Shown: positions 1 to 64,000 of the stretch, piece after piece
Layout of the letters: each line of letters starts with the position of its first letter
Position numbering within the stretch: the first letter of the stretch is position 1
Source: Bacteroidota bacterium
Lineage (GTDB): Bacteria; Bacteroidota; Bacteroidia; Chitinophagales; Chitinophagaceae
NCBI GenBank assembly: GCA_020161535.1
Contig: JAIUNW010000001.1
Coordinates: 248,001 to 312,000, forward strand
Reading direction: 5' to 3'
Length of the DNA: 64,000 nt
Made by a program: the position numbers and the translations under genes
Notes under the pieces: model-generated
What the model was told of the DNA's origin: nothing
The model's database searches: none
What the model saw: the letters and a program-made list of their open reading frames with translations, nothing else

Positions 1-258
1 CAATTTACCCGGCTCATCAAAGCAGATGGGCGTCTGCGCGAATTTAATTTCCGGAAGATGACCTTGCTACAGGAAACTTTATTTTCCATTGACGTGGTCG
101 ATGACCGGGGCAATCGTGTCATGTTTCGCATGCGCAAAGAAGATAACGAATGGGTGATTATTGCGCAGCCCCTGCCTGCCTGGGTACTGGAGCAGGAAAA
201 AGTGCTGAGTGATATGATCAAGGAAGAACTCAATGCGCAAACCGTCAACGTTTATTAA
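1..258 (+). CDS. Hypothetical protein, 3' part only
   Basis: The frame is open from the first base of the window to the TAA at 256-258, so the gene begins outside. An internal ATG at 58 is unlikely to be the start, because the residues before it (QFTRLIKADGRLREF) read like ordinary protein. The visible part is about 85 residues, acidic and without a signal peptide or membrane segment. It ends in a charged helix-like stretch (WVLEQEKVLSDMIKEEL). It lies 37 bases before the cysteine synthase gene on the same strand and could be co-transcribed. I do not recognise the family. Confidence 0.6.
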   Translation, partial: QFTRLIKADGRLREFNFRKMTLLQETLFSIDVVDDRGNRVMFRMRKEDNEWVIIAQPLPAWVLEQEKVLSDMIKEELNAQTVNVY

Positions 259-295
259 GATTTGTTGACTAACTTCCGCAGCCAATTATACAACA

Positions 296-1180
296 ATGGC
301 TGGTATACTTGATCTTGTTGGCAATACACCACTGGTTACCTTAAAAAAAGTAATTGTCAATCCTGCTGTAACCATTCTTGCCAAACTGGAAGGCAATAAT
401 CCGGGTGGCAGTGTAAAAGACCGTGCCGCCTATGGCATGATCAAGGGAGCGATAGATCGCGGCGAATTAAAGCCCGGTATCAAATTGATTGAAGCGACCA
501 GTGGCAATACGGGCATCGCGCTGGCGATGATCGCCAGTTTATACGGGGTGGAAATAGAATTGGTGATGCCTGATGATGCCACGCGCGAGCGCGTATTGGG
601 CATGGAAGCCTTCGGTGCAAAAGTTATTTTAACGCCTGCAAAATCATCGATGGAAGGTGCGATCGACTATGCGAATGCACAGGTGGCAAAAGGCGGTTAC
701 CTGATGTTGAATCAATTTGCCAATCCCGATAATTACGAGATGCATTATCGTAGTACGGGTCCGGAGATTTGGCGCGACACCGATGGCGGGGTTACCCATT
801 TTGTTTCGGCCATGGGCACTACCGGCACCATCATGGGTGTATCAAAGTTTTTGAAAGAAAAAAATCCGGCCATCCAAATCATCGGTTGTCAACCCACCGA
901 TGGTTCAAAAATACCTGGCATCAGAAAATGGCCGGCCGCTTATTTACCGAAGATATTTGATCGCAGCCGGGTCGATTCGGTATTTGATGTAAGCGAAGCA
1001 GATGCGCGGCGCATGGCCGTTCGTCTCGCGCGGGAAGAAGCGATATTCAGTGGCATGAGCAGTGGTGGGGCAGTACATGCTGCCGTTGAATTATCGAAGT
1101 CGATGGCAGCAGGCACCATCGTGTGTATCATTTGCGACCGTGGTGATCGTTATCTTTCATCAGATCTTTTCGGTGCCTAA
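296..1180 (+). CDS. cysM: Cysteine synthase B (O-acetylserine sulfhydrylase), PLP-dependent
   Basis: Makes L-cysteine from O-acetylserine and sulfide (or thiosulfate) in the cytoplasm. The 294-residue protein has the fold-type II PLP features: GNNPGGSVKDRAAYG with the Schiff-base lysine near residue 41, the substrate loop EATSGNTGIALA near 82, a glycine-rich phosphate-binding loop GTTGTIMG near 178, and the C-terminal SGMSSGGAVHAA. The segment PTDGSKIPGIRKWP and the length fit CysM better than CysK, which is usually a little longer. The ATG at 296 gives the canonical N-terminus (ILDLVGNTPLV). The stop is one base before the SET-domain gene, so the two are probably translated from one message. 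Confidence 0.93.
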   Translation: MAGILDLVGNTPLVTLKKVIVNPAVTILAKLEGNNPGGSVKDRAAYGMIKGAIDRGELKPGIKLIEATSGNTGIALAMIASLYGVEIELVMPDDATRERVLGMEAFGAKVILTPAKSSMEGAIDYANAQVAKGGYLMLNQFANPDNYEMHYRSTGPEIWRDTDGGVTHFVSAMGTTGTIMGVSKFLKEKNPAIQIIGCQPTDGSKIPGIRKWPAAYLPKIFDRSRVDSVFDVSEADARRMAVRLAREEAIFSGMSSGGAVHAAVELSKSMAAGTIVCIICDRGDRYLSSDLFGA

Positions 1181-1181
1181 C

Positions 1182-1613
1182 ATGCACGCAAAAAAACAAA
1201 CCTTGTTTTCGCGCATACGCTTCAACGTAAAAAATGCGCCTTCGCCCATCGACGGCACCGGTTGTTTTACCCAGCAGTCGATTCCGGCGCGTACAAAGAT
1301 TGGTGAACTGGCAGGCGAGATCATTACTTTGCGCGAAGCGCGGCGACGTGTAAAGCAACAGCAGCGTGTGGCCATGGTAGAATTTGGCGATGGCCGCGCC
1401 CTCGATGCCAGCGTACAACCCAATGCACTGCGGTATATCAATCACTCCTGCAGGCCGAATAGTTATATGCGTTGCTGTTATGGTCGGGTAGAATTTTACA
1501 GCTTACGCAAGATCAAAACCGGCGAAGAAATCACCTGCAATTATGGTGAAACCCACCACGATGGCAAACTGCCTTGTCGCTGCGGCGCCCCTGGCTGCAA
1601 GGGTCGTTTGTAA
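1182..1613 (+). CDS. SET-domain protein-lysine methyltransferase with post-SET zinc motif
   Basis: A small (143-residue) SET-domain protein, predicted to transfer methyl groups from S-adenosylmethionine to protein lysines. It shows the two diagnostic motifs: RYINHSCRPNS (the pseudoknot NHSC) and GEEITCNYG with the catalytic tyrosine, followed by a post-SET cluster CRCGAPGCKG (CxCx4C) that would bind zinc together with the NHSC cysteine. The frame is open back to 1062 inside cysM. The ATG at 1182 is preferred because it starts one base after the cysM stop and gives a typical SET start. The substrate is unknown. SET proteins are mainly eukaryotic but are found scattered in bacteria. Confidence 0.85.
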   Translation: MHAKKQTLFSRIRFNVKNAPSPIDGTGCFTQQSIPARTKIGELAGEIITLREARRRVKQQQRVAMVEFGDGRALDASVQPNALRYINHSCRPNSYMRCCYGRVEFYSLRKIKTGEEITCNYGETHHDGKLPCRCGAPGCKGRL

Positions 1614-1672
1614 ATATTAACAATATCCACAAGCTGTGTATAAGTAACTTAGTAATTGGTATTGGTCTCAAT

Positions 1673-1680
1673 TATATTTG
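1673..1680 (+). promoter_or_regulatory. -7 promoter box of phoH (TATATTTG)
   Basis: Perfect match to the Bacteroidota TAnnTTTG element. Transcription would start near 1685. This rules out the TTG at 1678, which lies inside the box, as the phoH start codon and supports TTG at 1714. No clear TTTG -33 element is visible. Confidence 0.55.
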
Positions 1681-1713
1681 GTTAGATCCCGTGACATTAA
1701 AATCCGAAGTGCA

Positions 1714-2688
1714 TTGACAGAAAAAATCATCAACCTTGAAACCGTTAACCCGATTGAATTCTTTGGTGTTAACAATGGCAAGCTCGACATACTAAAAAAG
1801 AAATTTCCCCTCCTCAAAATCCTTTCACGCGGTACCCAAATAAAGTTGAGTGGCGCACCTGAACAGGTTGATACAGCAAAAGACAAGATCACCCTCATCG
1901 TTCAATACCTGGAGCGCAATGGCCACATGAGCGAGAATTATTTTGAACAGATACTGGGTGGTGATGATGTGGAAACGGTCGACAATTTTGTAGAGCGCAA
2001 CCCCAATGATATCCTTGTTTTTGGGCCCAATGGCAAAACCGTTCGGGCACGCACCGCAAACCAAAAACGCATGGTAGCAGGCGTAGACAAAAACGATATT
2101 GTGTTTGCAATTGGTCCTGCTGGTACAGGCAAAACCTATACGGCCGTGGCCCTGGCCGTTCGTGCCTTGAAAAACAAGCTGGTGAAGAAGATCATCCTCA
2201 CCCGCCCTGCAGTTGAAGCTGGCGAAAGCCTGGGCTTTCTGCCCGGCGATTTGAAAGAAAAAATTGACCCTTACTTACGCCCATTATACGATGCATTGGA
2301 TGACATGATCCCGGCCGATAAACTCGGCTATTACATGAGCAACCGTACTATTGAAATCGCGCCGCTCGCCTACATGCGTGGACGAACGCTTGACAACGCC
2401 TTCATCATTCTTGATGAGGCACAAAACGCGACCGACCTGCAATTAAAAATGTTCCTCACCCGTATTGGCGCCAATGCCAAGGCGATCATTACGGGTGATA
2501 TGACGCAGGTCGATCTGCCCAAGAACCAGAAAAGCGGCCTTGAAAAAGCCGTGCGCATTCTGAAAAATGTTGACGGCATTTCCCACATTGTACTCGATGA
2601 AGAAGATGTGGTTCGCCACCGCCTGGTGAAAGCCATTATCAGGGCCTATGACCGCGAAAAGGAAAGGGAGCAACAAATGGGAACCTAA
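1714..2688 (+). CDS. phoH: PhoH family ATPase
   Basis: Cytoplasmic P-loop NTPase of the PhoH/YbeZ type, a family linked to RNA metabolism and ribosome maturation; its exact role is not settled. About 324 residues: an N-terminal KH-like segment (roughly 1-90), then the PhoH domain with Walker A GPAGTGKTYTA, Walker B AFIILDEAQNA and the sensor-like ITGDMTQVDLP. The frame extends to a TTG at 1678, but that codon is part of the apparent -7 promoter box. The TTG at 1714 gives MTEKIINLETVNPIEFF, the N-terminus I expect for this family. It stands alone; the next gene, a lipoprotein, begins 19 bases after the stop with its own promoter-like box. Confidence 0.9.
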   Translation: MTEKIINLETVNPIEFFGVNNGKLDILKKKFPLLKILSRGTQIKLSGAPEQVDTAKDKITLIVQYLERNGHMSENYFEQILGGDDVETVDNFVERNPNDILVFGPNGKTVRARTANQKRMVAGVDKNDIVFAIGPAGTGKTYTAVALAVRALKNKLVKKIILTRPAVEAGESLGFLPGDLKEKIDPYLRPLYDALDDMIPADKLGYYMSNRTIEIAPLAYMRGRTLDNAFIILDEAQNATDLQLKMFLTRIGANAKAIITGDMTQVDLPKNQKSGLEKAVRILKNVDGISHIVLDEEDVVRHRLVKAIIRAYDREKEREQQMGT

Positions 2689-2695
2689 TAAAGGT

Positions 2696-2703
2696 TATTT
2701 TTG
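2696..2703 (+). promoter_or_regulatory. -7 promoter box just before the lipoprotein start (TATTTTTG)
   Basis: TAnnTTTG box with only four bases between its G and the ATG at 2708. It predicts a transcript that starts at, or one or two bases from, the initiation codon. Confidence 0.5.
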
Positions 2704-2707
2704 CTCC

Positions 2708-3097
2708 ATGAAATTATTGTTTGGCTGCTTGTTGCTGGCCTTATTGGCGGGCTGTAGTGAAGAAACTGCGTATAAAAAAGCAGAGGATGCACAAGATGCC
2801 GGGCGGGAATTTATTCGCGCTTCGCTCGATGGCAATTTTCCGAAAGCTGCTTTTTACCTGCACAAAGACACGGTTAGTTTGCTGGTATTTGAACGCTGGA
2901 AAACCGGTTTTCAAAAGATGAGTTCCGAAGAAAAAATGAGTTACCAGCAGTCGAATATCCTGCCAATCGAAATCAAAAACATCAACGACTCCGTCGTTAG
3001 CTATACCTACTCGAATTCTTTCAAAAAAATACCAACCACCCTGAAAGTGGTACGAATCAATGGCGAATGGTTGGTAGACCTCACCGAACTACACTAA
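2708..3097 (+). CDS. Small lipoprotein, DUF4878-like (NTF2-like fold)
   Basis: About 129 residues with a lipoprotein signal peptide ([17 protein letters not shown], lipobox LLAGC), so it should be lipidated and anchored in the cell envelope. The mature part has an N-terminal helix ([19 protein letters not shown]) and a C-terminal strand pair ending in [10 protein letters not shown]. That pattern is typical of the small NTF2-like lipoproteins called DUF4878. The function is unknown. The frame continues upstream to 2648 inside phoH, but the ATG at 2708 gives the signal peptide directly and follows a promoter box. The pyrophosphatase gene follows after 13 bases. Confidence 0.75.
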
Positions 3098-3110
3098 AAA
3101 ATTCAGATCA

Positions 3111-3662
3111 ATGCAAACTGTTTCACATCCCTGGCACGGTGTTTCAACCGGCGAACAGGCACCTAAAATTGTAACTGCTGTCATCGAAATTCCACAAGGC
3201 TCGCGGGCCAAGTATGAAATCGACAAAGAAAGCGGCTTGCTGAAACTGGATCGCGTTATCTATTCTTCTTTCTATTATCCCTGCAACTATGGTTTCATTC
3301 CCCGTACGTATGGCGACGACAAAGATCCGCTCGATATCCTGGTGATTACTTCCATGCCGGTGCAAGCCCTTTGTTTGATGGATGCCAAAGTAATCGGCGT
3401 GATGCGCATGATAGACAGTGGCGATGCAGATGATAAAATCATTGCCGTGGCAGCCAACGATCCTGGTGTTAATTACTATAATGTGATTGAACAGTTACCG
3501 CGCCACTTCTTCGACGAACTGCGTCATTTCTTTGAAGAGTATAAAACACTCGAAAACAAATCGGTGGTGGTCAATGAATTCCAGGACAAAAACACCGCGC
3601 TGGAAATTGTAGAAGCCGGTATCAAATCTTACAACGAACTTTTCGGTAAGGAGCAGAAATAA
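3111..3662 (+). CDS. ppa: Inorganic pyrophosphatase, family I
   Basis: Hydrolyses pyrophosphate to two phosphates in the cytoplasm, pulling biosynthetic reactions forward. The 183-residue protein has the family I signature [11 protein letters not shown] (residues 68-77; aspartates 70, 72 and 75 bind Mg2+), the upstream [12 protein letters not shown] and [10 protein letters not shown] substrate-binding stretches, and a lysine-rich C-terminus. Length and motif order match bacterial soluble pyrophosphatases. The last 34 bases overlap the 3' end of the NlpC/P60 gene on the opposite strand, a convergent overlap. Confidence 0.93.
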
Positions 3663-4426
3663 CGTTTGATCGAATGCAGGTGGTGGGTGCGCTTCTGCTG
3701 GTCGCGGCTCCAGATACCCGCTTCATCAATATCGTCGATTCTAACTTTTCCGGAAGCATGAATCAGCTCCCGATTGTTCAGCAATATGCCAACATGCGTA
3801 ATTCGACCATCGGGCTCATCAAAAAAAGCCAGATCGCCGCAAACCGCATTGTCTAAATGAATCGGCTCACCGGTTTCGGCCTGCATCCAGGCATCGCGTT
3901 GGATGTAATAGCCCAATTGCCGATATACCATTTGCGCAAATCCGCTGCAATCGATACCACTGAATGTACGACCACCCCATAGATACGTGGTATTGAGGTA
4001 ATCCATCGCATGGAGCAGCAGCGCTGCATGCAAGGCCGATGAATCTGTTATGCGATGCTGATAAGGTGCATACGACAGCCCGGTAAAAGAAATGGCAAAA
4101 TGGCCGGCCTGTAAAGGTGATGCATATACGGGCGAGCCTTTAAAAACCGGCATCGGTTGTCCATTGACGTTAGCAAAACCAGTTGATTGGTTGAAAAAGC
4201 CAAGCAGGGTCGGTGCTTCGCCAACCAGTGGCGCCGTTTGAATGGCCTGGCTCCAGCCTTCGTACTGATCGGTGAGTGATCGTACCTTTACCCATCCGTC
4301 GACCGTATCGTCCAGGAGTGCCAACATTTCTCCCAAAAACAACTGGCTCGATAACTCGGCGCGGTGATTGGGTTCGGTACGCAACTGGCAAATGCCGACA
4401 ACGGGAACCAGTATTCGATGAATCAT
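3629..4426 (-). CDS. NlpC/P60-family cell-wall peptidase (C40) with SH3-like N-terminus
   Basis: Predicted to cut peptide cross-links in peptidoglycan stems. The C-terminal half has the NlpC/P60 triad: cysteine in [16 protein letters not shown], histidine in [10 protein letters not shown] and the later ELIHASGKV. It is preceded by two bacterial SH3-like segments ([20 protein letters not shown] and [15 protein letters not shown]). No signal peptide is visible after ATG 4426 ([16 protein letters not shown]). The frame extends to 4642, and ATG 4462 is an alternative start, but residues upstream of 4426 look non-coding. It is divergent from the ECF sigma gene at 4486 and convergent with ppa. Confidence 0.85.
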
Positions 4427-4485
4427 AACCGGCAAATTATGGAAAATACCCGCCCATTGCATCTTGAAATAAATACCTTCCCTGC

Positions 4486-5067
4486 GTGAATTCAGGTAAA
4501 TACGCACAATATTCTGAACAGGAATTGCTGGAGCGATTCTATGCCGACCGCAATAAGGAATGGCTGGGTGCTTTGCTGGAGCGTTATACCCTGCTGCTAT
4601 TGGGCGTATGCATGAAATACCTGAAGCAGGAAGATGCCGCACGCGATGCCGTGCAACAGATCTTTTTAAAGGCCATCACGGAGATGGAGAAGTATCGGGT
4701 CGACTATGTGAAAAGCTGGCTCTATATGATTGCCCGAAACTATTGCCTGATGCAGTTTCGGGACAAGAACCGGTTTCCGGTCGAAATCAATGATCGCATG
4801 CCATTGGAAGAAGACCGGGAAAACCAATTGTTGGAAGCGAAGGAGAAAGAAAAGATGCTGACCTTTATGCACGAAGAACTGGCGCAACTGGGCGACGAAC
4901 AGCGGCAATGTGTAACTTTATTTTACCTGGAGAAAAAAACCTACCAGCAAGTAGCTGAACAAACCGGTTATAACCTCGGCCAGGTGAAAAGTTTTATTCA
5001 AAATGGCAAACGCAATCTACGGCTGATGATCCAGCGCAAGCTGCAGCAAAACGGTCAACATACATGA
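4486..5067 (+). CDS. ECF-type RNA polymerase sigma factor (module 1)
   Basis: An extracytoplasmic-function sigma-70 of 193 residues. Region 2 spans roughly residues 25-90 (VCMKYLKQEDAARDAVQQIF, then KSWLYMIARNYCL). Region 4 spans roughly 125-185, with the helix-turn-helix KTYQQVAEQTGYNLGQVKSF. The start is GTG at 4486, chosen because NSGKYAQYSEQELLERFY matches the N-terminus I expect for this group. It overlaps by four bases (ATGA) with a small membrane protein gene that is the likely anti-sigma partner, so the pair is translationally coupled. Confidence 0.88.
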   Translation: MNSGKYAQYSEQELLERFYADRNKEWLGALLERYTLLLLGVCMKYLKQEDAARDAVQQIFLKAITEMEKYRVDYVKSWLYMIARNYCLMQFRDKNRFPVEINDRMPLEEDRENQLLEAKEKEKMLTFMHEELAQLGDEQRQCVTLFYLEKKTYQQVAEQTGYNLGQVKSFIQNGKRNLRLMIQRKLQQNGQHT

Positions 5068-5426
5068 ACCAGGATCTGCTCAACATATTATCTGAAAGCA
5101 ACAAAGAAGTCGACAATCAATTGTTGATGGACTACCTGAGCGGAAAACTGAAACAGGAAGAACAACACCTGGTGGAAGAATGGCTCACCGATAATCCTTT
5201 TGCCGCCGATGCCATTGAAGGCTTGCAAACCTATGGCAACAAAGAAGACATCAATGAAGTCGTCAACCAACTCAATAAAGAGTTGCGTCAATACCTGCAA
5301 AACAAAAGGGAAAGAAGAGAGAAGCGACGTTGGAAAGACAATCCCCTCACCTATCTCGCGGTTGTTTTGTTGTTGGTGCTAATCATCATCGCCTATTATA
5401 TTGTGCGGCTGGCTGCACGTCAATAA
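5064..5426 (+). CDS. Small membrane protein, putative anti-sigma partner
   Basis: A 120-residue protein with a cytoplasmic acidic N-terminal helix region (LLMDYLSGKLKQEEQHLVEE, residues 20-39) resembling the N-termini of anti-sigma factors, a very basic stretch (KRERREKRRWK, 81-91) and one membrane helix near residues 95-115. There is almost nothing beyond the helix, so any sensing must happen in the membrane or through another protein. The ATGA overlap with the sigma gene is the main reason for calling it the partner. No zinc-binding HxxxCxxC motif is present. Its 3' end overlaps the deaminase gene by seven bases, convergent. Confidence 0.7.
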   Translation: MNQDLLNILSESNKEVDNQLLMDYLSGKLKQEEQHLVEEWLTDNPFAADAIEGLQTYGNKEDINEVVNQLNKELRQYLQNKRERREKRRWKDNPLTYLAVVLLLVLIIIAYYIVRLAARQ

Positions 5427-5896
5427 TGCTGGCGGTCTTGCTTTTCCAGCCAGGCATCAAATACATCGGCCGCGCCTGCCAGCGGCAAACGCACAAAACG
5501 AATTTCGCGGCTCGACGGTGCCTTGTCGATTTCATCGTAAATAAAGGCATCGTCAAAATGCGCCCGCGCAGCGTCTGCTTTATCGGCAGCATAATACACC
5601 ACCGATGGTCGTGCCCAGTAAATAGCGCCAAGGCACATGGGGCAGGGTTCGCAACTGGCGTACAGCTCACAACCGGTTAATTGAAAATCCTGGAGCTCAT
5701 GGCAGGCTGCCCTGATGGCCACAATTTCAGCATGGGCCGTGGGGTCATTGGAAGATATTACTTCATTGTGTGCGGCGGCAATGACTTGTCCGTCTTTGAC
5801 AATCACACAACCAAAAGGTCCGCCCTTGCCCGCCTCCATGCCCTGTTGAGCGGTGGCAATGGCAAGCCGCATGTATTTTTCCTGGTCGGATGTCAT
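5420..5896 (-). CDS. Zinc-dependent nucleoside deaminase (guanine deaminase-like)
   Basis: A cytidine/deoxycytidylate-deaminase-fold enzyme of 158 residues, cytoplasmic. The zinc site is intact: PTAHAEIVAIRAA (His and catalytic Glu) and SCEPCPMCLGAIYWA (two Cys). The N-terminal MRLAIATAQQGMEAGKGGPFGCVIVKDG and the length resemble Bacillus-type guanine deaminase more than the tRNA adenosine deaminase TadA, but the substrate cannot be fixed from sequence. The start abuts the stop of the lipoprotein gene upstream on the same strand (one-base overlap), so they are probably one transcript. Confidence 0.85.
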   Translation of the reverse strand: MTSDQEKYMRLAIATAQQGMEAGKGGPFGCVIVKDGQVIAAAHNEVISSNDPTAHAEIVAIRAACHELQDFQLTGCELYASCEPCPMCLGAIYWARPSVVYYAADKADAARAHFDDAFIYDEIDKAPSSREIRFVRLPLAGAADVFDAWLEKQDRQHY

Positions 5897-6951
5897 TACT
5901 GGTATTGAATGTACATCGGCATGGGCTTCAGCTTCATCAATTCTTCGGGCGTCATCATGCGACCAGGCGTTTCTTTCAAGTCGTTTTTGTAAAAGAGTTT
6001 GAAGCCGGTAAATTCAACCGGTTCTTTGGCTACGAACTGCCGATAGGTATTGATTTTACGCGCCGGTGCACCCCAGCCATCCATATGCACCACCATTTGC
6101 ACTTCGGGGCGCAACTTGATGGCATCTACATTGGTGAGCATGGCACGCGTAAAACGGTGCAGGATCAGCATCTTGGCCGGCAGGTTGTTTTTCTTCACCA
6201 GGTTGGCGAGGTAATCGGCCGCATAGTTAACATCGGCGGCATCGAAAGTGCCAATGCGCGAGCCGGGTTTGGCGCCGGTTTTCATTGAAAACTCCGGATC
6301 GATACCCAGGTGCACATTTGGCATGGCCAGGTATTTTTCCAATAAGGGGATCTCTTCCTGCAGGTTGCTTAAGCCCACCTGTATATCGAGGAATACAATG
6401 GCGTTGATGGGCTTGGCCATGTTCAGTACAGAATCTATTTGGCTAAAAGGCATGCGGAGCCGGTATTTGCCACCTTTCCCGGGACTACCCTGCGCCGTAA
6501 CGGCGATATAATGCAGGGCTGGTTGCACAGGGGTATTGGGGTCGGCGGCTTCCCATTTCTTCACTTCTTCCTGCAATTTGGCGCGCATTTGAGGCGGCGG
6601 CAATTCGCCCAGAATACCCATGCGGGTACTGTAGAGGTTACCGTAGTAAGCAATAACCCTTTTATAGGGAAGTATCGCACCGGCCACGGGCAATGTAGAA
6701 GCAACCGGCCAGCGGCCGCTGCTATCGCCATTGGCAACATATTTTGATTTCTCGAAAAAGCTGGCGGAGTCTACTACAATGGCCGCTGGCTCGTTGCTTA
6801 GCGGGGCCTGAAGCGTGTCTTTTGCGGCTGTTTTGATGGTTGAGTCTGCTGCCTGCGCGGTTTTGGCCTTTTCTGAAAAAGCATTGTCGCAAGCGGTCAG
6901 CGAAAACGCGGCAAATACTGCCGGAAGGGCACAAAGAATATTGGATTTCAT
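5896..6951 (-). CDS. Lipoprotein with TIM-barrel-like domain, function unknown
   Basis: 351 residues. A lipoprotein signal (MKSNILCALPAVFAAFSLTACDN) is followed by a low-complexity linker of about 50 residues and then a globular domain from about residue 95. Alternating strand-like segments (RVIAYYGNLYS, INAIVFLDIQVG, VHLGIDPEFSM, KMLILHRFT, VQMVVHMDGWG, EFTGFKLFY) suggest an (alpha/beta)8 barrel with acidic residues at strand ends (LDIQ, IDPEF, HMDG), as in glycoside hydrolases. I do not recognise a named family. Lipidation implies an envelope location. It is likely co-transcribed with the deaminase downstream. Confidence 0.65.
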   Translation of the reverse strand: MKSNILCALPAVFAAFSLTACDNAFSEKAKTAQAADSTIKTAAKDTLQAPLSNEPAAIVVDSASFFEKSKYVANGDSSGRWPVASTLPVAGAILPYKRVIAYYGNLYSTRMGILGELPPPQMRAKLQEEVKKWEAADPNTPVQPALHYIAVTAQGSPGKGGKYRLRMPFSQIDSVLNMAKPINAIVFLDIQVGLSNLQEEIPLLEKYLAMPNVHLGIDPEFSMKTGAKPGSRIGTFDAADVNYAADYLANLVKKNNLPAKMLILHRFTRAMLTNVDAIKLRPEVQMVVHMDGWGAPARKINTYRQFVAKEPVEFTGFKLFYKNDLKETPGRMMTPEELMKLKPMPMYIQYQ

Positions 6952-7011
6952 AAACCTATTTCAATTAAAAAATCAACTTCTACAACGAAGTAATGATAAA
7001 AATATTTCAAA

Positions 7012-7042
7012 AAAACCCTGCTGGTTTTAACGGCAGGGTTTA
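7012..7042 (-). terminator. Rho-independent terminator after the 105-residue charged protein gene
   Basis: AACCCTGC (7014-7021) pairs with GCAGGGTT (7033-7040). On the minus strand the stem is followed by a run of Ts (the A run before 7016). It lies 14 bases beyond the end of the gene at 7054-7371. Confidence 0.7.
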
Positions 7043-7053
7043 TAGAAAATTAG

Positions 7054-7371
7054 TTATACCGCCGACTCTTTTTTCGGCTCATCATCACCGTCAAATTTGT
7101 CTTTCAATTTGGCCCACCAGCCACCTGCTTTTCCCTTCAATTCTTCCCATTTTTCCTTCGCCTCATCGTCCCAGGTATCCACCTCGTCTTTCAGGTCTTC
7201 AAACTTGTCGCCCGCTTTCTTCTTCAACTCATTGATCTTCTCATCACTGAAGCCGGTTTTGGTCTGAAAAGACTTCCAAAGCTCTTCCGCTTTGTCGCCC
7301 ATTTTATCCCAGGTTTCTTCAATTTTATCGGCGGCTTTATCCGCCATTCCCTTGCTGTTCTCCGTGCTCAT
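7054..7371 (-). CDS. Highly charged helical protein, CsbD/YtxH-like
   Basis: 105 residues, almost entirely Lys, Glu, Asp, Ala and Trp in repeating helical segments (KIEETWDKMGDKAEELW, KAGDKFEDLKDEVDTWDDE, KEKWEELKGKAGGWWAKL). No signal peptide or membrane helix is visible, so it is presumably cytoplasmic and possibly intrinsically disordered or coiled. The style recalls CsbD or YtxH stress proteins, but no family motif can be confirmed. It is a single-gene unit with its own terminator. Confidence 0.7.
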   Translation of the reverse strand: MSTENSKGMADKAADKIEETWDKMGDKAEELWKSFQTKTGFSDEKINELKKKAGDKFEDLKDEVDTWDDEAKEKWEELKGKAGGWWAKLKDKFDGDDEPKKESAV

Positions 7372-7451
7372 GGTATTCTGTTTTTAGGTGAACAAGGTAA
7401 GCATATTAACCATTCGTTGAATGCAAAAATCTAGCCTGTTTCGATACCGCG

Positions 7452-7805
7452 CTAACCTGCATAAATGACCCCGCTGGTGGGCGTTTCATGCAATTCCACT
7501 TTCACCAGCAAGGGCAGAAAGGGCTTGATATTGTCCCAGATATACACCGCAATGCGCTCGCAGGTCGGGTTCTCCAGGTCGGGCAGGTTGTTCAGGCATT
7601 TGTGGTCCAGCCGATCTACCACGGGCCGCACCACGGCCTTTAATTCGGCAAAATCCATCACCCAGCCCAGTTCCGGGTGCAAGGGACCTTCCAGCCATAC
7701 CCGCAAACGATAGGTATGTCCGTGCATTTCCTTGCATTTATGCCCCACCGGTACATTGGGCAGAAAATGGGCTGAATCAAACGTGAATTCTTTAAAAAGT
7801 AGCAT
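7452..7805 (-). CDS. queD: 6-carboxy-5,6,7,8-tetrahydropterin synthase
   Basis: Converts dihydroneopterin triphosphate to 6-carboxytetrahydropterin, the first pathway-specific step towards queuosine in tRNA. The 117-residue protein has the zinc histidines His13 (FDSAHFL) and His28/His30 (MHGHTY), the catalytic Cys24 (GHKCKEMHGH), and the conserved DFAELK, LDHKCLN, NPTCERIA and HETPTSG segments. Length and motif spacing match the QueD/PTPS family closely. A perfect -7 box precedes it. QueG, the last step of the same pathway, is at 17750, in a separate transcription unit. Confidence 0.93.
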   Translation of the reverse strand: MLLFKEFTFDSAHFLPNVPVGHKCKEMHGHTYRLRVWLEGPLHPELGWVMDFAELKAVVRPVVDRLDHKCLNNLPDLENPTCERIAVYIWDNIKPFLPLLVKVELHETPTSGVIYAG

Positions 7806-7822
7806 AATGGATAACTGAACCG

Positions 7823-7830
7823 CAAAATTA
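7823..7830 (-). promoter_or_regulatory. -7 promoter box of queD (TAATTTTG on the minus strand)
   Basis: Perfect TAnnTTTG on the minus strand, 17 bases before the queD ATG. Confidence 0.5.
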
Positions 7831-7868
7831 CAAAGCGACCCGCAGAGTTTTGGAAGAAAATACTAATT

Positions 7869-7891
7869 TAGTCTATTGTTTTACTAGACTA
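7869..7891. promoter_or_regulatory. Inverted repeat between queD and the desaturase pseudogene, possible operator
   Basis: TAGTCTA (7869-7875) and TAGACTA (7885-7891) are perfect 7-base inverted arms around a 9-base AT-rich centre. They lie in the divergent gap 14 bases before the ATG at 7905. The size and spacing fit a dimeric repressor site; no regulator gene is adjacent, so this is tentative. Confidence 0.35.
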
Positions 7892-7904
7892 TTAAAAACC
7901 GCAC

Positions 7905-8598
7905 ATGCACCACCCCGTTTTACTGGCTCTTGCTATTCCGCTGTTCACCAGCTTTATATTACTCGAAATGTGGATCGCCCGGAAAAAACGGCTACCCTAT
8001 TTCAACCTGCCGCAAACCATCGCCAATGTCAGCATTGGCATTGCCGAAAGAGCCTGTGATGTGCTGACCACCTTGTTGTTCTTCGGCTGGTTCCAATATC
8101 TGCAACAACAGTTTGGTTTCTTCAACATCAAACCGGGCATTGTACACTGGCTATTATTGCTGTTGTTAACCGACTTTATTTGGTACTGGTACCACCGAAT
8201 CGGCGCGCATCAACATTTTTCAGGCGGTTATTCGCAATGGGTTCTGGAGCATTTTGCCAATCATCGGTTACCCTGCAGAGATGATCAGCAGCCTTTTGCT
8301 GGTACATGGACTCTATCCATTTTTTATCCACACACGGCTCATTGGAAAACTCGGTGTGTTGGAATATGTGTTGGTAACACCGAGCCATCATCGCGTGCAC
8401 CATACCTGCGATGCGCAGTACCTCGACAAAAATTACGGAGATGTGTTTATCATCTGGGACAAACTATTTGGCACTTTTCAAAAAGAAGAACAGGCGCCTA
8501 GGTATGGCATCACCCATCCACTGAAAAGTCATAGCTTACTCTGGCAGCATTTCCACTATTTCATTGAACTGATGGTGGCAGCGCGCGAGAAAAGTTGA
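7905..8598 (+). pseudogene. Sterol desaturase/fatty acid hydroxylase family, broken by internal deletion and frameshift
   Basis: The first part (7905 to about 8204) reads as a membrane fatty-acid-hydroxylase-like protein ending in FIWYWYHRIG. The second part, in another frame from about 8200 to the TGA at 8598, continues with SARINIFQAVIRNGFW, PIIGYPAEMI, the histidine box PSHHRVHH and the C-terminal DVFIIWDKLFGTF. Family members normally have some 25-30 residues between these parts, including the HxxHH iron-ligand box. Here they are missing, and the junction falls in a short ATCGGC shared by both sides (8199-8204). The loss changes the reading frame. The remaining protein would lack essential di-iron ligands and be inactive. 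Confidence 0.82.
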
Positions 8599-8725
8599 CG
8601 CTGATCAACTGCGGTGCCATCCTCGAAAAGAAAACATGGATTGGCGACAACAACCACGGCAACGCTACTGTATTATTACCGTCGACCGGCAAAATACTAT
8701 TACCTATTGCTGGTGTATAAGAAGC

Positions 8726-9274
8726 TTAGGCCCTTTTCTTTCTAGTCACCGGCATTTGCTCTTCGATAGCTTTCGACAAAGCAGGTTTGGTGATACTGCC
8801 CGCAAACAACTGGTCATTGATGAACAATGCCGGTACATCGCGAACGCCTTTTTCAACACCTTCGAGTAAGTCGGCCCGCACCGTCCAGCCATACACCGAA
8901 TCAACCAGTTTAGGGATGAAATTTTTGTCTTTCATACCCGCTTCGGTAGCGTAAGATTTAAGGCTGATAGAACCCAAGCGACGGCGGTTCTCGAAAAGAA
9001 GATGGTGCATCTCCCAGAACTTTCCTTCCTGCACGGCAGCAACAGCCGCTTCGGCCGCTTTGTGCGAATGTTGGTGAATTCGGGTTAACGGAAAATGCCT
9101 GTACTGAAATTTTACTTTGCCTTCAAAGCTGCTGAGGATGGCATCGATCACGCCCTGCGCTTTGGCGCATGCTTCGCTTTCATAATCGCCATACATAACC
9201 AGGCTGATGGGCGCGGTTTCGCCCCCGATCCATACGGTTCGAGGTTCAATGATCTCGATTTTATTCGCATTCAT
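8726..9274 (-). CDS. DsbA-like thioredoxin-fold protein lacking the nucleophilic cysteine
   Basis: 182 residues. Thioredoxin-fold start (PISLVMYGDYESEACAKAQ), helical insert (residues about 60-130) and the cis-proline loop GVRDVPALFIN. In DsbA/DSBA-like oxidoreductases the first motif contains CxxC. Here it reads SEAC, so the N-terminal catalytic cysteine is replaced by serine and only the second remains. No signal peptide is visible, so it is probably cytoplasmic. It is last of three genes read clpB, DUF1905/YdeI, then this (gaps of 14 and 30 bases), which suggests a stress-related operon. Confidence 0.8.
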   Translation of the reverse strand: MNANKIEIIEPRTVWIGGETAPISLVMYGDYESEACAKAQGVIDAILSSFEGKVKFQYRHFPLTRIHQHSHKAAEAAVAAVQEGKFWEMHHLLFENRRRLGSISLKSYATEAGMKDKNFIPKLVDSVYGWTVRADLLEGVEKGVRDVPALFINDQLFAGSITKPALSKAIEEQMPVTRKKRA

Positions 9275-9304
9275 GTATTGATAACAAAATCAGGTTTGAA
9301 TTGT

Positions 9305-9823
9305 TCACTGCCCGTTCCGGTTCTTGGCGGCCTGAGCGCGAATCATTTCCGAATAGCTCCAACCCTTCTCCAAAGCATTCAGTATCAAGGCTATTCGCTT
9401 TGTCCGGGTAGCCTCGGTTTTGGCATCATCCACCCATTTGCTGAAATAACGCTGGTGCGAACCGCCCAGGGTTTCGAAGAAAAGGCTGGCTTCCGGCGCG
9501 TCTGCCAGGCAATCCATCAGTTCCTGGTTCATCAGGTACCCAGCCTCGTCCTCTTCCAATTGTACCGACACCACGGCCCCTACCGGTTGCCGGATTTGTC
9601 TGCGCATACCCGCATTCAGGGCAATGATAAAATCACCCCCACCCATGGGCAAGAGGGCAACAGCCCTTATTTCCAGGTCACCGATCTTTCCCTTCACCCG
9701 AAACGAGGTTTTCTGGTCTTTCTTAATCTTCCCCGCCACCGCGGCTGGAATCCGGATATAGGTCCAGCCGGATTTCTCGCCCTGCTGCTGAAATTTTTCA
9801 ATGGTGGCTTTGAAACAGGTCAT
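9305..9823 (-). CDS. YdeI/OmpD-associated family protein with DUF1905 domain
   Basis: 172 residues in two parts. The N-terminal DUF1905 barrel-like domain (about 1-95) contains KSGWTYIRIPAAVAGKI and FRVKGKIGDLEIRAVALLPMGGGDF. The C-terminal bacteriocin-protection/YdeI segment (about 105-172) contains DAPEASLFFETL, HQRYFSKWVDDAKTEATRTKRI and ILNALEKGW. The molecular function is not established; YdeI homologues have been linked to peptide resistance in other bacteria. It lies 14 bases downstream of clpB on the same strand and is likely co-transcribed with it. Confidence 0.85.
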   Translation of the reverse strand: MTCFKATIEKFQQQGEKSGWTYIRIPAAVAGKIKKDQKTSFRVKGKIGDLEIRAVALLPMGGGDFIIALNAGMRRQIRQPVGAVVSVQLEEDEAGYLMNQELMDCLADAPEASLFFETLGGSHQRYFSKWVDDAKTEATRTKRIALILNALEKGWSYSEMIRAQAAKNRNGQ

Positions 9824-9837
9824 AAAAAGCTGGATTC

Positions 9838-12438
9838 TTATTCATTCCTGAAAACGACCACGCCGTCAAATACGTCCACCAATACCGGTTTGTCTTTGTC
9901 AAGATCGCCCATCAGCAATCGCTTACTCAATTTGTTGACGATTTCTTTTTGGATCAGCCGCTTCAACGGTCGCGCACCGAAAACCGGATCAAAACCATTC
10001 TCGGCGAGATAGTCGATGGCATAATCACTGAATTCCAGTTTGATGCCATTCTGTGCCACCAGGTCTTGCAATTGTTTCAATTGAATCTTGATGATCTGGC
10101 GGATATCGCCCCGCAACAGTGGTTGGAACATGATGATTTCATCCACGCGGTTCAAAAACTCAGGGCGAATGGTTTGACGCAACAAATCCATCACTTCCCG
10201 CTTGGTTTTGTCCACCACTTCTTCGCGGTTTTTCTCGTTCACATCTTCAAAATTCGCCTGGATAATATGGCTACCGATATTGCTGGTCATGATGATGATG
10301 GTATTCTTGAAATCAACCACCCGACCTTTGTTATCGGTCAGTCGACCATCATCCAGCACCTGCAACATAATATTCCATACATCGGGGTGAGCTTTTTCAA
10401 TTTCATCAAGCAATACCACACTATAGGGTTTTCGTCTAACCGCCTCCGTTAGTTGTCCGCCTTCATCATAACCCACATAACCCGGAGGGGCACCTACCAA
10501 TCTCGACACCGTGTGTTTCTCCTGGTATTCGCTCATATCAATGCGCGTCATCAGGTGTTCATCATCAAAGAGGTATTCTGCCAGTGCTTTCGCCAATTCC
10601 GTTTTTCCCACGCCGGTGGTACCCAGAAAAATAAAGGAGCCAATCGGCTTGCGCGGATCACTTAGTCCTGCGCGGCTACGCCGGATGGCATCGGCCACGG
10701 CCGTGATCGCCTCTTCTTGTCCTACTACCCGCTCATGCAAATGCTCTTCCAGGTGCAGCAATTTTTCACGTTCACTTTGCATCATCCGTGTAACCGGAAT
10801 GCCGGTTGCTTTGGCCACTGCTTCGGCAATATCTTCTGCATCCACTTCCTCTTTCATCAGCCGGTTGCTGTTGGCACTAAAGGCCTTCAGTTCGGCCGTA
10901 TAATCGGCAATATGTTTTTCTTCTTCTTTTATTTTGCCATACCGGATCTCGGCTACTTTGCCGTACTCGCCATTGCGTTCCGCTTTTTCGGCTTCCAATT
11001 TCAGGCTTTCGATGGCAGCTTTGGCTGTTTGTACTTTCTCCACCATCTCTTTTTCCTGTTGCCATTTTGCTTTGAGCGTATCGCGTTCTACACTGAGGTT
11101 ACTGATATCGACATTGAGGTCGTGCAGTTTAACTTCATCGTTCTCGCGCTTGATCGCTTCTCTTTCAATTTCGAGTTGGCGAATCTGGCGATCGAGTCGG
11201 TCGAGTTCCTCGGGACTTGAATTCATTTCCAGGCGCAGCTTGGCGGCGCTTTCATCAATCAGGTCAATGGCCTTGTCGGGCAGGAAGCGATCGGTGATAT
11301 AACGATGCGATAATTCAACGGCGGCAATAATCGCTTCGTCTTTGATCCGCACATGGTGGTGTGTTTCATACCGGTCTTTGATGCCGCGTAAAATCGAAAT
11401 CGCATCTTCTACACTCGGCTCATCAATCATTACTTTTTGGAAACGACGCTCCAGGGCCTTGTCTTTTTCAAAATACTTTTGGTATTCGTTGAGCGTGGTT
11501 GCACCAATGGCACGGAGCTCACCGCGGGCAAGGGCTGGTTTTAAGATATTGGCTGCATCCATCGCGCCTTCACCGCCACCGGCACCAACCAGGGTATGGA
11601 TTTCGTCAATAAAAAGAATGATCTCGCCATCGCTTTTGGCTACTTCATTCACCACTCCTTTTAATCGTTCCTCAAACTCGCCTTTGTATTTGGCACCGGC
11701 AATCAGTTGGCCCATGTCCAGCGCATAGATAATCTTCGATTTCAGGTTCTCCGGTACATCGCCATTCACAATGCGCATGGCGAGTCCTTCGGCGATGGCT
11801 GTTTTACCTACGCCTGGTTCACCTACCAATATCGGGTTGTTTTTACTGCGACGGCTAAGGATATGCAACGTGCGACGAATTTCTTCATCGCGGCCAATGA
11901 CCGGATCGAGTTTTCCGTTTCTACCCAATTCATTCAGGTTTTTCGCATACTTGTTCAGGGTATTGAATTGTGTTTCCTGCGTTTGCGAATTGATGGTAGA
12001 ACCTTTGCGTAATTCTTTAATGGCTGCGATGAGGCCTTTTTCAGTGAGGCCAGCTTCTTTCAACAATTTGGCCGAAGAATCATTGCCCTGTTCGATGGCC
12101 AGGAGCAGGTGTTCGGGCGTTACGAATTCATCACCGAAAGATTTTAATACCGATCCGGCCCGCAATATCACATTATTGGCATCACGGCTGATCGACTGGG
12201 CAGGGTCGGCACCTTGTGCTTTGGGTAATTTATCGAGCAACACATTTAACTGTGTTTCCAGTTGCGGTACATTCACCGCATTTTTTTTCAGCAGGTATTC
12301 AACGGGCGAATCATTTTGGTCAAGCAATGCTTTCAGGATATGCTCCGTTTCTATATTGGTATTCTGCCGGTCGAATGCAATCTGCTGTGCTTGCTGTATG
12401 ATCTCGGCGGCTTTTACTGTAAAATTATTCAGGTTCAT
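9838..12438 (-). CDS. clpB: ATP-dependent disaggregase ClpB (Hsp100)
   Basis: Hexameric AAA+ chaperone that pulls polypeptides out of aggregates with DnaK. 866 residues with the standard order: Clp N domain (1-150); first AAA with Walker [14 protein letters not shown] (about 205) and Walker [16 protein letters not shown]; the coiled-coil middle domain (about 400-530, rich in Glu/Lys/Arg) that separates ClpB from ClpA/ClpC; second AAA with [16 protein letters not shown] (about 605) and [12 protein letters not shown]-terminal domain from [13 protein letters not shown]. The length matches the family. It heads a three-gene unit. No CIRCE-type heat-shock element was seen upstream. Confidence 0.96.
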
Positions 12439-12602
12439 ATTGTTTGTTTCTCCTATGCTAATTTATCAAACTATATTCCATACTGTTAAAACAGTTACAA
12501 TGGCAGGGGAAAACACAATAACCTGACGCAGTTGCAGTTTTTTAAGAAAAAGACTGTAATTATTTCAGTTTCTGTGTTTTACCTTGTTAAAAATATGCGT
12601 CT

Positions 12603-13649
12603 ATGACCCCACGTTTTTTGACCAGCTTCCTGAATAGCTTGCTCGTTTTGGGATCTACTGCCATGGCCCAAACCAAGGCGCCCATGCTAGATATTCCCGC
12701 CATCACCGCCGGGTTGGAGACCTATAAAAAAGACCTGGGCAATGATTTTGTGGTGATTGTACAGCGCGATGGAAAAGACATTTACCGGAAAGAGTTTGGC
12801 GAATTGAAAGCTACTTCGCAAGAAGCAATTGGGGCAGCCAGTCAGTGGTTGACAGCGGCGCTCACTATGACCTTTGTAGAAGAAGGCAAGATTGCGCTCG
12901 ACGATAAATTGGGCAACTACCTGCCTTCTTACCAAAGTTATAGCAAGGGTTGGGTGACTTTTCGCCAATGCCTGAGTCATACCACCAGTATTGAACAAGA
13001 CCCGCCAGCTTTCGGCGCGCTGCTCAAAAAGAAAAAATTCGAATCGTTGGAAGCCGAAGTGAATGCCTATGCAAAAGACAGGAAACTGCAAGGCAAACAG
13101 GGCACGCTCTTCTATTACGGAAGTGTTGGCCCCAATACCGCCGGTTATGTTCTTGAACTGATTGGCAAAAAAGATTACGACAGATTATTTCGCGAACGCC
13201 TGTCAAAAAACCTGGGCCTGAGAAGAACCAGCTTTATGAGTGATGGTTTAGAAGCAGAAAGCCCCTTTGCCGGTGCCAAATCAACGGCCGATGATTATAT
13301 CAAATTCCTGTCGATGTTGTTGAACAAAGGGAGTTTTAACGGCAAACAAGTATTGAGTGAGAAGTCGGTGAATGAAATATTGAAGGTGCAAACCGGTGCC
13401 GCTAAAATGGTATATGCATCACCGTTATCGCAGGGAAACGCCTACGGACTGGGTTGCTGGTTACAAGAAAAAGATGAACAGGGAAATGGAACCCTGGTTA
13501 ATTGTCCCGGGGTGAGCGCAACCTGGCCCTGGATCAGCAAATCAAAAAATTACGCAGCCATTGTATTTACGAAATCCGAATCGCCCGAACAAAAACGGAT
13601 GGTGTTTGAAGCCATCCGCGAATTAATTGAAGCCAACTTACCAAAATAA
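12603..13649 (+). CDS. Beta-lactamase-family serine hydrolase, catalytic residues missing (pseudoenzyme)
   Basis: 348 residues with a signal peptide (cleavage predicted after AMA, residue 22), so exported. The fold matches class C beta-lactamase/esterase-like serine hydrolases: WLTAALTMTFVEEGKIALDD, the LSHTTS turn and the FYYGSVGPNTAGYVLELIG helix. The active-site SxxK, normally in the context SASKWL, here reads A78-A79-S80-Q81-W-L, so both the nucleophilic serine and the lysine base appear lost. It therefore probably binds rather than hydrolyses. The stop lies one base from the end of the convergent DUF3857 gene. Confidence 0.82.
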   Translation: MTPRFLTSFLNSLLVLGSTAMAQTKAPMLDIPAITAGLETYKKDLGNDFVVIVQRDGKDIYRKEFGELKATSQEAIGAASQWLTAALTMTFVEEGKIALDDKLGNYLPSYQSYSKGWVTFRQCLSHTTSIEQDPPAFGALLKKKKFESLEAEVNAYAKDRKLQGKQGTLFYYGSVGPNTAGYVLELIGKKDYDRLFRERLSKNLGLRRTSFMSDGLEAESPFAGAKSTADDYIKFLSMLLNKGSFNGKQVLSEKSVNEILKVQTGAAKMVYASPLSQGNAYGLGCWLQEKDEQGNGTLVNCPGVSATWPWISKSKNYAAIVFTKSESPEQKRMVFEAIRELIEANLPK

Positions 13650-13650
13650 C

Positions 13651-15558
13651 TCATTCTTTTTTGACGAGTACAATTTTACTATGATCAGATTTATACAACT
13701 GGTCGTAGAACTTGACGAGGTCGTTGTATTGCGCCGCTTCAAAGCGACCCTGGTTCAACTGAAGTTTCCGGCAATACAGCACTTCATTCCCTTTTAGCAC
13801 AGCGCTCACTTCATATTGGCCAAATATCGTGGTCAATTGCATCGGTTTAATCGCCGCTTCCAGGGTATACCCTTCCGGCACCTGAATTTGAACCGTATCA
13901 ATTTCTGTGAACTCACGGATAATATCTATCCAATATTGTCGGGCAGTATCTGCCGTCAGTTTGCGTTCCAGGCGGTTCAAAACATTGGGTTGTAAAAAAA
14001 TGCGCTTGCCGGTTAGCTGGGCATAGTGCTGGGCCACAAATTCATACTTCTCGTTCACGACGGGCAATCGGTTACGTTCTTCGGCTATTGAAAATCCATT
14101 GATATCGTAATTGGGTATATCGAGCGTGGTCTTAATATATTTCAGTTGCTCTTCTTTGGAATAGGCATTGACAACATGCTGCAGGGTTTCGCCCGTTTCG
14201 CCCCAATATTGGTTATTGGCTTTCATTTGCAAGGAACCATCATCCAACAATTTGCCTGTTAAACGGGTTATTTGCACATTCTCTTTTTTGGTATAACGAG
14301 GGGTGGTCACCACTTTACCACCTTCTTCGGTTATCAACAATGCATGCCGGTTGCCGGTAAAGGAGCCGGCATAGCCGAATGGATTTGTCTGACTGGTGCA
14401 TTCCAGCCAGATGGTATCCTTTTCAAGGGGAACAGCACAAATCGCATGGTTAAAATAGGGCGAGGGAAAATCAGGAAATAGGTCCTTTTTGCCGGAACCC
14501 GCATTTATAAGGGTATAATACCCTTTGATTCCCGCTTCTTTGAGCATGGCTACCATAAAATTGGAAAGGGCTTTACAATCGCCATAGCCTTTACTAGCAA
14601 CATAAGAAGCCGGGAAAGGCCGCCAGCCGCCAATACCAATCTGTACAGCAATATAGTGCGAATGTTTTTGCAGGAAATCGTATAAAACCCGCACTTTCTG
14701 CTCCGTACCGCTTACTGAAGCCGTCAGTTCATGCACCTTGTTTTTCAGGTCAGGTGGCAATTCGTCCAGGCTTTGCCGCATCTGCCCGATAAAGGCACCA
14801 TATTCTTTCCAACTGTTCAAAGAGCCGGCAAAATCTTCCATCTTAAAAGCGCCCATTGTAAATTGTATCACGGGCGCTAGGTCGCTTATGACTGGCGCAG
14901 CATATTCTTTGATAAATGCCGGTTGGTTCTTTAGCTCCCAGGTCCAGCTATTTTTCTTGGGATCCGTTCCTTCCTGCGGCGACTGGTTAAAATTGTACAG
15001 TTTACGATGGATAACCATGTCTTTGTCGAAGCTGATGATGAACCGGCTTTTCTCCACACTTATTTCCTTATCCATCACCGGTTGCCACTTCGGAAGAAAC
15101 ATCGTCAAGCTTGAATTTAGCTCTGATTCGTAAACGACCGTATAAGGATAGGTTTTGTAAAAAAATGCATGGCTTTTGTAACGATCGTCACTGGCAAAAG
15201 TTACACCATCATAAACGGGATAATCTTTAATCTCGCTTTTTTTAAGACTGCGAATCTTTTTGCCCAACGCGTCGTAGAGTTCACCTTCTACGTATTCGAT
15301 CGACTGCAGATCAGAATAGAATTCTGTCCAGGAAGCTTGGTCTTCGGCCGATTCATCGAGGATCGTGATAACGATCTTTTCTTTTACATTGTATTTGCTG
15401 GGCGACTTAATATCAACTGTCACTTCTTGCAGTCGTACAACGGCATGGGCATTTTTCAATAATTCTTTCGGGATGGATGATACAGCGTATTCAGGTTTAT
15501 CGCCCGCCCAGGATGTAAGCTGAACACCAATGAGTATAGAAAACAGGAATAGACGCAT
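13651..15558 (-). CDS. DUF3857 transglutaminase-like protein, catalytic triad present
   Basis: About 635 residues with a signal peptide (MRLFLFSILIGVQLTSWA), therefore periplasmic or surface-exposed. An N-terminal DUF3857 domain (about 35-230) precedes a transglutaminase-like domain (about 270-400) with the cysteine in KGYGDCKALSNF, the histidine in YFNHAICAV and the acidic position in TIWLECTSQ. A beta-rich C-terminal domain follows. The frame reaches 15579, but ATG 15558 gives the signal peptide and begins one base after the stop of the paralogous gene upstream. The biological role of DUF3857 proteins is unknown; cell-wall or peptide processing is a guess. Confidence 0.85.
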   Translation of the reverse strand: MRLFLFSILIGVQLTSWAGDKPEYAVSSIPKELLKNAHAVVRLQEVTVDIKSPSKYNVKEKIVITILDESAEDQASWTEFYSDLQSIEYVEGELYDALGKKIRSLKKSEIKDYPVYDGVTFASDDRYKSHAFFYKTYPYTVVYESELNSSLTMFLPKWQPVMDKEISVEKSRFIISFDKDMVIHRKLYNFNQSPQEGTDPKKNSWTWELKNQPAFIKEYAAPVISDLAPVIQFTMGAFKMEDFAGSLNSWKEYGAFIGQMRQSLDELPPDLKNKVHELTASVSGTEQKVRVLYDFLQKHSHYIAVQIGIGGWRPFPASYVASKGYGDCKALSNFMVAMLKEAGIKGYYTLINAGSGKKDLFPDFPSPYFNHAICAVPLEKDTIWLECTSQTNPFGYAGSFTGNRHALLITEEGGKVVTTPRYTKKENVQITRLTGKLLDDGSLQMKANNQYWGETGETLQHVVNAYSKEEQLKYIKTTLDIPNYDINGFSIAEERNRLPVVNEKYEFVAQHYAQLTGKRIFLQPNVLNRLERKLTADTARQYWIDIIREFTEIDTVQIQVPEGYTLEAAIKPMQLTTIFGQYEVSAVLKGNEVLYCRKLQLNQGRFEAAQYNDLVKFYDQLYKSDHSKIVLVKKE

Positions 15559-15559
15559 G

Positions 15560-17563
15560 TTAATTCTTTTTAAGCACAATTTGCTCCTGTTGCTTTTTTA
15601 CAACAAAACCGAAAAAGTCGCGCAGTGAGTTGTACTCATCTGGCTGAAAAGTTGCTTTTTCCAATTTTAACCGGCACCGCATTTGTATCAGTCCATTCTC
15701 CGCACTTATCAGGTATTCGAACATTCCTTCATCGCCATTGAACATAACGCGGGTTGATTTCGGCAGATCATCTACTTTGTATCCATCCGGCACGTTCATG
15801 GAAAAAATATACATCTGATCGATTCGATAAGGTATTTCAACCGGGTAGCGCCGATTGGCTGCTTTGAAAGGGTTTTCTTTATATCCTTCGGCCATCACCG
15901 GATTGATATATACCAGGTCTTCGTTTTCGGTGTTGAAATGCAGGTTGTAAGAGAGTTTAATGGGCTGCTCCAACATTTTAAGGGAGTCAATCGTCAGGTT
16001 GTCAACTTGCATCTCGCTGCCATAACTCTTTTTAATTTTTTCCAACAAACTGTTTTGGCCCGACTCCCGAATCTCACCACGCCTCGAGGTTGATTCCATG
16101 TACCCTAAATTATCCTGCACCGTAGCCTCAAATTTCTTTCCATCACTCTGCACCGTAACCAAGGTTACTTTTCGCTCCAGCAGCGAGTCTGCATCCAGGC
16201 GAATGGGAACCGTAGCCGCGGTTAACACACGCGCATGGCCATTGTAACATTTACTGGGCATTTTATTGAAACCCAGGTCTGGCACGCTGGCATCCATTAT
16301 ATAATCATTTTCACCGATCAGTGCGGCACACACCACATAATTGAACCGGTCGAGCAAGGGGTATACTTCATTGGTGATTCCGTGCGAACGGGTACTGAGG
16401 ATGACGGGATAGGATTCTATTTTTTCATGACGCAACATGGCGAGCAACAATAAATTCAGGTCGGCCACATTGCCTGACTTCGTTTTCACTACATCTTTCA
16501 AAGTAGTGGTGGTGTACATCCCGTTCTGCGTACACTTGTAATTGTCACGCACATAAACAAACAAGCGCCGGGTCTTCTCCACCGGATCTGTTGCATTGCC
16601 AAGCACTGGCTTGATAATATCATCGAGCCAACCATTGTTTTTGTCGACCTGGCTGCCAAATTGATCATTCTTCATCAGGTCAGTGGTCACTTTATTCCAA
16701 TCTTCCATTACCAGTATGGGTACCTGGTTGGGATAGCGAATGGACGACAATTGAAAATCTATTTTCGAACGGTGGTTGTCGATCGTAGTCGTGTACAATT
16801 CTTCTTTGATCGAAGGAACATCTTTGATCACCCATCTTTTCTGGTTTGCCATGGCCGTCAACGTAAATGAACCACTTTGGCCCGCGCCGGTATTGTCGCG
16901 AATCAAATAAGTACGCGATGTTTGGTCCGATTTTTCAATAGACCAGGGCAGGTAACCCTGTTTCAAGTAAACAAAGTCGTGGTACTCGGGTATCTCCACA
17001 TTGTATTCACTCCAGAGACAGGGATAGTCGCCCTGAAATTCCCAGGGACGAAATTCAAACAAATAGTCTGACTTGATTTTATAGGTCAATTCGAATAAGG
17101 TGCCAGCCTTCAATTGCGGCATGGAGAATTTCTTATAGCTTAAACTTTTTGATATCTTCTGCGTGAAAACCTCTTTTGACTCCAGTTTGGTTTCGACGAT
17201 TTTTCCCGCCTCCAGGTTATAGGAAATGCCTTTTAAACTGGATATTTCCTCTTCCATATTACTGGATTGCGACTGATACACAGGTATCTCAAATTTTCCC
17301 GCATCTACCCCATTCTGGTCTACAATATAAACGCGCATTTTTCGCTCAAATTCGTAGCCAAAACCGCCTTTGTCGTTACCGACCACGCTCGACCGACCAA
17401 TGTCGGCCAGAATAACGGCATGGGCGCCAGAGTCAAAAGCAGGAATAGTAACGGAGAAGTCGGCCGGCGAAACCTTGCCGAATTTGATGGGTGATTTGTC
17501 TTGGGCAGACAAACTGATGCTACAAGCAAGCATAGGCAATAGTACCCAGTTCCGGATATGCAT
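15560..17563 (-). CDS. DUF3857 transglutaminase-like paralogue without the catalytic cysteine
   Basis: 667 residues with a signal peptide (MHIRNWVLLPMLACSISLSAQ). It has the same architecture as its downstream neighbour: DUF3857 N-terminus, transglutaminase-like middle, beta-rich C-terminus (PVEIPYRIDQMYIFSMNVPDGY). At the place where the neighbour has GDCKALSNF this protein has SGNVADLNLLL, so the catalytic cysteine is valine. The histidine region (LLDRFNYVVCAAL) also lacks the NHA motif. It is probably non-catalytic and structural or regulatory. The two genes are a tandem duplication in one operon, one base apart. Confidence 0.85.
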   Translation of the reverse strand: MHIRNWVLLPMLACSISLSAQDKSPIKFGKVSPADFSVTIPAFDSGAHAVILADIGRSSVVGNDKGGFGYEFERKMRVYIVDQNGVDAGKFEIPVYQSQSSNMEEEISSLKGISYNLEAGKIVETKLESKEVFTQKISKSLSYKKFSMPQLKAGTLFELTYKIKSDYLFEFRPWEFQGDYPCLWSEYNVEIPEYHDFVYLKQGYLPWSIEKSDQTSRTYLIRDNTGAGQSGSFTLTAMANQKRWVIKDVPSIKEELYTTTIDNHRSKIDFQLSSIRYPNQVPILVMEDWNKVTTDLMKNDQFGSQVDKNNGWLDDIIKPVLGNATDPVEKTRRLFVYVRDNYKCTQNGMYTTTTLKDVVKTKSGNVADLNLLLLAMLRHEKIESYPVILSTRSHGITNEVYPLLDRFNYVVCAALIGENDYIMDASVPDLGFNKMPSKCYNGHARVLTAATVPIRLDADSLLERKVTLVTVQSDGKKFEATVQDNLGYMESTSRRGEIRESGQNSLLEKIKKSYGSEMQVDNLTIDSLKMLEQPIKLSYNLHFNTENEDLVYINPVMAEGYKENPFKAANRRYPVEIPYRIDQMYIFSMNVPDGYKVDDLPKSTRVMFNGDEGMFEYLISAENGLIQMRCRLKLEKATFQPDEYNSLRDFFGFVVKKQQEQIVLKKN

Positions 17564-17749
17564 AGGTCAGGTTTGAATAGTAACGAATAAGTTGGGCTGA
17601 ATTATTGTGCAGGTCGATTAAAAGGATCGAAAAAAGACGACATAGCAATGCCTGCAGGCGGGCGGTTTGGTGTAAAGGGTAACATGTATCAAGGTTTAGT
17701 AGTAGAAATTTACAAGGAATTAATCGCTATACCAAAGTATTTTGCAGCC

Positions 17750-18670
17750 GTGCCGATCAGCAGCGCCGATATTAAAAAAATGGCCCATACTTTGGGCTTC
17801 CTGCATTGCGGCATTGCAAAAGCACGCCGCCTTGAAGCCGATGAGCGCTTCCTGGAAAGCTGGCTCCACAAAGGGTTTCAGGGCTCCATGTCATACATGG
17901 AAAACCATTTTGATATGCGCGTTGACCCCGCTAAACTCGTACCCGGCGCACAATCAGTTATAACGCTGTTGTATAATTATTATCCGCCTGTTGTTCAGAA
18001 CGACCAGGTTCCGAAAATTGCCAAATACGCATATGGCAACGATTACCACGAAGTGATTCGCACAAAACTAAATGAACTGTTGTTTCAGATCCGGGCTTCG
18101 GCAGGTGAGGTACAGGGACGCGGCTTTGTTGATTCGGCACCGGTGCTTGAACGGGCCTGGGCCCGTGAAAGCGGTCTTGGTTGGGTAGGCAAGAATGCAA
18201 ATCTCATCAACCGCAAAGCCGGTTCTTTCTTTTTTATTGCGACGCTTATTACTGATCTAGTGCTGGAAGCAGATCCGGCATTTGCGGGCGACTATTGCGG
18301 CACTTGCACGCGCTGCATTGATGCCTGCCCTACCAATGCCATCTTACCCAATGGGTCTGTTATTGCCAATCAGTGTATCTCTTATTACACCATCGAACTG
18401 AAAGCGGCAATGATTCCCGAAGAACAAAAAGGAAAATTTGACAATTGGGCATTTGGCTGCGATACCTGCCAGGATGTTTGTCCGTGGAACCGCTTTTCTC
18501 AGCCGCACCAGGAGCCGGCTTTCAATATCCTGCCTGCATTACAGGAAATGAACACCGCCGATTGGGAAGCCCTGGGTGAAGAAGCGTTCAAAAAAATATT
18601 CAAGCATTCGCCCCTCAAGCGCACAAAGTACACAGGCATGCTGCGCAATCTTCGATTCCTCAACACCTAA
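17750..18670 (+). CDS. queG: Epoxyqueuosine reductase
   Basis: Cobalamin- and iron-sulfur-dependent reduction of epoxyqueuosine to queuosine in tRNA. 306 residues from GTG 17750: an N-terminal domain with GFLHCGIAKA, VDSAPVLERAWARESGLGWVGKN in the cofactor region, two 4Fe-4S clusters (CGTCTRCIDACPTNAI, then CDTCQDVCPWN) and the C-terminal HEAT-like helix. The frame continues upstream to ATGs at 17684 and 17648, but PISSADIKKMAHTLGF is the usual N-terminus and a promoter-like TATTTTG (17738-17744) lies six bases before the GTG. It is convergent with the barrel protein, overlapping by four bases. Confidence 0.92.
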   Translation: MPISSADIKKMAHTLGFLHCGIAKARRLEADERFLESWLHKGFQGSMSYMENHFDMRVDPAKLVPGAQSVITLLYNYYPPVVQNDQVPKIAKYAYGNDYHEVIRTKLNELLFQIRASAGEVQGRGFVDSAPVLERAWARESGLGWVGKNANLINRKAGSFFFIATLITDLVLEADPAFAGDYCGTCTRCIDACPTNAILPNGSVIANQCISYYTIELKAAMIPEEQKGKFDNWAFGCDTCQDVCPWNRFSQPHQEPAFNILPALQEMNTADWEALGEEAFKKIFKHSPLKRTKYTGMLRNLRFLNT

Positions 18671-20259
18671 CGTATTTGCCGCAGTTTTAGTCGGGTACCC
18701 AGCCCAAGGAATAACATCTTCCTATTGCCACCGGTATTGTCGTTGTTGTTCAGGTTGTACTGAACAACCGGACCCAGCGAGATGGGCAGCCCCGCTGTCG
18801 GATTGACCGTATAATATATGCCGGTGAACAAAGCCGTTTGGATGGTATTGAAACTTTTATCGTCGCGGTAATAATAACCCGATTGACTATTGAACTGGAA
18901 AGCATTCTTGCCCACCAATACGCCCGAGCTAAAACCACTGTTCAGGAACCAGCGTCCATTCCGGTCGAAATTCCACGACAACTCCACCGGAAATAAAACG
19001 GCATGAAAGGAGTTGGTGAAATCTTCGTTCTTCGCAGACGTGCCGGGCGGCGCTGCCATGGCCACCAGGAAACGATTGCCCACCAGGGCGGTCGACGAAT
19101 CAACCACGTCACCAAATTTTATCAGGTTGGAACTATAACTATACTGAACGCCCACGCCAATACGCAGCTTTCTGCTCACCGGATAACTCACCTGAAACTG
19201 TGCCTGAAAGGCCGGGCCCGCTTTGATGGTGGAAGGTTGGCGCTGTACAAAAGTCAGGTTGGATGGCAGGGCCAGGCTGGAGATATTGTTTGCACCGGGA
19301 TTTGCATAACTGGCCTGGTATTCAGGCGTAGAAGATTTGAAGCTTTCAAACAAACCACTCTGCAATGAACTGTAACCCATCTTTAGGTCGAGTGCATAAG
19401 CCCATTCGCTGCCGGCGGCTGTAGCTATTTCTACTTCGGGTGCAGGATTGTGCAACAGATGTTGGCTCGTTTTCTTACCGGTTGGCGCAAGAATATTGGG
19501 TGTGTTGCTGCCCGTTTGGAACAAATAGGCAGACAAATAAGGAGCAGCCACCTTGTTGAGGGTTAAGTCTTTTGCAGCCTTTTGCTTATTGCGATCAGCG
19601 CGTTGCGCTTGGTCTTGAAACAAAGAAGCGTCGTGCGGCAAGAACGCATTTTGTTGGAGAGAAATCTGCTCATTATTAGAAGCCCGCTGAACCCGCTGCA
19701 GATGATCCGGTTTTTTTGTTTTCCTTGCTGCAGTTAAGTTCTTTTTGTTCGCCGTCAAGTCTTTACTGTTTGCAGTTACCGCTCTGTTTGCAATGACTTC
19801 TTTATTGTTTTCTTTTGCTTCCTTTTTGTTTGCTTTTGTATTCTTGAAGCGAGTCGTGTTTGTAGAATTAGCTGAAGTTGTAGTATTATCAGAAGATGCG
19901 TCCGTATAGGGCGCTGTAATCCCATCGGTCGTTTTGTTTTTTTGAGGCGTTACGATTGTATGCTCGTTCGCGGCAACAGCCTCTGCTGTCGCTGCCAGAT
20001 CAACTGCCTGAGAACTTACTGCCTTCGCATCGGAAAGATTGGTTGACGTTGGTTGACCGCTTCTATTGCTCTCCCACCACCAGGAAGCGCCGAGCGACAA
20101 GCACAACAAAGAGGCAGCTGAGAACCACCAGATGATGGCACGACGGCGCTTCTTTTCCTTCAGGCGGGCAGCAACCGCTTCCCATACCGCAGGAGAAGGT
20201 TCTACAAGCAAACTACTTGCTTTTTCCCCCAGGGCTTTATCAAATTCATGATCGGGCAT
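18667..20259 (-). CDS. Membrane-anchored protein with anti-sigma-like N-terminus and outer-membrane-type beta-barrel
   Basis: 530 residues in three parts. A cytoplasmic head of about 40 residues (PSPAVWEAVAARLKEKKRRR) is followed by one membrane helix near 41-62. Then comes a long Asn/Thr/Lys/Ala-rich linker (about 65-270), and finally a barrel-like domain (about 275-530) of alternating strands (YALDLKMGYSSL, RKLRIGVGVQYSY, FHAVLFPVELSWNF, GLPISLGPVVQYNL) ending GLGTRLKLRQI, as in PorT-type outer membrane proteins. Its start overlaps the ECF sigma gene by 14 bases, so it is probably the sigma factor's regulator. An inner-membrane helix tethered to a barrel implies it spans the periplasm. Confidence 0.78.
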   Translation of the reverse strand: MPDHEFDKALGEKASSLLVEPSPAVWEAVAARLKEKKRRRAIIWWFSAASLLCLSLGASWWWESNRSGQPTSTNLSDAKAVSSQAVDLAATAEAVAANEHTIVTPQKNKTTDGITAPYTDASSDNTTTSANSTNTTRFKNTKANKKEAKENNKEVIANRAVTANSKDLTANKKNLTAARKTKKPDHLQRVQRASNNEQISLQQNAFLPHDASLFQDQAQRADRNKQKAAKDLTLNKVAAPYLSAYLFQTGSNTPNILAPTGKKTSQHLLHNPAPEVEIATAAGSEWAYALDLKMGYSSLQSGLFESFKSSTPEYQASYANPGANNISSLALPSNLTFVQRQPSTIKAGPAFQAQFQVSYPVSRKLRIGVGVQYSYSSNLIKFGDVVDSSTALVGNRFLVAMAAPPGTSAKNEDFTNSFHAVLFPVELSWNFDRNGRWFLNSGFSSGVLVGKNAFQFNSQSGYYYRDDKSFNTIQTALFTGIYYTVNPTAGLPISLGPVVQYNLNNNDNTGGNRKMLFLGLGTRLKLRQIR

Positions 20260-20830
20260 AGCGAGTTATTTTTGACGGTTCGGATTCTTTTTGCAGCCAG
20301 GTGATGAGCAGGCTGCGTGCCCGGGCATATTGCGAGCGGGAAGTTCCTTCATGAATACCCAGCATCGCGCTGATTTCAACATGCGAAAAGCCCTCTACCG
20401 CATGCAGGTTAAAAATGGTTTGATAGCCCGGCGGAAGTTGCCTGATCAGGTCGGCCAGTTGTTTGGCATCGAGCGTTATTGCCGGGTTGTCGGGTGAAAC
20501 GGGATGCAGAAAACTTTTGTCTTCGGCACTAAAGGAAAGGTCATATTGGTATTTACTGTTCTTCTTCAGATAATTAATCGCTGTCGTCACCATAATTCGC
20601 CTGATCCAGGCGCCCAAATCACCTTCCCCCCTAAACTGCCCGAGGTATTGAAACACCTTGACAAATCCTTCCTGTAAAACATCCTCCGCATCCTGAACAG
20701 ATTTTGTATACCGATAGCACACACCCAGCATCTGCGCGGCGAACTGCTCATAAAGCGATCGCTGCGCTGCTGCTTTGCCTTTCAGGCAATCGCGCACCAG
20801 TTGCTGTTCATTCATCATATATCCGCTCAT
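20246..20830 (-). CDS. ECF-type RNA polymerase sigma factor (module 2)
   Basis: About 194 residues. Sigma region 2: YEQFAAQMLGVCYRYTKSVQDAEDVLQEGFVKVFQYL, given here only to place it near residues 25-61. Region 2.4: GAWIRRIMVTTAINYLKK. Region 4: ADLIRQLPPGYQTIFNLHAV with the helix-turn-helix FSHVEISAMLGIHEGTSRSQ. The frame reaches 20881. ATG 20830 (MSGYMMNEQQLVRDCL) or 20818 is the likely start because upstream residues do not resemble the family. It overlaps the barrel/anti-sigma-like gene by 14 bases. Confidence 0.88.
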   Translation of the reverse strand: MSGYMMNEQQLVRDCLKGKAAAQRSLYEQFAAQMLGVCYRYTKSVQDAEDVLQEGFVKVFQYLGQFRGEGDLGAWIRRIMVTTAINYLKKNSKYQYDLSFSAEDKSFLHPVSPDNPAITLDAKQLADLIRQLPPGYQTIFNLHAVEGFSHVEISAMLGIHEGTSRSQYARARSLLITWLQKESEPSKITRYARS

Positions 20831-20908
20831 TTGACAAGTGCTGCCCTTGTTCCGTTGCATGAATGTCCGACAAAACCGCAAGTCGTTGATTACAAATCAC
20901 ATAAAAAA

Positions 20909-20934
20909 ACTGCGCCCGGAAACCCAGGCGCAGT
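20909..20934 (-). terminator. Terminator of the sppA operon
   Basis: ACTGCGCC (20909-20916) pairs with GGCGCAGT (20927-20934). On the minus strand the stem is followed by seven Ts. It sits 20 bases past the DUF2911 stop. Confidence 0.75.
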
Positions 20935-20953
20935 CCTATTATAAAAACCAGGG

Positions 20954-21448
20954 TTATTTAACCGCTACAGCCACTTCGGTTTTATCCCAGGCAAAGATCA
21001 TATTACCCGCATTAAAACGAATGGTAAACTGTTCAACCGGCGAGCCCAGCGTCTTAACCGGCGCCTTCACTTTTAATACGTCTTTGTCTTTGTTTTTGTC
21101 GTAATCATAAGCACCCCATTGTTTCAACTGGCTGTTTAAAATAATGGTCCACTCTGTTTTCTCCGGAATCACAAACAAGGTATAGGTGCCGGCCTTCACT
21201 GGTTGTCCGCCGAGGCTTCCGTCTTTCGCGAAACTGATCTCGGTTGCTTCGTCGGCACCGGCGCGCCACACTTTTCCAAAGGCTTCTAATCCCCCGAAAA
21301 TATCACGGCCTTTTTTATAGGGTCGGCCATAGGTAACGGAGATATTTCCGTCTTTAACGGTTTCATGCGGACTCTTACGTTGCTGGTCTTGCGCGCAAGC
21401 AGGTAGAATTGAACTGATGGCAACAAATGCAAGGAGGAGGTATTTCAT
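20954..21448 (-). CDS. Secreted DUF2911 protein
   Basis: 164 residues with a signal peptide (MKYLLLAFVAISSILPACAQ; the CAQ could be a lipobox or a signal peptidase I site). The DUF2911 core is clear: VTYGRPYKKGRDIFGGL, GKVWRAGADEATEISFAKD, GTYTLFVIPEKTEWTIILN. This domain is abundant in Bacteroidota and has no assigned function. It is last of four closely spaced genes (sppA, ABC permease, SRPBCC, DUF2911; gaps of 6, 4 and 9 bases) and is followed by a terminator. Confidence 0.85.
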   Translation of the reverse strand: MKYLLLAFVAISSILPACAQDQQRKSPHETVKDGNISVTYGRPYKKGRDIFGGLEAFGKVWRAGADEATEISFAKDGSLGGQPVKAGTYTLFVIPEKTEWTIILNSQLKQWGAYDYDKNKDKDVLKVKAPVKTLGSPVEQFTIRFNAGNMIFAWDKTEVAVAVK

Positions 21449-21457
21449 ACTTGATGT

Positions 21458-21913
21458 TTATTGATGAATAGATGAATTGACGAGTTGACTCAATTTTTTG
21501 AGGTCTTGTTCCATAACGGGCCCGAACTGTTTATCATAAAGTATGCCACCAAACTTTTCCCAGGGGTACCAGGGCAGGTGGAAATCGATATACCATTGAA
21601 CCGTTAAGGTACCTGGCCGAATTTCATATACGGCCAGGCCATTGTCGATGGATTGATTTTTAGTTTTAAACACGGTCTTTACCAATGAATCGCTTACGCT
21701 GCTGATGCTTAGGCTGCCAGTTTTCGAAGCAGCGAGGCTGTTCCATTGTTCCCATCCCGCAACGCTGTTGATCAAAGGAATTAGTTTCTGCCTTTCCCCT
21801 TCTATGTCTATCGCCCGCGAAACCCGGATATGCGAAGGAATAAGCAAACTAAATGCCAGCATTAGCAAGAAAAACGCAATGACACTGATCAATACTAACT
21901 TTAATACTTTCAT
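21458..21913 (-). CDS. SRPBCC-family protein with N-terminal membrane anchor
   Basis: 151 residues. One membrane helix (LKLVLISVIAFFLLMLAFSLLI, residues 4-25) is followed by an SRPBCC/START-like domain: the opening strand RVSRAIDIEGERQKL, GWEQWNSLAA, and WYIDFHLPWYPWEKFGGIL before the closing helix EQDLKKLSQLV. These domains bind hydrophobic ligands or act as polyketide-cyclase-like modules; no ligand can be predicted. It is third in the sppA operon. Confidence 0.8.
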   Translation of the reverse strand: MKVLKLVLISVIAFFLLMLAFSLLIPSHIRVSRAIDIEGERQKLIPLINSVAGWEQWNSLAASKTGSLSISSVSDSLVKTVFKTKNQSIDNGLAVYEIRPGTLTVQWYIDFHLPWYPWEKFGGILYDKQFGPVMEQDLKKLSQLVNSSIHQ

Positions 21914-21917
21914 AGCA

Positions 21918-23024
21918 CTATTCCCAACGGAAAATTTTAATGGCTACCGCATAAATAATTACGCCCCAGCCAAGCAAACTAAAAATTTGTGGCCAGCAAT
22001 CGGTGAGGTGCGCACCTTCAAAAGCGATCTTCCGCATGGCATCATTGAAAAATGTCAGTGGCAATACGCGACAAATGGGTTGTAACCAGGCAGGGAAAGC
22101 AGATATCGAAAAGAAAGTACCAGCCAGTAAAAATTGTGGCAAGGTGATCACGTTTGCCAGTGCCGGGATACTGCTGTCGTGTTTCGCCAGGCCGCTTACA
22201 ATAAAACCAAATCCCATAAAAACTAGCAGGGCAATAAAACTCAACACCAAAATTTCGGCGAATGTCAGCAGGCCGTGAACCAGGGTGAATTTAAAGGCAA
22301 AATGGCCAATGGCAATGACAATTACCGAGGTCATTAACTGAAAAATAACCCGACCAATACCCTCGCCAATCATGATCGATGTTTTGCTGACGGGTGTAGC
22401 AAACATTCTTTTTATGACCAGTTGGTGTCGCAGGTTGAAAAACAAAAATGCCACGCTAAAAACCCCCATGCTCAACAGAGAAAAGCCAAGTTGTCCCGGG
22501 AGAATAAAATCAATGGTGCGGTATTCCCGAACCGTTTCAATGGCTGTTTTAGTAACAGCGATGGTAGGTTGATTGACCTGGCTGGCTTTGTCAATGCGGT
22601 TGATCACATTCTCCAGCATCGGTAGAAAAATGGCATACTTATCAGCACTGGCGGTGGTAGCCCTGAATTGAACGATGTACCTGGCATTCGAAGCGCTGTC
22701 AGTATTGGGCTGAATATTTACTTCACCCGTAATCCTTCCCTTCACCAGGTCTGACCTTAGCGAAGCGCTGTCTTTTTCCCGCACAAAGCGAATATTCGGC
22801 ATACTGCGCAATCCCTGGTACACCGCATTGGCCGTGTCGGCATTTTTATTCATCGCGATGGAAAAAGCCGGCGATCCATTGTTGCCAATGAAACCGAATA
22901 CCAGGATAAAGACCATCGGGAAAAAAATACTGAACAGAATAGCATTGGGACTTCTGAACATCGCCTGCAAGCTGGCGCGGGTAACGGCCAGCATGGCTTT
23001 GAACTGACTATAAGGCTGCGTCAT
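21918..23024 (-). CDS. ABC-2 type transporter permease
   Basis: 368 residues: one N-terminal membrane helix (AILFSIFFPMVFILVFGFIG), a long periplasmic loop of about 130 residues (NADTANAVYQGL to VREYRTI), then five helices (LSMGVFSVAFLFF, QLMTSVIVIAIG, ILVLSFIALLVFMGFGF, LPQFLLAGTFF, GWGVIIYAVAI). This is the YhhJ/YbhR architecture of drug, lipid or polysaccharide exporters. No ATP-binding subunit gene is adjacent; the required ATPase must be elsewhere. It is second in the sppA operon, six bases after sppA. Confidence 0.85.
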   Translation of the reverse strand: MTQPYSQFKAMLAVTRASLQAMFRSPNAILFSIFFPMVFILVFGFIGNNGSPAFSIAMNKNADTANAVYQGLRSMPNIRFVREKDSASLRSDLVKGRITGEVNIQPNTDSASNARYIVQFRATTASADKYAIFLPMLENVINRIDKASQVNQPTIAVTKTAIETVREYRTIDFILPGQLGFSLLSMGVFSVAFLFFNLRHQLVIKRMFATPVSKTSIMIGEGIGRVIFQLMTSVIVIAIGHFAFKFTLVHGLLTFAEILVLSFIALLVFMGFGFIVSGLAKHDSSIPALANVITLPQFLLAGTFFSISAFPAWLQPICRVLPLTFFNDAMRKIAFEGAHLTDCWPQIFSLLGWGVIIYAVAIKIFRWE

Positions 23025-23030
23025 GAAAGA

Positions 23031-24785
23031 TCAATAAACTTTTAAGCGAAAAGGCATCTTCGTTTGTGCCTGCCCGAAACCTGCCTGCAATTGCGACAGC
23101 TCCTGGTACCAGCCAATCATTTCTTTGCCCAGCGCGTTTTTCAAGCCCGCTGTTTCTGCATTTTTTTGGTAGCTGCTTTTCCAGCGTTCCATAAAATTTT
23201 GGGGTTCGGGAAATTCACGTACGCGGTATGAATTCACTTTGGCCAATTTGGCGGCCGCTGCCAAGGCATCGTCGAGTGTACCGATGCGATCTACCAGTCC
23301 TATTTTAATGGCACGATTGCCCGTCCACACACGGCCTTGCCCAACACTGTCCACTTCAGCCACAGGCATGCGCCGGCCATTGGCCACCCGCGTTAAAAAG
23401 GTGTGATAGATGCTGTCAACGCCTTCTTGTATAAACTTCTTCTCCAAATCAGTGAGCGGCTCCGCGATATTCGGACTATTGGCAAACGGTCCGGTTTCGA
23501 CCCCATCAAAAGTGACACCCAATTTCTCGTCCATGAATCCCTGCAGGTTGGGTATGATCGAAAACACCCCAATAGAACCGGTAATGGTATTGGGCAAAGC
23601 AAAAATACTGTCGGCATTACAGGCCATATAATAACCGCCTGAAGCAGCCACATCACCATAGCTCACCACCACCGGTTTGTCTTTTTTTGCCAATGTAATT
23701 TCGCGCCACATGTTTTCACTTGCCATGGCACTACCGCCACCACTGTTGATGCGAATAACGATGGCTTTGATATCTTTGTCGAGCCGCGCTTTGCGTATCA
23801 ACCGCCGGTACCGATCACCACCAATCTGGTCATTACTGCCATTGCCATCAACGATATCGCCCGTTGCATAAATCAAAGCGATCCTGTCGCTGCCACTGCC
23901 CTTGTATGAAACCGCCGATGCATATTTGGCCATCGACATAAACGAAATGGTTTCAATACTCTTGCCGCTGCTCTTGCTTCTTATCTCTTCTTTCACTTCA
24001 TCTTCGTAACGCATCCCATCACAAAGCTTTGCATTCACTGCATCTTCGGCCGACCGAATGGCACCTGTATTGGCCATATTGCGCAGCGCCGCCGAATCCA
24101 GGTTTCTGCTCCGGGCCACCGCAGCGAGAAAATGCTGGTAGAGGTCTTCCAACAACACGCGCGATTGCAGTCGATTCGGATCTGTCATATGCTCTTCCCG
24201 AAAAGGTTCGGTGGCACTTTTAAATTTACCTGCGTAAAATATCTGCGGCTGTATTTGTAGTTTATCAAGTGCCTTTTTAAAAAACACATATTGCAAACCC
24301 ATGCCCTTCCAATCCAATCCGCCTTTCGGGTGTACATATATTTTATCTGCGATGCTGGCCACATAATAGGCCTGCTGCGGCACCACTTCGCCATAAGCAA
24401 TGATAAACTTGCCGGCCTTTTTAAAGTCATCGAGCGCAATGCGCAATTCTTCATTGGTACCAAAACCATTTGCATTGCCACCACATTTCAGGTAAATACC
24501 ATCTACCTGGTCATTTGTTTTGGCATGGCGGATGAGTCGCACCATATCGTATACCCCGGGACTACCACCTGGTTCTTCAGAGAATAGTCCGCCGAACGCG
24601 TCTTCCTCACCCTGCTCCGGAATATTCGCACTCAAATCCATGAACAATACGGTATGCGAATCGACAGTTACTTCAGATTTGGCGCCAATGGTCGATGCTA
24701 TGCCGATTAAGATAAAAAAGCCCAGCACGCAAAAAACCACCAGGGCCAACAACGCCGCAAAAAAGAATTTAAAAAATTGACGCAT
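23031..24785 (-). CDS. sppA: Signal peptide peptidase SppA, long (67 kDa) type
   Basis: Membrane-bound serine protease that degrades leftover signal peptides. 584 residues: an N-terminal membrane helix (residues 4-33), a first domain carrying the catalytic lysine (FYAGKFKSATEPFREE, near 190), and a second domain with VIRINSGGGSAMASE and the serine nucleophile in GDVAASGGYYMACNA (near 387). This Lys/Ser dyad split over two tandem domains is the hallmark of the E. coli-type enzyme. It is first gene of a four-gene operon and divergent from folK, 32 bases away. Confidence 0.93.
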   Translation of the reverse strand: MRQFFKFFFAALLALVVFCVLGFFILIGIASTIGAKSEVTVDSHTVLFMDLSANIPEQGEEDAFGGLFSEEPGGSPGVYDMVRLIRHAKTNDQVDGIYLKCGGNANGFGTNEELRIALDDFKKAGKFIIAYGEVVPQQAYYVASIADKIYVHPKGGLDWKGMGLQYVFFKKALDKLQIQPQIFYAGKFKSATEPFREEHMTDPNRLQSRVLLEDLYQHFLAAVARSRNLDSAALRNMANTGAIRSAEDAVNAKLCDGMRYEDEVKEEIRSKSSGKSIETISFMSMAKYASAVSYKGSGSDRIALIYATGDIVDGNGSNDQIGGDRYRRLIRKARLDKDIKAIVIRINSGGGSAMASENMWREITLAKKDKPVVVSYGDVAASGGYYMACNADSIFALPNTITGSIGVFSIIPNLQGFMDEKLGVTFDGVETGPFANSPNIAEPLTDLEKKFIQEGVDSIYHTFLTRVANGRRMPVAEVDSVGQGRVWTGNRAIKIGLVDRIGTLDDALAAAAKLAKVNSYRVREFPEPQNFMERWKSSYQKNAETAGLKNALGKEMIGWYQELSQLQAGFGQAQTKMPFRLKVY

Positions 24786-24817
24786 ACCAGATATTTGGGC
24801 TGTAAAGTACAGAAACT

Positions 24818-25315
24818 ATGCATACAGCCTATTTATTGCTGGGTGGGAATATGGGAAACCGGCTATCGCAATTGTCAGCGGCCGCCGGGGCCATTGAACG
24901 GCAATTGGGCAAACTGTCACAACGATCGGCCGTGTACGAAACTGCTGCCTGGGGCAAGGAAGATGAACCACCTTACCTGAACCAGGTGCTGGTATTGCAA
25001 ACGACGGTCAAGGCACCGGCCCTGATGACGGCCTTGCTGGCAATTGAACACGAACTCGGGCGCGAACGCAGGGCTCGCTATGGCGCGCGCGTCATTGATA
25101 TAGATATATTGTATTATGACGACCTGGTGCTCCATACGGCGCATGTACAATTGCCGCACCCGCGATTATCGCTTCGGCGTTTTGCGCTGGTGCCCTTGGC
25201 AGAAGTGGCGGCGGCCAAAAAAGACCCGGTTGATGGTCGCACCGTCGCCGAACTGTTGCGCGATTGCCCCGACAAATTACCCGTAAAAAAATATACGGAA
25301 AGCGAGCGGCTTTAA
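24818..25315 (+). CDS. folK: HPPK, 6-hydroxymethyl-7,8-dihydropterin pyrophosphokinase
   Basis: Transfers pyrophosphate from ATP to hydroxymethyldihydropterin in folate synthesis, cytoplasmic. 165 residues with LLLGGNMGNRLSQL at the N-terminus, the PPYLNQVLVL strand, the Mg2+-binding YGARVIDIDILYYDD and LPHPRLSLRRFALVPLAEVA, all in family order and spacing. It is followed after 17 bases by the deoxynucleoside kinase gene, which has its own promoter-like sequence. Confidence 0.94.
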   Translation: MHTAYLLLGGNMGNRLSQLSAAAGAIERQLGKLSQRSAVYETAAWGKEDEPPYLNQVLVLQTTVKAPALMTALLAIEHELGRERRARYGARVIDIDILYYDDLVLHTAHVQLPHPRLSLRRFALVPLAEVAAAKKDPVDGRTVAELLRDCPDKLPVKKYTESERL

Positions 25316-25332
25316 GTTTCTTTGTATATCGC

Positions 25333-25965
25333 ATGAATTATCATTTCATCACGATCGAAGGAAATATCGGCGTCGGCAAAACCACTTTGGCACATATTCT
25401 TGCCAAGCATTACAATGCCCGGTTGGTGCTGGAAGCATTTGCAGATAATCCCTTTCTTCCCCAGTTTTACGAGAACCCGGCACAGTTTGCATTTCCGCTC
25501 GAATTGTTTTTCATGGCCGAACGGTACAAACAATTGAAAGAACTGATTCATACCAAAGATCTTTTTCACAACGTAACCGTATCTGACTACCTCTTCACCA
25601 AATGTTTGCTTTTTGCCAAAGTGAACTTGCCAGAGGAAGAATTTCGCCTCTACCAGCGGCTCTTCGAAATCATTCACCAACAGTTGGTGCAACCTGATAT
25701 CTTGATTTATCTGCATGCACCGGTACAAAAACTGCAATCAAATATCAAGCGACGCAATCGCAGCTATGAGCAGGCCATTCCCGATGAATACCTGTTCGAA
25801 ATTCAGGAGACCTACACGCATTATATTCGGCAACACAATATCAAAACCCTGTTTATAGATGCAGAAAACGCCGATTTTCTGGGGAATGAAAAGCACGTGA
25901 AAGCCGTGCTGGACGCGCTTGACAAGGATTATGAAAACGGACAACATTTTATTTCACTTCCCTAG
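25333..25965 (+). CDS. Deoxynucleoside kinase family protein
   Basis: Phosphorylates deoxynucleosides (dA/dG/dC type) for nucleotide salvage. About 210 residues with the P-loop IEGNIGVGKTTLAHILA, then ELFFMAERYKQLK, the conserved SDYLFTKCLLFAK (the DRS-like region is SDY here), the lid RRNRSYEQAIPDEYLFEIQE and the final IDAENADFL strand. The frame continues upstream into folK, but ATG 25333 gives the exact P-loop N-terminus. TTTCTTTG (25317-25324), one base off the -7 consensus, precedes it. The MFS gene follows after nine bases. Confidence 0.88.
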   Translation: MNYHFITIEGNIGVGKTTLAHILAKHYNARLVLEAFADNPFLPQFYENPAQFAFPLELFFMAERYKQLKELIHTKDLFHNVTVSDYLFTKCLLFAKVNLPEEEFRLYQRLFEIIHQQLVQPDILIYLHAPVQKLQSNIKRRNRSYEQAIPDEYLFEIQETYTHYIRQHNIKTLFIDAENADFLGNEKHVKAVLDALDKDYENGQHFISLP

Positions 25966-25974
25966 CCAACCACC

Positions 25975-27222
25975 ATGACTGTTGAAATACAAGATAAAAA
26001 AGACCCTTTCGCCAGTATAAGAATCCCTGAATTTCGAAACCTGCTCGCAGGTCGTTTCTTTTTTATCATGGCATTGCGAATGATGAGTACCCTGGTGGGC
26101 TGGTGGTTGTATGAACTCACGGGTGATCCGCTGGCAGTAGGGTTGGTGGGGCTGGCCGAAGCGGTGCCCGCGATCTTGCTTGCGCTCTACGCCGGACATA
26201 TCATCGACTTATCAGACAAAAAGAAATTGCTGTTGCGCGGTGTAATCCTTTACTGCGCCTGCGCCATGGCCTTGTTGATATTGTCGTACGGGTTCAGCCA
26301 CGGCTCAGCCAAATTGATGATTGTGTCGGGCATCTATGTGGTGTTTTTCTTCACCGGCATTGTACGTTCTTTCACCGGGCCCTGTTTCTCCGCCATCCTG
26401 GCACAGGTAGTGCCCCGTGATCGGTTGGCCAATGCCACTACCTGGAACCAGGGCACCTGGCTGACTGCTTCAGTTACCGGTCATGCTACTGGTGGATTTT
26501 TGATCGCGCTGGTAAAGACTACCGGCACACTGGCAGTTGTTTGTTCATTGATTCTTGTCGGGCTTCTTTTCATGCAACAACTGCTGCCCAAGCCGGCCAT
26601 CGCCAGAGAAACAAAACAGGATACCTGGGAAAGTGTGAAAGAAGGATTGCGATTTGTATTTACCACCAAAGAAGTGTTGGGTGCATTAACGCTCGATCTT
26701 TTTGCCGTGTTGTTCGGCGGTGCCGTGGCCATGGTACCGGTATTCGCCAAAACAATCCTGCACATCGGCCCCATAGGTTTCGGCTGGCTGAATGCTGCCG
26801 CCGATATTGGTTCCATCTGCAGTGTACTGATACTAACCTTTTTTCCGATGCGCAAAGGCCAGGGTCGACGACTTTTTTTTGCCGTTGGCGGGTTTGGACT
26901 TTGCATCATCTTATTTGCCTTGTCAAAGAATTTCTTTTTGTCGTTTGTCGCCCTGATGTGCAGCGGATTACTCGACGGCATCAGTGTTGTTATCAGGGGA
27001 ACCATTCTTCAACTCAAAACACCCGACGATATGCGGGGACGGGTAATGAGTGTGAACAGTATGTTCATCAACAGCAGCAATGAGATCGGCTTGTTTGAAA
27101 GTGGGATCACCGCGCGATTGATGGGCTTGGTACCCTCAGTTATTTTTGGTGGCTGTATGACTTTACTGGTCGTGATGGTCACCTGGTTCAAAGCGCCTTC
27201 GCTGCGAAAAATGGAATACTGA
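25975..27222 (+). CDS. MFS transporter, EntS-like group
   Basis: 415 residues with about 12 predicted membrane helices. The N-terminal FRNLLAGRFFFIMALRMM, the motif A-like loop GHIIDLSDKKKLLLRG between helices 2 and 3, the central cytoplasmic loop (residues about 205-225) and the TPDDMRGRVMSVNSMF loop are typical of the subgroup that includes enterobactin exporter EntS and macrolide efflux proteins. The substrate is unknown. It is in a plus-strand run with folK and the deoxynucleoside kinase, convergent with the antiporter gene. Confidence 0.87.
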   Translation: MTVEIQDKKDPFASIRIPEFRNLLAGRFFFIMALRMMSTLVGWWLYELTGDPLAVGLVGLAEAVPAILLALYAGHIIDLSDKKKLLLRGVILYCACAMALLILSYGFSHGSAKLMIVSGIYVVFFFTGIVRSFTGPCFSAILAQVVPRDRLANATTWNQGTWLTASVTGHATGGFLIALVKTTGTLAVVCSLILVGLLFMQQLLPKPAIARETKQDTWESVKEGLRFVFTTKEVLGALTLDLFAVLFGGAVAMVPVFAKTILHIGPIGFGWLNAAADIGSICSVLILTFFPMRKGQGRRLFFAVGGFGLCIILFALSKNFFLSFVALMCSGLLDGISVVIRGTILQLKTPDDMRGRVMSVNSMFINSSNEIGLFESGITARLMGLVPSVIFGGCMTLLVVMVTWFKAPSLRKMEY

Positions 27223-27239
27223 TTTTTATTGTGCTGGGG

Positions 27240-29480
27240 TCAGGCCTGGTTGTCTTCCGACAATTGCAGTATTTTTCTTTTGTTGCCAACAATCCAAAGC
27301 ACATCATCCCATTCAAACACGGTATTGGAATCTGGGTTGAGAATCCGTTGACCATTGCGTTCGATGCCCACCACCAGCCCTTCGGTTTTCTCTCTGATAT
27401 TGGACGAGCGGATGGATTGTCCGCGGAGATGGTTGTGTTCATCCACAATGATGCTCACCAATTCAATCGGCGTTTGCGCAACGGGAATCACAATCGATTC
27501 GGTTAAATCGTATTCCACTTCAGACCGGAAGAGTTGCAATTGCAAGTCGGTGCCAATCACCGATAATTTATCGTACGGAAAAATCCGTTCATAGCGGGAT
27601 GGGATCTGGATATGCTTTTGTCCACGGTCAATGCCAGCGATATTGATGCCGTATTTTTCGCGCCAGCCAAGTTCTTCCAATGTTTTTCCCAGGCCAGAGA
27701 CGTCTGGATGAACCACCAGTGTAGCAAGGTGGGCGTCCCAGGGCGACAATGGAGAGTCTTTATTAGACGCTGCCAGTTCACGGGCGTTGAGGTTTTTTAA
27801 AAACCGGGTTTCAATACGCGCATAAAACACCTGCAGTTTCTGGGAAAAAATAAACATTACCACGGCAAAAATGAAAATGCCGGCTATCAGTGCTACGGAG
27901 CTGGAGAACAAACGATCCAGCAGGAGGCCAAAGATCAGTACGGCGAGAATGTTGCGACCCACTTCGATGATCAGCAATGGCCCGCGGTTGTATTTGCGAT
28001 CAAGCCAGAGATCAGTAAAGGCCGACGAATGCGGCTTGCGCACCATCATGGCCCAAAAGAATGGTCCGGCGAACAGCACAGTAATTAATAAAACCAGGAA
28101 GTGCGCAAGCGACTGCGATTCGATGTATTTCCGACTGATCGGCGCTAAAAAAGTGGTGGTGAGTAAGATAATGGCGATGGCAATCACCGCATTCAAGCCA
28201 ATAATCACCGCATAGGATTGCAATACTTTTTTCCATTCGCTTTCAGCCTGGATTTGCCTAGTGCCCGAAGCATATTTATTAAGCGCTCCCACCCATTTGG
28301 TTGGAATCATCCGATAGATGAAATCGTTGAAAGGATCGGATAATTTGATGAGATATGTAGTTGTGAACGTGGTAATGGTGGCCACGGCTACCGCAATAGG
28401 GTAAAGGAAATCACTGGTAACGTGCAGGCTTTGGCCCAGTTGCGCGATGATGAAAGAGAATTCACCAATCTGCGCCAGGCTCATACCTACTTGTACCGAT
28501 TGTTTAAGCGGTTGACCACTGACGGCCGCGCCTATAAAGGTCATAATGAATTTGCCGAAAATGGTAATCAGGGTAATGATCAACACCGGCCAGCCATGTT
28601 CGATAATGGTATTGGGGTCAATCAAAATGCCGACAGATACAAAGAAGACTGCGCCGAATAAATCTTTCACCGGCAGTACCAGGTGTTCAATTCTTTCGGC
28701 CAGGGTAGTTTCGGCCAAAATAGATCCCATAACAAAGGCACCCAACGCTGGTGAAAAACCTGTATGCGTAGCGAGTACCACCAGACCCAGGCAGAGTGCA
28801 AGTGACACGATCAGCAAGATCTCATCGTTCAGCAATTTTTTCGCCATCTTCAACACCGTTGGCAAAATGAAGATGCCCGACAAAAACCAAAGTGATAAAA
28901 AGAAAATCAGTTTCGCGACCGACAACAACATTTCCATACCGGCAAACTGTCGGCTTACGGCGAGCGTAGACAATAACACGAGCAATAAGATGGCCACCAG
29001 GTCTTCGATGATGAGCGACCCAAACACAATGCGCGCGAACTGTTTGTTTTTGAGGCCCAATTCCTCCAAAGCACGAATAACAATGGTGGTAGAAGAAATA
29101 CATAGAATGCCGCCTAGAAAGATCGAATCCATCGAAGACCAACCCATCCATCGCCCAGCCATGTAACCGAGTGCCATCACGCCTACTACTTTCACAATCG
29201 CCGTAACGCTGGCTGCACCTCCTACCCGCGCAAGCTTTTTGAAACTGAATTCCAGACCCAGGCTGAATAATAGAAAAATAACGCCCATCTCTGCCAACAC
29301 ATTGATGTTTTCGGTGTCAACCACCGTGGGCATGATATTCGTGTGGGGACCAACGAGAAATCCGGCAATGATATAACCCAATACCAGCGGCTGTTTGAGC
29401 TTTCGGAACAAAAGCGTCGTTACCCCCGCAGCCAGCAGGATCAGCGCCAGATCTTCTATTAGCTTTGGTAGATGCGCCAT
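27240..29480 (-). CDS. CPA2 cation:proton antiporter (KefB type) with two TrkA-C domains
   Basis: 746 residues. Na+/H+ exchanger domain of about 12 helices (residues 8-385) with QPLVLGYIIAGFLVGP and the LGLEFSFKKL and IGEFSFIIAQLG signatures. Additional membrane helices follow (about 415-575), then two cytoplasmic RCK C-terminal (TrkA-C) domains (about 605-665, VVHPDVSGLGKTLEELGW; about 675-740, SIIVDEHNHLRGQSI and WDDVLWIVGNKRKIL). No Rossmann TrkA-N domain is visible, so it is not a canonical KefB/KefC. It probably exports K+ or Na+ under ligand control. The ykgJ-like gene upstream ends five bases before it. Confidence 0.88.
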   Translation of the reverse strand: MAHLPKLIEDLALILLAAGVTTLLFRKLKQPLVLGYIIAGFLVGPHTNIMPTVVDTENINVLAEMGVIFLLFSLGLEFSFKKLARVGGAASVTAIVKVVGVMALGYMAGRWMGWSSMDSIFLGGILCISSTTIVIRALEELGLKNKQFARIVFGSLIIEDLVAILLLVLLSTLAVSRQFAGMEMLLSVAKLIFFLSLWFLSGIFILPTVLKMAKKLLNDEILLIVSLALCLGLVVLATHTGFSPALGAFVMGSILAETTLAERIEHLVLPVKDLFGAVFFVSVGILIDPNTIIEHGWPVLIITLITIFGKFIMTFIGAAVSGQPLKQSVQVGMSLAQIGEFSFIIAQLGQSLHVTSDFLYPIAVAVATITTFTTTYLIKLSDPFNDFIYRMIPTKWVGALNKYASGTRQIQAESEWKKVLQSYAVIIGLNAVIAIAIILLTTTFLAPISRKYIESQSLAHFLVLLITVLFAGPFFWAMMVRKPHSSAFTDLWLDRKYNRGPLLIIEVGRNILAVLIFGLLLDRLFSSSVALIAGIFIFAVVMFIFSQKLQVFYARIETRFLKNLNARELAASNKDSPLSPWDAHLATLVVHPDVSGLGKTLEELGWREKYGINIAGIDRGQKHIQIPSRYERIFPYDKLSVIGTDLQLQLFRSEVEYDLTESIVIPVAQTPIELVSIIVDEHNHLRGQSIRSSNIREKTEGLVVGIERNGQRILNPDSNTVFEWDDVLWIVGNKRKILQLSEDNQA

Positions 29481-29484
29481 AACA

Positions 29485-29991
29485 CTATTTATTGGCGATC
29501 ATTTTTTCCAGTACATAGTAAACCGCCGGACAAAAACTGCTGTTTTTTAAAGTCAGTTGCGGTCTTTTTACCAGTACGTCTTCGTCGGTATACGGAAAGC
29601 GGGCGCAATCAGAGGGCCGATCATCATAAATTCCGCAGCGATGATCACTTTCTAAAAATGGACAGGGTGTGGATTTCACTACATAGTCGCCATCTTCATC
29701 GAGTCGCAGGTAGTTATCGATAAATACACTCTCTTTAAGTCGAAGCTTTTTGGCGATGCGTTTTATATCGGTTGTCTTGAACCGAGGTGAATAATTTTTA
29801 CAACAGGCTGCACATTGCAAGCAATCAATCTGCTCAAACGCTTCCTCATGGTAAGCGGGTAGATCATTGTACAATTTGGCCTTGGCTGATTGCGCCAACA
29901 CCTGTTTGTACAATTTCTGCCTTTCCCTGCTTTTTTTCTCCCAATTTACGAGTAAAGCTTTGTCCATCTTTTGCAATCTACTGATTTTCAT
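29485..29991 (-). CDS. YkgJ-family cysteine-cluster protein
   Basis: About 168 residues with the cluster CLQCAACCKNYSPRF, then STPCPFLESDHRCGIYDDRPSDCARFPY and a late FCPAVYYVL. The cysteine spacing marks the YkgJ/UPF0153 family, presumed to bind zinc or an iron-sulfur cluster; the function is unknown. The frame begins with GTG at 30003, inside the palindromic hairpin; ATG 29991 is a safer start (ATG 29967 is also possible). It sits four bases before the antiporter gene on the same strand and probably shares its transcript. Confidence 0.82.
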   Translation of the reverse strand: MKISRLQKMDKALLVNWEKKSRERQKLYKQVLAQSAKAKLYNDLPAYHEEAFEQIDCLQCAACCKNYSPRFKTTDIKRIAKKLRLKESVFIDNYLRLDEDGDYVVKSTPCPFLESDHRCGIYDDRPSDCARFPYTDEDVLVKRPQLTLKNSSFCPAVYYVLEKMIANK

Positions 29992-30001
29992 CAACATATC
30001 C

Positions 30002-30054
30002 ACCCGTCGGGTTGCACCCGACGGGTGATACCCGACGGGTGCAACCCGACGGGT
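30002..30054. repeat. 53-base near-perfect hairpin built from four ACCCG(A/T)CGGGT palindromes
   Basis: Left arm 30002-30026 and right arm 30030-30054 are reverse complements over 25 bases with one mismatch, around a three-base loop GAT. Each arm itself contains two copies of an 11-base near-palindrome, ACCCGACGGGT or ACCCGTCGGGT. The element fills the gap between the divergent ykgJ-like gene and gcvP, immediately upstream of the gcvP -7 box. It could be an operator, a terminator-like barrier or a mobile palindromic repeat; no T run follows on either strand. Confidence 0.85.
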
Positions 30055-30062
30055 AAAAACTG

Positions 30063-30070
30063 TAAATTTG
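30063..30070 (+). promoter_or_regulatory. -7 promoter box of gcvP (TAAATTTG)
   Basis: Perfect TAnnTTTG, nine bases after the hairpin and 28 bases before the gcvP ATG. The expected -33 position falls inside the right arm of the hairpin. Confidence 0.55.
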
Positions 30071-30098
30071 CGGATTCAAAACGGCTAACACACACAAT

Positions 30099-32975
30099 AT
30101 GAATCTTTTTGAGCAGCAATCGAATGAGTTTCCAGCCCGGCACATTGGCACATTGAACAGCACAGCAGCAATTTTGAAAACCATCGGAAAGAGCAGTTTG
30201 GAGGAGTTGATTGACCAAACCATTCCTGCTTCCATCCGAAAAAAAGACGACCTGAAAGTGCCGCCGGCAGTGAGTGAGGCACAATTATTAAAGGAGCTCA
30301 AGGAGATTTCGCTCAAGAATTTATTGTTCAAAACTTATATCGGTCAGGGCTATTACGATACCCTCACCCCCAGCGTGATTTTGCGGAATATTTTCGAAAA
30401 CCCAGGCTGGTACACCCAATACACACCTTACCAGGCTGAAATTTCCCAAGGCCGGCTTGAGAGCCTGCTGAATTACCAGACCATGGTCAGCGATCTGACC
30501 GGCTTACCCATCGCCAACGCTTCCTTGCTGGATGAAGCAACGGCCGGCGCTGAAGCGATGAATATGTTTTTCCACCAGGTGAACAAAACAGATGTTGTTA
30601 CGAAGCCCTGTTTTTTTGTGGACAACAATGTGTTTCCGCAAACCCGCGACCTGCTGGTAACCCGCGCTATGCCCCTCGGCATCGAAATCGTTTTCGGCGA
30701 CCATAAAAAAGCGGTTATAGATGACCGTTATTTTGGCGCGCTGGTGCAGTATCCAAACAATGACGGCAGTATCGACGACTATAGAGCCTTTATTCAAAAT
30801 ATTCACGCGCATGGCGGCTATGTTGCCATGGCCACGGATCTTCTGGCACTTACGCTGCTCACATCGCCCGGCGAACTGGATGCTGATGTAGCATTTGGAT
30901 CTGCCCAGCGCTTTGGGGTTCCGCTGGGTTATGGCGGACCGCATGCCGCTTTCTTCAGTGCCAAAGATGATTTCAAACGCTCCATCCCGGGCCGCATCAT
31001 CGGGGTGAGTGTAGATGCACAAGGCAATCGCGCCTTAAGAATGGCGCTGCAAACCCGCGAACAACATATTAAACGCGAAAAAGCCACGTCCAATATTTGT
31101 ACTGCGCAGGCATTGCTCGCGAATATGGCAGCCATGTATGCGGTGTATCATGGTCCCGACGGACTCAAAGCCATTGCAAAACGTGTATCGTTGTTAACGC
31201 GCAGCCTCGCCGAAGCGTTGAAAGAATACGGGTATGCAATCAGCAGTCCCTATTACTTTGACACCTTAACCATTAAAGTGGCCGACGAAGCTGCTATTAA
31301 GAAAGAGGCCGAAGCACAGAAAATAAATTTCCGATACAATGGCAACGGCACGGTAGCTGTTTCGATCGATGAAACCACTTCGCAACAAGACCTGCTCAAC
31401 ATCGTGTCGATTTTCGCCACCGCAGCAGGCAATACCAGCGCCGGTATCCAATTCGATCATACTGCCACGCTCGCCAATATTCCTTCGGCCTTAACGCGTA
31501 CCACCGAATTCCTGACACACCCGGTTTTCAACAGTCATCACAGTGAGAGTCAAATGATGCGTTATATCAAAACGCTTGAAAACAAAGACCTGTCGCTCAA
31601 TACATCGATGATCTCACTGGGCAGTTGCACCATGAAACTAAATGCAGCCACCGAAATGATGCCCCTGAGTTGGACGCATTTCAGTCGCATACATCCGTTT
31701 GTACCAGCGGAACAAGCAGGCGGCTACAAACAAATCGTAGATGAGTTGTCTGCTTTCTTGTGCGATATCACCGGTTTCGACGCCTGCAGCATGCAACCCA
31801 ATAGCGGCGCGCAGGGCGAATATGCCGGCTTGCTCGCCATCCGCAATTTTCACCTGGCCAATGGTGATACACACCGCAATGTGATCCTGATTCCGATTTC
31901 TGCCCATGGCACCAACCCTGCTTCTGCGGTGATGGCCGGTTTCAAAGTGGTAGTGGTGAAGGCCCTGGAAAATGGTTCTATCGATGTAGATGATTTTAAC
32001 GCAAAGGCCAGCCAGCACAGCGCCAACCTTGCAGGCATCATGATTACCTATCCTAGTACCTATGGCATATTTGAAGAGAGTGTGAAAGAGATTTGTAACG
32101 TGGTGCATGCACACGGCGGGCAAGTGTATATGGATGGCGCCAATATGAATGCACAGGTAGGATTGACTTCACCGGGAATTATCGGTGCTGATGTTTGTCA
32201 CCTGAACCTGCACAAAACATTTGCGATTCCCCACGGTGGTGGCGGTCCTGGCATGGGACCCATTTGCGTGAAGAAACACCTCGAAAAACATTTACCGGGA
32301 CATTGGATAACAGGCGCCAAAGAAAATCATTCCGGTGCTGTTTCAGCCGCACCTTATGGTTCGGCCTCTATCCTGCTCATCAGCTATGCCTATTGTCGCA
32401 TGCTTGGTGGTGAAGGGTTGAAACGCGCCACAGAATATGCCATCCTCAATGCCAACTATATGAAGGCCCGATTGCAGGGGTCTTATCCAATTTTGTATAC
32501 GGGTGCGAATGGTACCTGCGCGCATGAATTCATTGTCGATTTGCGCCCTTTCAAAACAAGTGCGGGCATCGAGGCCGAAGACGTTGCCAAACGTTTGATG
32601 GATTATGGCTTCCACGCGCCCACCATGAGCTTCCCGGTACCGGGCACCATCATGATTGAGCCGACAGAAAGCGAAGACAAAGCAGAACTGGATCGTTTCT
32701 GTGATGCACTGCTCGCCATTCGCAGCGAAATTGACGCCATTGAAAAAGGAACAGCCGATAAAACAGACAATCCGTTGAAGAATGCGCCACACACTCAAAA
32801 TGTAGTGATGGCTGATGAATGGAAACATCCTTACACACGCCAGCAGGCGGCATTTCCGTTGGAATATGTGAAAGCAAATAAGTTCTGGCCCAGTGTAAGC
32901 CGGATCAACAATACGTATGGCGACCGGAACCTGATTTGTACTTGTGAGCCGGTTAGCGCTTACGCGGAAGAATAA
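30099..32975 (+). CDS. gcvP: Glycine dehydrogenase (decarboxylating), P protein of the glycine cleavage system
   Basis: Decarboxylates glycine with PLP and passes the aminomethyl group to the H protein lipoamide. 958 residues, the single-chain form with fused N- and C-terminal halves: the N-terminal domain begins [24 protein letters not shown] lies near 145, and the C-terminal PLP lysine sits in [17 protein letters not shown] (near residue 706). The C-terminus [13 protein letters not shown] is typical. LipB at the end of the window supplies lipoyl groups that the H protein needs, but they are not co-located. It ends adjacent to the convergent deacetylase gene. Confidence 0.96.
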
Positions 32976-33866
32976 TTAATGGAAGCTGCCTTTCATCCGG
33001 TTCACGAGTTGGGCACCAGTCCAGCCACCGGGAACAATGATGCGACGGATGGTATAGAGCGGCTCTTGCGAATCGCGGGCGGTAGACAGTTGAAAAGCTG
33101 CTACTAGTCCGCGATTTTTCAATTCCGGAATCGCCTGTTCATTCCACAACCCGAATGGATAGGCGAAAAACTGTATGGGCTTGCCCACCATTTTTTCCAG
33201 TTGCTGTTTGGGTTTACTAATCTGGTTTTCCCAATCAGCCCCCGCGTATTTTTTTACATTGTGGTGATCCCAGGTATGCAGGCCAATGGAATGCCCTTCT
33301 TCAGCCAGTTGTTTGATTTGATCGGCCTTCATATAATGCGGCCGGTTCACTGATACGGTCATGATGAAATAAGCACCTTTGAATTTCAGCGGATCAAGTA
33401 CCTCGTGGGCGATATCAAACTGCTCATCACAGCCGTCGTCAAAAGTCAGCATCACCGGTTTAGCGGGCAGCGTTTGCTGTCCATTCAGGTAGGCATATAT
33501 CTCTTCGGGCAAAATCGTGGTATAACCACTATCGGCGAGACCTTTCATCTGTGCTTTGAAATCGGCCGTGGGAACAATATAATCGCGCGCCGATTTTGAA
33601 TCGGAAGCACTGTAATCGCGAATCTGGTGATAACAAAGAATGGGGATTTGCGGAAGCGCCATAATGGTGGCGGCATCGGCTGTTTTATTGGCTACCACTG
33701 GTTTCACTGGCGTGGGCGTCACTTCAGTAGGCGCAGAAGAAACGGCCTCTGGCAACGGCGCGAGCGATACGGCATTGGCCTTGGCGGCTGTGCGATCAAA
33801 ATCGCAGGAGCCGAAGCAGATGCCAGCGGCCAGCGCCGGCAGGAAAAAGCGAAAGATTGGTTTCAT
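32976..33866 (-). CDS. Lipoprotein polysaccharide deacetylase (NodB fold, CE4)
   Basis: About 296 residues. Lipoprotein signal MKPIFRFFLPALAAGICFGSC, a Pro/Thr/Ala linker, then the NodB domain from IPILCYHQI. The metal site is intact: MLTFDDGCDEQ (catalytic base and metal Asp) and GLHTWDHHNV (HxxxH-type). QFFAYPFGLWNE and the closing strands follow. It probably removes N-acetyl groups from an envelope or extracellular polysaccharide. The frame reaches 33932, but ATG 33866 begins the signal peptide. It is divergent from the J-domain gene. Confidence 0.88.
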   Translation of the reverse strand: MKPIFRFFLPALAAGICFGSCDFDRTAAKANAVSLAPLPEAVSSAPTEVTPTPVKPVVANKTADAATIMALPQIPILCYHQIRDYSASDSKSARDYIVPTADFKAQMKGLADSGYTTILPEEIYAYLNGQQTLPAKPVMLTFDDGCDEQFDIAHEVLDPLKFKGAYFIMTVSVNRPHYMKADQIKQLAEEGHSIGLHTWDHHNVKKYAGADWENQISKPKQQLEKMVGKPIQFFAYPFGLWNEQAIPELKNRGLVAAFQLSTARDSQEPLYTIRRIIVPGGWTGAQLVNRMKGSFH

Positions 33867-33964
33867 AGCGGATAATTGGACGAACTGAATACGATAACGC
33901 ATGACGGCCGGGTTTCTTGTTTGGGCGCACAAAAATAGCTGTTTGTTATCTTCGTAGAATACCT

Positions 33965-34609
33965 ATGGCCTTAAAGGATTATTACGAAATACTGGAATTA
34001 CCGGTTTCCGCCAGCGCTGATGAGATCAGGAAAGCACACCGCAAACTGGTGATGCGTTACCATCCCGACCGGAATCACGGCAATCCTTATGCGCAGCACC
34101 ATTTCCAGGAAATACAGGAGGCTTATGAAGTATTGTCGAACCCCGCTGCCAGAAGCGAATACCAGGAGAAACGACGTGTGCTGTATCCCTGGGAGAAAAA
34201 TGTGATCCCGCCGCTAACAGTTGATGATCTGGTAAAACAAGCCACTGAACTGGAAAGTCAATGGTATGAGATGGATTTTTTTCGCATGGATCATAGTGCC
34301 CTGCAAACACGCCTTTGCCAGTTGTTGTCTGAGCGCCACCTGCAGCTACTAAATGATACTGCCAACAGCAATGCGCAGAAACAATTTTTTGCAACTGTTT
34401 TGCACACAGCCGGCCTGTTGCCCTATCCACTGTTGCCCGAAGTTTTACACAGGCTGCAACGATTGTCGACCGCTTATCCGCCGGCGGCGGAAAAACTGGC
34501 CCAATTTGCCCGCGAAAGAAAAATGCAATATCGCTGGGATAAATACAAAGGATATCTGATCCTTTTTTTAGCTTTAGTAATCAGTTTATTGATTTACCTT
34601 ATTGCATAA
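33965..34609 (+). CDS. J-domain protein with C-terminal membrane anchor
   Basis: 214 residues. N-terminal J domain (KDYYEILELPVSASADEIRK, HPD in MRYHPDRNHG, EAYEVLSNPAARSEY; residues 4-68), which would stimulate a DnaK-type Hsp70. A helical middle follows, then one membrane helix at the very C-terminus (GYLILFLALVISLLIYLI), so it is tail-anchored with the J domain in the cytoplasm. No Gly/Phe or zinc-finger region, so it is not DnaJ itself. The frame reaches 33917, but ATG 33965 gives the J domain start. TATCTTCG at 33947-33954 resembles a -7 box. Confidence 0.87.
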   Translation: MALKDYYEILELPVSASADEIRKAHRKLVMRYHPDRNHGNPYAQHHFQEIQEAYEVLSNPAARSEYQEKRRVLYPWEKNVIPPLTVDDLVKQATELESQWYEMDFFRMDHSALQTRLCQLLSERHLQLLNDTANSNAQKQFFATVLHTAGLLPYPLLPEVLHRLQRLSTAYPPAAEKLAQFARERKMQYRWDKYKGYLILFLALVISLLIYLIA

Positions 34610-34618
34610 TTCGTTTAC

Positions 34619-35743
34619 ATGCGACAACTATTTTTCCTGATGGCAATTTCCTCTTTGGCTGCGTGCCAGGCGACGGCCCAACGATACAGAATGTATGTTG
34701 GCACTTACACCAACAACGGAAGCGAAGGCATTTATGCGTTTGAGTTTGACGCAGCCACCGGGCTTGCACGGCCCATCGACACGGCACGGAATGTTTCCAA
34801 CCCATCGTATGTGACCATAAGTAACAACGGCAAAAACCTGTACGCCGTGAATGAAAATGAAGGTGCCGCGGCAACGATCAGTGCGTTCGCCATTGATCCG
34901 CACAGTGGTAAGTTGCAATTCATCAACAAGAAACCTTCGTTGGGTGATGCACCTTGTTATATAACGGCGTCTGCTAAAAACAAATGGTTGTTTGCCGCGA
35001 ATTATTCGGGTGGCAACCTGACGGGTTATAAGCTGGCGCCCGACGGCGGACTCTCGGATGTTTATCAAACCATTCAGCACAGCGGCAAGGGACCTGATGC
35101 ATCGCGCCAATCGGCACCGCATGTACACAGTACAATTTTTGACCCGAAAGAAAATTTTCTGCTGGTGTGCGACCTGGGACTCGATAAAATTTATGCCTAC
35201 GAATTTCAGGAATCGGCGGCCAGCGATCCACTGAAGCCGGCGAACCCTGCCTTTGGTATGACCTTTCCAGCAGCTGGTCCGCGCCACCTGGTTTTTCATC
35301 CGAACCAAAAATGGTTTTACCTGATGGAAGAAATGTCGGGCTTTGTCAGCTCCTGGAAATACGAAAAAGGAAAGATGGCTGAAACAGGTCGCCTCGATGC
35401 ACACGCGGCCGGTTACCAAGGCCGACGTGGCAGTGCTGATATCCATATTTCGCCCGACGGCAAATTTGTGTACGCTTCCAACCGGTTTGAAGCCAATGAT
35501 ATTGCCATTTTTCGTGTAGATGCCAATACCGGTTTGCTTACCAAGATCAACAACCAAGCTTTAACCACCAAGAAGCCCCGCAATTTCATCATCAGTCCCG
35601 ATGGCAATTGGTTATTGGTGGCCGGCGAAGCGGATAATTTTATTGAAGTGTTTAAAAGTGATCAGCAAACAGGTTTACTGAAAGCGACCGGTAATAATAT
35701 CCCCGTGCAAAACGCGGTTTGTATCCAGTTGTATCGTCTTTAG
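34619..35743 (+). CDS. Lactonase-family beta-propeller protein (YbhE/Pgl-like), exported
   Basis: 374 residues: signal peptide (MRQLFFLMAISSLAACQATAQ, with a possible lipobox at AAC), then a seven-bladed propeller of the 6-phosphogluconolactonase/3-carboxymuconate cyclase family: YVGTYTNNGSEGIYAFEFD, NPSYVTISNNGKNLYAVNE, APHVHSTIFDP, PAAGPRHLVFHPN, SADIHISPDGKFVYASNR, PRNFIISPDGNWLLVAGE. Export makes a role in cytoplasmic pentose-phosphate flux unlikely; an extracellular sugar lactone is a better guess. It starts nine bases after the J-domain gene. Confidence 0.87.
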   Translation: MRQLFFLMAISSLAACQATAQRYRMYVGTYTNNGSEGIYAFEFDAATGLARPIDTARNVSNPSYVTISNNGKNLYAVNENEGAAATISAFAIDPHSGKLQFINKKPSLGDAPCYITASAKNKWLFAANYSGGNLTGYKLAPDGGLSDVYQTIQHSGKGPDASRQSAPHVHSTIFDPKENFLLVCDLGLDKIYAYEFQESAASDPLKPANPAFGMTFPAAGPRHLVFHPNQKWFYLMEEMSGFVSSWKYEKGKMAETGRLDAHAAGYQGRRGSADIHISPDGKFVYASNRFEANDIAIFRVDANTGLLTKINNQALTTKKPRNFIISPDGNWLLVAGEADNFIEVFKSDQQTGLLKATGNNIPVQNAVCIQLYRL

Positions 35744-35763
35744 TTGCTAAAAGTATCGGCGCT

Positions 35764-35798
35764 ATTGCCACAGCATCGGCGCCGACAACCCTGGCAAT
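35764..35798. terminator. Possible bidirectional terminator between convergent genes
   Basis: ATTGCCA (35764-35770) pairs with TGGCAAT (35792-35798), with a second, competing TCGGCGC/GCGCCGA stem overlapping it. T-rich sequence follows on the plus strand. It lies between the ends of the lactonase and serine-hydrolase genes. Confidence 0.4.
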
Positions 35799-35801
35799 AT
35801 T

Positions 35802-37178
35802 TTATTGCGGCGGAAGTGCTTCGAGTATTTGTTGAACGAATGCAGCGAAATCAAATTGATCATTGGCGGTTTGTCCCAATCGCACTAAAACAACCTTTCG
35901 CGAAGGAATGATCACTACGTACTGGCCCTCATAACCATCGGCATAATAGAGATCAGTCGGCAAGGCAGGATAACGCTTACCGGCATTCAACCAGAATTGG
36001 TATCCGTATTCACCCATGGGTGCCACCGGATTGGGTGTTACCGTTGCTTTTACCCAACCTTCGGGCAGGATGCGCTGTCCATTCCACCAGCCATCGTTCA
36101 GGTATAAGAGGCCAAAGCGTGCCCAGTCGCGCGCGGTAGCAAACGCATAAGACGACCCCACAAAACTGCCGTTTGCATCCGGCTCCAGCAACATGGATCG
36201 CATCCCCAGCGGTTGAAAAAGTCGCTCGCGCGGAAAATTTAAATACTCTTTTTCGCCCACTGCGCTACGGATAATGCCGGAAAGAATATTTGAATTGCCA
36301 CTCGAATAATAAAAGCGGGAACCCGGTGCTTCCCGCAATGTATGCGCGGCTGTAAAGCCACCCATATCTGCTTCTTTGTACAACATATCGGTGGCGTCGG
36401 TCGGCTTTTTGTAGTTTTCTTCGAAATCGAGTCCGCTCGATTGCTGCAATAAATTCCGGATTGTTATCTGCTCACGGCCATCCTTAACCGAACGCCAGGC
36501 TGCCACCGGCGCAGCAGCGCCGGGATCCAGTTTTCCGTCTTTTACCAATATACCCACTAATGCGCTGGTAACACTTTTCGCCATCGACCAACTCAATAAT
36601 GGCATGGCCGAATTGTACCCATCGCCATATTTTTCGGCCACAATCTGTTGGTTGTAAACAACAATCACCGCCCTGCTGCGAACGGGTTTTTGGGGGTCTT
36701 TGTCGAGGAAAGCATTGCTAACGGCTGCAGCCAGTTTTTCTGTTTGAATGCCTGCCGGCAAGGTATCAGCCAAACGATTCCCCTGGGGCCAATAGCCGGT
36801 ATCAGGTGGTAGTTGAACCATGGCGGGGAGAGGCTGTTTTCGAATAGCCGTTTCCGTTATACCCGTTACCAAGGTGCAACCGAGGCCGCGGCGATAAATT
36901 GCTTTTCGACTGGCCATCCCGAATACCGACGCCGTTGCCGAGCTATCATCCTTGCTGACCGCAACCGATGCCAGGTGCAAGGGCCCACTACCCAGTTCTT
37001 CGGCACGAATCGATTCAACCGTTCTACCGGCCAGGAAATGACAACTACAGGTCATTTTTGCGCTGTAGCCTGATATAATGGGCAGTGCCCGCCAGGCATA
37101 TTGAAAAACGAAAATAAGCAGCGCCACAACCAGTAGTAAAATGAAGCGTTGTAAGATTACAGCAGTTTTTGTTCGCAT
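35802..37178 (-). CDS. Beta-lactamase-family serine hydrolase, membrane anchored
   Basis: 458 residues: N-terminal membrane helix (residues 9-28), a cytochrome-free linker domain, then a class C beta-lactamase-like domain with an intact SxxK (LSWSMAKSVTSALVGI), the YSS motif in RFYYSSGNSNILSGII and NLLQQSSGLDF. The C-terminal part has GEYGYQFWLNAG. Likely a D-amino-acid peptidase or esterase working in the periplasm. The contrast with the inactive homologue at 12603 is clear. It begins three bases after the DUF4421 gene on the same strand, so they form an operon. Confidence 0.87.
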   Translation of the reverse strand: MRTKTAVILQRFILLLVVALLIFVFQYAWRALPIISGYSAKMTCSCHFLAGRTVESIRAEELGSGPLHLASVAVSKDDSSATASVFGMASRKAIYRRGLGCTLVTGITETAIRKQPLPAMVQLPPDTGYWPQGNRLADTLPAGIQTEKLAAAVSNAFLDKDPQKPVRSRAVIVVYNQQIVAEKYGDGYNSAMPLLSWSMAKSVTSALVGILVKDGKLDPGAAAPVAAWRSVKDGREQITIRNLLQQSSGLDFEENYKKPTDATDMLYKEADMGGFTAAHTLREAPGSRFYYSSGNSNILSGIIRSAVGEKEYLNFPRERLFQPLGMRSMLLEPDANGSFVGSSYAFATARDWARFGLLYLNDGWWNGQRILPEGWVKATVTPNPVAPMGEYGYQFWLNAGKRYPALPTDLYYADGYEGQYVVIIPSRKVVLVRLGQTANDQFDFAAFVQQILEALPPQ

Positions 37179-37181
37179 GCA

Positions 37182-38204
37182 TCAACGTTTTGGGTCGAGT
37201 ACCCGCAGCTTTTTGCGCAGCCGGGCACCCGGTACAAATCTATGCGCAATATTGAATCGATAATTACCTGTACTAAGAACAGTGGGGTCGTTCCAGCCCA
37301 GGTTCCGCAGCGCCATTCGATTGGGTGCATTGGTGAAGCAAACCATCCAGCGGTCACTATTATAACCCACTGCCGCTTTGAATGCATAGTTAGGGCCAAA
37401 AGATAATTTCGATTGCGTGGCATTTGCTTGTTGCGTTTCTGCCAAAACAGCCTGTGCGCTCACCGTGGCAGCAGCCGTCAGAAAAAAATGTCGGGCGATG
37501 ACCAGCGTATATGCATAGCCGCCACCAATACCACCCTGTAACCATTTCACTTGGTTTACGCCCGCCTGCGCAAAATCGGTGGCTTTGGCATTCGGCACCA
37601 AACTACTATCTGCTTTCAGCACCGCGCCATGCAATTCGGCGCCATACATCCAGGTGCCCGACGACCGGTGTTGCCATTCGTTCTGCAGAAAAGGCGCGCG
37701 AAAAGAAAAGCGATTGCCATTGTGCAATCTATACGCCGACAATCCATATAAATTGAGTTTTATATCAGGCCGCAAATACCAATCTGTACCGGGCTGACCC
37801 GGGTATTGGATAGGATCGCTGTGGTAACCGTGGTAGTTTTGTCCGTAGAAATCAATCGCCCAATAACGGGGATAGATATGCGCCTGCAGGTCGAGGTATT
37901 TGGTTTTTCCGCGTTCTTCGTCGTTGTTCAAGCCCGGCGCCTTGTAGGCAAGGTTCAGGCTAAACCAGCGATACGTTGCACCGATGCCCACATTGAATGT
38001 CGTATTGGGTCGGTACCACAACCGGTGATCACCCGATCGCAGGCTGATGCTGGTGTATTTCTGCGAAAAATAAAAACGGCCCACCAGCAAGGAGTCGTAC
38101 ATCACTATGTACTGCTTGTCGGCCTTGGGAGACTGGCCCCTGCCCGCCAAAGGAATCAATGCCAGCACCAGCAGCACCCCGGTCAATAAACTGTTTCTCT
38201 TCAT
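37182..38204 (-). CDS. DUF4421 outer-membrane-type protein
   Basis: About 340 residues. Signal peptide (MKRNSLLTGVLLVLALIPLAGRGQ) and many amphipathic strands with aromatic ends (FNVGIGATYRWFSLNLAYKA, QAHIYPRYWAIDFYGQNYHG, RFSFRAPFLQNEW, GGIGGGYAYTLVIARHFF). This suggests a beta-barrel in the outer membrane, as expected of the DUF4421 family. The function is unknown. The frame reaches 38228; ATG 38204 begins the signal peptide. It is first gene of a two-gene unit with the serine hydrolase and is divergent from the ABC-F gene. Confidence 0.8.
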   Translation of the reverse strand: MKRNSLLTGVLLVLALIPLAGRGQSPKADKQYIVMYDSLLVGRFYFSQKYTSISLRSGDHRLWYRPNTTFNVGIGATYRWFSLNLAYKAPGLNNDEERGKTKYLDLQAHIYPRYWAIDFYGQNYHGYHSDPIQYPGQPGTDWYLRPDIKLNLYGLSAYRLHNGNRFSFRAPFLQNEWQHRSSGTWMYGAELHGAVLKADSSLVPNAKATDFAQAGVNQVKWLQGGIGGGYAYTLVIARHFFLTAAATVSAQAVLAETQQANATQSKLSFGPNYAFKAAVGYNSDRWMVCFTNAPNRMALRNLGWNDPTVLSTGNYRFNIAHRFVPGARLRKKLRVLDPKR

Positions 38205-38248
38205 GCTATTAGTACAAATATGCAGCAAATAAAAAATTGCGCCACACG

Positions 38249-38256
38249 TATCTTTG
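38249..38256 (+). promoter_or_regulatory. -7 promoter box before the ABC-F gene (TATCTTTG)
   Basis: Perfect TAnnTTTG with four bases to the ATG at 38261. Predicts a leaderless or nearly leaderless mRNA. Confidence 0.55.
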
Positions 38257-38260
38257 CACC

Positions 38261-40141
38261 ATGCATTATGTTTCTGTAGAGGGGTTAACCAAGAGTTATG
38301 GCACCAAACCGCTTTTTAAGGGTATTTCATTTCACATTGAGGAAGGTGATAAAATTGCACTGGTCGCCCGCAACGGATCGGGCAAATCGACCCTTTTAAA
38401 GATCCTGGCGGGCAAAGAGCTACCCGATGAAGGCAAGTGCTGGATCCACAAAGACGTCACCGTGGCCCTGTTTGACCAGGAACCTGAATTTCGCGACGAC
38501 TGGTCGGTGCTCGACAATATTTTCCACCATGAACATCCCACACTGAACGCGATCAAGGCTTTTGAACTGGCCAGCGAGGCGGAAGATGCAGAAGCAATCA
38601 ATGCGGCCATTGTGCGGATGGATGAAACCGGCGGTTGGGATTTTGATGCCAAAGTGAAACAGATCTTGGGTAAGCTGAATATTCATCATTTAAGTCAGGC
38701 CGTGGGCACCTTAAGCGGCGGACAAAAAAAACGAGTAGCACTGGCGCGTACGCTGATCGATATTGGGTTTGAACACAAGCACAATCTTCTTATTATGGAT
38801 GAGCCTACCAACCACCTCGATGTAGAAACGGTGGAGTGGCTGGAACATTACCTCAACCAGGAAAAGCTGACGTTGTTGCTGGTAACCCACGACCGGTATT
38901 TTCTCGATGATGTGTGTGAAGAGATTTGGGAACTCGACGACGAGGAACTCTATGTGTACAAGGGCAACTATGAAAATTTCATGGAGAAAAAAGCAGCCCG
39001 CCAGGAACAGATGGCAGCATCGGTCGACAAAGCCAGGAATTTATATCGCAAAGAACTGGAATGGATCCGCAAACAACCGCGGGCCCGAACCACCAAATCC
39101 AAAAGCAGGATTGATCGGTTTCAAGACGTGGAGGCAAAAGCCAAACAACGACTCGATGAGCAGCAACTGGAATTGCAATTGAAGATGAGCCGGCTGGGTG
39201 GCAAAGTGATTGAACTGAAAAAACTCTACAAATCATTTGGCAACAAAGCAATTTTAAAAGGCTTCGATTACACATTCAAGAAGGGCGAAAGAATTGGCGT
39301 AGTGGGTAAAAACGGCGTAGGCAAATCAACCTTTTTGTCCATTTTACAAGGTGATGAACAACCCGATAGCGGCAAGGTGAATATTGGCGACACCATTGTT
39401 TTCGGCTATTATTCGCAAGACGGCTTGCAGTGGAAGGAAGACATGCGCGTGATTGAGTATGTGAAAACCTTTGCCGAAAGTTTTCCGCTGGCGGGTGGTG
39501 GCAGTCTCAATGCAGCGCAGTTTCTTCAACTGTTTCTTTTCAGCCCCGAACAACAATACAGTTATATCAGCCAATTAAGCGGCGGTGAGAAAAAACGTTT
39601 GTTATTGCTCACCATTCTTTTTCGCAATCCGAATTTTTTGATTCTCGACGAGCCAACCAATGACCTCGACCTCCCTACCCTGTCGGTACTCGAAAATTTT
39701 CTCTCCGAGTTTCAGGGTTGCTTACTGATCGTTTCGCACGACCGGTATTTCATGGATCGCCTGGTCGACCATCTTTTTGTTTTTGAAGGGGATGGATTTA
39801 TCCGCGATTTTCCGGGCAACTATTCGCAGTATCGCGACTGGCTGAAAGACCAGGAACCGGTTTCTGTCAGCAAGGCCGAAGACAGCGCGGAAAAATTGGT
39901 TGAAGCAAGTACGGCAACCGCCAGCAAGAAGAAAATGTCGTTCAAAGAAAAACGAGAGTTCGAATTACTGGAAAAAGAAATTGCCGGCCTCGAAGAAGAG
40001 AAAACCTCCCTCGCTGCCGAAATGAGTACCGGTCAACTGGGCTATGAACGAATGCAGGTGATTGCCAGTCGCCTGACAGCCATCAGTTCCCAATTGGAAG
40101 AAAAAGAAATGCGTTGGTTGGAATTAAGTGAACTGGCGTGA
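38261..40141 (+). CDS. ABC-F ATPase (Uup/Ettra-type translation factor family)
   Basis: 626 residues with two ABC domains and no membrane segment. Domain 1: Walker A ARNGSGKSTLLKIL, signature TLSGGQKKRVALART, Walker B LLIMDEPTNHLD. Then the charged P-site tRNA-interaction linker (about 240-300, ARNLYRKELEWIRKQPRART). Domain 2: GKNGVGKSTFLSIL, LSGGEKKRLLLL, LILDEPTNDLD. A C-terminal coiled coil follows (KKKMSFKEKREFELLEKEI), as in Uup. ABC-F proteins act on ribosomes or DNA-branched structures. The open frame extends to 38237, but ATG 38261 follows the promoter box directly. The 3' end overlaps the MFS gene by 18 bases. Confidence 0.92.
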   Translation: MHYVSVEGLTKSYGTKPLFKGISFHIEEGDKIALVARNGSGKSTLLKILAGKELPDEGKCWIHKDVTVALFDQEPEFRDDWSVLDNIFHHEHPTLNAIKAFELASEAEDAEAINAAIVRMDETGGWDFDAKVKQILGKLNIHHLSQAVGTLSGGQKKRVALARTLIDIGFEHKHNLLIMDEPTNHLDVETVEWLEHYLNQEKLTLLLVTHDRYFLDDVCEEIWELDDEELYVYKGNYENFMEKKAARQEQMAASVDKARNLYRKELEWIRKQPRARTTKSKSRIDRFQDVEAKAKQRLDEQQLELQLKMSRLGGKVIELKKLYKSFGNKAILKGFDYTFKKGERIGVVGKNGVGKSTFLSILQGDEQPDSGKVNIGDTIVFGYYSQDGLQWKEDMRVIEYVKTFAESFPLAGGGSLNAAQFLQLFLFSPEQQYSYISQLSGGEKKRLLLLTILFRNPNFLILDEPTNDLDLPTLSVLENFLSEFQGCLLIVSHDRYFMDRLVDHLFVFEGDGFIRDFPGNYSQYRDWLKDQEPVSVSKAEDSAEKLVEASTATASKKKMSFKEKREFELLEKEIAGLEEEKTSLAAEMSTGQLGYERMQVIASRLTAISSQLEEKEMRWLELSELA

Positions 40142-41332
40142 GAAGCGAAACAACAACGCAGTTACGGTGCAACAAAGACCAACGATGAGCCAGGTAAACC
40201 GAAAACTGGTTGCGTCTGCCAGTTGAGCCGATAGAAATGGACCAATTGTTTGGGCAGTAGACCAGGCCATGGTGTACAATGCTGCATATTCGCCCCGGTT
40301 GTGGTTTCTACTGCGGGCGATCCAGAAACTATTCATAAAAGGCATTGCGAGTATTTCACCTATCGTGATCAGTATTGCCAATAGCACGGCCATCCAATAT
40401 TGAATTGGACCGATGGATAATATCAGGTAATACAAGGCCACAATCAATACGCCCCAGGCAATAATCCGAATTGGTTTCGCATAGTTCTCCAGTTTATACA
40501 CCAGCACCATTTCAAAAAGCACAATTACCAATCCATTCAGCGCCATGGTGAAACCAATTTGGGGTTCGGTGAAATGCATTTCTTTTTTGAAATACACCGA
40601 TGCCGTGCTAAACATTTGAAAAAAGCAGCAGGAAAAAATAGTAACCAACACGATAAAGTAGAGATAGACCTTATCCCGATACACTGAATCGCCTTCGGGA
40701 ATCACAGCAGCCTTTGATTTCTTTTCCAAACCGGCCACCCTGCCGATATTTCGCAGAAACAGCCACATGAGTATCGCCGCCAAAAAATTGGTGAAGCCAT
40801 CAATCCAGAAAAGCCAGGCATAACTGAATTTGGCAATGAGTCCGCCGCTGGCACTCCCCACCGCCCAACCAAGATTAACGGCCAGGCGATTGAGTGAATA
40901 AGAACGGGTTCTGTTTTCGACGCTGCAATAATAGGCGATGGCCGTTGAGTTCGCCGGACGAAAAGCTTCATTCACCAAACTCAATAAAAAAGTAACGATG
41001 CTGATGGACTCGAGGCTGCGCATTTGTCCCAGTATCCAAAACAACACAGCGCCGCCCAATAAAGCACCCAATTGAACCTGGTAAAAGCCGATGCGATCGG
41101 TGAGTTTACCACCGAGATAAGCGCCCACAAATGAGCCGGCGCCGAAACAGCCATACACATAGCCGGCCTGCGACAAGGAATAACCCATGGCAGAACTGGT
41201 CATATACAAGCTCATGAAAGGAATCACCATGGTGCCACTGCGATTGATCAGCATGATCACCGACAGCAACCAGGTTTCGCGTGATAATCCGGCGTACGCA
41301 TTTTTGTAACGGGAAAGGGCAGAAAGCAGCAT
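40124..41332 (-). CDS. MFS transporter (MdtH/DHA1-like)
   Basis: 402 residues, about 12 membrane helices. The motif A loop is GKLTDRIGFYQVQLGALLGG. The N-terminal stretch SVIMLINRSGTMVIPFMSLYM and the helix 5 motif RLAVNLGWAVGSASGGLIA recall the MdtH/YfcJ drug:proton antiporters. The substrate is unknown. The start codon lies in the stem of a hairpin whose loop contains the promoter box. It is convergent with the ABC-F gene and unrelated in sequence to the MFS gene at 25975. Confidence 0.87.
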   Translation of the reverse strand: MLLSALSRYKNAYAGLSRETWLLSVIMLINRSGTMVIPFMSLYMTSSAMGYSLSQAGYVYGCFGAGSFVGAYLGGKLTDRIGFYQVQLGALLGGAVLFWILGQMRSLESISIVTFLLSLVNEAFRPANSTAIAYYCSVENRTRSYSLNRLAVNLGWAVGSASGGLIAKFSYAWLFWIDGFTNFLAAILMWLFLRNIGRVAGLEKKSKAAVIPEGDSVYRDKVYLYFIVLVTIFSCCFFQMFSTASVYFKKEMHFTEPQIGFTMALNGLVIVLFEMVLVYKLENYAKPIRIIAWGVLIVALYYLILSIGPIQYWMAVLLAILITIGEILAMPFMNSFWIARSRNHNRGEYAALYTMAWSTAQTIGPFLSAQLADATSFRFTWLIVGLCCTVTALLFRFSRQFT

Positions 41333-41361
41333 GGCCGCACAAATATATTCTGTGCGGCCAT
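41331..41361. other. 11-bp perfect hairpin holding the MFS promoter box in its loop
   Basis: ATGGCCGCACA (41331-41341) pairs exactly with TGTGCGGCCAT (41351-41361) around a nine-base AT loop. On the minus strand the loop and stem edge read TATATTTG (plus-strand 41340-41347), a perfect -7 box seven bases before the MFS ATG at 41332. The stem includes that ATG. It is also in the terminator position relative to the DUF4197 gene ending at 41382. Confidence 0.7.
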
Positions 41362-41381
41362 GATATGTTTAAATTATATGA

Positions 41382-42113
41382 TTAGTTACCGAATACCTTT
41401 TTCAAAATTTCGGTGGCGCGGGCTGCCGGGTCTTTCCTTATTTTCTTCTCTTCGTCGGCCACATAATAGAAGATACCACTCATGGCGCGATCAGTTACAA
41501 AACCGGTGAGGTCTGAATTGATTGGTTTCAACGAAAATTTGTTGTAGGTATCGAAAACATCTTTCCAGTACTTGGTAGCGCCGGTTTTTTGCAAGGCTTG
41601 TTCGATCACTGGACGGAAGGAAGCTGTTAATTGTGCCGAAGTTGACTTTCGCAGATAGCCGGTTGCAGCAGTATCGGCTCCACGCAGAATGCCCAGTGCA
41701 TCTTGCACGCTCATCGACTTCACGGCATTGACGAAAATGGGCGCAGCCGATTTGGAAGCTTCTTCTGCCGCGCGGTTCATGCTGAGAATGGCGTCATCCA
41801 CCAGTTTGCCCATGCCAATGGCGCGAAGTTTTGATTCAACTTTTTTTGCTTCTTCCGGCATCAGCACTTTTACGGCTGCATCTTTAAAAAATCCATCGGC
41901 CATCGAAAGCTTGTCCGCACTTTTTTGTGCCCCTAGCGTCAGCGCCTCTTTAAGGCCGGCAATAATTTCATCGGTAGACAAGCCTGATCCCTGTCCGGAT
42001 TTGCTACCCAGTACATCAGACGCTTTTTTGAGAATGGAGCCACCGTTGTTTTGGGCTGCGCAACTGGAAGCCAGTACACTAATAATGCCAACGGTAAATA
42101 ATAGTTTTCGCAT
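41382..42113 (-). CDS. DUF4197 exported protein
   Basis: 243 residues with a signal peptide (MRKLLFTVGIISVLASSCAAQ, possible lipobox at SSC). The all-helical DUF4197 domain fills the rest: LSTDEIIAGLKEALTLGAQKS, KLRAIGMGKLVDDAILSMNRA, AEEASKSAAPIFVNAVKSMS, and the C-terminal DRAMSGIFYYVADEEKKIR. The function is unknown; the family is widespread in Gram-negative bacteria as periplasmic or lipoproteins. It is transcribed alone. Confidence 0.87.
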   Translation of the reverse strand: MRKLLFTVGIISVLASSCAAQNNGGSILKKASDVLGSKSGQGSGLSTDEIIAGLKEALTLGAQKSADKLSMADGFFKDAAVKVLMPEEAKKVESKLRAIGMGKLVDDAILSMNRAAEEASKSAAPIFVNAVKSMSVQDALGILRGADTAATGYLRKSTSAQLTASFRPVIEQALQKTGATKYWKDVFDTYNKFSLKPINSDLTGFVTDRAMSGIFYYVADEEKKIRKDPAARATEILKKVFGN

Positions 42114-42255
42114 AGGTTTTGCTGTTAATGGCTATTTGGGGTAAAACGATCTTATGTTATAGTAAACGACAGCATGCAAAATAATAGTATTCCCGCGCTG
42201 AATACCGGTCAATAAACCAGTATTTATGTTAATTTCGTGGCCTAAAATTAATTCT

Positions 42256-42978
42256 ATGATCAAACCCGTGGTGGTAGGTGCCAGCCTTTTGCTGATGACC
42301 ATTGGCGCCAGTGCGCAAGCTGCCAAAAAACCTTCTAAACCGGCGCCGGCCAAAGCAAAACAAACCGGTACGACCCTGCTCAAAAATGCCAATGACTCGA
42401 TGAGTTATGCCATTGGTATGAGCCTGGCCAATTTTTACAAAGAACAAGGGATATCAACCGTTAACGCCAGTTGTGTTAGCGCTGCATTGAATGATGCGTT
42501 GAAAGGCCGTCCCGCATTAATGAGCGAAGAACAAATGAATATGAGTATTTCAAATTACCTACAACAGTTAAAGAAAGAAAAAGCAGCAGCCGCCAGAGAG
42601 GCGGGTGAGAAATTCCTGGCTGCCAACAAAACCAAACCAGGTGTGGTTACTACAGAAAGTGGCTTGCAATACCTGGTAGAAAAAGCCGGTGATGGTCCTA
42701 AGCCAAACCTGACCGACAAAGTAAAATGTCATTACCATGGTTCGTTGATCGATGGAACTGTTTTTGATAGTTCTGTAGACCGCGGACAACCGATTGATTT
42801 CCCTGTAAACGGCGTTATCAAAGGTTGGGTTGAAGCCCTTCAACTGATGCCGGTTGGCAGCAAATGGAAATTGTTTATTCCCGCCGACCTTGCCTACGGT
42901 GATAACCAGGCCGGCGCCAAAATTGCACCGGGATCAACTTTAATCTTTGATGTGGAGCTGCTGGAAATTGTCAAATGA
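42256..42978 (+). CDS. FKBP-type peptidyl-prolyl cis-trans isomerase, exported
   Basis: About 240 residues. Signal peptide (MIKPVVVGASLLLMTIGASAQ), a Lys/Pro/Ala linker, an N-terminal FKBP dimerisation-type helical segment (DSMSYAIGMSLANFYKEQG) and the C-terminal FKBP domain (TESGLQYLVEKAG, KCHYHGSLIDGTVFDSS, GVIKGWVEALQLMPVGSKW, PADLAYGDNQAG, GSTLIFDVELLEI), as in FkpA/Mip. It helps fold exported proteins in the periplasm. The frame opens at 42226, but ATG 42256 starts the signal peptide. Its transcript would run into the repeat array downstream. Confidence 0.92.
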   Translation: MIKPVVVGASLLLMTIGASAQAAKKPSKPAPAKAKQTGTTLLKNANDSMSYAIGMSLANFYKEQGISTVNASCVSAALNDALKGRPALMSEEQMNMSISNYLQQLKKEKAAAAREAGEKFLAANKTKPGVVTTESGLQYLVEKAGDGPKPNLTDKVKCHYHGSLIDGTVFDSSVDRGQPIDFPVNGVIKGWVEALQLMPVGSKWKLFIPADLAYGDNQAGAKIAPGSTLIFDVELLEIVK

Positions 42979-42984
42979 GCAAGA

Positions 42985-43023
42985 GTTTAAGGTTTAAGGG
43001 CTAAGGTTTAAGGTTGCTGCCGC
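42985..43023 (+). repeat. 39-base inverted repeat, left arm of cassette 1
   Basis: Begins GTTTAAGGTTTAAGG and ends GGTTGCTGCCGC. It starts six bases after the FKBP stop codon. It matches the right arm (43443-43481, inverted) at about 35 of 39 positions and both arms of cassette 2. Confidence 0.85.
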
Positions 43024-43183
43024 GTGGCGGGCATTTAAAAATGGTATATCGTTTATTAAGTGTATTGCATATCAAATGTGGTTTTATATCAAACACGTGT
43101 AGCATGTTAAACTGGTATAATATGTTAAATACATCCAGCATGTCGGGTACTTGTTGAATGGTGTAGCATAAAACGCATCGCAT

Positions 43184-43389
43184 ACGAAACATACCTGTTG
43201 CACACGAAACACGGCATAGCACACGAAACACATCATAGCACACGAAACATACCTGTAGCACACGAAACAAGGTATAGCACACGAAACACACCTGTAGCAC
43301 ATTTAACAGGCCTGTAGCACACTTAACAGGTCTAACGCACACTTAACAGGCCTAACGCGCACTAAACCGGTTTATAGCCTACGAAATAG
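43184..43389 (+). repeat. Tandem array of ten to eleven 19/20-base units
   Basis: Units begin 43184, 43204, 43223, 43242, 43262, 43281, 43301, 43321, 43341, 43361 and 43381 (the last truncated). The first six begin ACGAAACA; three of the next four begin ACTTAACAGG, ATTTAACAGG or similar. Most end TAGCAC or AACGCAC. Lengths alternate 20/19. The array has no unique spacers, so it is not a CRISPR. Directly after it comes a terminator-like hairpin, so the array would be the 3' untranslated part of the FKBP message. Confidence 0.85.
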
Positions 43390-43390
43390 T

Positions 43391-43430
43391 AAAGGCGACT
43401 TGCAATGAATGCAAGTCGCCTTTGTATTTT
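43391..43430 (+). terminator. Terminator hairpin after array 1
   Basis: AAAGGCGACTTGCA (43391-43404) pairs perfectly with TGCAAGTCGCCTTT (43410-43423), loop ATGAA, followed by TTTGTATTTT. It would end FKBP transcription after the array. Confidence 0.75.
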
Positions 43431-43442
43431 GCTGTTCAAGTT

Positions 43443-43481
43443 GCGGCAGCAACCTTAAACCTTAGACCTTAAATCTTAAAC
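43443..43481 (-). repeat. 39-base inverted repeat, right arm of cassette 1
   Basis: Reverse complement of the left-arm type (on the minus strand starts GTTTAAGATTTAAGG, ends TTGCTGCCGC). It ends two bases before the stop of the PKD-domain gene. Confidence 0.85.
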
Positions 43482-43483
43482 AA

Positions 43484-43834
43484 CTATTTCATGGTTAGGC
43501 TCACTTCGTCTACACTGGAACTGCCTTTTTCGTCGGTAACAACCAGGCGAAAAACATATTCACCGGGGGTAATGCCCTCCACGGCTGAGATGGCAGCGTG
43601 CGGGTTCACAATGGTAGCGGGTTTTCCGGAGACCTGGCTCCAATGATACCTGGAAATGAGGCCGTCGGGCTCCACACTGGCGGTGCCGTCTAACTGCACA
43701 AAATCTTTGGTGGTGATGGCCATATCGTTGCCGGCATGGGCAACAGGCGGAAGATTTTTTTCGGCTTTTTTCACCGGATCAGGCTGGAAAGCCAATACAG
43801 ATACAAGTGAAAGACCGACAATGAGCGCTTTCAT
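43484..43834 (-). CDS. Secreted PKD-domain protein
   Basis: 116 residues: signal peptide (MKALIVGLSLVSVLAFQ, weak) and a single Ig-like PKD/REJ domain (PPVAHAGNDMAITTKDFVQL, DGLISRYHWSQVSG, GEYVFRLVVTDEKGSSSVDEVSL). PKD domains mediate binding in surface proteins, usually as repeats in large proteins; a stand-alone single domain this short is unusual. It may be a small adhesin or a subunit. It sits between the two tandem arrays: cassette 1 beyond its stop and the terminator of array 2 beyond its start. Confidence 0.8.
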   Translation of the reverse strand: MKALIVGLSLVSVLAFQPDPVKKAEKNLPPVAHAGNDMAITTKDFVQLDGTASVEPDGLISRYHWSQVSGKPATIVNPHAAISAVEGITPGEYVFRLVVTDEKGSSSVDEVSLTMK

Positions 43835-43895
43835 ATAGGGGGGATTTAGTTCTCTTTAAACGCCAAGCCCGGGCCAAATATTATTAGCGAGCTGT

Positions 43896-43935
43896 TAAAA
43901 AAGCAGAACCGACTGATTTTCAGTCGGTTCTGCTT
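43896..43935 (-). terminator. Strong terminator hairpin of the phosphorylase-like operon, after array 2
   Basis: AAGCAGAACCGACTGA (43901-43916) pairs perfectly (16 bp, loop TTT) with 43920-43935. On the minus strand it is followed by a T run (A run 43897-43902). It ends minus-strand transcription coming through array 2. Confidence 0.8.
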
Positions 43936-43952
43936 ATGTTTAGAAATTTTCT

Positions 43953-44238
43953 CTGTCTTCTACACTTTTGCCCCTGATCGATTCTACTTAGAGAGGTGGT
44001 CGGTTCCTCTTATGGAGTTCATCGATTCCTCTTTTAGACCTCATCGATTCCTCATCGAGACCTGGTCGACTACACTTATGCCACTGATCGATTGCTCTTA
44101 TATAGCTGATCTATTCCTCTTCGGGAGGTGGTCGATTCCTTTTATTGAGGTGGTCGATTCCTTTTATTGAGGTGGTCGATTCCTTTTATTGAGGTGGTCA
44201 ATTCCTCCTAGAGAGGTGGTCGATTCCGCTTATGGCTA
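43953..44238 (-). repeat. Tandem array of thirteen exact 22-base units
   Basis: Units start every 22 bases from 43953 to 44217. The conserved half reads TGGTCGATTCC (or TGATCGATTCC, TCATCGATTCC) and the other half varies around TCTTATNGAGG. Units 44129, 44151 and 44173 are identical. The period is not a multiple of three, so the array is not coding, and there are no spacers, so it is not CRISPR. Read on the minus strand it lies between the stop of the phosphorylase-like gene (44354) and the terminator at 43896-43935. The rest of this gap (43835-43895, 44239-44353) shows nothing recognisable. Confidence 0.9.
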
Positions 44239-44353
44239 GTAAGTCGATCAACGTTTAACTGAAGTCTGTTCAATAAAATGCCATTCTACCGCATTCGACT
44301 GTAATTCTACCGTATTCGACTTTATTGCCAAGTATTCAACTGTCAGTCCCACT

Positions 44354-46009
44354 TCAGGCATTGTACATCAGCGCATAATACTCATGCGCCATGCGATTGC
44401 TTTCAAACTGGTAACGTACATCGCGCATGCCGTTTTTAACGATCTGGCGCCAGGTAGCACGGTCGTCGTAATACAAGGGCAGGATCTGCTCCTGCAGGAT
44501 TTTATACAACTGTTCGAGGTCATATTCATCCTGGTCGTGGGTATTCATGTTCAGGTAATCCACCTTGGGTACCACAAAACCATTGTTGCCATTGTTGATA
44601 AATTCGGGTATCCAGCCATCGTCGGTACTGAAGTTCACCGCGCCATTCATGGCGGCTGTCATACCACTGGTGCCACTGGCTTCTCTTGGTACGCGCGGGT
44701 TGTTCAACCAACAATCAGCACCTTGTTTAAGTCGCTTCGACAACGCAAGTTCATAACCAACCAATACCGCCATATTGGAATAAGATCTACTCAGGTGTAC
44801 CAGGTTATTGAAATCATTGATCGCGGGATAATCCATCGGATAGGGTTTACCGGCCCAAATGATTTGTACGGGATACTTTGTATTCGTCATCAGCTCGCGA
44901 AACCTAGCCTGGTCGCGGGTAATCAATTCAGCCCTTTTATAACCAGCGAAACGACGCGCCCAAACAATGGTGAACACATCCGGCTTAAAGATTTTTCCCG
45001 TTTGATCGGCTACAATATCAAAGGCCCTTTTCTTCAGGTACAATTTGCGATCGTCAAAAGCATGGTCATTGCCTTCTTCCATGGATCGATAAAGTTGTTT
45101 ATCGGCCCAGTACCGCCAGTTTTGCGCGTTGGTGATCGACTTGATATCACAAATGCCCGGGTACTTACTCCACATTGCGCGCGACACTACCCCATGCAAC
45201 TGCGAAACACCATTGGCAATGCGCGCAAAACGCAGTGCTACCAGTGAATGGTTGAACTGATCGTCTTGTATGCCAGTCAAAGCACGTACTTCGTCGATCG
45301 AGAGTCCGCAGAAATAACTCATCTTCTGACAGAGGTAGATATCATGCTTCTCATTGCCTGCTTCCTCGGGCGTATGGGTGGTAAACACCAATCTCTTTTT
45401 CACTTCATCCAGGTTCTTGTTGAATTTCTGGTAGAGGTAAAAACCGGCACTGATACCATGGGCTTCGTTCAGGTGATACACTTCCGGATTGTAGTTCATT
45501 TCATCGAGCAACTTTGCGCCGCCTACACCCAGCAAAATAAACTGGGCCACTTTAGTCGCCACGTTGGCATCGTAGAGTCGATGCGTGATGGTTTGCGATA
45601 CATAATCGTTTTCCGGAAGATCGGTGCTCAACAAGAACAGCGGTGCCGATTTAAACGTTTCGGGATTGAGGTAAAAAACCTTGACCCAAACAGGGTGATC
45701 ATGAATCGAAATCTGAAACTTAATGCCGGTGTCTTCGAGGAAACTGTAAATCTTTTCCATCCAGGTTACCTGCAGGGTTTGGTCCTGGTTGCGCGCCTGG
45801 TCGTAATAACCGTATTTCCAAAGAATGCCGATGCCGATCAGGTTTTGCCTGAGTTCATAGGCACTGCGAAGATGTGAGCCCGATAAAAAACCCAATCCGC
45901 CACTGTAAATTTTTAGGGGTTGGTGAACGGCAAATTCCATCGAGAAATAAGCCACTTTTTTAGCGTATTCGTCAGAATGGTAGGGTACTTTAAAATTCAT
46001 AAAACTCAT
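44354..46009 (-). CDS. Alpha-glucan phosphorylase-like glycosyltransferase (GT35), PLP lysine replaced
   Basis: 551 residues, shorter than glycogen phosphorylase (about 800). GT35 features: KVAYFSMEFAVHQPLKIYSGGLGFL, NEAHGISAGFYLY, FTTHTPEEAGNEKHDI, FAGYKRAELITRD, IIWAGKPYPMD and REASGTSGMTAAMNGAVNFSTDDGW. In phosphorylases the last motif carries the PLP-binding lysine (GMK or NMK); here threonine occupies it. Either the enzyme works without PLP or it is not a phosphorylase. Cytoplasmic, presumably in glycogen/maltodextrin metabolism. It follows the lipoprotein gene by seven bases; its 3' untranslated region is array 2. Confidence 0.85.
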   Translation of the reverse strand: MSFMNFKVPYHSDEYAKKVAYFSMEFAVHQPLKIYSGGLGFLSGSHLRSAYELRQNLIGIGILWKYGYYDQARNQDQTLQVTWMEKIYSFLEDTGIKFQISIHDHPVWVKVFYLNPETFKSAPLFLLSTDLPENDYVSQTITHRLYDANVATKVAQFILLGVGGAKLLDEMNYNPEVYHLNEAHGISAGFYLYQKFNKNLDEVKKRLVFTTHTPEEAGNEKHDIYLCQKMSYFCGLSIDEVRALTGIQDDQFNHSLVALRFARIANGVSQLHGVVSRAMWSKYPGICDIKSITNAQNWRYWADKQLYRSMEEGNDHAFDDRKLYLKKRAFDIVADQTGKIFKPDVFTIVWARRFAGYKRAELITRDQARFRELMTNTKYPVQIIWAGKPYPMDYPAINDFNNLVHLSRSYSNMAVLVGYELALSKRLKQGADCWLNNPRVPREASGTSGMTAAMNGAVNFSTDDGWIPEFINNGNNGFVVPKVDYLNMNTHDQDEYDLEQLYKILQEQILPLYYDDRATWRQIVKNGMRDVRYQFESNRMAHEYYALMYNA

Positions 46010-46016
46010 AACACAA

Positions 46017-46994
46017 CTATTTCTTTTTCTTTGTACCGGTTACAGCCGGTTTCTTTTTACGTATATAACTTCCTTCAAAAAAACATTTTATGTCGCGGTA
46101 AGAACCGCAGCCTTCCAGTTCTTTCAACTTTACGGTATTGCCGCTAAAATTGAAATCAATGGCACAGGTACCATTGTTCTCGGTGAACCGGCCGGTATTG
46201 GCACCGGTAATCGCCATCTCCCCTTTCAATTCTCCCCTGCACGCACCGCCGTCTTTTTCAAAATGAATGAAGAAGTACAACCGGCCAGGTTTAGAACCAT
46301 CACGAACAGATACCAGGTTTTTTTTATCCTGGAAATAATCGCCCGTAAGCTTATGCGATGCCTTCAGTGTATCTACCGGGTTTTGTAATTCGGTGGTTGG
46401 GCCAGTTGTGCCTGCGTTCGATTCCGTAAGGATTAACGTAAACAATCCTTCAGTATTATACACATACACTTTCTTGTTATAAGTAAGCTGCCCCGACGCC
46501 GAGGCTTGCTGGCGATTGATGGTAATGGTGTATTTATTGTCCATCACCGCCGAAGAAAGATCATTTGCCTTTGGTGCCGTACTAAGATTGAGCAATGGAA
46601 GGGCGGTGACAAAACTGTCTTTGTCAAAAACCAGCAGCGAAGCGGCTTTTTTGGCATTGCTGAAAGAGCGAACAAAGAGATAAGTTTCACCGTCTTTAAC
46701 CGAAACTTTTCCGATGGGGTAAATCTGGGGCTTGCTGCCCTTCACCGTCAACTGGGTGATGACTGAATCGGGAATAAACTGGGCGATGATTTTATTGCCA
46801 ATGCGGATGGAATCATTTGGCTTTTTTACCAAAGAAGAATCGGCCAGTTGCACCGGCAGGGAAATGGTTGGGAAAAAATCAACAAACTCTTGTACGGTTA
46901 CGGTGCTGTCATCCGTTAATTGCTTTTTTTTCTGTGAACAACTGGCCAGTATACATAAAAAAAATACCCATAGAACCCGCGTGCGTCGAAGCAT
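46017..46994 (-). CDS. Lipoprotein of unknown function
   Basis: 325 residues: lipoprotein signal (MLRRTRVLWVFFLCILASCSQ, lipobox LASC), then a mostly beta-strand domain (about 40-180; SLPVQLADSSLVKKPNDS, VSVKDGETYLFVRSF) and a second beta domain (about 205-310; KLTGDYFQDKKNLVSVRDG, RLYFFIHFEKDGGACRGELKG, CAIDFNF, GSYRDIKCFFEGSY) with four conserved-looking cysteines that may pair. The C-terminus is very basic (IRKKKPAVTGTKKKK). I do not recognise the family. It is upstream of the glucan-phosphorylase-like gene in one unit. Confidence 0.65.
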   Translation of the reverse strand: MLRRTRVLWVFFLCILASCSQKKKQLTDDSTVTVQEFVDFFPTISLPVQLADSSLVKKPNDSIRIGNKIIAQFIPDSVITQLTVKGSKPQIYPIGKVSVKDGETYLFVRSFSNAKKAASLLVFDKDSFVTALPLLNLSTAPKANDLSSAVMDNKYTITINRQQASASGQLTYNKKVYVYNTEGLFTLILTESNAGTTGPTTELQNPVDTLKASHKLTGDYFQDKKNLVSVRDGSKPGRLYFFIHFEKDGGACRGELKGEMAITGANTGRFTENNGTCAIDFNFSGNTVKLKELEGCGSYRDIKCFFEGSYIRKKKPAVTGTKKKK

Positions 46995-47064
46995 AGCTGA
47001 TTTTTCCGTGAATCGCTAAAATAGGGTGTTTTGGTTAAGTGCGTGGGTTTTACAATTATTTTTT

Positions 47065-47092
47065 TTTAGATTTGTCTAAATTTAAATTTAGA
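47065..47092. promoter_or_regulatory. Overlapping MntR/DtxR-type operators over the mntR promoter
   Basis: TTTAGA (47065-47070), TTTG, TCTAAA (47075-47080) is a perfect palindrome, and TCTAAA (47075-47080), TTTAAA, TTTAGA (47087-47092) is another perfect palindrome sharing the middle half-site. The -7 box TAGATTTG (47067-47074) lies inside the first palindrome. The repressor gene starts five bases downstream. A dimer bound here would block RNA polymerase, so autoregulation by manganese or iron is predicted. Confidence 0.7.
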
Positions 47093-47096
47093 TCAA

Positions 47097-47768
47097 TTGA
47101 AATATTCATCCAGTAAGGAGAATTATCTGAAAGCGATCTTTCACCTGCAACAAGACGATTCGGTTGTGAATACCAACGCCCTTGCCCGGCAGTTGAATAC
47201 CAAACCGGCTTCTGTTACCGATATGCTCAAAAAGCTGAAAGCGCAGAAGCTATTGCAATACCAACCGTATAAGGGTGTCAAACTAACGGCCGACGGCAAA
47301 AAAGTGGCGCTGCAAATCATCCGCAAGCACCGGCTATGGGAATATTTTCTGGTCGATAAACTGGGCTTTGGTTGGGAAGAAGTGCATGAGATCGCCGAAG
47401 AACTGGAGCATATCAGCAGCCGCAAACTGATCGACCGCCTGGAACTATTTCTGGGAAGTCCGCGTACCGACCCCCACGGCGATCCCATTCCCGACAGCCA
47501 GGGTAAAATGCCGGTCATACAGCAAACGGCTTTGCTGGACCTGCCGCTGAAGAAAACAGCCGCCGTGATCAGTGTTAGCAACCAGTCGACCGCCATGCTC
47601 GACCTGCTCAAACATTATCATATCGGCATCGGCACCAAGTTGCAGGTGAACCGCCGATTTGAATTTGACCAAACCCTGGAAATCGCCATCGCCAATCGGC
47701 CGGTGTTCACCATCAGTGAACTGCTGGCGTCAAATCTTTTTGTAGCCTATGACACAACAACCGCATAA
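47097..47768 (+). CDS. mntR: DtxR/MntR-family metal-dependent repressor with FeoA-like C-terminal domain
   Basis: Senses Mn2+ or Fe2+ and represses metal uptake. 223 residues: winged helix-turn-helix (20-65; NTNALARQLNTKPASVTDML), dimerisation/metal-binding domain (70-140; RKHRLWEYFLVDKLGFGWEEV, HEIAEELEHISS; His78, Glu82, His97 and Glu101 are likely ligands) and a FeoA/SH3-like domain (about 155-223; HYHIGIGTKLQVNRRF). The start is TTG at 47097; no ATG is close. The symbol follows from the neighbour: it overlaps the Nramp gene by 20 bases, so the two are coupled, with an operator-promoter directly upstream. Confidence 0.87.
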   Translation: MKYSSSKENYLKAIFHLQQDDSVVNTNALARQLNTKPASVTDMLKKLKAQKLLQYQPYKGVKLTADGKKVALQIIRKHRLWEYFLVDKLGFGWEEVHEIAEELEHISSRKLIDRLELFLGSPRTDPHGDPIPDSQGKMPVIQQTALLDLPLKKTAAVISVSNQSTAMLDLLKHYHIGIGTKLQVNRRFEFDQTLEIAIANRPVFTISELLASNLFVAYDTTTA

Positions 47769-49632
47769 CGATCTTTCGCTGAGCGATGTGCACAATACGG
47801 TTGATACCACCCGGCATACCAGCTTTTGGAAAAGGATTTTTTCTTTTCTAGGTCCAGCGTACCTGGTGAGCGTTGGCTATATGGATCCGGGCAACTGGGC
47901 CACCGACTTACAAGGTGGCAGTCAGTTCGGTTATGCATTGCTGTGGGTATTGCTGATGAGTAATATTATGGCCCTCCTGCTGCAAAGTTTGTCGGCCAGG
48001 TTGGGCATAGTTCGCGGCCGCGACCTGGCGCAGGCCAACCGCGAAACATTTCCACCAGCGGTTAATTTTATTTTATACCTGTTGGCCGAAGTGGCCATTG
48101 CCGCTACCGATCTCGCCGAAGTATTGGGAATGGCCATCGGCATTCACCTACTCACCGGTTTGCCGTTGATGGCCGGCGTAGCCATTACCATACTCGACAC
48201 ATTTCTCTTATTATGGTTACAGAAACTGGGCATGCGAAAGATGGAGTTGTTTATCATTGGACTCATCTCCATCATCTCTATTTCGTTTCTGATCGAAATG
48301 ATTTTGGTGAAACCGGTGATGAGCGAAGTGGTCAGCGGTTTGGTGCCTTCTATTCCCAATGAAACAGCTTTGTATATCGCCATTGGAATTATAGGTGCCA
48401 CCGTGATGCCGCACAACCTTTACCTGCATTCGGCGCTGGTACAAACGCGAAAGATCCGCAACGACTATGCAGGCAAGAAAAAGGCAATCCGCATGAATGT
48501 GATCGACAGTGCCATTGCCCTAAACCTGGCTTTTTTTGTGAACGCTGCCATCTTGGTGCTGGCTGCCGCTGCCTTTCACAAAACCGGTCAAACCGATGTA
48601 GCGCGCATTGAAGATGCACATCGCCTGCTCGACAACCTGCTCGGTTCCAAACTAGCTCCTACCCTTTTTGCCATTGCGTTGATAGCCGCCGGGCAATCGT
48701 CGACCATCACTGGCACCCTCGCCGGACAAATTGTAATGGAGGGGTACTTGCAACTGCGGATCAATCCCTGGTTGCGTCGCCTCCTCACGCGTTTGCTGGC
48801 CGTGGTGCCCGCTTTGTTGGTCATCTATTATTTTGGTGATGGCGAAGTAGATGCCATGTTGGTGTTGAGTCAGGTGATATTGAGTCTTCAGTTGGGCTTT
48901 GCGGTAATTCCATTGATACATTTTGTGAGCGACAAAGAAAAAATGGGCGACCTGCGCATCAAACCGTATGTAGCCATAGCGGCCTGGCTGGTAGCGGCTG
49001 TTTTGGTTTACCTTAACCTGCGCATGGTACTCACCGAAGCCTTTCAATTTTTGCAGGGCAATAATGCCTGGTGGATCAAAGCCCTGATTGTAGTGGGCAT
49101 TTTGCTGTTATTGGTTTTGTTGCTGGTGGTGATTGTTCAACCTTTACTGGCCAAAAAGCAACGACAAAAACAAGTAGCCATTCACAGCAGCCTTCGCAAC
49201 TTACAGGCGCAACACCTGCCGGCCTACCAGCGGGTAGCCATCGCCCTCGAGTTCAGTCAACACGATAGCCAATTGCTTTCGCATGCAATGGCGCAGGCAA
49301 GTCCCGGTGCAACCCTTATCCTCATTCATATTGTGGAAAGCGTAACGGCGAAATTTTACGGCACCGCCAGCGAAGACCTCGAATCGCAACAAGATGCCAA
49401 TCAACTGGCGCAATATGTCGCTGAGCTACAGTCGCGCGGTTACCAGGCGATTGCCTGCCTGGGACACCAATCAAGACATACCGGTATTGTTGAACTTACC
49501 CGTCGGGAAAAAGCCGATCTGTTGATCATGGGGGCACATCGACACCGTGCCGTGGCCGACTTGATTTATGGCGATACCATCAACAAAGTGAGACACGACC
49601 TGGCCATTCCTGTGTTGGTGGTCAATGTGTGA
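47749..49632 (+). CDS. mntH: Nramp Mn2+/Fe2+ transporter fused to a universal stress protein domain
   Basis: 627 residues. The N-terminal Nramp domain has 11 or more helices (about 30-465), the metal-site motifs DPGNW (46-50) in helix 1 and VMPHN (219-223) in helix 6; the methionine favours Mn2+/Fe2+ over Mg2+. After a short membrane-exit linker of basic residues, a UspA-like domain begins near 480: RVAIALEFSQHDSQLLSHAM, then ADLLIMGAHRHRAVADLIYGDTINKVRHDL with the ATP-binding G-2x-G-9x-G(S/T)-like loop in altered form. The Usp domain may gate transport by nucleotide. Preceded by mntR, with a 20-base overlap. Confidence 0.9.
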   Translation: MTQQPHNDLSLSDVHNTVDTTRHTSFWKRIFSFLGPAYLVSVGYMDPGNWATDLQGGSQFGYALLWVLLMSNIMALLLQSLSARLGIVRGRDLAQANRETFPPAVNFILYLLAEVAIAATDLAEVLGMAIGIHLLTGLPLMAGVAITILDTFLLLWLQKLGMRKMELFIIGLISIISISFLIEMILVKPVMSEVVSGLVPSIPNETALYIAIGIIGATVMPHNLYLHSALVQTRKIRNDYAGKKKAIRMNVIDSAIALNLAFFVNAAILVLAAAAFHKTGQTDVARIEDAHRLLDNLLGSKLAPTLFAIALIAAGQSSTITGTLAGQIVMEGYLQLRINPWLRRLLTRLLAVVPALLVIYYFGDGEVDAMLVLSQVILSLQLGFAVIPLIHFVSDKEKMGDLRIKPYVAIAAWLVAAVLVYLNLRMVLTEAFQFLQGNNAWWIKALIVVGILLLLVLLLVVIVQPLLAKKQRQKQVAIHSSLRNLQAQHLPAYQRVAIALEFSQHDSQLLSHAMAQASPGATLILIHIVESVTAKFYGTASEDLESQQDANQLAQYVAELQSRGYQAIACLGHQSRHTGIVELTRREKADLLIMGAHRHRAVADLIYGDTINKVRHDLAIPVLVVNV

Positions 49633-49634
49633 GT

Positions 49635-50261
49635 TCAGGGCTGTTTAACCAAATGCTTCAGCCTGCTGAACGTTTCGGGTTTAATTTGCAGGTAAGACGC
49701 GAGGTATTTTTGCGGCACCCGCAACAACATATCAGGGTGCTTCTGGATGTATTGCAAAAACCGATCGCGCGCTGGTCGCTGCATTTGAATCAAATCGCGC
49801 ATCACTTTGCGCGCATACAATTCACCTGCCATCAATCGTCCCAATCGGTTTGTTATCGGCACTTCAACCAGCAGGGCATCCATTTTTTGTCGGGTAATCG
49901 ACAAACAAGTAGTTGATTCAAGTGTTTCCAGCCAGCACAGGGCGGGCTTTCGCTCAAAAAAAGAAATTTCTGCGTGGATAAAATGACCTTCTTTGCTCAG
50001 TTGAAGCGTTACTTCCTGTTTGCCGGCCAGCATGTACTTGCGCACAACGCCTTTCAAAATCAGGTTAAAATAATTTTCCTGATCGCCGGGTTGAAGAATG
50101 ATTTCTTTTTTGTCGAACTGTCGAATTTCACAGTAGTTGATGATTTGCGAAAATTCTTCGGTCGACATACCCGTATGGGCATTCACATATCGATGCAACC
50201 GGGCAATTTGTACGGAGAAATTTTCCAAACCCGGGTAAATCTTTTTTGCCGAATCATTCAT
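49635..50261 (-). CDS. Crp/Fnr-family transcription regulator (paralogue 1)
   Basis: 208 residues. N-terminal cyclic-nucleotide-binding fold (about 30-135; EFSQIINYCEIRQFDKKEII, QPGDQENYFNLILKGVVRKY, AEISFFERKPALCWLETLE) and C-terminal region (about 155-205, RPARDRFLQYIQKHPDMLL, RVPQKYLASYLQIKPETFSRL). The C-terminal helix-turn-helix QKYLASYLQIKPETFSRL is typical of the Bacteroidota subgroup in which the DNA-binding part is short. No Fnr-type N-terminal cysteine cluster. The ligand is unknown. It overlaps its paralogue gene by eight bases. Confidence 0.85.
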   Translation of the reverse strand: MNDSAKKIYPGLENFSVQIARLHRYVNAHTGMSTEEFSQIINYCEIRQFDKKEIILQPGDQENYFNLILKGVVRKYMLAGKQEVTLQLSKEGHFIHAEISFFERKPALCWLETLESTTCLSITRQKMDALLVEVPITNRLGRLMAGELYARKVMRDLIQMQRPARDRFLQYIQKHPDMLLRVPQKYLASYLQIKPETFSRLKHLVKQP

Positions 50262-50904
50262 TTTTCATTTCCTCCATTAACTTCTTCTTAAAGCGACTAA
50301 AGGTTTCGGGCTTCATATTTAGCATCGAAGCGACATATTTCTGCGGCGCTCTGGCCAACAGATCGGGCATTTCTTTATACACAAACAGGAATCGCTCCTG
50401 CGGCGAAGCCGTCATGCGCAGGATATCAATCTTCTCTTTGAGCAGCAGGGAATCGAGCGTAATCATCAGGCCCAGTCTTTCGAAATTGACGCTGTAACTG
50501 TATAGGTTTTCCAGCGCCGACCGGGTGACAAACCACAAAGTGCAGGGCTCAATTGTTTCTATCACAAATTCAGAAACCACGCCGGTAAGGAAAGAGACAC
50601 TGGCAGAAATCATTTGTCCCTCGTCGGCCAGGTAAACCGTCACCTCATTTTGCTCGTGGTAAAAGAATTTACGAACCATCCCTTTTTGTACGAAGTAGAT
50701 GTGTTGTTCCAGTTCGCCTACATTGGTAAGTACCTGGTGCGGAAAGCAAGTAATCACTTGCATGCTGTTGGCCAGCATCGTCCTTTCTTCGGCTGAAAGG
50801 GTTACAAATTTTGTCAAATAGTCTAAAAAGTCTAGCGGCATCTCCGGTTCGTTCTCTACTAAGATAAACGCAATACGAGATTTTACATTGGTTTTTTTCT
50901 TCAT
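50254..50904 (-). CDS. Crp/Fnr-family transcription regulator (paralogue 2)
   Basis: 216 residues, same fold as the downstream gene: cyclic-nucleotide-binding domain (about 30-145; SMQVITCFPHQVLTNVGELEQ, YFVQKGMVRKFFYHEQNEVTVYL given only in part, ISASVSFLTGV) and a short C-terminal helix-turn-helix (RAPQKYVASMLNMKPETFSRF). The tandem pair probably arose by duplication; each could bind as homodimer or the two could pair. It is divergent from the isocitrate dehydrogenase gene, 41 bases away, so it may regulate that promoter. Confidence 0.85.
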   Translation of the reverse strand: MKKKTNVKSRIAFILVENEPEMPLDFLDYLTKFVTLSAEERTMLANSMQVITCFPHQVLTNVGELEQHIYFVQKGMVRKFFYHEQNEVTVYLADEGQMISASVSFLTGVVSEFVIETIEPCTLWFVTRSALENLYSYSVNFERLGLMITLDSLLLKEKIDILRMTASPQERFLFVYKEMPDLLARAPQKYVASMLNMKPETFSRFKKKLMEEMKNE

Positions 50905-50910
50905 TTGGCT

Positions 50911-50918
50911 TAGGTTTG
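50911..50918 (+). promoter_or_regulatory. -7 promoter box of icd (TAGGTTTG)
   Basis: Perfect TAnnTTTG, 27 bases before the icd ATG. ATTG at 50887-50890, 20 bases upstream of the box, could be a weak -33 element. Confidence 0.5.
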
Positions 50919-50945
50919 CGGACTTGCATTTAAAATCAACCCACT

Positions 50946-52178
50946 ATGAGTAAGATCAAAGTAGCCAATCCGGTGGTGGAACTGGATGGCGATGAAATGA
51001 CCCGGATCATCTGGCAGTTCATTAAAGACAAACTGATTCTCCCCTACCTGGACGTAGATATTAAATATTTCGATCTCGGCATTGAACACCGCGATGCGAC
51101 CAACGACCAGGTAACTGTGGATGCCGCCAATGCCATCAAGCAATATGGTGTGGGCATTAAGTGTGCAACCATTACACCTGATGAGGCGCGCGTAAAAGAG
51201 TTCAACCTCAAACAAATGTGGAAAAGCCCCAATGGTACCATCCGCAATATCCTCGATGGCACCGTGTTCCGGGAGCCAATCGTGATCAATAATATCCCCC
51301 GCCTGGTAACGAATTGGACCGCACCCATTATTGTGGGCCGTCATGCTTTTGGCGACCAATACCGGGCAACCGACACCGTGATCAAGGGCAAGGGTAAATT
51401 AACTATGACTTTTACACCCGAAGGCGGAGGCGAACCCCAAACCTTTGAAGTGTACAATTTCAAGGGCGATGGCGTGGCCATGTCGATGTACAATACCGAT
51501 GAGAGCATCAAGGGATTTGCGCGCAGTTGTTTCAATATGGCGCTGAGCAAAAAATGGCCCTTGTACCTGTCTACCAAGAATACCATCCTCAAAAAATACG
51601 ACGGCCGGTTCAAAGATATTTTTGAGGAAATCTACCAGCAGGAATTCAAAACTGCTTTTGAAGCGGCAGGCATTGTGTACGAGCACCGCCTGATCGATGA
51701 CATGGTTGCCAGTGCCCTGAAGTGGAATGGCAATTTTGTGTGGGCTTGTAAAAACTACGACGGCGATGTGCAGAGCGATACCGTTGCACAGGGTTTTGGT
51801 TCACTGGGCTTGATGACCTCGGTGTTGATTACGCCCGACGGAAAAACGCTGGAATCAGAAGCGGCACATGGAACGGTTACACGTCACTATCGCGATCACC
51901 AGGCGGGCAAACCAACGTCGACCAATCCCATTGCGTCTATTTTTGCCTGGACCCGCGGACTCGCCTTCAGGGGCAAGCTCGACAATAACCAGGCCCTGAT
52001 CGATTTCTGTAATGCACTGGAAGCGGTTTGTATTGAAACCGTAGAAAGCGGCAAAATGACCAAAGACCTGGCCGTTTGTGTTCATGGCAATAAGGTAACA
52101 CACGGGAAGGATTTCCTGTACACCCAGGAGTTTCTTGACGCCATTGATGAAAACCTGAAGAAGAAGCTGAAGAAATAA
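50946..52178 (+). CDS. icd: NADP-dependent isocitrate dehydrogenase, dimeric eukaryote-like type
   Basis: Oxidises isocitrate to 2-oxoglutarate in the TCA cycle, cytoplasmic. 410 residues; the N-terminus [26 protein letters not shown] and [20 protein letters not shown] mark the homodimeric type II enzyme (as in mitochondria), not the E. coli type. The substrate loop has the SPNGTIRN segment, the Mg2+ aspartates lie in [13 protein letters not shown], and the cofactor loop GTVTRHYR gives NADP preference. A strong terminator follows. It is divergent from the Crp/Fnr pair. Confidence 0.94.
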
Positions 52179-52204
52179 TTAGTGATAAGCAACCAAACAA
52201 AAAG

Positions 52205-52236
52205 GGCTGTCTCCGGGAGACAGCCTCTTTTTTTTA
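52205..52236 (+). terminator. Rho-independent terminator of icd
   Basis: GGCTGTCTC (52205-52213) pairs perfectly with GAGACAGCC (52217-52225), loop CGG, followed by TCTTTTTTTT. Confidence 0.9.
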
Positions 52237-52258
52237 CTTACTACTATGCGGGAAAAAC

Positions 52259-52612
52259 TTAAGGCTTGTTGTTGTTCAACTTCGACTTCAGCTCGCTGCT
52301 GGAATTTTCGGTAAAATTCGCCGGCTTGGCTGCAGGTGCTGTCGCGTTGTTGGGTGTAAGGGCACCGTTGGTACCGGCTTTGGCATTCTGCGCAGTCAAT
52401 TGATTGGTGGCAGCAATTACGCTGCGGTGTTGCTGTGCAAAATTGGTATTCTTCTGGCGGTCCATCATTGCTTTCCGTTGCGGGGTAAGCGGAGATGCCT
52501 TGGGTACTACCCTTTTGGCCAATGGACTGGTTGAGGGAGACTGTGCGTACATGGCCAAGCTGATCATGATGGCCAGATTGGTTAACAGCATGTATTTGAT
52601 AGGTTGTTTCAT
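52259..52612 (-). CDS. Small exported protein, Ala/Asn/Pro-rich
   Basis: About 117 residues after ATG 52612: signal peptide (MKQPIKYMLLTNLAIMISLAMYAQ, cleavage after YAQ-like site) and a low-complexity mature part without hydrophobic core (TPQRKAMMDRQKNTNFAQQH, GALTPNNATAPAAKPANF, ELKSKLNNNKP). Probably unfolded. The frame extends to 52642 inside the preceding gene, but ATG 52612 gives the signal peptide. It is last in a three-gene minus-strand run (T9SS protein, long fibre protein, this) and may be part of the same secreted assembly. Confidence 0.65.
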   Translation of the reverse strand: MKQPIKYMLLTNLAIMISLAMYAQSPSTSPLAKRVVPKASPLTPQRKAMMDRQKNTNFAQQHRSVIAATNQLTAQNAKAGTNGALTPNNATAPAAKPANFTENSSSELKSKLNNNKP

Positions 52613-52631
52613 GTGATTTGTTTTTGATAGA

Positions 52632-55600
52632 TTATTTAACACTCACGAGTACATTGATTTTGCCAATACCTGCGCCGTTGAAGTCGGCCAAGGCCTTGCC
52701 AATCACCTGACCCACTTTTACCTTGTCAGGGTCGGCCTTCATAGCAGCACCCGGAGTAGATGAACTAACCAGTAAATCACCTCGTTTAATGGCACCACCT
52801 TCCATGGTAACTTTGGTGGGGATAACACCAATTACACCCATCGGCACGCCAGCGTCGCCGAGTTTTTCATTGATGTTTTTCTCCGTCAGCAATACACCCG
52901 GTTTGGTGGCATATACGCCCGCAACGAGGGTAGAATAAGGCTTGGATGATTTAACCACTGTACGGTCGTTGCTGGCAGAGATTTCCAGCACATCGCCGGG
53001 CTCGTAAGTTGTCAGGCTACCTTCCACCGAAAAATGCTCAGCCACATCAGCACCTGAGTACTGGGCGCCGCCATTAAAATAACCGCGTCCGTTTGCATCG
53101 ATTCTTGCCACATTGGTGCCGCCAACCTGGAATTCAGCGAGGTTACCAGTACCAGCCACGCCCAATGCTGCTAAAAGTGCTGTTCCATTACCTGAACCGG
53201 TAACTTCATTGGCATAGGCCATCACACCAATACCGTCGCTGCTCGTTCCCATTACGCCTATTGCGTTTGTACGACCGGCTGGACTACCTGTTGCAGCATT
53301 GTATCCGTAGATTGCCGGACTTCCATCGCCGGCTGTTTCACCAACGATGGCTGTTCCCAAACCGGAATTGTTGGCATACAAACCGGCACCATATGGAACT
53401 GTGGAGGTGGCTTCAATACCGTTGATGGCACCGATGGCAATAATAGCCGTGGTTTGGTCGGCTTCGGCTTGAATAGCAGGTAAAGCTGATCCACCATCCG
53501 CATGTGTTACAACATGTAAACCCGTGCCAGCATCAGAAGTCGCTTCAATGGCCACCTGGTTTTGCGAATACGCAGACAGACCAATATTATTGATGGACGA
53601 AGCTTTCACCCCGATACCATTGTTGGTGAAACCCGCCACCGCTGTTCCCATGCCAGAGTGTGTGCCAATAACACCAAAAGCATTGGTAGAAGAAGTTCCT
53701 GTAACGGCACCCCATACGCCAGAAGAATTGGCATTGGGCGATGCGTGTTCAATATTACCATTAACACCCGATACCAAGGCAGCGTTTGCATTGGATCCTA
53801 CAATTGGAATGCCGGGACCGTAGTTATAGAGGGAAAACAGGTTGCTGTTATCGGTGTATTTAGTAGACGCCGGAGTCGGAAAGGGAATCGAAAAAGAAGT
53901 TCCTGATCCCGTTGCATCTGCCTGCGGTGCCCACTGGGTACCATTGAATTTCAATACCTGACCAGTGGTGGGTGCTACCGATGAAATCGGTGTACCGGCA
54001 ATCTTGCCCAGGGTTGGGTTGGGATAAGTACCGGCGAGATCACCTGAAGCGGCGCCATTGGGCGGCAAGCTGGTTGGAATCACGCCTGTTGCCAGTTTAG
54101 CGCTGGTGATGGTACCATCGGTAATCTTCGCTGCAGTTACGGCACCGTCGGCCAGTTTCGCCGTGCTTACAACAGCATCAGCCATTTTAGCAGCCGTTAT
54201 TGCATTGGCCGCAATGGTCGGATTCGGATAGCTACCTGCCAGGTCGCCACCCGCTGCACCGGTTGGCGCGCCGCTACCACCCGTTGCTTCTGCCGCAGGC
54301 GCCCATTGTGTTCCATTGTATTTCAGAATCTGGCCAGTTGTCGGCAAGGTCGCTGCGACAGCTACGCCATTTATTTTCGCCACGGCGGGTGAAGGATAGC
54401 TACCACTGAGGTCGCCCGAGGCGGTACCATTCGGCGGCAAGCTGGTGGGGATTACACCCGATGCGATTTTCGCACTCGTAACAGCACCATCGGCCAGTTT
54501 TGCTGTGCCAATGGAGGCATCAGCGATTTTGGCACTGGTGATGGCGTTGTTGGCCACCGTTGGGTTGGGGTAAGAGCCAGTCAGGTCGCCACCAGCTGCA
54601 CCCGTTGGTGAGCCACTACCGCCCGAGGCCTCATTCGCCGGCGCCCATTGTGTGCCGTTAAATTTCAGTATTTGTCCGCTGACAGGCGCTGTTGCCGCCA
54701 GGGTATAACCATTCAGTTTACCCACCGTTGGCGCGGGATAGTTGCCACTCAAATCGCCCGAGGCAGCGCCGGAAGGCGGCAGGCTGCTGGGGATCACCCC
54801 ACTGGCCAGTTTGGCTGAGGTGATGGTGCCATCGGGTATTTTTACGGCAGTAACCGACCCATCGGCCAGTTTTGCCGTCGTAACTGCATTTGCTGCTAAA
54901 TCTGCGCTGGCAACGGTACCATCGGCGATTTTGGCCGTGGTTACTGCATTGTCGGCGATTTTAGCAGTGGAAACGGCGTTATCGGCCAGTTTCGGGTTGG
55001 TGATGGCTGCGTCGAGTACCTTGGTCGTGCTGATCGCATTGTCCGCAATTTTGCCATTGGTAACGGCATTATTGGCCACCGTTGGATTGGGATAAGTGCC
55101 TGCAAGATCGCCGCCGGCAGCACCGGTGGGCGAACCGCTACCACCCGAAGGAATTACGCCCGGCGCCAGTTTGGCGGCGGTGATGGTACCATCGGCGATT
55201 TTTGCCGCGGTAACAGCATTATCGGCCAGTTTCGGGTTGGTGATCGATGCGTCTTGTACCTTGGCTGTACTGATCGCGTTATCGGCAATTTTGCCATTGG
55301 TAACGGCTGCATTGGCGATAGACGGGTTGGGATAAGTACCAGTGAGGTCGCCCGCAGCAGCGCCGGTAGGTGGCAGCGAAGTCGGTATAACACCCGAAGC
55401 CAGCTTGGCGGCAGTAACCGAACCATCGGCTATTTTATTAGTGGTAATGGCTGCATTAGCCAGTTTTCCAGATGTTACAGCACCAGCAGCGATGGAGGGT
55501 GCTGGATAGGTTCCTGTCAGGTCGCCACTGGCAGCGCCGCTGGCGCTTGATCCAGAAAGCACGCCCGGCGCCAGTTTGGCGGCGGTGATGGAACCATCGG

Positions 55601-56129
55601 GAATTTTATCGGCCGTCACCGCGCCCGTTCCCAGTTTGGTGCTGGTAACCGCGCCGTCTTTGATGGCCGGGTTGGGGAAGTTTCCGCTCAGGTCGCCGCC
55701 GGCTGCGCCAATGGGATTGGCAGACTCAGCGCGGAAAGCGAAGGGAACACTGGTCAGTGGGCTGGAACCCAGCGACACAAAATTGGTTCCCCCTTTGGGA
55801 TCCATTTCAATTTCAACATATTTCAAGGTGGTGGCCGACCAGTTGACGCCCGACAGGGTACCTGTCAGGTTACTGCCCCCTTCGCTACCGATCGCGGTAG
55901 AAAAGAGACCGAACTGGTTGGTGGTCACCGTTCTTCTTTCTGAATACACAATAATGCCGGTGGGTGATGCTTCGTGAATAGAAACCCGGATGGAAACTGA
56001 TTGGTTGGATAAGGGCGCTCCGTATGCATTTCTGGCGATCCCCTGGTAATTGATCTGTTTTGGCACCTGTGCGTATACAGAGGAACACAAAAACAGTCCT
56101 ACCACAAATGGCATAACTTGTTTTATCAT
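52632..56129 (-). CDS. Very long repetitive secreted fibre-like protein
   Basis: 1165 residues: signal peptide (MIKQVMPFVVGLFLCSSVYAQ); a Bacteroidota N-terminal domain (residues 24-135; QINYQGIARNAYGAPLSNQS, SSPLTSVPFAFRAE); a repeat region (about 140-745) in which GDLxGxYPNPT blocks alternate with rows of ITxAKIADG/VTxAKLADG hexads; a second region of NAxGVxGxSxxGxGVxA units (about 760-985); and a C-terminal domain (about 1000-1165; EPGDVLEISASNDRTVVKSS). The repeats resemble phage tail-fibre or trimeric adhesin stalks with beta-helical structure. It has no T9SS tail itself; the preceding gene does. Confidence 0.82.
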   Translation of the reverse strand: MIKQVMPFVVGLFLCSSVYAQVPKQINYQGIARNAYGAPLSNQSVSIRVSIHEASPTGIIVYSERRTVTTNQFGLFSTAIGSEGGSNLTGTLSGVNWSATTLKYVEIEMDPKGGTNFVSLGSSPLTSVPFAFRAESANPIGAAGGDLSGNFPNPAIKDGAVTSTKLGTGAVTADKIPDGSITAAKLAPGVLSGSSASGAASGDLTGTYPAPSIAAGAVTSGKLANAAITTNKIADGSVTAAKLASGVIPTSLPPTGAAAGDLTGTYPNPSIANAAVTNGKIADNAISTAKVQDASITNPKLADNAVTAAKIADGTITAAKLAPGVIPSGGSGSPTGAAGGDLAGTYPNPTVANNAVTNGKIADNAISTTKVLDAAITNPKLADNAVSTAKIADNAVTTAKIADGTVASADLAANAVTTAKLADGSVTAVKIPDGTITSAKLASGVIPSSLPPSGAASGDLSGNYPAPTVGKLNGYTLAATAPVSGQILKFNGTQWAPANEASGGSGSPTGAAGGDLTGSYPNPTVANNAITSAKIADASIGTAKLADGAVTSAKIASGVIPTSLPPNGTASGDLSGSYPSPAVAKINGVAVAATLPTTGQILKYNGTQWAPAAEATGGSGAPTGAAGGDLAGSYPNPTIAANAITAAKMADAVVSTAKLADGAVTAAKITDGTITSAKLATGVIPTSLPPNGAASGDLAGTYPNPTLGKIAGTPISSVAPTTGQVLKFNGTQWAPQADATGSGTSFSIPFPTPASTKYTDNSNLFSLYNYGPGIPIVGSNANAALVSGVNGNIEHASPNANSSGVWGAVTGTSSTNAFGVIGTHSGMGTAVAGFTNNGIGVKASSINNIGLSAYSQNQVAIEATSDAGTGLHVVTHADGGSALPAIQAEADQTTAIIAIGAINGIEATSTVPYGAGLYANNSGLGTAIVGETAGDGSPAIYGYNAATGSPAGRTNAIGVMGTSSDGIGVMAYANEVTGSGNGTALLAALGVAGTGNLAEFQVGGTNVARIDANGRGYFNGGAQYSGADVAEHFSVEGSLTTYEPGDVLEISASNDRTVVKSSKPYSTLVAGVYATKPGVLLTEKNINEKLGDAGVPMGVIGVIPTKVTMEGGAIKRGDLLVSSSTPGAAMKADPDKVKVGQVIGKALADFNGAGIGKINVLVSVK

Positions 56130-56152
56130 TGGAATGGATTTAGAGGTATTTG

Positions 56153-56698
56153 TTAGTTAATCTTGATTATTTTGTAAGCGCCTTTTCTGACAATGCCACC
56201 CTGAAGCGGTTCCAGTTCAACATATAAGAAATAGTATCCGGCGGCCAGCTTCGTCATGTTAAATGTCTCGGTGGTACCGTACCCATAATAGGCATATGAT
56301 TTCTGGGTGAGTCGCTCGCCCTTGGCAGTAAACAACATACAATGCAGGTTACCCGGCTGGTTTACCGACACCTGCACCTGTAAAATGGAGCGAACTGGGT
56401 TGGGTAAGATTTTCACTTCGCCCGGCGCAAAACTGGGCTCGTCTGAAATGGTCATCAACCCATTGTTATCGGGTTGAAGCAAGCCCTGGGTCAGCAAGAA
56501 TGACTTATTATCGGCGATACGCGTGTCGATTCGCACCAGTTCACCGATGCTCCAGTCAGTCATCAATTGGTCGTTCTTAAAACTACCGCCGGCGCTGTTG
56601 TTGGTCACCGTAGTACCTTCCTGCGCCAGGCTACTGGCCGCCAAAAAGAGCGAAAAAACGCCGGTTAGTAATAGTTGTTTTGGACGGTTTAAGTTCAT
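56153..56698 (-). CDS. T9SS C-terminal sorting-domain protein
   Basis: 181 residues: signal peptide (MNLNRPKQLLLTGVFSLFLAASSLAQ), a small N-terminal beta part (DWSIGELVRIDTRI, FLLTQGLLQPD) and a C-terminal type A sorting domain (VKILPNPVRSILQVQV, YFLYVELEPL, KGAYKIIKIN) recognised by the type IX secretion system and usually removed during surface attachment. Most of the protein is the sorting domain. It could be a carrier or surface anchor for the fibre protein 24 bases downstream in the same unit. Confidence 0.8.
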   Translation of the reverse strand: MNLNRPKQLLLTGVFSLFLAASSLAQEGTTVTNNSAGGSFKNDQLMTDWSIGELVRIDTRIADNKSFLLTQGLLQPDNNGLMTISDEPSFAPGEVKILPNPVRSILQVQVSVNQPGNLHCMLFTAKGERLTQKSYAYYGYGTTETFNMTKLAAGYYFLYVELEPLQGGIVRKGAYKIIKIN

Positions 56699-57198
56699 AC
56701 GTTGGATTATACGAATCCGGATAAATAATACTCCGGACAGCTTTAACGTAGATTTCGGCGTAAAATTTTGGCAATCACTGAAAATCTCGCGGTTCGATCC
56801 CGTGCTCGGTTAAAATGCTTGTAGGCCGCCAAGCGTTTGCTCCATTGGGCAAAGGGGCGAAAATGAACAAACTATATAGGAGAATGGGACGGTGTAAAGA
56901 AAATTGACCTGGGCAGTCAATGCAGGTTTGGTCTTACATTCTTTATCATTTTAGTGCTGCGGCCAAGGCGGCCTTGACTGGAATTATAAGTCTTGCTCTA
57001 CTGCCAGCGTTAAGCAAATTATTCGAATAATTATATACCAATAAATATTATATTTCATTGATAAATAAATAATTGCATAAAAAAGCCGAAAAATCATTAC
57101 TGATCTTTCGGCAGAAGAAAATTTGACTTTGGCAGGCTTAGAAAAGGGCCATCCTGTGAACAAGACAGCCACTAACGATTGCTTGCCATATGAAAATC
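56699..57198. other. 500-base intergenic gap with tRNA-like fragment and a terminator
   Basis: AT-rich gap between two minus-strand genes. At 56788-56804 the sequence CGCGGTTCGATCCCGTG has the form of a tRNA T-arm (5-bp stem, TTCGATC loop), followed by an acceptor-like CTCGGTTA, but no matching 5' half exists, so no intact tRNA is here. The terminator at 57079-57112 is described separately. A 62-codon minus-strand frame at 56984-57172 has no support. Otherwise nothing recognisable. Confidence 0.5.
57079..57112 (-). terminator. Terminator of the small Ala-rich lipoprotein gene
   Basis: Minus-strand hairpin: 57101-57112 (TGATCTTTCGGC on the plus strand) pairs with GCCGAAAAATCA (57085-57096), 12 bp including one wobble, loop of four, followed by a run of Ts (plus-strand As 57079-57084). 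It lies 87 bases beyond the stop. Confidence 0.7.
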
Positions 57199-57408
57199 TT
57201 ACTTTTTCAGGGAGTCAACCTTTGCTTTCAGGCTATCAACAGCTGCAGAAGCAGTAGAATCGATAGTAGCTTTAGCGCTATCAACAGTTGCGGTAACAGC
57301 AGAGTCTACTTTAGAAGCAGCAGCTTCAGTAGCTTCAGTTGCAGTGTCAGCAGCATTGTTACAAGCAGCGAAGGCGCCGATAGCCATAACGAAAAGGAGC
57401 TTTTTCAT
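57199..57408 (-). CDS. Small Ala-rich helical lipoprotein
   Basis: 69 residues: lipoprotein signal MKKLLFVMAIGAFAACNN (lipobox FAAC), then about 50 residues of Ala/Ser/Thr/Asp/Lys with recurring VDS or IDS every 7-8 residues (KVDSAVTATVDSAKATIDS, then AAVDSLKAKVDSLKK), predicting a single long amphipathic helix that could form a coiled coil. It ends in two lysines. The design recalls Braun's lipoprotein (Lpp), but no homology is claimed. Short ORF, strong signal and its own terminator support it as a real gene. It is divergent from the ECF sigma gene. Confidence 0.75.
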   Translation of the reverse strand: MKKLLFVMAIGAFAACNNAADTATEATEAAASKVDSAVTATVDSAKATIDSTASAAVDSLKAKVDSLKK

Positions 57409-57548
57409 GAGAGTTCTTTTAGTATTAGTTTGAATAATGATTTCTTATTAATACGGAGATCGGAAAAAGGTAACCCGGCGCAGAAAAAAAAATTTTCGCC
57501 CATCTTTGCGGGTTACTATTTGTTATTTTATGTATTAAATAATACAGC

Positions 57549-58112
57549 GTGAGTGTAGATCCGGCAGAACGGGATTTATTGACAGGATTGGGAAAAAAAG
57601 ACACAACGGCCACCGAAACCATCTACCGCCGGCACTATTCCATGGTGCAGTCGATGGTATTGGCAGGCAATGGGAGTATTGACGATGCCCGTGATGTTTT
57701 CCAGGAAACAATGCTGGTATTGTACGACAAAGTTCGAAATCCGGGGTTTGAGCTCACCTGTCTGTTGAAGACATATATCTATTCGGTGGCCCGAAGGCTT
57801 TGGTTGAAGCGGCGACAACTTTCACAAAAAACCGTTCCGGCGCTGGAGGACATCGAAGAAACAGTTTCTGTAGAAGAAGATGTAGATGCAACGGAAAATG
57901 CAGAGTCGGCGTTTTTAATCATGGACAAAGCGATGGCCGGTCTCGGTGAACCTTGCCGAAGTTTGTTGACGGCCTTCTACCTTGAGAAACGCAGTATGTC
58001 GGAGATAGCGGGCAATTTTGGTTACACCAACGCAGAAAACGCCAAGAACCAGAAGTACAAATGCCTGACCAGATTGAAAAAATTATTTTTTGCCCGGTAT
58101 AAAAGCCAGTAA
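57549..58112 (+). CDS. ECF-type RNA polymerase sigma factor (module 3)
   Basis: 187 residues, start GTG at 57549. Region 2: IDDARDVFQETMLVLYDKV, LLKTYIYSVARRLWLKRRQL. Then an acidic linker (ALEDIEETVSVEEDVDATEN) and region 4 with CRSLLTAFYLEKRSMSEIAG and FGYTNAENAKNQKYKCLTRLK. It is followed after two bases by the anti-sigma/protease gene, with which it must form a regulatory pair. An upstream CATCTTTG at 57510-57517 is a near match to the -7 box. Confidence 0.88.
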   Translation: MSVDPAERDLLTGLGKKDTTATETIYRRHYSMVQSMVLAGNGSIDDARDVFQETMLVLYDKVRNPGFELTCLLKTYIYSVARRLWLKRRQLSQKTVPALEDIEETVSVEEDVDATENAESAFLIMDKAMAGLGEPCRSLLTAFYLEKRSMSEIAGNFGYTNAENAKNQKYKCLTRLKKLFFARYKSQ

Positions 58113-58114
58113 AG

Positions 58115-59227
58115 ATGAACGAGGACGTACAAATATTGGAAATGGTGGAGCGGTACTTGTTGGGTGAGATGTCGCCCGAAGAGCGTGCCCAGTTTGAGGC
58201 TATCCGTGCTCTTCGCCCGGAAGTGGACCAACTGGTGGTGGAACATGGTCTTTTTCTACGCCAGGTAGATGAATATGGCGATCGCAAATCAATCAAATCA
58301 TTTCTGCACGATACCCAGCATAACCTGGAGCTTTCCGGCGACATCAGTACCGAACAGCCCAAGGTGCGCTTTATGACCGATCGCTACAAGCGGGTTTTCT
58401 TTGTAGCAGCCTCCATCGCTGGCTTAACCGCCCTGGCCATCAGCGGCATCGTCAGCTATTTTACGCCCAAGGGCAGCACTTCTGAAATCGCCCTTTTGAA
58501 GCGGGAATTGAACCTGGTGAAAAAAACCACCCTGCAAACCCAACACCAGGTGAATAACCTGAGTGTGGTGCCTGCGCCCGCAGACAACCGGCCCGTTCGC
58601 CCCTCAGATCCCGGGAAATTTGGCGGCACCGGCTTTTTGATCGACGGTCGTGGTTACCTCGTTACCTCGGCGCATGTGGTTGCCAAGGCCGATTCAGTAT
58701 ATATTAGTAATGCCAAGGGCGAATTCTATAAAACAAAACTGCTGCACCTCAACAACGAAACGGATATTGCCATCCTGAAAATTGTTGACGATCGCTTCAC
58801 CGCGTTGAGCAGCCTGCCGTATAGCCTGCGTACGAAAAAGGCCGAACTCGGCGAACCCATTTTCACCCTGGGTTTCCCCCGTACCGAAATCGTGTACAAC
58901 GAAGGCTACCTGAGTGCGAAAACCGGTTTCAATGGCGATACCACGGCTTACCAGGTGTCGATCGCAGCCAACCCCGGCAACTCCGGCGGCCCCATCTTCA
59001 ACCACAATGGCGAAATCATCGGTGTACTGAGCGGCAAGCAAACCACCGCCGAAGGTGCTGTCTTTACCAGCCTCAGCAAGAACATCTTGCGCGCCATCGA
59101 CTCCCTGAAAACCGACAGCAGCAACCTCAGCATCCACCTCCCGCTGCACAGCAGCCTCCGCGGTGTTGAACGGGTGCAACAAATCAAACAGATTGAAAGC
59201 TGTGTTTTCAATGTAATGTCATTCTAA
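58115..59227 (+). CDS. Membrane-anchored trypsin-like protease with anti-sigma-like cytoplasmic head
   Basis: 370 residues. Residues 1-90: cytoplasmic acidic helical segment (MVERYLLGEMSPEERAQFEA) resembling anti-sigma N-termini in this phylum. Residues 93-115: one membrane helix. Residues 120-160: coiled, Pro-rich linker. Residues 165-340: S1C (DegP/HtrA-like) trypsin fold with intact triad His187 (VTSAHVVA), Asp217 (NNETDIAILK), Ser290 (ANPGNSGGPIF). No PDZ domain. The protease would face the periplasm. Two bases separate it from the sigma gene. Likely job: hold the sigma factor inside and respond to, or make, a cleavage event outside. The 3' end abuts cassette 2. Confidence 0.87.
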   Translation: MNEDVQILEMVERYLLGEMSPEERAQFEAIRALRPEVDQLVVEHGLFLRQVDEYGDRKSIKSFLHDTQHNLELSGDISTEQPKVRFMTDRYKRVFFVAASIAGLTALAISGIVSYFTPKGSTSEIALLKRELNLVKKTTLQTQHQVNNLSVVPAPADNRPVRPSDPGKFGGTGFLIDGRGYLVTSAHVVAKADSVYISNAKGEFYKTKLLHLNNETDIAILKIVDDRFTALSSLPYSLRTKKAELGEPIFTLGFPRTEIVYNEGYLSAKTGFNGDTTAYQVSIAANPGNSGGPIFNHNGEIIGVLSGKQTTAEGAVFTSLSKNILRAIDSLKTDSSNLSIHLPLHSSLRGVERVQQIKQIESCVFNVMSF

Positions 59228-59242
59228 TAAGGCAAGACTGCT

Positions 59243-59280
59243 GTTTAAAGTTTAATGTCTAAGGTTTAAGGTTGCTCCGC
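59243..59280 (+). repeat. 38-base inverted repeat, left arm of cassette 2
   Basis: Begins GTTTAAAGTTTAATG, ends GGTTGCTCCGC (one G fewer than the other three copies). It starts 15 bases after the protease stop. Confidence 0.82.
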
Positions 59281-59596
59281 GTGCGGGGAGGCTTTTTTAT
59301 CAATGGCTGCCCGTTTATTTCGCACGTTGTTTTCTGATTGATCTCAACCTTTTATTATTTAATTCTCTTCAACATATTTGCTATTTGAAACTTACCTTAT
59401 GGGTTTCTGTAAGGATACAAGCTTTGGCAATGACGAATTTTAATTTACCGCCTTATATTGGTACACGACAAAGGGGAAAATAACAGCCAACCCGATGTGT
59501 TATAAACTAGTGCTAGGTTGAAAGTTTAAGCCAATGACGCATATAAGAGTTTACAGCCGGAATTCTAAAATGTGAATTACGCAAAAATGCATTTAA

Positions 59597-60073
59597 ATGA
59601 GCTTCGCTGAATTTTTATCAAAGAATTGGTCCCAAATTACAGTCGTACTGACTGCATTAGGAGCTGTGATAAAGATTATTTTTGATTTCCAAATCCGAAA
59701 AAAGGAAATAAAATTTGAATATTTATTCAAAGAGAAAGCAAGTTCATTTCAAGATTTCATGATTTGTCTTCAAAACTTCAAAACCCAACTTATTAAAGAA
59801 GCATATATACATAAGTATGGTAGTTCTACTTTTTCCGAATTCGAAACGACCATGGACAAATCCAGAAAAGAACTTGAAAGCAAAATAAATTTACTTCTAA
59901 TTTACTGCTCACATAAGGAAAAAGAATCGCTTTACGCAATTCTTAATAGTTGCACATTTGTTCTCCATGCGATTAAAAACGTAAATGTAAATGATGTAGA
60001 AAAAGTTCTGCAAGATAATTGCAAAAAAAATGATGCTATTATTAACAAGTTAATTAAGAACTTCCATCTTTAG
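59597..60073 (+). CDS. Hypothetical membrane protein, AT-rich (probably acquired)
   Basis: 158 residues: a membrane helix near the N-terminus (residues 13-33, ITVVLTALGAVIKIIFDF) and then a fully helical, Lys/Asn-rich cytoplasmic part (KKEIKFEYLFKEKASSFQDF, ESLYAILNSCTFVLHAIKNV). The topology is like small membrane-helical effector or immunity proteins, but no family is recognisable. Codon use (AAA, AAT, ATT, TTA rich) differs sharply from the neighbours. It lies inside the inverted-repeat cassette 59243-60315 and has no operon partner. Confidence 0.7.
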   Translation: MSFAEFLSKNWSQITVVLTALGAVIKIIFDFQIRKKEIKFEYLFKEKASSFQDFMICLQNFKTQLIKEAYIHKYGSSTFSEFETTMDKSRKELESKINLLLIYCSHKEKESLYAILNSCTFVLHAIKNVNVNDVEKVLQDNCKKNDAIINKLIKNFHL

Positions 60074-60276
60074 TGAGCAACTAAATTGCTTCCTTTTATG
60101 ATTTTCTTGTATTTGCATCTCTTTAAGGCTTAGGTTACTAAAACAAAGCCCGATTGAAAATGCTTTTGTATGCTGTATAAAATCAACCGGATTCAAAACA
60201 AACGAGGCTGGCGCAAAACCATAAGGATACCCCCCTGCACCCATTGGAATTTGCCATAACTGACGCTGCTACACCT

Positions 60277-60315
60277 GCGGCAGCAACTTTAAACCTTAAA
60301 CTTTAAACTTTAGAC
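60277..60315 (-). repeat. 39-base inverted repeat, right arm of cassette 2
   Basis: On the minus strand starts GTCTAAAGTTTAAAG and ends GTTGCTGCCGC. It ends ten bases before the stop of the nucleotidyltransferase gene. Confidence 0.85.
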
Positions 60316-60325
60316 TCGAAGCTGC

Positions 60326-61231
60326 TTAGCGCTTCTCCCATAGCGCACTGGGATACTCCCCTTCCGCCACCAGCTTATCCAGCGCAGCTTGTACACTCGG
60401 CGCGTCTTCTTTATAGGTTACGCCAAACCAACTTGAACTGGTTGGAATAACGGGTATCACGCCCATGCCCGATTTGGTGAAATGGTCGGCCACAATGGGA
60501 ATGAAAAACTCCGCTTTGGGATTGCCTTTGTTTTCTTCCACAAAATCGTCGAACATCTGCTGGCTGATGGCAAATACCGATGGATGAAAGCACCAAAAAT
60601 TCATCGACACACTTGAATCGATTGGAATTTCGCGGGGCTGCTGGTTATCGTCACAAATGATTTTTCCCTGCTGGTTTGAAATGTTCAAGCGCTCCGCAAT
60701 CGCTGTCAGGTTGCCATTGGCATCTACCTCGCAAACACCGCGGTTCACCGTGCCATGGTCTGACAACGTTTTCAGGAGCTCATACCCAATGATGCAATAG
60801 GTCTTTTCATTGCAACCATTTTTGCAAAAATCTGCGGCACGCTGAAAGGCGTCGCGGCCGTAGAAATCATCGGCATTGATCACCGCAAAATTTTCCTTCA
60901 CCACTTCCTTCGCGCAAAGCACCGCATGGGCAGTTCCCCAGGGCTTGGTTCTTTCTGCCGGCGCGGGACCGTTTTTCAGGTTTGCATTCAAATCCTGGAA
61001 CACATACTCCACCTTGATTTTGCCTTCCAGCTTGCTGCCAAATTTCTCGCGAAAATCAGCTTCAAAATCTTTGCGGATGATAAATACCACTTTACCGAAA
61101 CCGGCGCGAATGGCATCGTATATAGAATACTCCATAATAGTCTCTCCACTGGGGCCAAACGACTGGATCTGCTTCAGACTACCATATCGGGAAGCCATAC
61201 CGGCTGCCAATATCACGAGTGTAGGTTGCAT
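60326..61231 (-). CDS. Nucleotidyltransferase (NDP-sugar pyrophosphorylase-like)
   Basis: 301 residues of the NTP_transferase (GT-A-like) fold: LVILAAGMASRYGSLKQIQSFGP (a GxxSR variant of the GxGTR nucleotide loop, with a lysine in the usual place), TKPWGTAHAVLCAKE, NFAVINADDFYGRDAF (metal-binding D) and VSMNFWCFHPSVF. It probably joins a nucleoside triphosphate to a sugar or alcohol phosphate; the substrate is unknown. Cytoplasmic. It sits at the edge of cassette 2 and is divergent from the PLP-deaminase gene. Confidence 0.85.
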   Translation of the reverse strand: MQPTLVILAAGMASRYGSLKQIQSFGPSGETIMEYSIYDAIRAGFGKVVFIIRKDFEADFREKFGSKLEGKIKVEYVFQDLNANLKNGPAPAERTKPWGTAHAVLCAKEVVKENFAVINADDFYGRDAFQRAADFCKNGCNEKTYCIIGYELLKTLSDHGTVNRGVCEVDANGNLTAIAERLNISNQQGKIICDDNQQPREIPIDSSVSMNFWCFHPSVFAISQQMFDDFVEENKGNPKAEFFIPIVADHFTKSGMGVIPVIPTSSSWFGVTYKEDAPSVQAALDKLVAEGEYPSALWEKR

Positions 61232-61272
61232 GCGAATTTTTTTGTTTCGGGCGCTAATATATAAATTCCAGC

Positions 61273-62163
61273 ATGAAATTACCAGTGCGGCCCGATTTGG
61301 TCTGCCTAGAACCGGTGCGGCTTTACCCCGAGCAGCCTATTTCGATCGACTGTTTACGGCTCGATAAGCTCCACCCCGCCCTATCGGGCAATAAATGGTT
61401 CAAGTTGCTGCCCTGGCTGCGTCTGGCGGCCGACCAGGGCGCTACCGGCATTGCCAGTTTCGGCGGCGTTTGGTCCAATCACCTGCTGGCCACCGCCGCG
61501 GCTGCGCAACACCTGGGGCTCAAAGCCTATGGCATCGTACGAGGTGAAGAACTGTCAACCGCCTGCCTGCAAGATTGCCGGGCATTGGGCATGGAACTGA
61601 TTTTTGTTTCGCGCAGCGATTACCGTGCGTTTCAACAATACAACGATAGACTTGACCTGCCCGACAAAGTAGTTGTGGTGCCGGAAGGCGGACAAGGCCT
61701 CCCTGGCGTAACTGGTGCTGCCGCAATGCTCGATCCCCTGCCATCTCCCGGCAACTATACCGATGTGGCGGTTGCGGTGGGTACCGGCACCAGCCTCGCA
61801 GGCATATTATCCGCCCTGGCGCCCCATCAGCAGGCCATCGGCATCAGCGCCCTCAAAGGGGAGAATCGCTTATCGGCTCAAATCAACGCCTGGGTACCAA
61901 ACCGGGAAAACCAGTTTACCATCTCCTTCCGCTTTCATTTCGGGGGATATGCCCGACACGACGCGAACCTGCTGGCCTTTATGAACGAGGTCTATCGCGA
62001 GCAGCAGATTCCGCTCGATTTTGTCTACACGGCCAAACTGTTTTATGGCATCCGGAAAATGTTACAAGAAAATTATTTTCCGCCAGAAGCAAGGCTGCTG
62101 CTGATTCACAGTGGCGGATTACAGGGAAACCGCTCATTGCCGGTTGGCAGCCTCGCGTATTGA
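61273..62163 (+). CDS. ACC deaminase/D-cysteine desulfhydrase family PLP enzyme
   Basis: 296 residues, fold-type II PLP enzyme: SGNKWFKLLPWL carries the PLP lysine (near residue 44), ASFGGVWSNHLLATAAAA binds the cofactor phosphate region, VPEGGQGLPGVTGAAAM and VAVGTGTSLAGIL form the glycine loop, and HSGGLQGNRS closes the site. It is the small Bacteroidota version of DcyD/AcdS; D-cysteine desulfhydrase activity is more likely than ACC deaminase. Its stop overlaps the first bases of the following open frame. Confidence 0.85.
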   Translation: MKLPVRPDLVCLEPVRLYPEQPISIDCLRLDKLHPALSGNKWFKLLPWLRLAADQGATGIASFGGVWSNHLLATAAAAQHLGLKAYGIVRGEELSTACLQDCRALGMELIFVSRSDYRAFQQYNDRLDLPDKVVVVPEGGQGLPGVTGAAAMLDPLPSPGNYTDVAVAVGTGTSLAGILSALAPHQQAIGISALKGENRLSAQINAWVPNRENQFTISFRFHFGGYARHDANLLAFMNEVYREQQIPLDFVYTAKLFYGIRKMLQENYFPPEARLLLIHSGGLQGNRSLPVGSLAY

Positions 62164-62166
62164 AAT

Positions 62167-62174
62167 TATATTTG
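62167..62174 (+). promoter_or_regulatory. -7 promoter box before the 373-residue secreted protein (TATATTTG)
   Basis: Perfect TAnnTTTG, six bases before ATG 62181. This favours ATG 62181 over the in-frame TTG 62160 and suggests a leaderless transcript. Confidence 0.5.
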
Positions 62175-62180
62175 TGGCCG

Positions 62181-63302
62181 ATGACGAAAAGAGCCGGACA
62201 ATTCACTGTCTTCCTGTTATTTTTTCTTTTTTGCCTGGCAACAGATGGCGCGCAGGCACAAGACAGCCTTCCGCAATTCAACGCCGTTCGCCGACCCGGC
62301 AACCGAATTCTAATCAGCTGGACAAATCCCTTTGGTAGTAAAATCCGTCAGTTGAGCATTCAACGCTCGGCAGATAGCACCCGGCTGTTTAAATCAATCG
62401 TTACCCTGCCCGATCCGAAAGTGCTGAAGAATGGCTATGTAGATACAAAATCGCCCGATACGCTGCAATATTACCGACTCTATATCCTGCTCGACAGCGG
62501 TCGCTATATTTTCAGTAAATCGAAGCGAGCGGTTAAGTATGTTGACCCGCCACCAACACCGCCTGCACCCATCGTTAAACCCACGCAGAAACCGGGCGAC
62601 AAACAACCGGTAGAAAAAACAGAAAAGGCCAAGCCGAACACAGCAGGGAAAACGGAAGAACAGCGGCAAAGCAAAACAGAAGAGCCAAAACCAGCCGAAA
62701 AAGAAGAACCGAAGCCGGACGAGAAAGAAGAATCGATTTCTGGCAAAACCGACGAGTCCAGGGCAGGCAAGGCAAAAGAGCCGATTACCAACAAGCCAGT
62801 GGAACCTGCGCCAAGCAAAAAGATTGATGATAAAATTATCGATAAACCAAAGGAAACGCCTAAGCAACCGATAATAATTCCCGAACGAATCTATACCATC
62901 AAACGGGCCGATACCCTGCGCGGTACCCTGCCCGAATCCAAAATGCGGGCCTTTCGCGATTCGATCAATCTTTATACAAAAGACACGTTGTTGTCGGTCG
63001 TGAACGATACCATTATCATTCGCGCTTTTATACCCAAAGACCAATTCGTTTTATCGAAGTATATTTTTACCGATAAATCCGGCCTCCTGCACATCGAGCT
63101 AAGCGATGCCCCGCGAAAAGCATACAAAGTGCGGTTCTACGAAGAAGACAAAACCTTTCTTTTTGAAGTACGGGATATCCGTGACCAAATCCTGCTGATC
63201 GACAAAGCCAATTTCCAACACGCGGGCTGGTTTTTATACGAACTCTTTGATAACAACGCTATTATAGAGAAAAATCGCTTTTTTATTGGCAAAGATTTCT
63301 AG
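62181..63302 (+). CDS. Secreted protein with Lys/Glu/Pro-rich central linker
   Basis: 373 residues: signal peptide (MTKRAGQFTVFLLFFLFCLATDGAQAQ), a fibronectin-III-like N-terminal domain (about 30-125; RPGNRILISWTNPFGSKIRQ, YYRLYILLDSGRYIF), a long charged linker (about 130-235; repeats of KTEEPKPAEKEEPKPDEKEE type), then a C-terminal beta-rich domain (about 240-373; FRDSINLYTKDTLLSVVNDT, DQFVLSKYIFTDKSGLLHIE, FEVRDIRDQILLIDK). No known family is recognised. A periplasmic or outer-membrane structural role is possible. It is convergent with lipB, overlapping by four bases. Confidence 0.7.
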   Translation: MTKRAGQFTVFLLFFLFCLATDGAQAQDSLPQFNAVRRPGNRILISWTNPFGSKIRQLSIQRSADSTRLFKSIVTLPDPKVLKNGYVDTKSPDTLQYYRLYILLDSGRYIFSKSKRAVKYVDPPPTPPAPIVKPTQKPGDKQPVEKTEKAKPNTAGKTEEQRQSKTEEPKPAEKEEPKPDEKEESISGKTDESRAGKAKEPITNKPVEPAPSKKIDDKIIDKPKETPKQPIIIPERIYTIKRADTLRGTLPESKMRAFRDSINLYTKDTLLSVVNDTIIIRAFIPKDQFVLSKYIFTDKSGLLHIELSDAPRKAYKVRFYEEDKTFLFEVRDIRDQILLIDKANFQHAGWFLYELFDNNAIIEKNRFFIGKDF

Positions 63303-63997
63303 CGCATCGTTAGCGGATCCTTCTCTATGTTGGCTTCAAAAAGATCACTGAATTTATTGACGAAAATCTCTTTAACCAGTTCAAAATCAACTACTTTATT
63401 GAGTTCTTTTGAAATGGAGCTGACCTGTTTCTGTTGGATGCCGCAGGGAACAATATGGTTGAAATAAGCAAGGTCGGTATTGACGTTTAGCGCGAATCCA
63501 TGCATGGTTATCCACCGGCTACACCGGATACCGATCGCGCAGATTTTGCGCTCCCGGCCTTTGATTGCGGGGTCCAGCCATACCCCGGTTTCGCCTGGCG
63601 ACCGGTCGCCTGTCAAGCCAAAATCGGCAATGGTCTGGATCACCGACTCTTCAATGCGTCGTAAGTACTTGCCTAAATCGGTGCCAAAATATTCCAGGTC
63701 CAGGATGGGATAACCCACCAATTGACCGGGACCATGAAAGGTAATATCGCCCCCCCGGTTGGTATGAAAAAACTCGATCCCCCGCTGCTGCCGCTCGGTT
63801 TCGTTGATGAGCACATGCTCCATCTTTCCACTCTTGCCAAGGGTGTATACCGGCGGGTGTTCAACCAGCAGCAGGCGGTTCACCGTCGGTTCGCCAGCCG
63901 CTTTTCGCCGCAGGTTGTCTTGCAACAGCGATTCCTGCAAATCCCAGGTTTCTTTGTAAGGGCGTCGGCCGAGGTCGGTCAGTAAAACAGTTTGCAT
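63299..63997 (-). CDS. lipB: Octanoyl-[acyl carrier protein]:protein N-octanoyltransferase
   Basis: Transfers octanoyl from acyl carrier protein to lipoyl domains (first step of lipoate assembly), cytoplasmic. 232 residues with the LipB signature RGGDITFHGPGQLVGYPI (near 82-99), EHPPVYTLGKSGK, the lysine/cysteine dyad in KICAIGIRCSRWITMHGFALNV and PCGI, and a C-terminal FSDLF. Complete, starting three bases before the window end. The glycine cleavage system in this window needs the lipoylated H protein. Confidence 0.95.
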   Translation of the reverse strand: MQTVLLTDLGRRPYKETWDLQESLLQDNLRRKAAGEPTVNRLLLVEHPPVYTLGKSGKMEHVLINETERQQRGIEFFHTNRGGDITFHGPGQLVGYPILDLEYFGTDLGKYLRRIEESVIQTIADFGLTGDRSPGETGVWLDPAIKGRERKICAIGIRCSRWITMHGFALNVNTDLAYFNHIVPCGIQQKQVSSISKELNKVVDFELVKEIFVNKFSDLFEANIEKDPLTMR

Positions 63998-64000
63998 CGG

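Follow-up and report, generated by a model that had tools for sequence, protein, structure and literature searches.

Two cassettes between convergent genes

In the 64,000-nucleotide stretch of a Chitinophagaceae genome that we analysed as a whole (the window), two intergenic intervals, here called cassettes 1 and 2, are each bounded by inverted copies of one arm sequence, as a sequence-only reading had proposed. Both sit between convergent genes, and their arms lie 6, 2, 15 and 10 nt from the neighbouring stop codons. The left arm of cassette 1 (42985..43023, plus strand) consists of four GTTTAAG-type heptamers followed by GTTGCTGCCGC, and its right arm (43443..43481, minus strand) is inverted; each is 39 nt long and the two are 95% complementary. 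Flanking them are a gene at 42226..42978 (plus strand), whose product we take from its sequence to be an FKBP-type isomerase-like protein, and a convergent gene for a 116-aa protein at 43484..43834 (minus strand), both syntenic in G013, the closest relative compared. A degenerate minisatellite with units of ~20 bp (43176..43367) makes up 46% of the 419-bp loop (43024..43442) at the threshold used. Adjoining the right arm is a hairpin, AAAGGCGACTTGCA...TGCAAGTCGCCTTT (43391..43423), of a kind that also occurs centrally in one short copy of the element.

Cassette 2 has the same architecture and different contents. Its computed arms (59243-59276 / 60282-60315) are 34 nt long and 88% complementary, and the wider limits given in the sequence-only reading, 59243..59280 (plus strand) and 60277..60315 (minus strand, inverted), agree with the sequence. 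The tip of the left arm, GCTCCGCGTGCGGGGAGGC followed by TTTTTT, is terminator-like. The arm ends face inward in both cassettes, as described earlier, but they are not all identical: in cassette 2 the left-hand one stops at TTGCTCCGCG, a single base short of TTGCTGCCGC. The loop (59281..60276, ~995 bp) is free of tandem repeats at the threshold used, has a GC content of 34% vs 51% in the flanks, and contains an ORF of 158 aa (59597..60073, plus strand) that matched no Pfam family, no protein at E 1e-6 in the 293 other genomes of the family, and nothing among the plasmids or phages searched. The flanking genes, at 58115..59227 (plus strand; presumably a trypsin-like, HtrA-type protease) and 60326..61231 (minus strand; presumably a nucleotidyltransferase-like protein), are syntenic in four of four relatives; they were not recovered in G013. 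The gap between them is 1106 bp here and 93, 157, 97 and 100 bp in G006, G008, G014 and G004, respectively. Because this gap is so compact in all four relatives, the cassette intervals look like additions.

The arm repeat across the genome

Taken on its own, the window gives 4 matches to the short pattern GGTTTAAGGTTGC vs 2.3 expected, which is not significant. Across the genome, the arm core (at most one mismatch) has 71 copies, compared with 0 for the reversed control. Among 23 pairs of neighbouring cores within 1.5 kb, 22 face inward, none outward and one in the same direction, while ~1.8 core pairs of any kind would be expected at random. These genome-wide counts, together with the inward pairing, rule out chance for the arms, and the cores are thus neither confined to the window nor mere single repeats behind genes. 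The neighbour count drew on the one-mismatch list and so missed elements with more diverged arms; a looser scan supplied four (C8a, C8e, C16a and cassette 2, which is C12c) of the 26 arm pairs in total. The arrangement does not fit an integron cassette array, in which attC sites are direct repeats between cassettes: 22 of the 23 neighbouring pairs here face inward.

The elements are terminal inverted repeats of short tandem units around a variable loop. Each arm is usually built of four 7-bp units of the GTTTAAG type plus a short tip, and many start only a few bases from a stop codon. Loops range from 69 to 1352 bp, and their contents are essentially unshared apart from local similarities, in line with the earlier claim that one arm bounds different contents. 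That such cassettes lie between convergent genes did not hold genome-wide: with orientation classes based on ORFs of at least 90 aa rather than on a gene finder, 14 pairs are tandem, nine of the 25 classifiable pairs are convergent and two are divergent, with one pair left unclassified. The two arms of one element resemble each other more (similarity 30.5) than arms of different elements do (28.3), with 0 of 20000 permutations as good. The short copy C13a folds into a single long stem tipped by a terminator-like hairpin (folding energy -96.3 kcal/mol, z -11.7).

Scanning for terminators, with 220 nt taken from each side of long elements, revealed terminator-like hairpins scoring -15 kcal/mol or lower near an arm in 10 of 25 elements, compared with 0-2 of 25 in five shuffles, which moved non-overlapping base pairs and form a rough control. 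At -8 kcal/mol the counts were 20 of 25 vs 11-14 of 25, leaving five elements with no hairpin at that threshold. Some copies may act as terminators for genes running into them. The scan gave -17.3 for cassette 2 and only -6.1 for cassette 1, whose hairpin at 43391..43423 lacks a good T-tract, making cassette 1 a weak candidate for such a role. DNA uptake sequences are far more numerous and shorter than the arms, and we rejected this identity on copy number (71 cores). The likeness to paired uptake sequences, which according to the available text of their description act as terminators, lies in the inverted pairs of a repeated word and the terminator hairpins (PMC2267715).

Tandem repeats with a period of at least 9 cover 22% of the loops of at least 300 bp (20 of the 26) and 6% of the remaining non-coding sequence at these loci. 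Minisatellites are not confined to the loops: tandem repeats make up 9% of the window's intergenic DNA beyond the elements, most of it in a single array that has no arms. The loops at C5b, C6b and cassette 2 contain 0%. At C21, a four-helix-bundle gene is flanked by minisatellites. Another loop holds a 202-aa ORF, for which 6 of the 293 other family genomes contain distant relatives (23-34% identity). The sequence-only reading had proposed looking for a transposase or integrase bounded by the same arms; tests of seven loop ORFs gave no match to a recombinase, transposase or integrase.

The same loci in related genomes

Comparison with G013 began from 29 locus matches. One (L160) fell in a locus that had been counted before, and a further 11 (L156, L161, L162, L164 and L166-L172) were dropped, most of them as paralogues or low-identity matches. 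Among the remaining 17, C5a1 and C3d were unusable (contig edge), C6a was ambiguous and C5a2 lacked an element; adding C16c and C21 gave 17 usable loci. C12e was left out, as its G013 counterpart runs off the contig, with no heptamer arm seen. Twelve of the 17 carry a heptamer-armed element or clear remains in G013, one is ambiguous and four are without. Because eight of the 12 hold short palindromes, it is the hairpin that looks basic, and the contents look like a later filling of the loop. The sequence-only reading, in which a non-autonomous element or terminator-derived site captures DNA, is thus supported in part, as regards added DNA and terminator-like hairpins; that the basic unit is a cassette which captures DNA is not supported.

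We took element lengths from the stretch between aligned flanks, since spans in the heptamer count below were set by hand. This stretch exceeds its G013 counterpart at eight of the 12 loci (here/G013, in bp: C5b 531/108, C15a 511/100, C18d 494/54, C16a 857/334, C6b 470/58, cassette 1 468/176, C5c 243/137 and C21 ~1140/735), and at C16c the gap is equal (~270 and ~275 bp), while at C13b, C15b and C20 this genome retains just a single arm. No tandem repeats were found at the same threshold in the 12 G013 gaps, C21 included. By parsimony, loops would have grown here instead of shrinking in G013. Cassette 1 is probably a copy of an intergenic hairpin repeat swollen by a minisatellite, and cassette 2 is likely to be a stretched copy of the same repeat holding an AT-rich segment and an ORF.

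The heptamer dialect differs between the two genomes, with TAA-type units accounting for 76 of 110 heptamers here vs 6 of 72 in G013, totals that take in chance heptamers inside loops. Different dialects at the same loci could also arise if elements inserted independently at shared hot spots.

In other relatives the gaps are mostly without an element. Among 14 other genomes of the genus the core occurs in G013 alone, as a variant (5 matches), and across the family it is matched with at most one mismatch in 19 of 294 genomes, this one included, 15 of the 19 having a single match. A wider scan of genome contigs, in a collection that may omit this genome, returned seven single matches to an 18-base arm pattern in scattered lineages, which we read as chance. 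Presence is also polymorphic in the other direction: the gap between two genes that we take to encode ribosomal proteins S9 and S2 measures 26 bp here and holds a 118-bp palindrome in G013. Flanks in the relatives are too diverged to give an empty site on which a target-site duplication would show; at this, the cleanest site, none was seen by eye.

Origin of the elements and likeness to known systems

The explanation we favour, with fair though not high confidence, is an old fold-back intergenic repeat that has been homogenised within each species and whose loop has swollen here with minisatellites and sometimes a gene. The basic unit would be an inverted repeat with heptamer arms and a small loop, some copies bearing a terminator-like hairpin, that fits tightly into the gap between two genes. 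Recombination or gene conversion may homogenise the arms, both within a pair and among copies. The loop is a plausible site of DNA addition because it is the end of the hairpin; replication slippage and break repair could add DNA there, producing minisatellites peculiar to each locus, as in cassette 1, and now and then a longer gene-bearing segment, as in cassette 2.

A non-autonomous transposon with terminal inverted repeats, capturing passenger DNA and mobilised by a transposase in trans, would also account for inverted arms around added DNA, compact gaps in relatives and the S9-S2 polymorphism. We consider it unlikely: loop contents are essentially unshared between copies, the seven loop ORFs gave no recombinase match, the cleanest site lacks a visible target duplication, and eight of the same loci hold short palindromes in G013. 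Less likely still is that the arms are gene-end terminators or 3'-end repeats brought face to face by the way the genes happen to be oriented, the loop being ordinary intergenic DNA. The closeness of many arms to stop codons and the strong hairpins with T-tracts in 10 of 25 elements fit this, but 14 of 25 classifiable pairs are tandem, so that one arm faces a start codon, and two are divergent; both arms of a pair co-vary, some of these loci have complete palindromes in G013, and at cassette 2, as at most of the other loci compared, the loop DNA is absent from relatives.

We regard two further accounts as very improbable. The elements share with a REP/REPIN system spread by a RAYT tyrosine transposase their inverted pairs of short repeats, variable loop, intergenic position and species-specificity, but the arms are heptamer arrays, and we rejected the RAYT hypothesis because PF01797 has no match in this genome (it matches weakly in 4 of 15 genus genomes and is matched in 5 of 14 control genomes). 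An assembly artefact or strain mixture in a metagenome bin might explain why contigs C4 and C5 start in or beside 94% identical copies of one element and why C14 starts and C11 ends inside elements, but many contigs carry copies with unique flanks, and orthologous loci in a second genome also have heptamer-armed elements. A known RNA family was also rejected, Rfam 15 giving no match at the gathering threshold in 10 sources, the window included.

The elements resemble the foldback or MITE-like kind, with terminal inverted repeats, short tandem units and a variable loop. The STRR heptanucleotide repeats of heterocystous cyanobacteria are likewise 7-bp intergenic tandem repeats, but are known as direct arrays only, whereas the arms here are inverted. 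TAACTGA heptamers, known as direct repeats from Beggiatoaceae, Cyanobacteria and some Bacteroidetes, share 7-bp units, intergenic arrays and a patchy distribution with our elements; they differ in sequence and lack inverted arms around a loop, and in the Maribeggiatoa genome most lie directly upstream of a start codon, as far as the available text describes them (PMC4679880). The accessible account of the Drosophila Tetris foldback transposons describes non-autonomous inverted repeats that contain tandem repeats, as here, in many rearranged forms linked to the birth of satellite DNA; Tetris is eukaryotic, has tandem units of ~220 bp and shares its ends with a known MITE, whereas the present elements are bacterial, have 7-bp units and are known from sequence alone (PMC4079207). 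REPs, in the available part of their description, are 20-40 bp long and tagged GTAG or CGTC, the GTAG kind being tied to RAYT transposases; REP/REPIN and TIR palindromes are, like our elements, intergenic, palindromic and present in many copies, but unlike REPs the elements here have heptamer arms and long loops in a genome without PF01797 (PMC3733652). In the accessible text of the literature searched on intergenic and palindromic repeats, we found no published description of this element.

A bolder reading, which we put forward tentatively as a possibility, is that this is a bacterial fold-back element, patchy across the family, whose arms are rewritten to a species-specific heptamer dialect by an as yet undescribed homogenising or mobility system acting in trans while the loci stay fixed, the loops serving as birthplaces of minisatellites and landing places of genes. 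If this is right, one bacterial system would let three processes be watched together: dispersed inverted repeats evolving in concert at fixed loci, minisatellites arising de novo within hairpin loops, and unknown genes entering the gaps between genes. It would also account for long, odd intergenic regions that are otherwise easily over-read as cassettes.

Inward-facing arm pairs across the genome

The sequence-only reading had placed two cassettes in the window, each bounded by the same inverted arm between convergent genes, and we recovered arm pairs at 42985-43023/43443-43481 (cassette 1) and 59243-59280/60277-60315 (cassette 2). The genes flanking each cassette are indeed convergent, and their stop codons lie 2-15 nt from the arms. 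The tip of the left arm of cassette 2 did not hold, being short by one base. Cassette 1 has 39-nt arms that are 95% complementary and separated by 419 bp, and an ungapped tool gave cassette 2 arms of 34 nt, 88% complementary and 1005 bp apart.

Scanning this 4.03 Mb genome (23 contigs, with the window on C12) for a 16-base core of the arm revealed 71 matches, 36 on the forward and 35 on the reverse strand, when at most one mismatch was allowed; the reversed control gave 0. Neighboring cores within 1.5 kb formed 23 pairs, of which 22 faced inward, none outward, and one in the same direction; this last pair is part of a 57-bp tandem array on contig C6. At locus L040:1533-1805, a 649-aa ORF is followed by five 57-bp arm units arranged as direct tandem repeats. 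A looser scan yielded 26 inward pairs, and classification by ORFs of at least 90 aa placed 9 between convergent, 14 between tandem, and 2 between divergent genes, with 1 at a contig edge. Thus, many pairs lie between convergent genes without this being a requirement, and the restriction to such sites suggested earlier does not extend to the genome.

Arm anatomy and loop contents

Read from the outside inwards, an arm usually consists of four GTTTAAG heptamers (with variants TCTAAG, TGTAAG, TTTAAT, and TTTAAA) and then GTTGCTRCCGC, followed either by a GTGCGGGG-like sequence or by one that, in a number of copies, continues as a AAAGGCRACTTGCA...TGCAAGTYGCCTTT-type hairpin. Arms of the same element belong together: the mean similarity score was 30.5 within elements and 28.3 between them, and the observed mean was reached by 0 of 20,000 permutations. 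The arms of element C21 are identical to each other, including an unusual third heptamer.

Loops of the 26 pairs measure 69-1352 bp; in six they span only 69-110 bp, so that the entire inverted repeat is ~150-190 nt. One short-loop element, C13a, folded at -96.3 kcal/mol vs -44.6 for shuffles (z -11.7), with a terminator-like hairpin predicted at its tip. When elements were scanned from each side, a hairpin with a T-tract at -15 kcal/mol or better was found in 10 of 25 (0-2 in five shuffles), and at -8 kcal/mol in 20 of 25 vs 11-14 in shuffles. Cassette 2 scored -17.3 at its left arm. The hairpin of cassette 1 (43391-43423), which adjoins the right arm, folds as expected and lacks a good T-tract (terminator score -6.1); the minisatellite of this cassette lies on the hairpin's other side. 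A second minisatellite (43974-44233; 22-bp unit, 11.6 copies) occupies the next intergenic gap, which has no arms.

That the arms bound differing contents was borne out genome-wide, since the 26 loops have little in common. Some share short local matches of the central-hairpin type. Contigs C4 and C5 each start within or next to a copy of a single element (L035:1-1560 and L036:1-901), and these two copies show 94% identity across 877 bp, reflecting either a duplication or an assembly that mixes strains; the Exo_endo_phos gene within this element carries a 12-bp minisatellite. The final 57 nt of the cassette 2 loop are identical in a copy on C14 and the sequences diverge beyond (L058:126-182), a possible recombination junction between elements.

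At the threshold used, tandem repeats with a period of at least 9 cover 22% of the loops that reach 300 bp (20 of the 26), compared with 6% of other non-coding DNA at the same loci and 9% of window intergenic DNA outside elements. Minisatellite units differ between loci. A Pfam scan of seven loop ORFs identified Exo_endo_phos (C4a) and the 23S rRNA-intervening-sequence protein family PF05635 (C21); the other five, including the 158-aa ORF of cassette 2, had no Pfam family, and searches of plasmids, phages, and the 293 other genomes of the family gave no match to that ORF. Homologues of the PF05635 gene, which sits beside what we take to be a CTP synthase gene, also occur at the C21 locus in the relatives G013 and G004. 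The gene lies within arms in three species (L072:2346-2747, L098:1594-1992, and L109:768-1160), in opposite orientation in G004; the assignment, a four-helix bundle, was tested in the copy from this genome. Genes of this type are otherwise known from rRNA intervening sequences, so a link to inverted-repeat elements may deserve a look.

Heptamer dialects and shared loci in relatives

Heptamer dialects are species-specific. Those of G013, the closest relative compared, are mainly of TTTATGG, TTTGTGG, or TTTGAGG types, and TAA occurred in 6 of 72 heptamers counted there and in 76 of 110 here. A degenerate three-heptamer pattern with at most one mismatch, whose matches overlap within one array, gave 90 matches in this genome, 60 in G013, 48 in G004 (reversed control 14), and 0-3 in the remaining 12 genus genomes. 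With no mismatch it occurred in 14 of 107 family genomes, this one included. Single matches mean little because some family genomes match the reversed control instead (e.g. G095, 22). Counts were outstanding in G113 (54, many from a single long array that lies at the end of a contig) and G084 (42). In G084, some of the loci inspected carry short-loop inverted pairs and others a single array; examples inspected in other family genomes were single arrays. GTTTAGG heptamer runs resembling telomere repeats were seen in a different genus of the family (G111:C25:68536-68621 and G111:C34:8-93).

Concatenated pieces of flanking proteins found matches in all 14 other genus genomes, with fewer in two incomplete ones. 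Homologues of both flanking genes lay together at eight loci in four relatives, G004, G006, G008, and G014. At the cassette 2 locus their gaps measure 100, 93, 157, and 97 bp, respectively, and contain a hairpin-like stretch; the gap here is 1106 bp. Heptamer arrays were present in 3 of the 32 gaps (C21 in G004 and G014; C3c in G004), and other coding-like sequence occupied some (C19, C8d).

G013, an incomplete assembly (75%, 680 contigs), offered 17 comparable loci, and at 12 an element with heptamer arms, or its clear remains, is present. Eight are short palindromes (C5b, C5c, C13b, C15a, C15b, C16c, C18d, and C20), so short forms do exist in a relative; the others are an element with a longer loop (C16a), one with a gene in its loop (C21), a degenerate element (C6b), and a right arm only at the cassette 1 locus (C12b). 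C6a is ambiguous, and four loci have no element (C5a2, C9b, C9c, and C13a). Element-free and element-bearing states thus exist for the same gaps. The aligned-flank interval is longer in this genome at 8 of the 12 loci and equal at C16c; three of the 12 hold a lone arm here. The 12 G013 gaps had no tandem repeats at the threshold used for loops. At one gap of 26 bp here, G013 has a 118-bp palindrome instead, and inspection by eye showed no target duplication. By eye, G013 also has another repeat, of the CGCAAAG kind, which is palindromic where cassette 1 lies in this genome (L148:1725-1990) and forms a single stretch at the C12e locus (L099:3830-4013).

Placement and proposed mechanism

The literature searched gave no description of this element. 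In working principle it is nearest to the foldback element (PMC4079207), and among bacterial repeats to REP/REPIN and TIR palindromes (PMC3733652); we suggest likeness and do not claim membership. This genome had no match to PF01797, the REP-associated Y1 transposase (RAYT) family. We propose that recombination would homogenise the arms, that slippage and repair events where the hairpin turns may lengthen the loops, and that some copies may terminate transcription.

Follow-up and report, generated by a model that had tools for sequence, protein, structure and literature searches.

The regulated proteolysis of anti-sigma factors is normally divided among several proteins. The E. coli RpoE/RseA/DegS/RseP system has an ECF sigma factor, a single-pass anti-sigma-like protein, a DegS-type periplasmic protease and a site-2 protease, and in all of these it is like the locus described here. 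It differs in that anti-sigma and protease parts are here combined in one polypeptide, that the PDZ domain of DegS is absent and a conserved helix-strand tail is present instead, and that the promoter and regulon are not those of the RpoE system. An earlier note on this DNA held that known systems use separate proteases to cut the anti-sigma factor, which is too broad a statement, as both RsgI-type and FecR-type anti-sigma factors cleave themselves, though not via a serine protease domain. RsgI of Clostridium makes the first cut itself, with RseP and ClpXP acting after it (PMC12203970); a first cut of this kind is what we propose for the fusion protein here, although RsgI uses an autocleavage domain rather than a serine protease and differs in sigma type and phylum. 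In Bacteroides, Dma1, Dma2 and Reo are anti-sigma proteins encoded next to ECF21/EcfO sigma factors; each has its head in the cytoplasm and crosses the membrane by a single helix (PMC13088901, PMC13114119). The likeness of the Dma family and Reo to the present protein is one of layout (Bacteroidota, ECF-adjacent, a head and one membrane helix), whereas the Dma proteins end in an outer-membrane beta-barrel and the fusion ends in a protease. To our knowledge, there is no fusion of an anti-sigma head with a serine protease in RpoE-RseA-DegS, RsgI or Dma/Reo. The literature searched contains no description of a protease-fused anti-sigma factor; the main ECF classification (NAR 2021) was outside the scope of that search, and an earlier mention is possible.

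Organization of the locus

The window is the whole stretch of DNA analysed, 64,000 nucleotides in length, and the features that concern us within it are as follows.

57199..57408, minus strand: small lipoprotein gene, divergent from the sigma gene; 69 aa, lipobox AFAAC, six D-S/T-(A/L/T) sequons in the tail
57448..57476, minus strand: promoter-like site of the lipoprotein gene, GGGTTAC-N15-GTATTAA, kept in relatives
57510..57538, plus strand: promoter-like site of the sigma/fusion operon, GGGTTAC-N15-GTATTAA, about 10 nt before the GTG start
57549..58112, plus strand: ECF sigma factor gene; 187 aa, GTG start, Sigma70_r2 and TIGR02937 matches
58115..59227, plus strand: fusion protein gene; 370 aa, with anti-sigma-like head, membrane helix, coiled linker, DegS-like S1C protease, and C-terminal helix and strand
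58115..58390, plus strand: helical, non-zinc head, presumed sigma-binding domain; residues 1-92, model helices 2-15, 21-33 and 35-74
58388..58462, plus strand: single membrane helix with conserved A98-A99; residues 92-116, from model and alignment
58565..58615, plus strand: flexible linker, putative cut site; residues about 151-167, low pLDDT and poor conservation
58616..59116, plus strand: S1C protease domain with His187, Asp217 and Ser290; residues 168-334, from Pfam, alignment and model
59144..59224, plus strand: conserved C-terminal tail RxxQIKxIxxYVFxVKxY; residues 344-370, helix and strand at the position of the DegS PDZ domain

By its sequence matches, the product of 57549-58112 is an ECF sigma factor of the sigma70 family, with hits to Sigma70_r2 (6.8e-6, 26.2 bits against a curated cut-off of 24) and to TIGR02937 sigma70-ECF (1.5e-16, 60.4 bits against a cut-off of 42.9). 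Its GTG start lies about 10 nt after the -10 element (57510-57560), as it does in relatives, which suggests that the sigma mRNA is leaderless or nearly so. The gap between the sigma stop and the fusion start is 2 nt in the window, and in many relatives the two genes overlap, often by 4 nt; such start-stop overlap is typical of sigma/anti-sigma pairs. The earlier note had placed an ECF sigma factor gene and a head/membrane-helix/protease fusion at these same positions, and both open reading frames, the sigma and Trypsin_2 matches and the structural model agree with that placement.

The architecture of the fusion protein is apparent from an AlphaFold2 model with a mean pLDDT of 84, in which the membrane helix (92-116) is followed by a coiled linker helix (122-149), the protease fold spans residues 169-334, and two further elements predicted with confidence, a helix (353-361) and a strand (364-369), come behind it. 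The conserved helix and strand (residues 353-369) are absent from the earlier reader's description. The Pfam family Trypsin_2 matches residues 171-304 (7e-24), and the full His-Asp-Ser triad described in the earlier note, formed by His187, Asp217 and Ser290, is invariant in all 69 aligned homologues. The protease thus has the trypsin-like fold, the triad and the GNSGG-type motif of the S1C class. It shares fold and triad with HtrA, DegP and DegS and differs from them in its N-terminal anti-sigma-like head and in having no PDZ domain; a C-terminal PDZ domain is present in DegS and DegP, whereas in the fusion protein neither Pfam nor the model gives one, as the earlier note had also observed, and only the helix and strand of the tail lie past the protease. 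Its best fold match among solved structures is DegS with the PDZ domain deleted (delta-PDZ, E 3.8e-14). Judged by sequence and fold, the C-terminal part of the fusion is an S1C (HtrA/DegS) serine protease fold plus a short tail, and proteolytic activity is predicted. In front of the protease the model has pLDDT below 50 at residues 151-157, and residues 118-164 have a mean identity of only about 20% among relatives. This stretch, modelled as flexible and little conserved among relatives, would be the most likely place of a first cut.

The same helix-strand tail is found on proteases with other N-terminal domains and no nearby sigma gene (L060:4010-5620, L061:2909-5203 and L062:4492-5277), and on sequence these belong to a wider Bacteroidota protease family. 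The presence of the tail in secreted relatives that have neither head nor sigma factor indicates that a protease of this kind can have other work.

The pairing of the two genes is strict. Wherever the contig reaches, the sigma gene lies directly upstream of the fusion gene, adjacent and co-directional (69 of 69 loci, leaving aside one whose contig breaks off at the fusion gene), and the gene order whose absence from relatives the earlier note had set as a refutation is therefore kept. The fusion is present in 35 of the 36 family members searched besides the source genome, the exception being G010, a 75% complete assembly. A search of 24 genomes from the order's other families did not find it, and what matches there is the protease part alone. 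In a class-wide sample of 295 Bacteroidia genomes, 43 have it, and these belong to ten families, Chitinophagaceae and Sphingobacteriaceae among them; named relatives that carry it are Flavihumibacter, Chitinophaga, Mucilaginibacter, Pedobacter, Sphingobacterium, Olivibacter and Hymenobacter.

The anti-sigma-like head

Related sigma factors elsewhere in Bacteroidia are mostly followed by membrane proteins that have a similar head and different periplasmic domains. A profile comparison of the two sets of heads gave P=7.9e-18, against 0.033 for a reversed control, in line with the earlier note's view of this region as anti-sigma-like. Because it is homologous to the heads of ECF-adjacent proteins with other periplasmic domains, the head is, as far as sequence comparison indicates, a modular anti-sigma-like unit that recurs beside ECF sigma factors. 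Under the class I anti-sigma (ASDI) definition, a co-directional gene adjoining the ECF sigma gene is present at 69 of 69 loci. In addition, sigma and head distances correlate after the protease domain is accounted for (partial r 0.59, with 0 of 500 permutations as high), a correlation part of which may reflect shared descent. A class I anti-sigma partner had been recognised for only about 6% of the ECF sigma factors in Bacteroidota (PMC7406223), a gap for which the modular head, found next to many related sigma factors, could in part account.

No curated anti-sigma family exceeds its cut-off for the head, and a sequence search of the PDB gave no convincing solved relatives; the sole PDB matches, to PPAR near E 0.004, were judged to be due to chance. 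The zinc-finger anti-sigma family zf-HC2 was likewise set aside, having no match in the source genome and only a sub-threshold match in the fusion protein (E 0.003); such matches, below the cut-off, occur in 2 of 28 members. For co-modelling only, the sigma factor and fusion were joined in a single chain (L050), in which the natural stop between the two genes was read as Gly, and this was aligned with nine similar chains in unpaired rows. The individual domains of the joint sigma-head model are confident. Fold searches with the joint sigma-head-protease model returned lists taken up by protease chains and are silent on the sigma-head interface.

A shared promoter motif and sequon-rich lipoproteins

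The general form of the promoter motif is GGGTTAC-N15-GTATWAA, and in the whole 4.03-Mb source genome there are just two exact sites, one before the sigma gene and the other, facing away from it, before the lipoprotein gene. Sites with one or two mismatches are no commoner in this genome than those of the backward pattern, and mismatched sites were left out of the analysis. Among 37 genomes (the source genome and relatives) we identified 48 exact sites, against one for the backward pattern, and at about 40 of the 48 what follows is the sigma operon, a lipoprotein gene or a gene whose product has an AMPK1_CBM-type domain (several, for which no locus was fetched, are assigned by identical sequence). 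A second set of 24 genomes, one of which is already included in the 37, contains 57 exact sites and none of the backward pattern, and 14 genomes of the same order without the sigma/fusion pair contain merely three. A strict match precedes the sigma operon at 45 of the 69 loci, and in some families (f62, f83 and f33) the strict promoter or an abundance of sequons is wanting. As the motif and the sigma/fusion pair co-occur, we infer that this sigma factor reads GGGTTAC-N15-GTATWAA; the motif would define a small and directly testable regulon.

The proteins with AMPK1_CBM-type (glycogen-binding) domains that lie behind the same promoter come from several relatives, in L320, L301, L309, L310, L347 and L348, some of them with a helix-hairpin-helix; such a protein was sought in the source genome and not found. 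Larger lipoproteins behind the same motif occur in two Sphingobacteriaceae-type genomes (L339 and L340).

A divergent lipoprotein gene starts within 450 nt of the pair at 59 of 66 loci; for control scans the figure is 3 of 258. Sphingobacteriaceae-type genomes can have several lipoprotein genes in tandem, every one of them preceded by a separate motif (arrays of small, sequon-rich lipoproteins of this kind are in L130, L136, L128, L133, L135 and L137), and elsewhere the lipoprotein gene is far from the sigma/fusion pair and the motif is still kept. The retention of the same promoter motif even at distant genomic sites suggests that the lipoprotein is likely a co-regulated output of the circuit. 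The earlier note had proposed it as a target or signal; its involvement is borne out by the linkage, but it is better seen as an output, and may be a target or signal as well.

These lipoproteins are short and have low-complexity tails, which vary by lineage and mostly share a D-S/T-small/hydrophobic motif. The O-glycosylation motif of exported Bacteroidota proteins is D-S/T-(A/L/V/I/M/T), and the function of the general O-glycosylation system is still unclear (PMC12871550). A total of 461 such sequons are present in 106 promoter-linked lipoproteins, compared with 80 expected when each tail is shuffled (sd 8, highest 106) and 51 of the backward motif. These counts are not independent, given the relatedness of the sequences and the repetitive nature of some; the set includes at least one spurious ORF, and in some lineages sequons are few or absent. 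Sequon density in the lipoproteins is 8.9 per 100 aa; larger exported proteins have 0.58-0.75 per 100 residues, and the remaining ORFs of the loci 0.33. In sequence they have the characteristics of Bacteroidota general O-glycoproteins and are candidates for glycosylation, and such sequon-dense small lipoproteins may link envelope signalling to general O-glycosylation.

Proposed circuit, alternatives and neighbouring genes

We propose, with moderate confidence, that the locus encodes a compact, one-polypeptide envelope sensor of the DegS/RseA type, which would drive its own operon together with the sequon-rich lipoproteins. The head of the fusion would hold the ECF sigma factor at the inner membrane, and the DegS-like protease domain of the same chain would sit in the periplasm. 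An envelope signal would activate the fused protease. Its most likely substrate would be the chain that carries it, cut in cis or by a neighbouring subunit at the flexible residues ahead of the protease fold. What is left of the fusion would then be finished by the genome's single RseP-like site-2 protease and by cytoplasmic proteases, and with the anti-sigma part removed the sigma factor would be released, to recognise GGGTTAC-N15-GTATWAA, raise its own operon and turn on the small sequon-array lipoproteins. There is one clear M50 site-2 protease in the source genome, which makes a cascade of the DegS-RseP type possible. DegS-like and RseA-like parts are thus placed on one chain, conserved over ten Bacteroidota families, and the circuit, if it operates in this way, would be an unusually compact form of envelope sensing.

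Signalling could, however, occur with no cut in the anti-sigma part. The protease may bind or digest misfolded or unmodified envelope proteins, and its occupancy may alter the head by way of the connecting membrane helix and coil, in the manner of a receptor. We consider this rather unlikely: the same domains and linkage fit it, a conformational signal could travel along the coiled linker and the membrane helix, and secreted, headless relatives of the protease exist, but the invariant triad suits cutting at least as well as sensing, and a flexible, cuttable linker is present in the model. It seems improbable that the protease is instead a co-regulated quality-control enzyme that is simply anchored via the anti-sigma head, the signal entering in some other way (at the head, for example, or through a separate site-1 protease). 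The unrelated periplasmic domains on the same head in other family members would be consistent with such an effector role, yet the protease is kept with an intact triad in 69 of 69 genomes, and always in this operon. Of self-cleavage, signalling by shape and an effector role, between which sequence does not discriminate, we favour the first, since the triad is the same in every homologue and the chain offers a flexible linker.

A further alternative is that the head is not an anti-sigma domain and that the operon consists of a sigma factor and a membrane protease, nothing more. The lack of a curated anti-sigma family over cut-off and of a solved homologue by sequence would agree with this, but heads homologous to this one are found next to related ECF sigma factors that have other partner proteins, the start-stop overlap is that of sigma/anti-sigma pairs, and the promoter motif appears autoregulatory, all of which leave this the explanation to which we give very little credence.

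The circuit might also monitor envelope O-glycosylation or lipoprotein maturation, with glycosylated lipoproteins protected and unglycosylated ones acting as substrate or ligand of the fused protease, so that one polypeptide would report the state of a regulon product to the sigma factor; this reading is quite doubtful.

Several other genes in this part of the window deserve mention. To the left, a 1165-aa protein with GxAxGDLxGxYPxPxI-type repeats (DUF5907) is encoded at 52632-56129 on the minus strand, and the product of the adjoining gene, at 56153-56698 on the same strand, ends in a weak type IX secretion sorting domain. To the right, a 158-aa ORF at 59597-60073 (plus strand), for which Pfam gives no match, occupies an AT-rich stretch between the fusion and nucleotidyltransferase genes, and is possibly a lineage-specific insertion.
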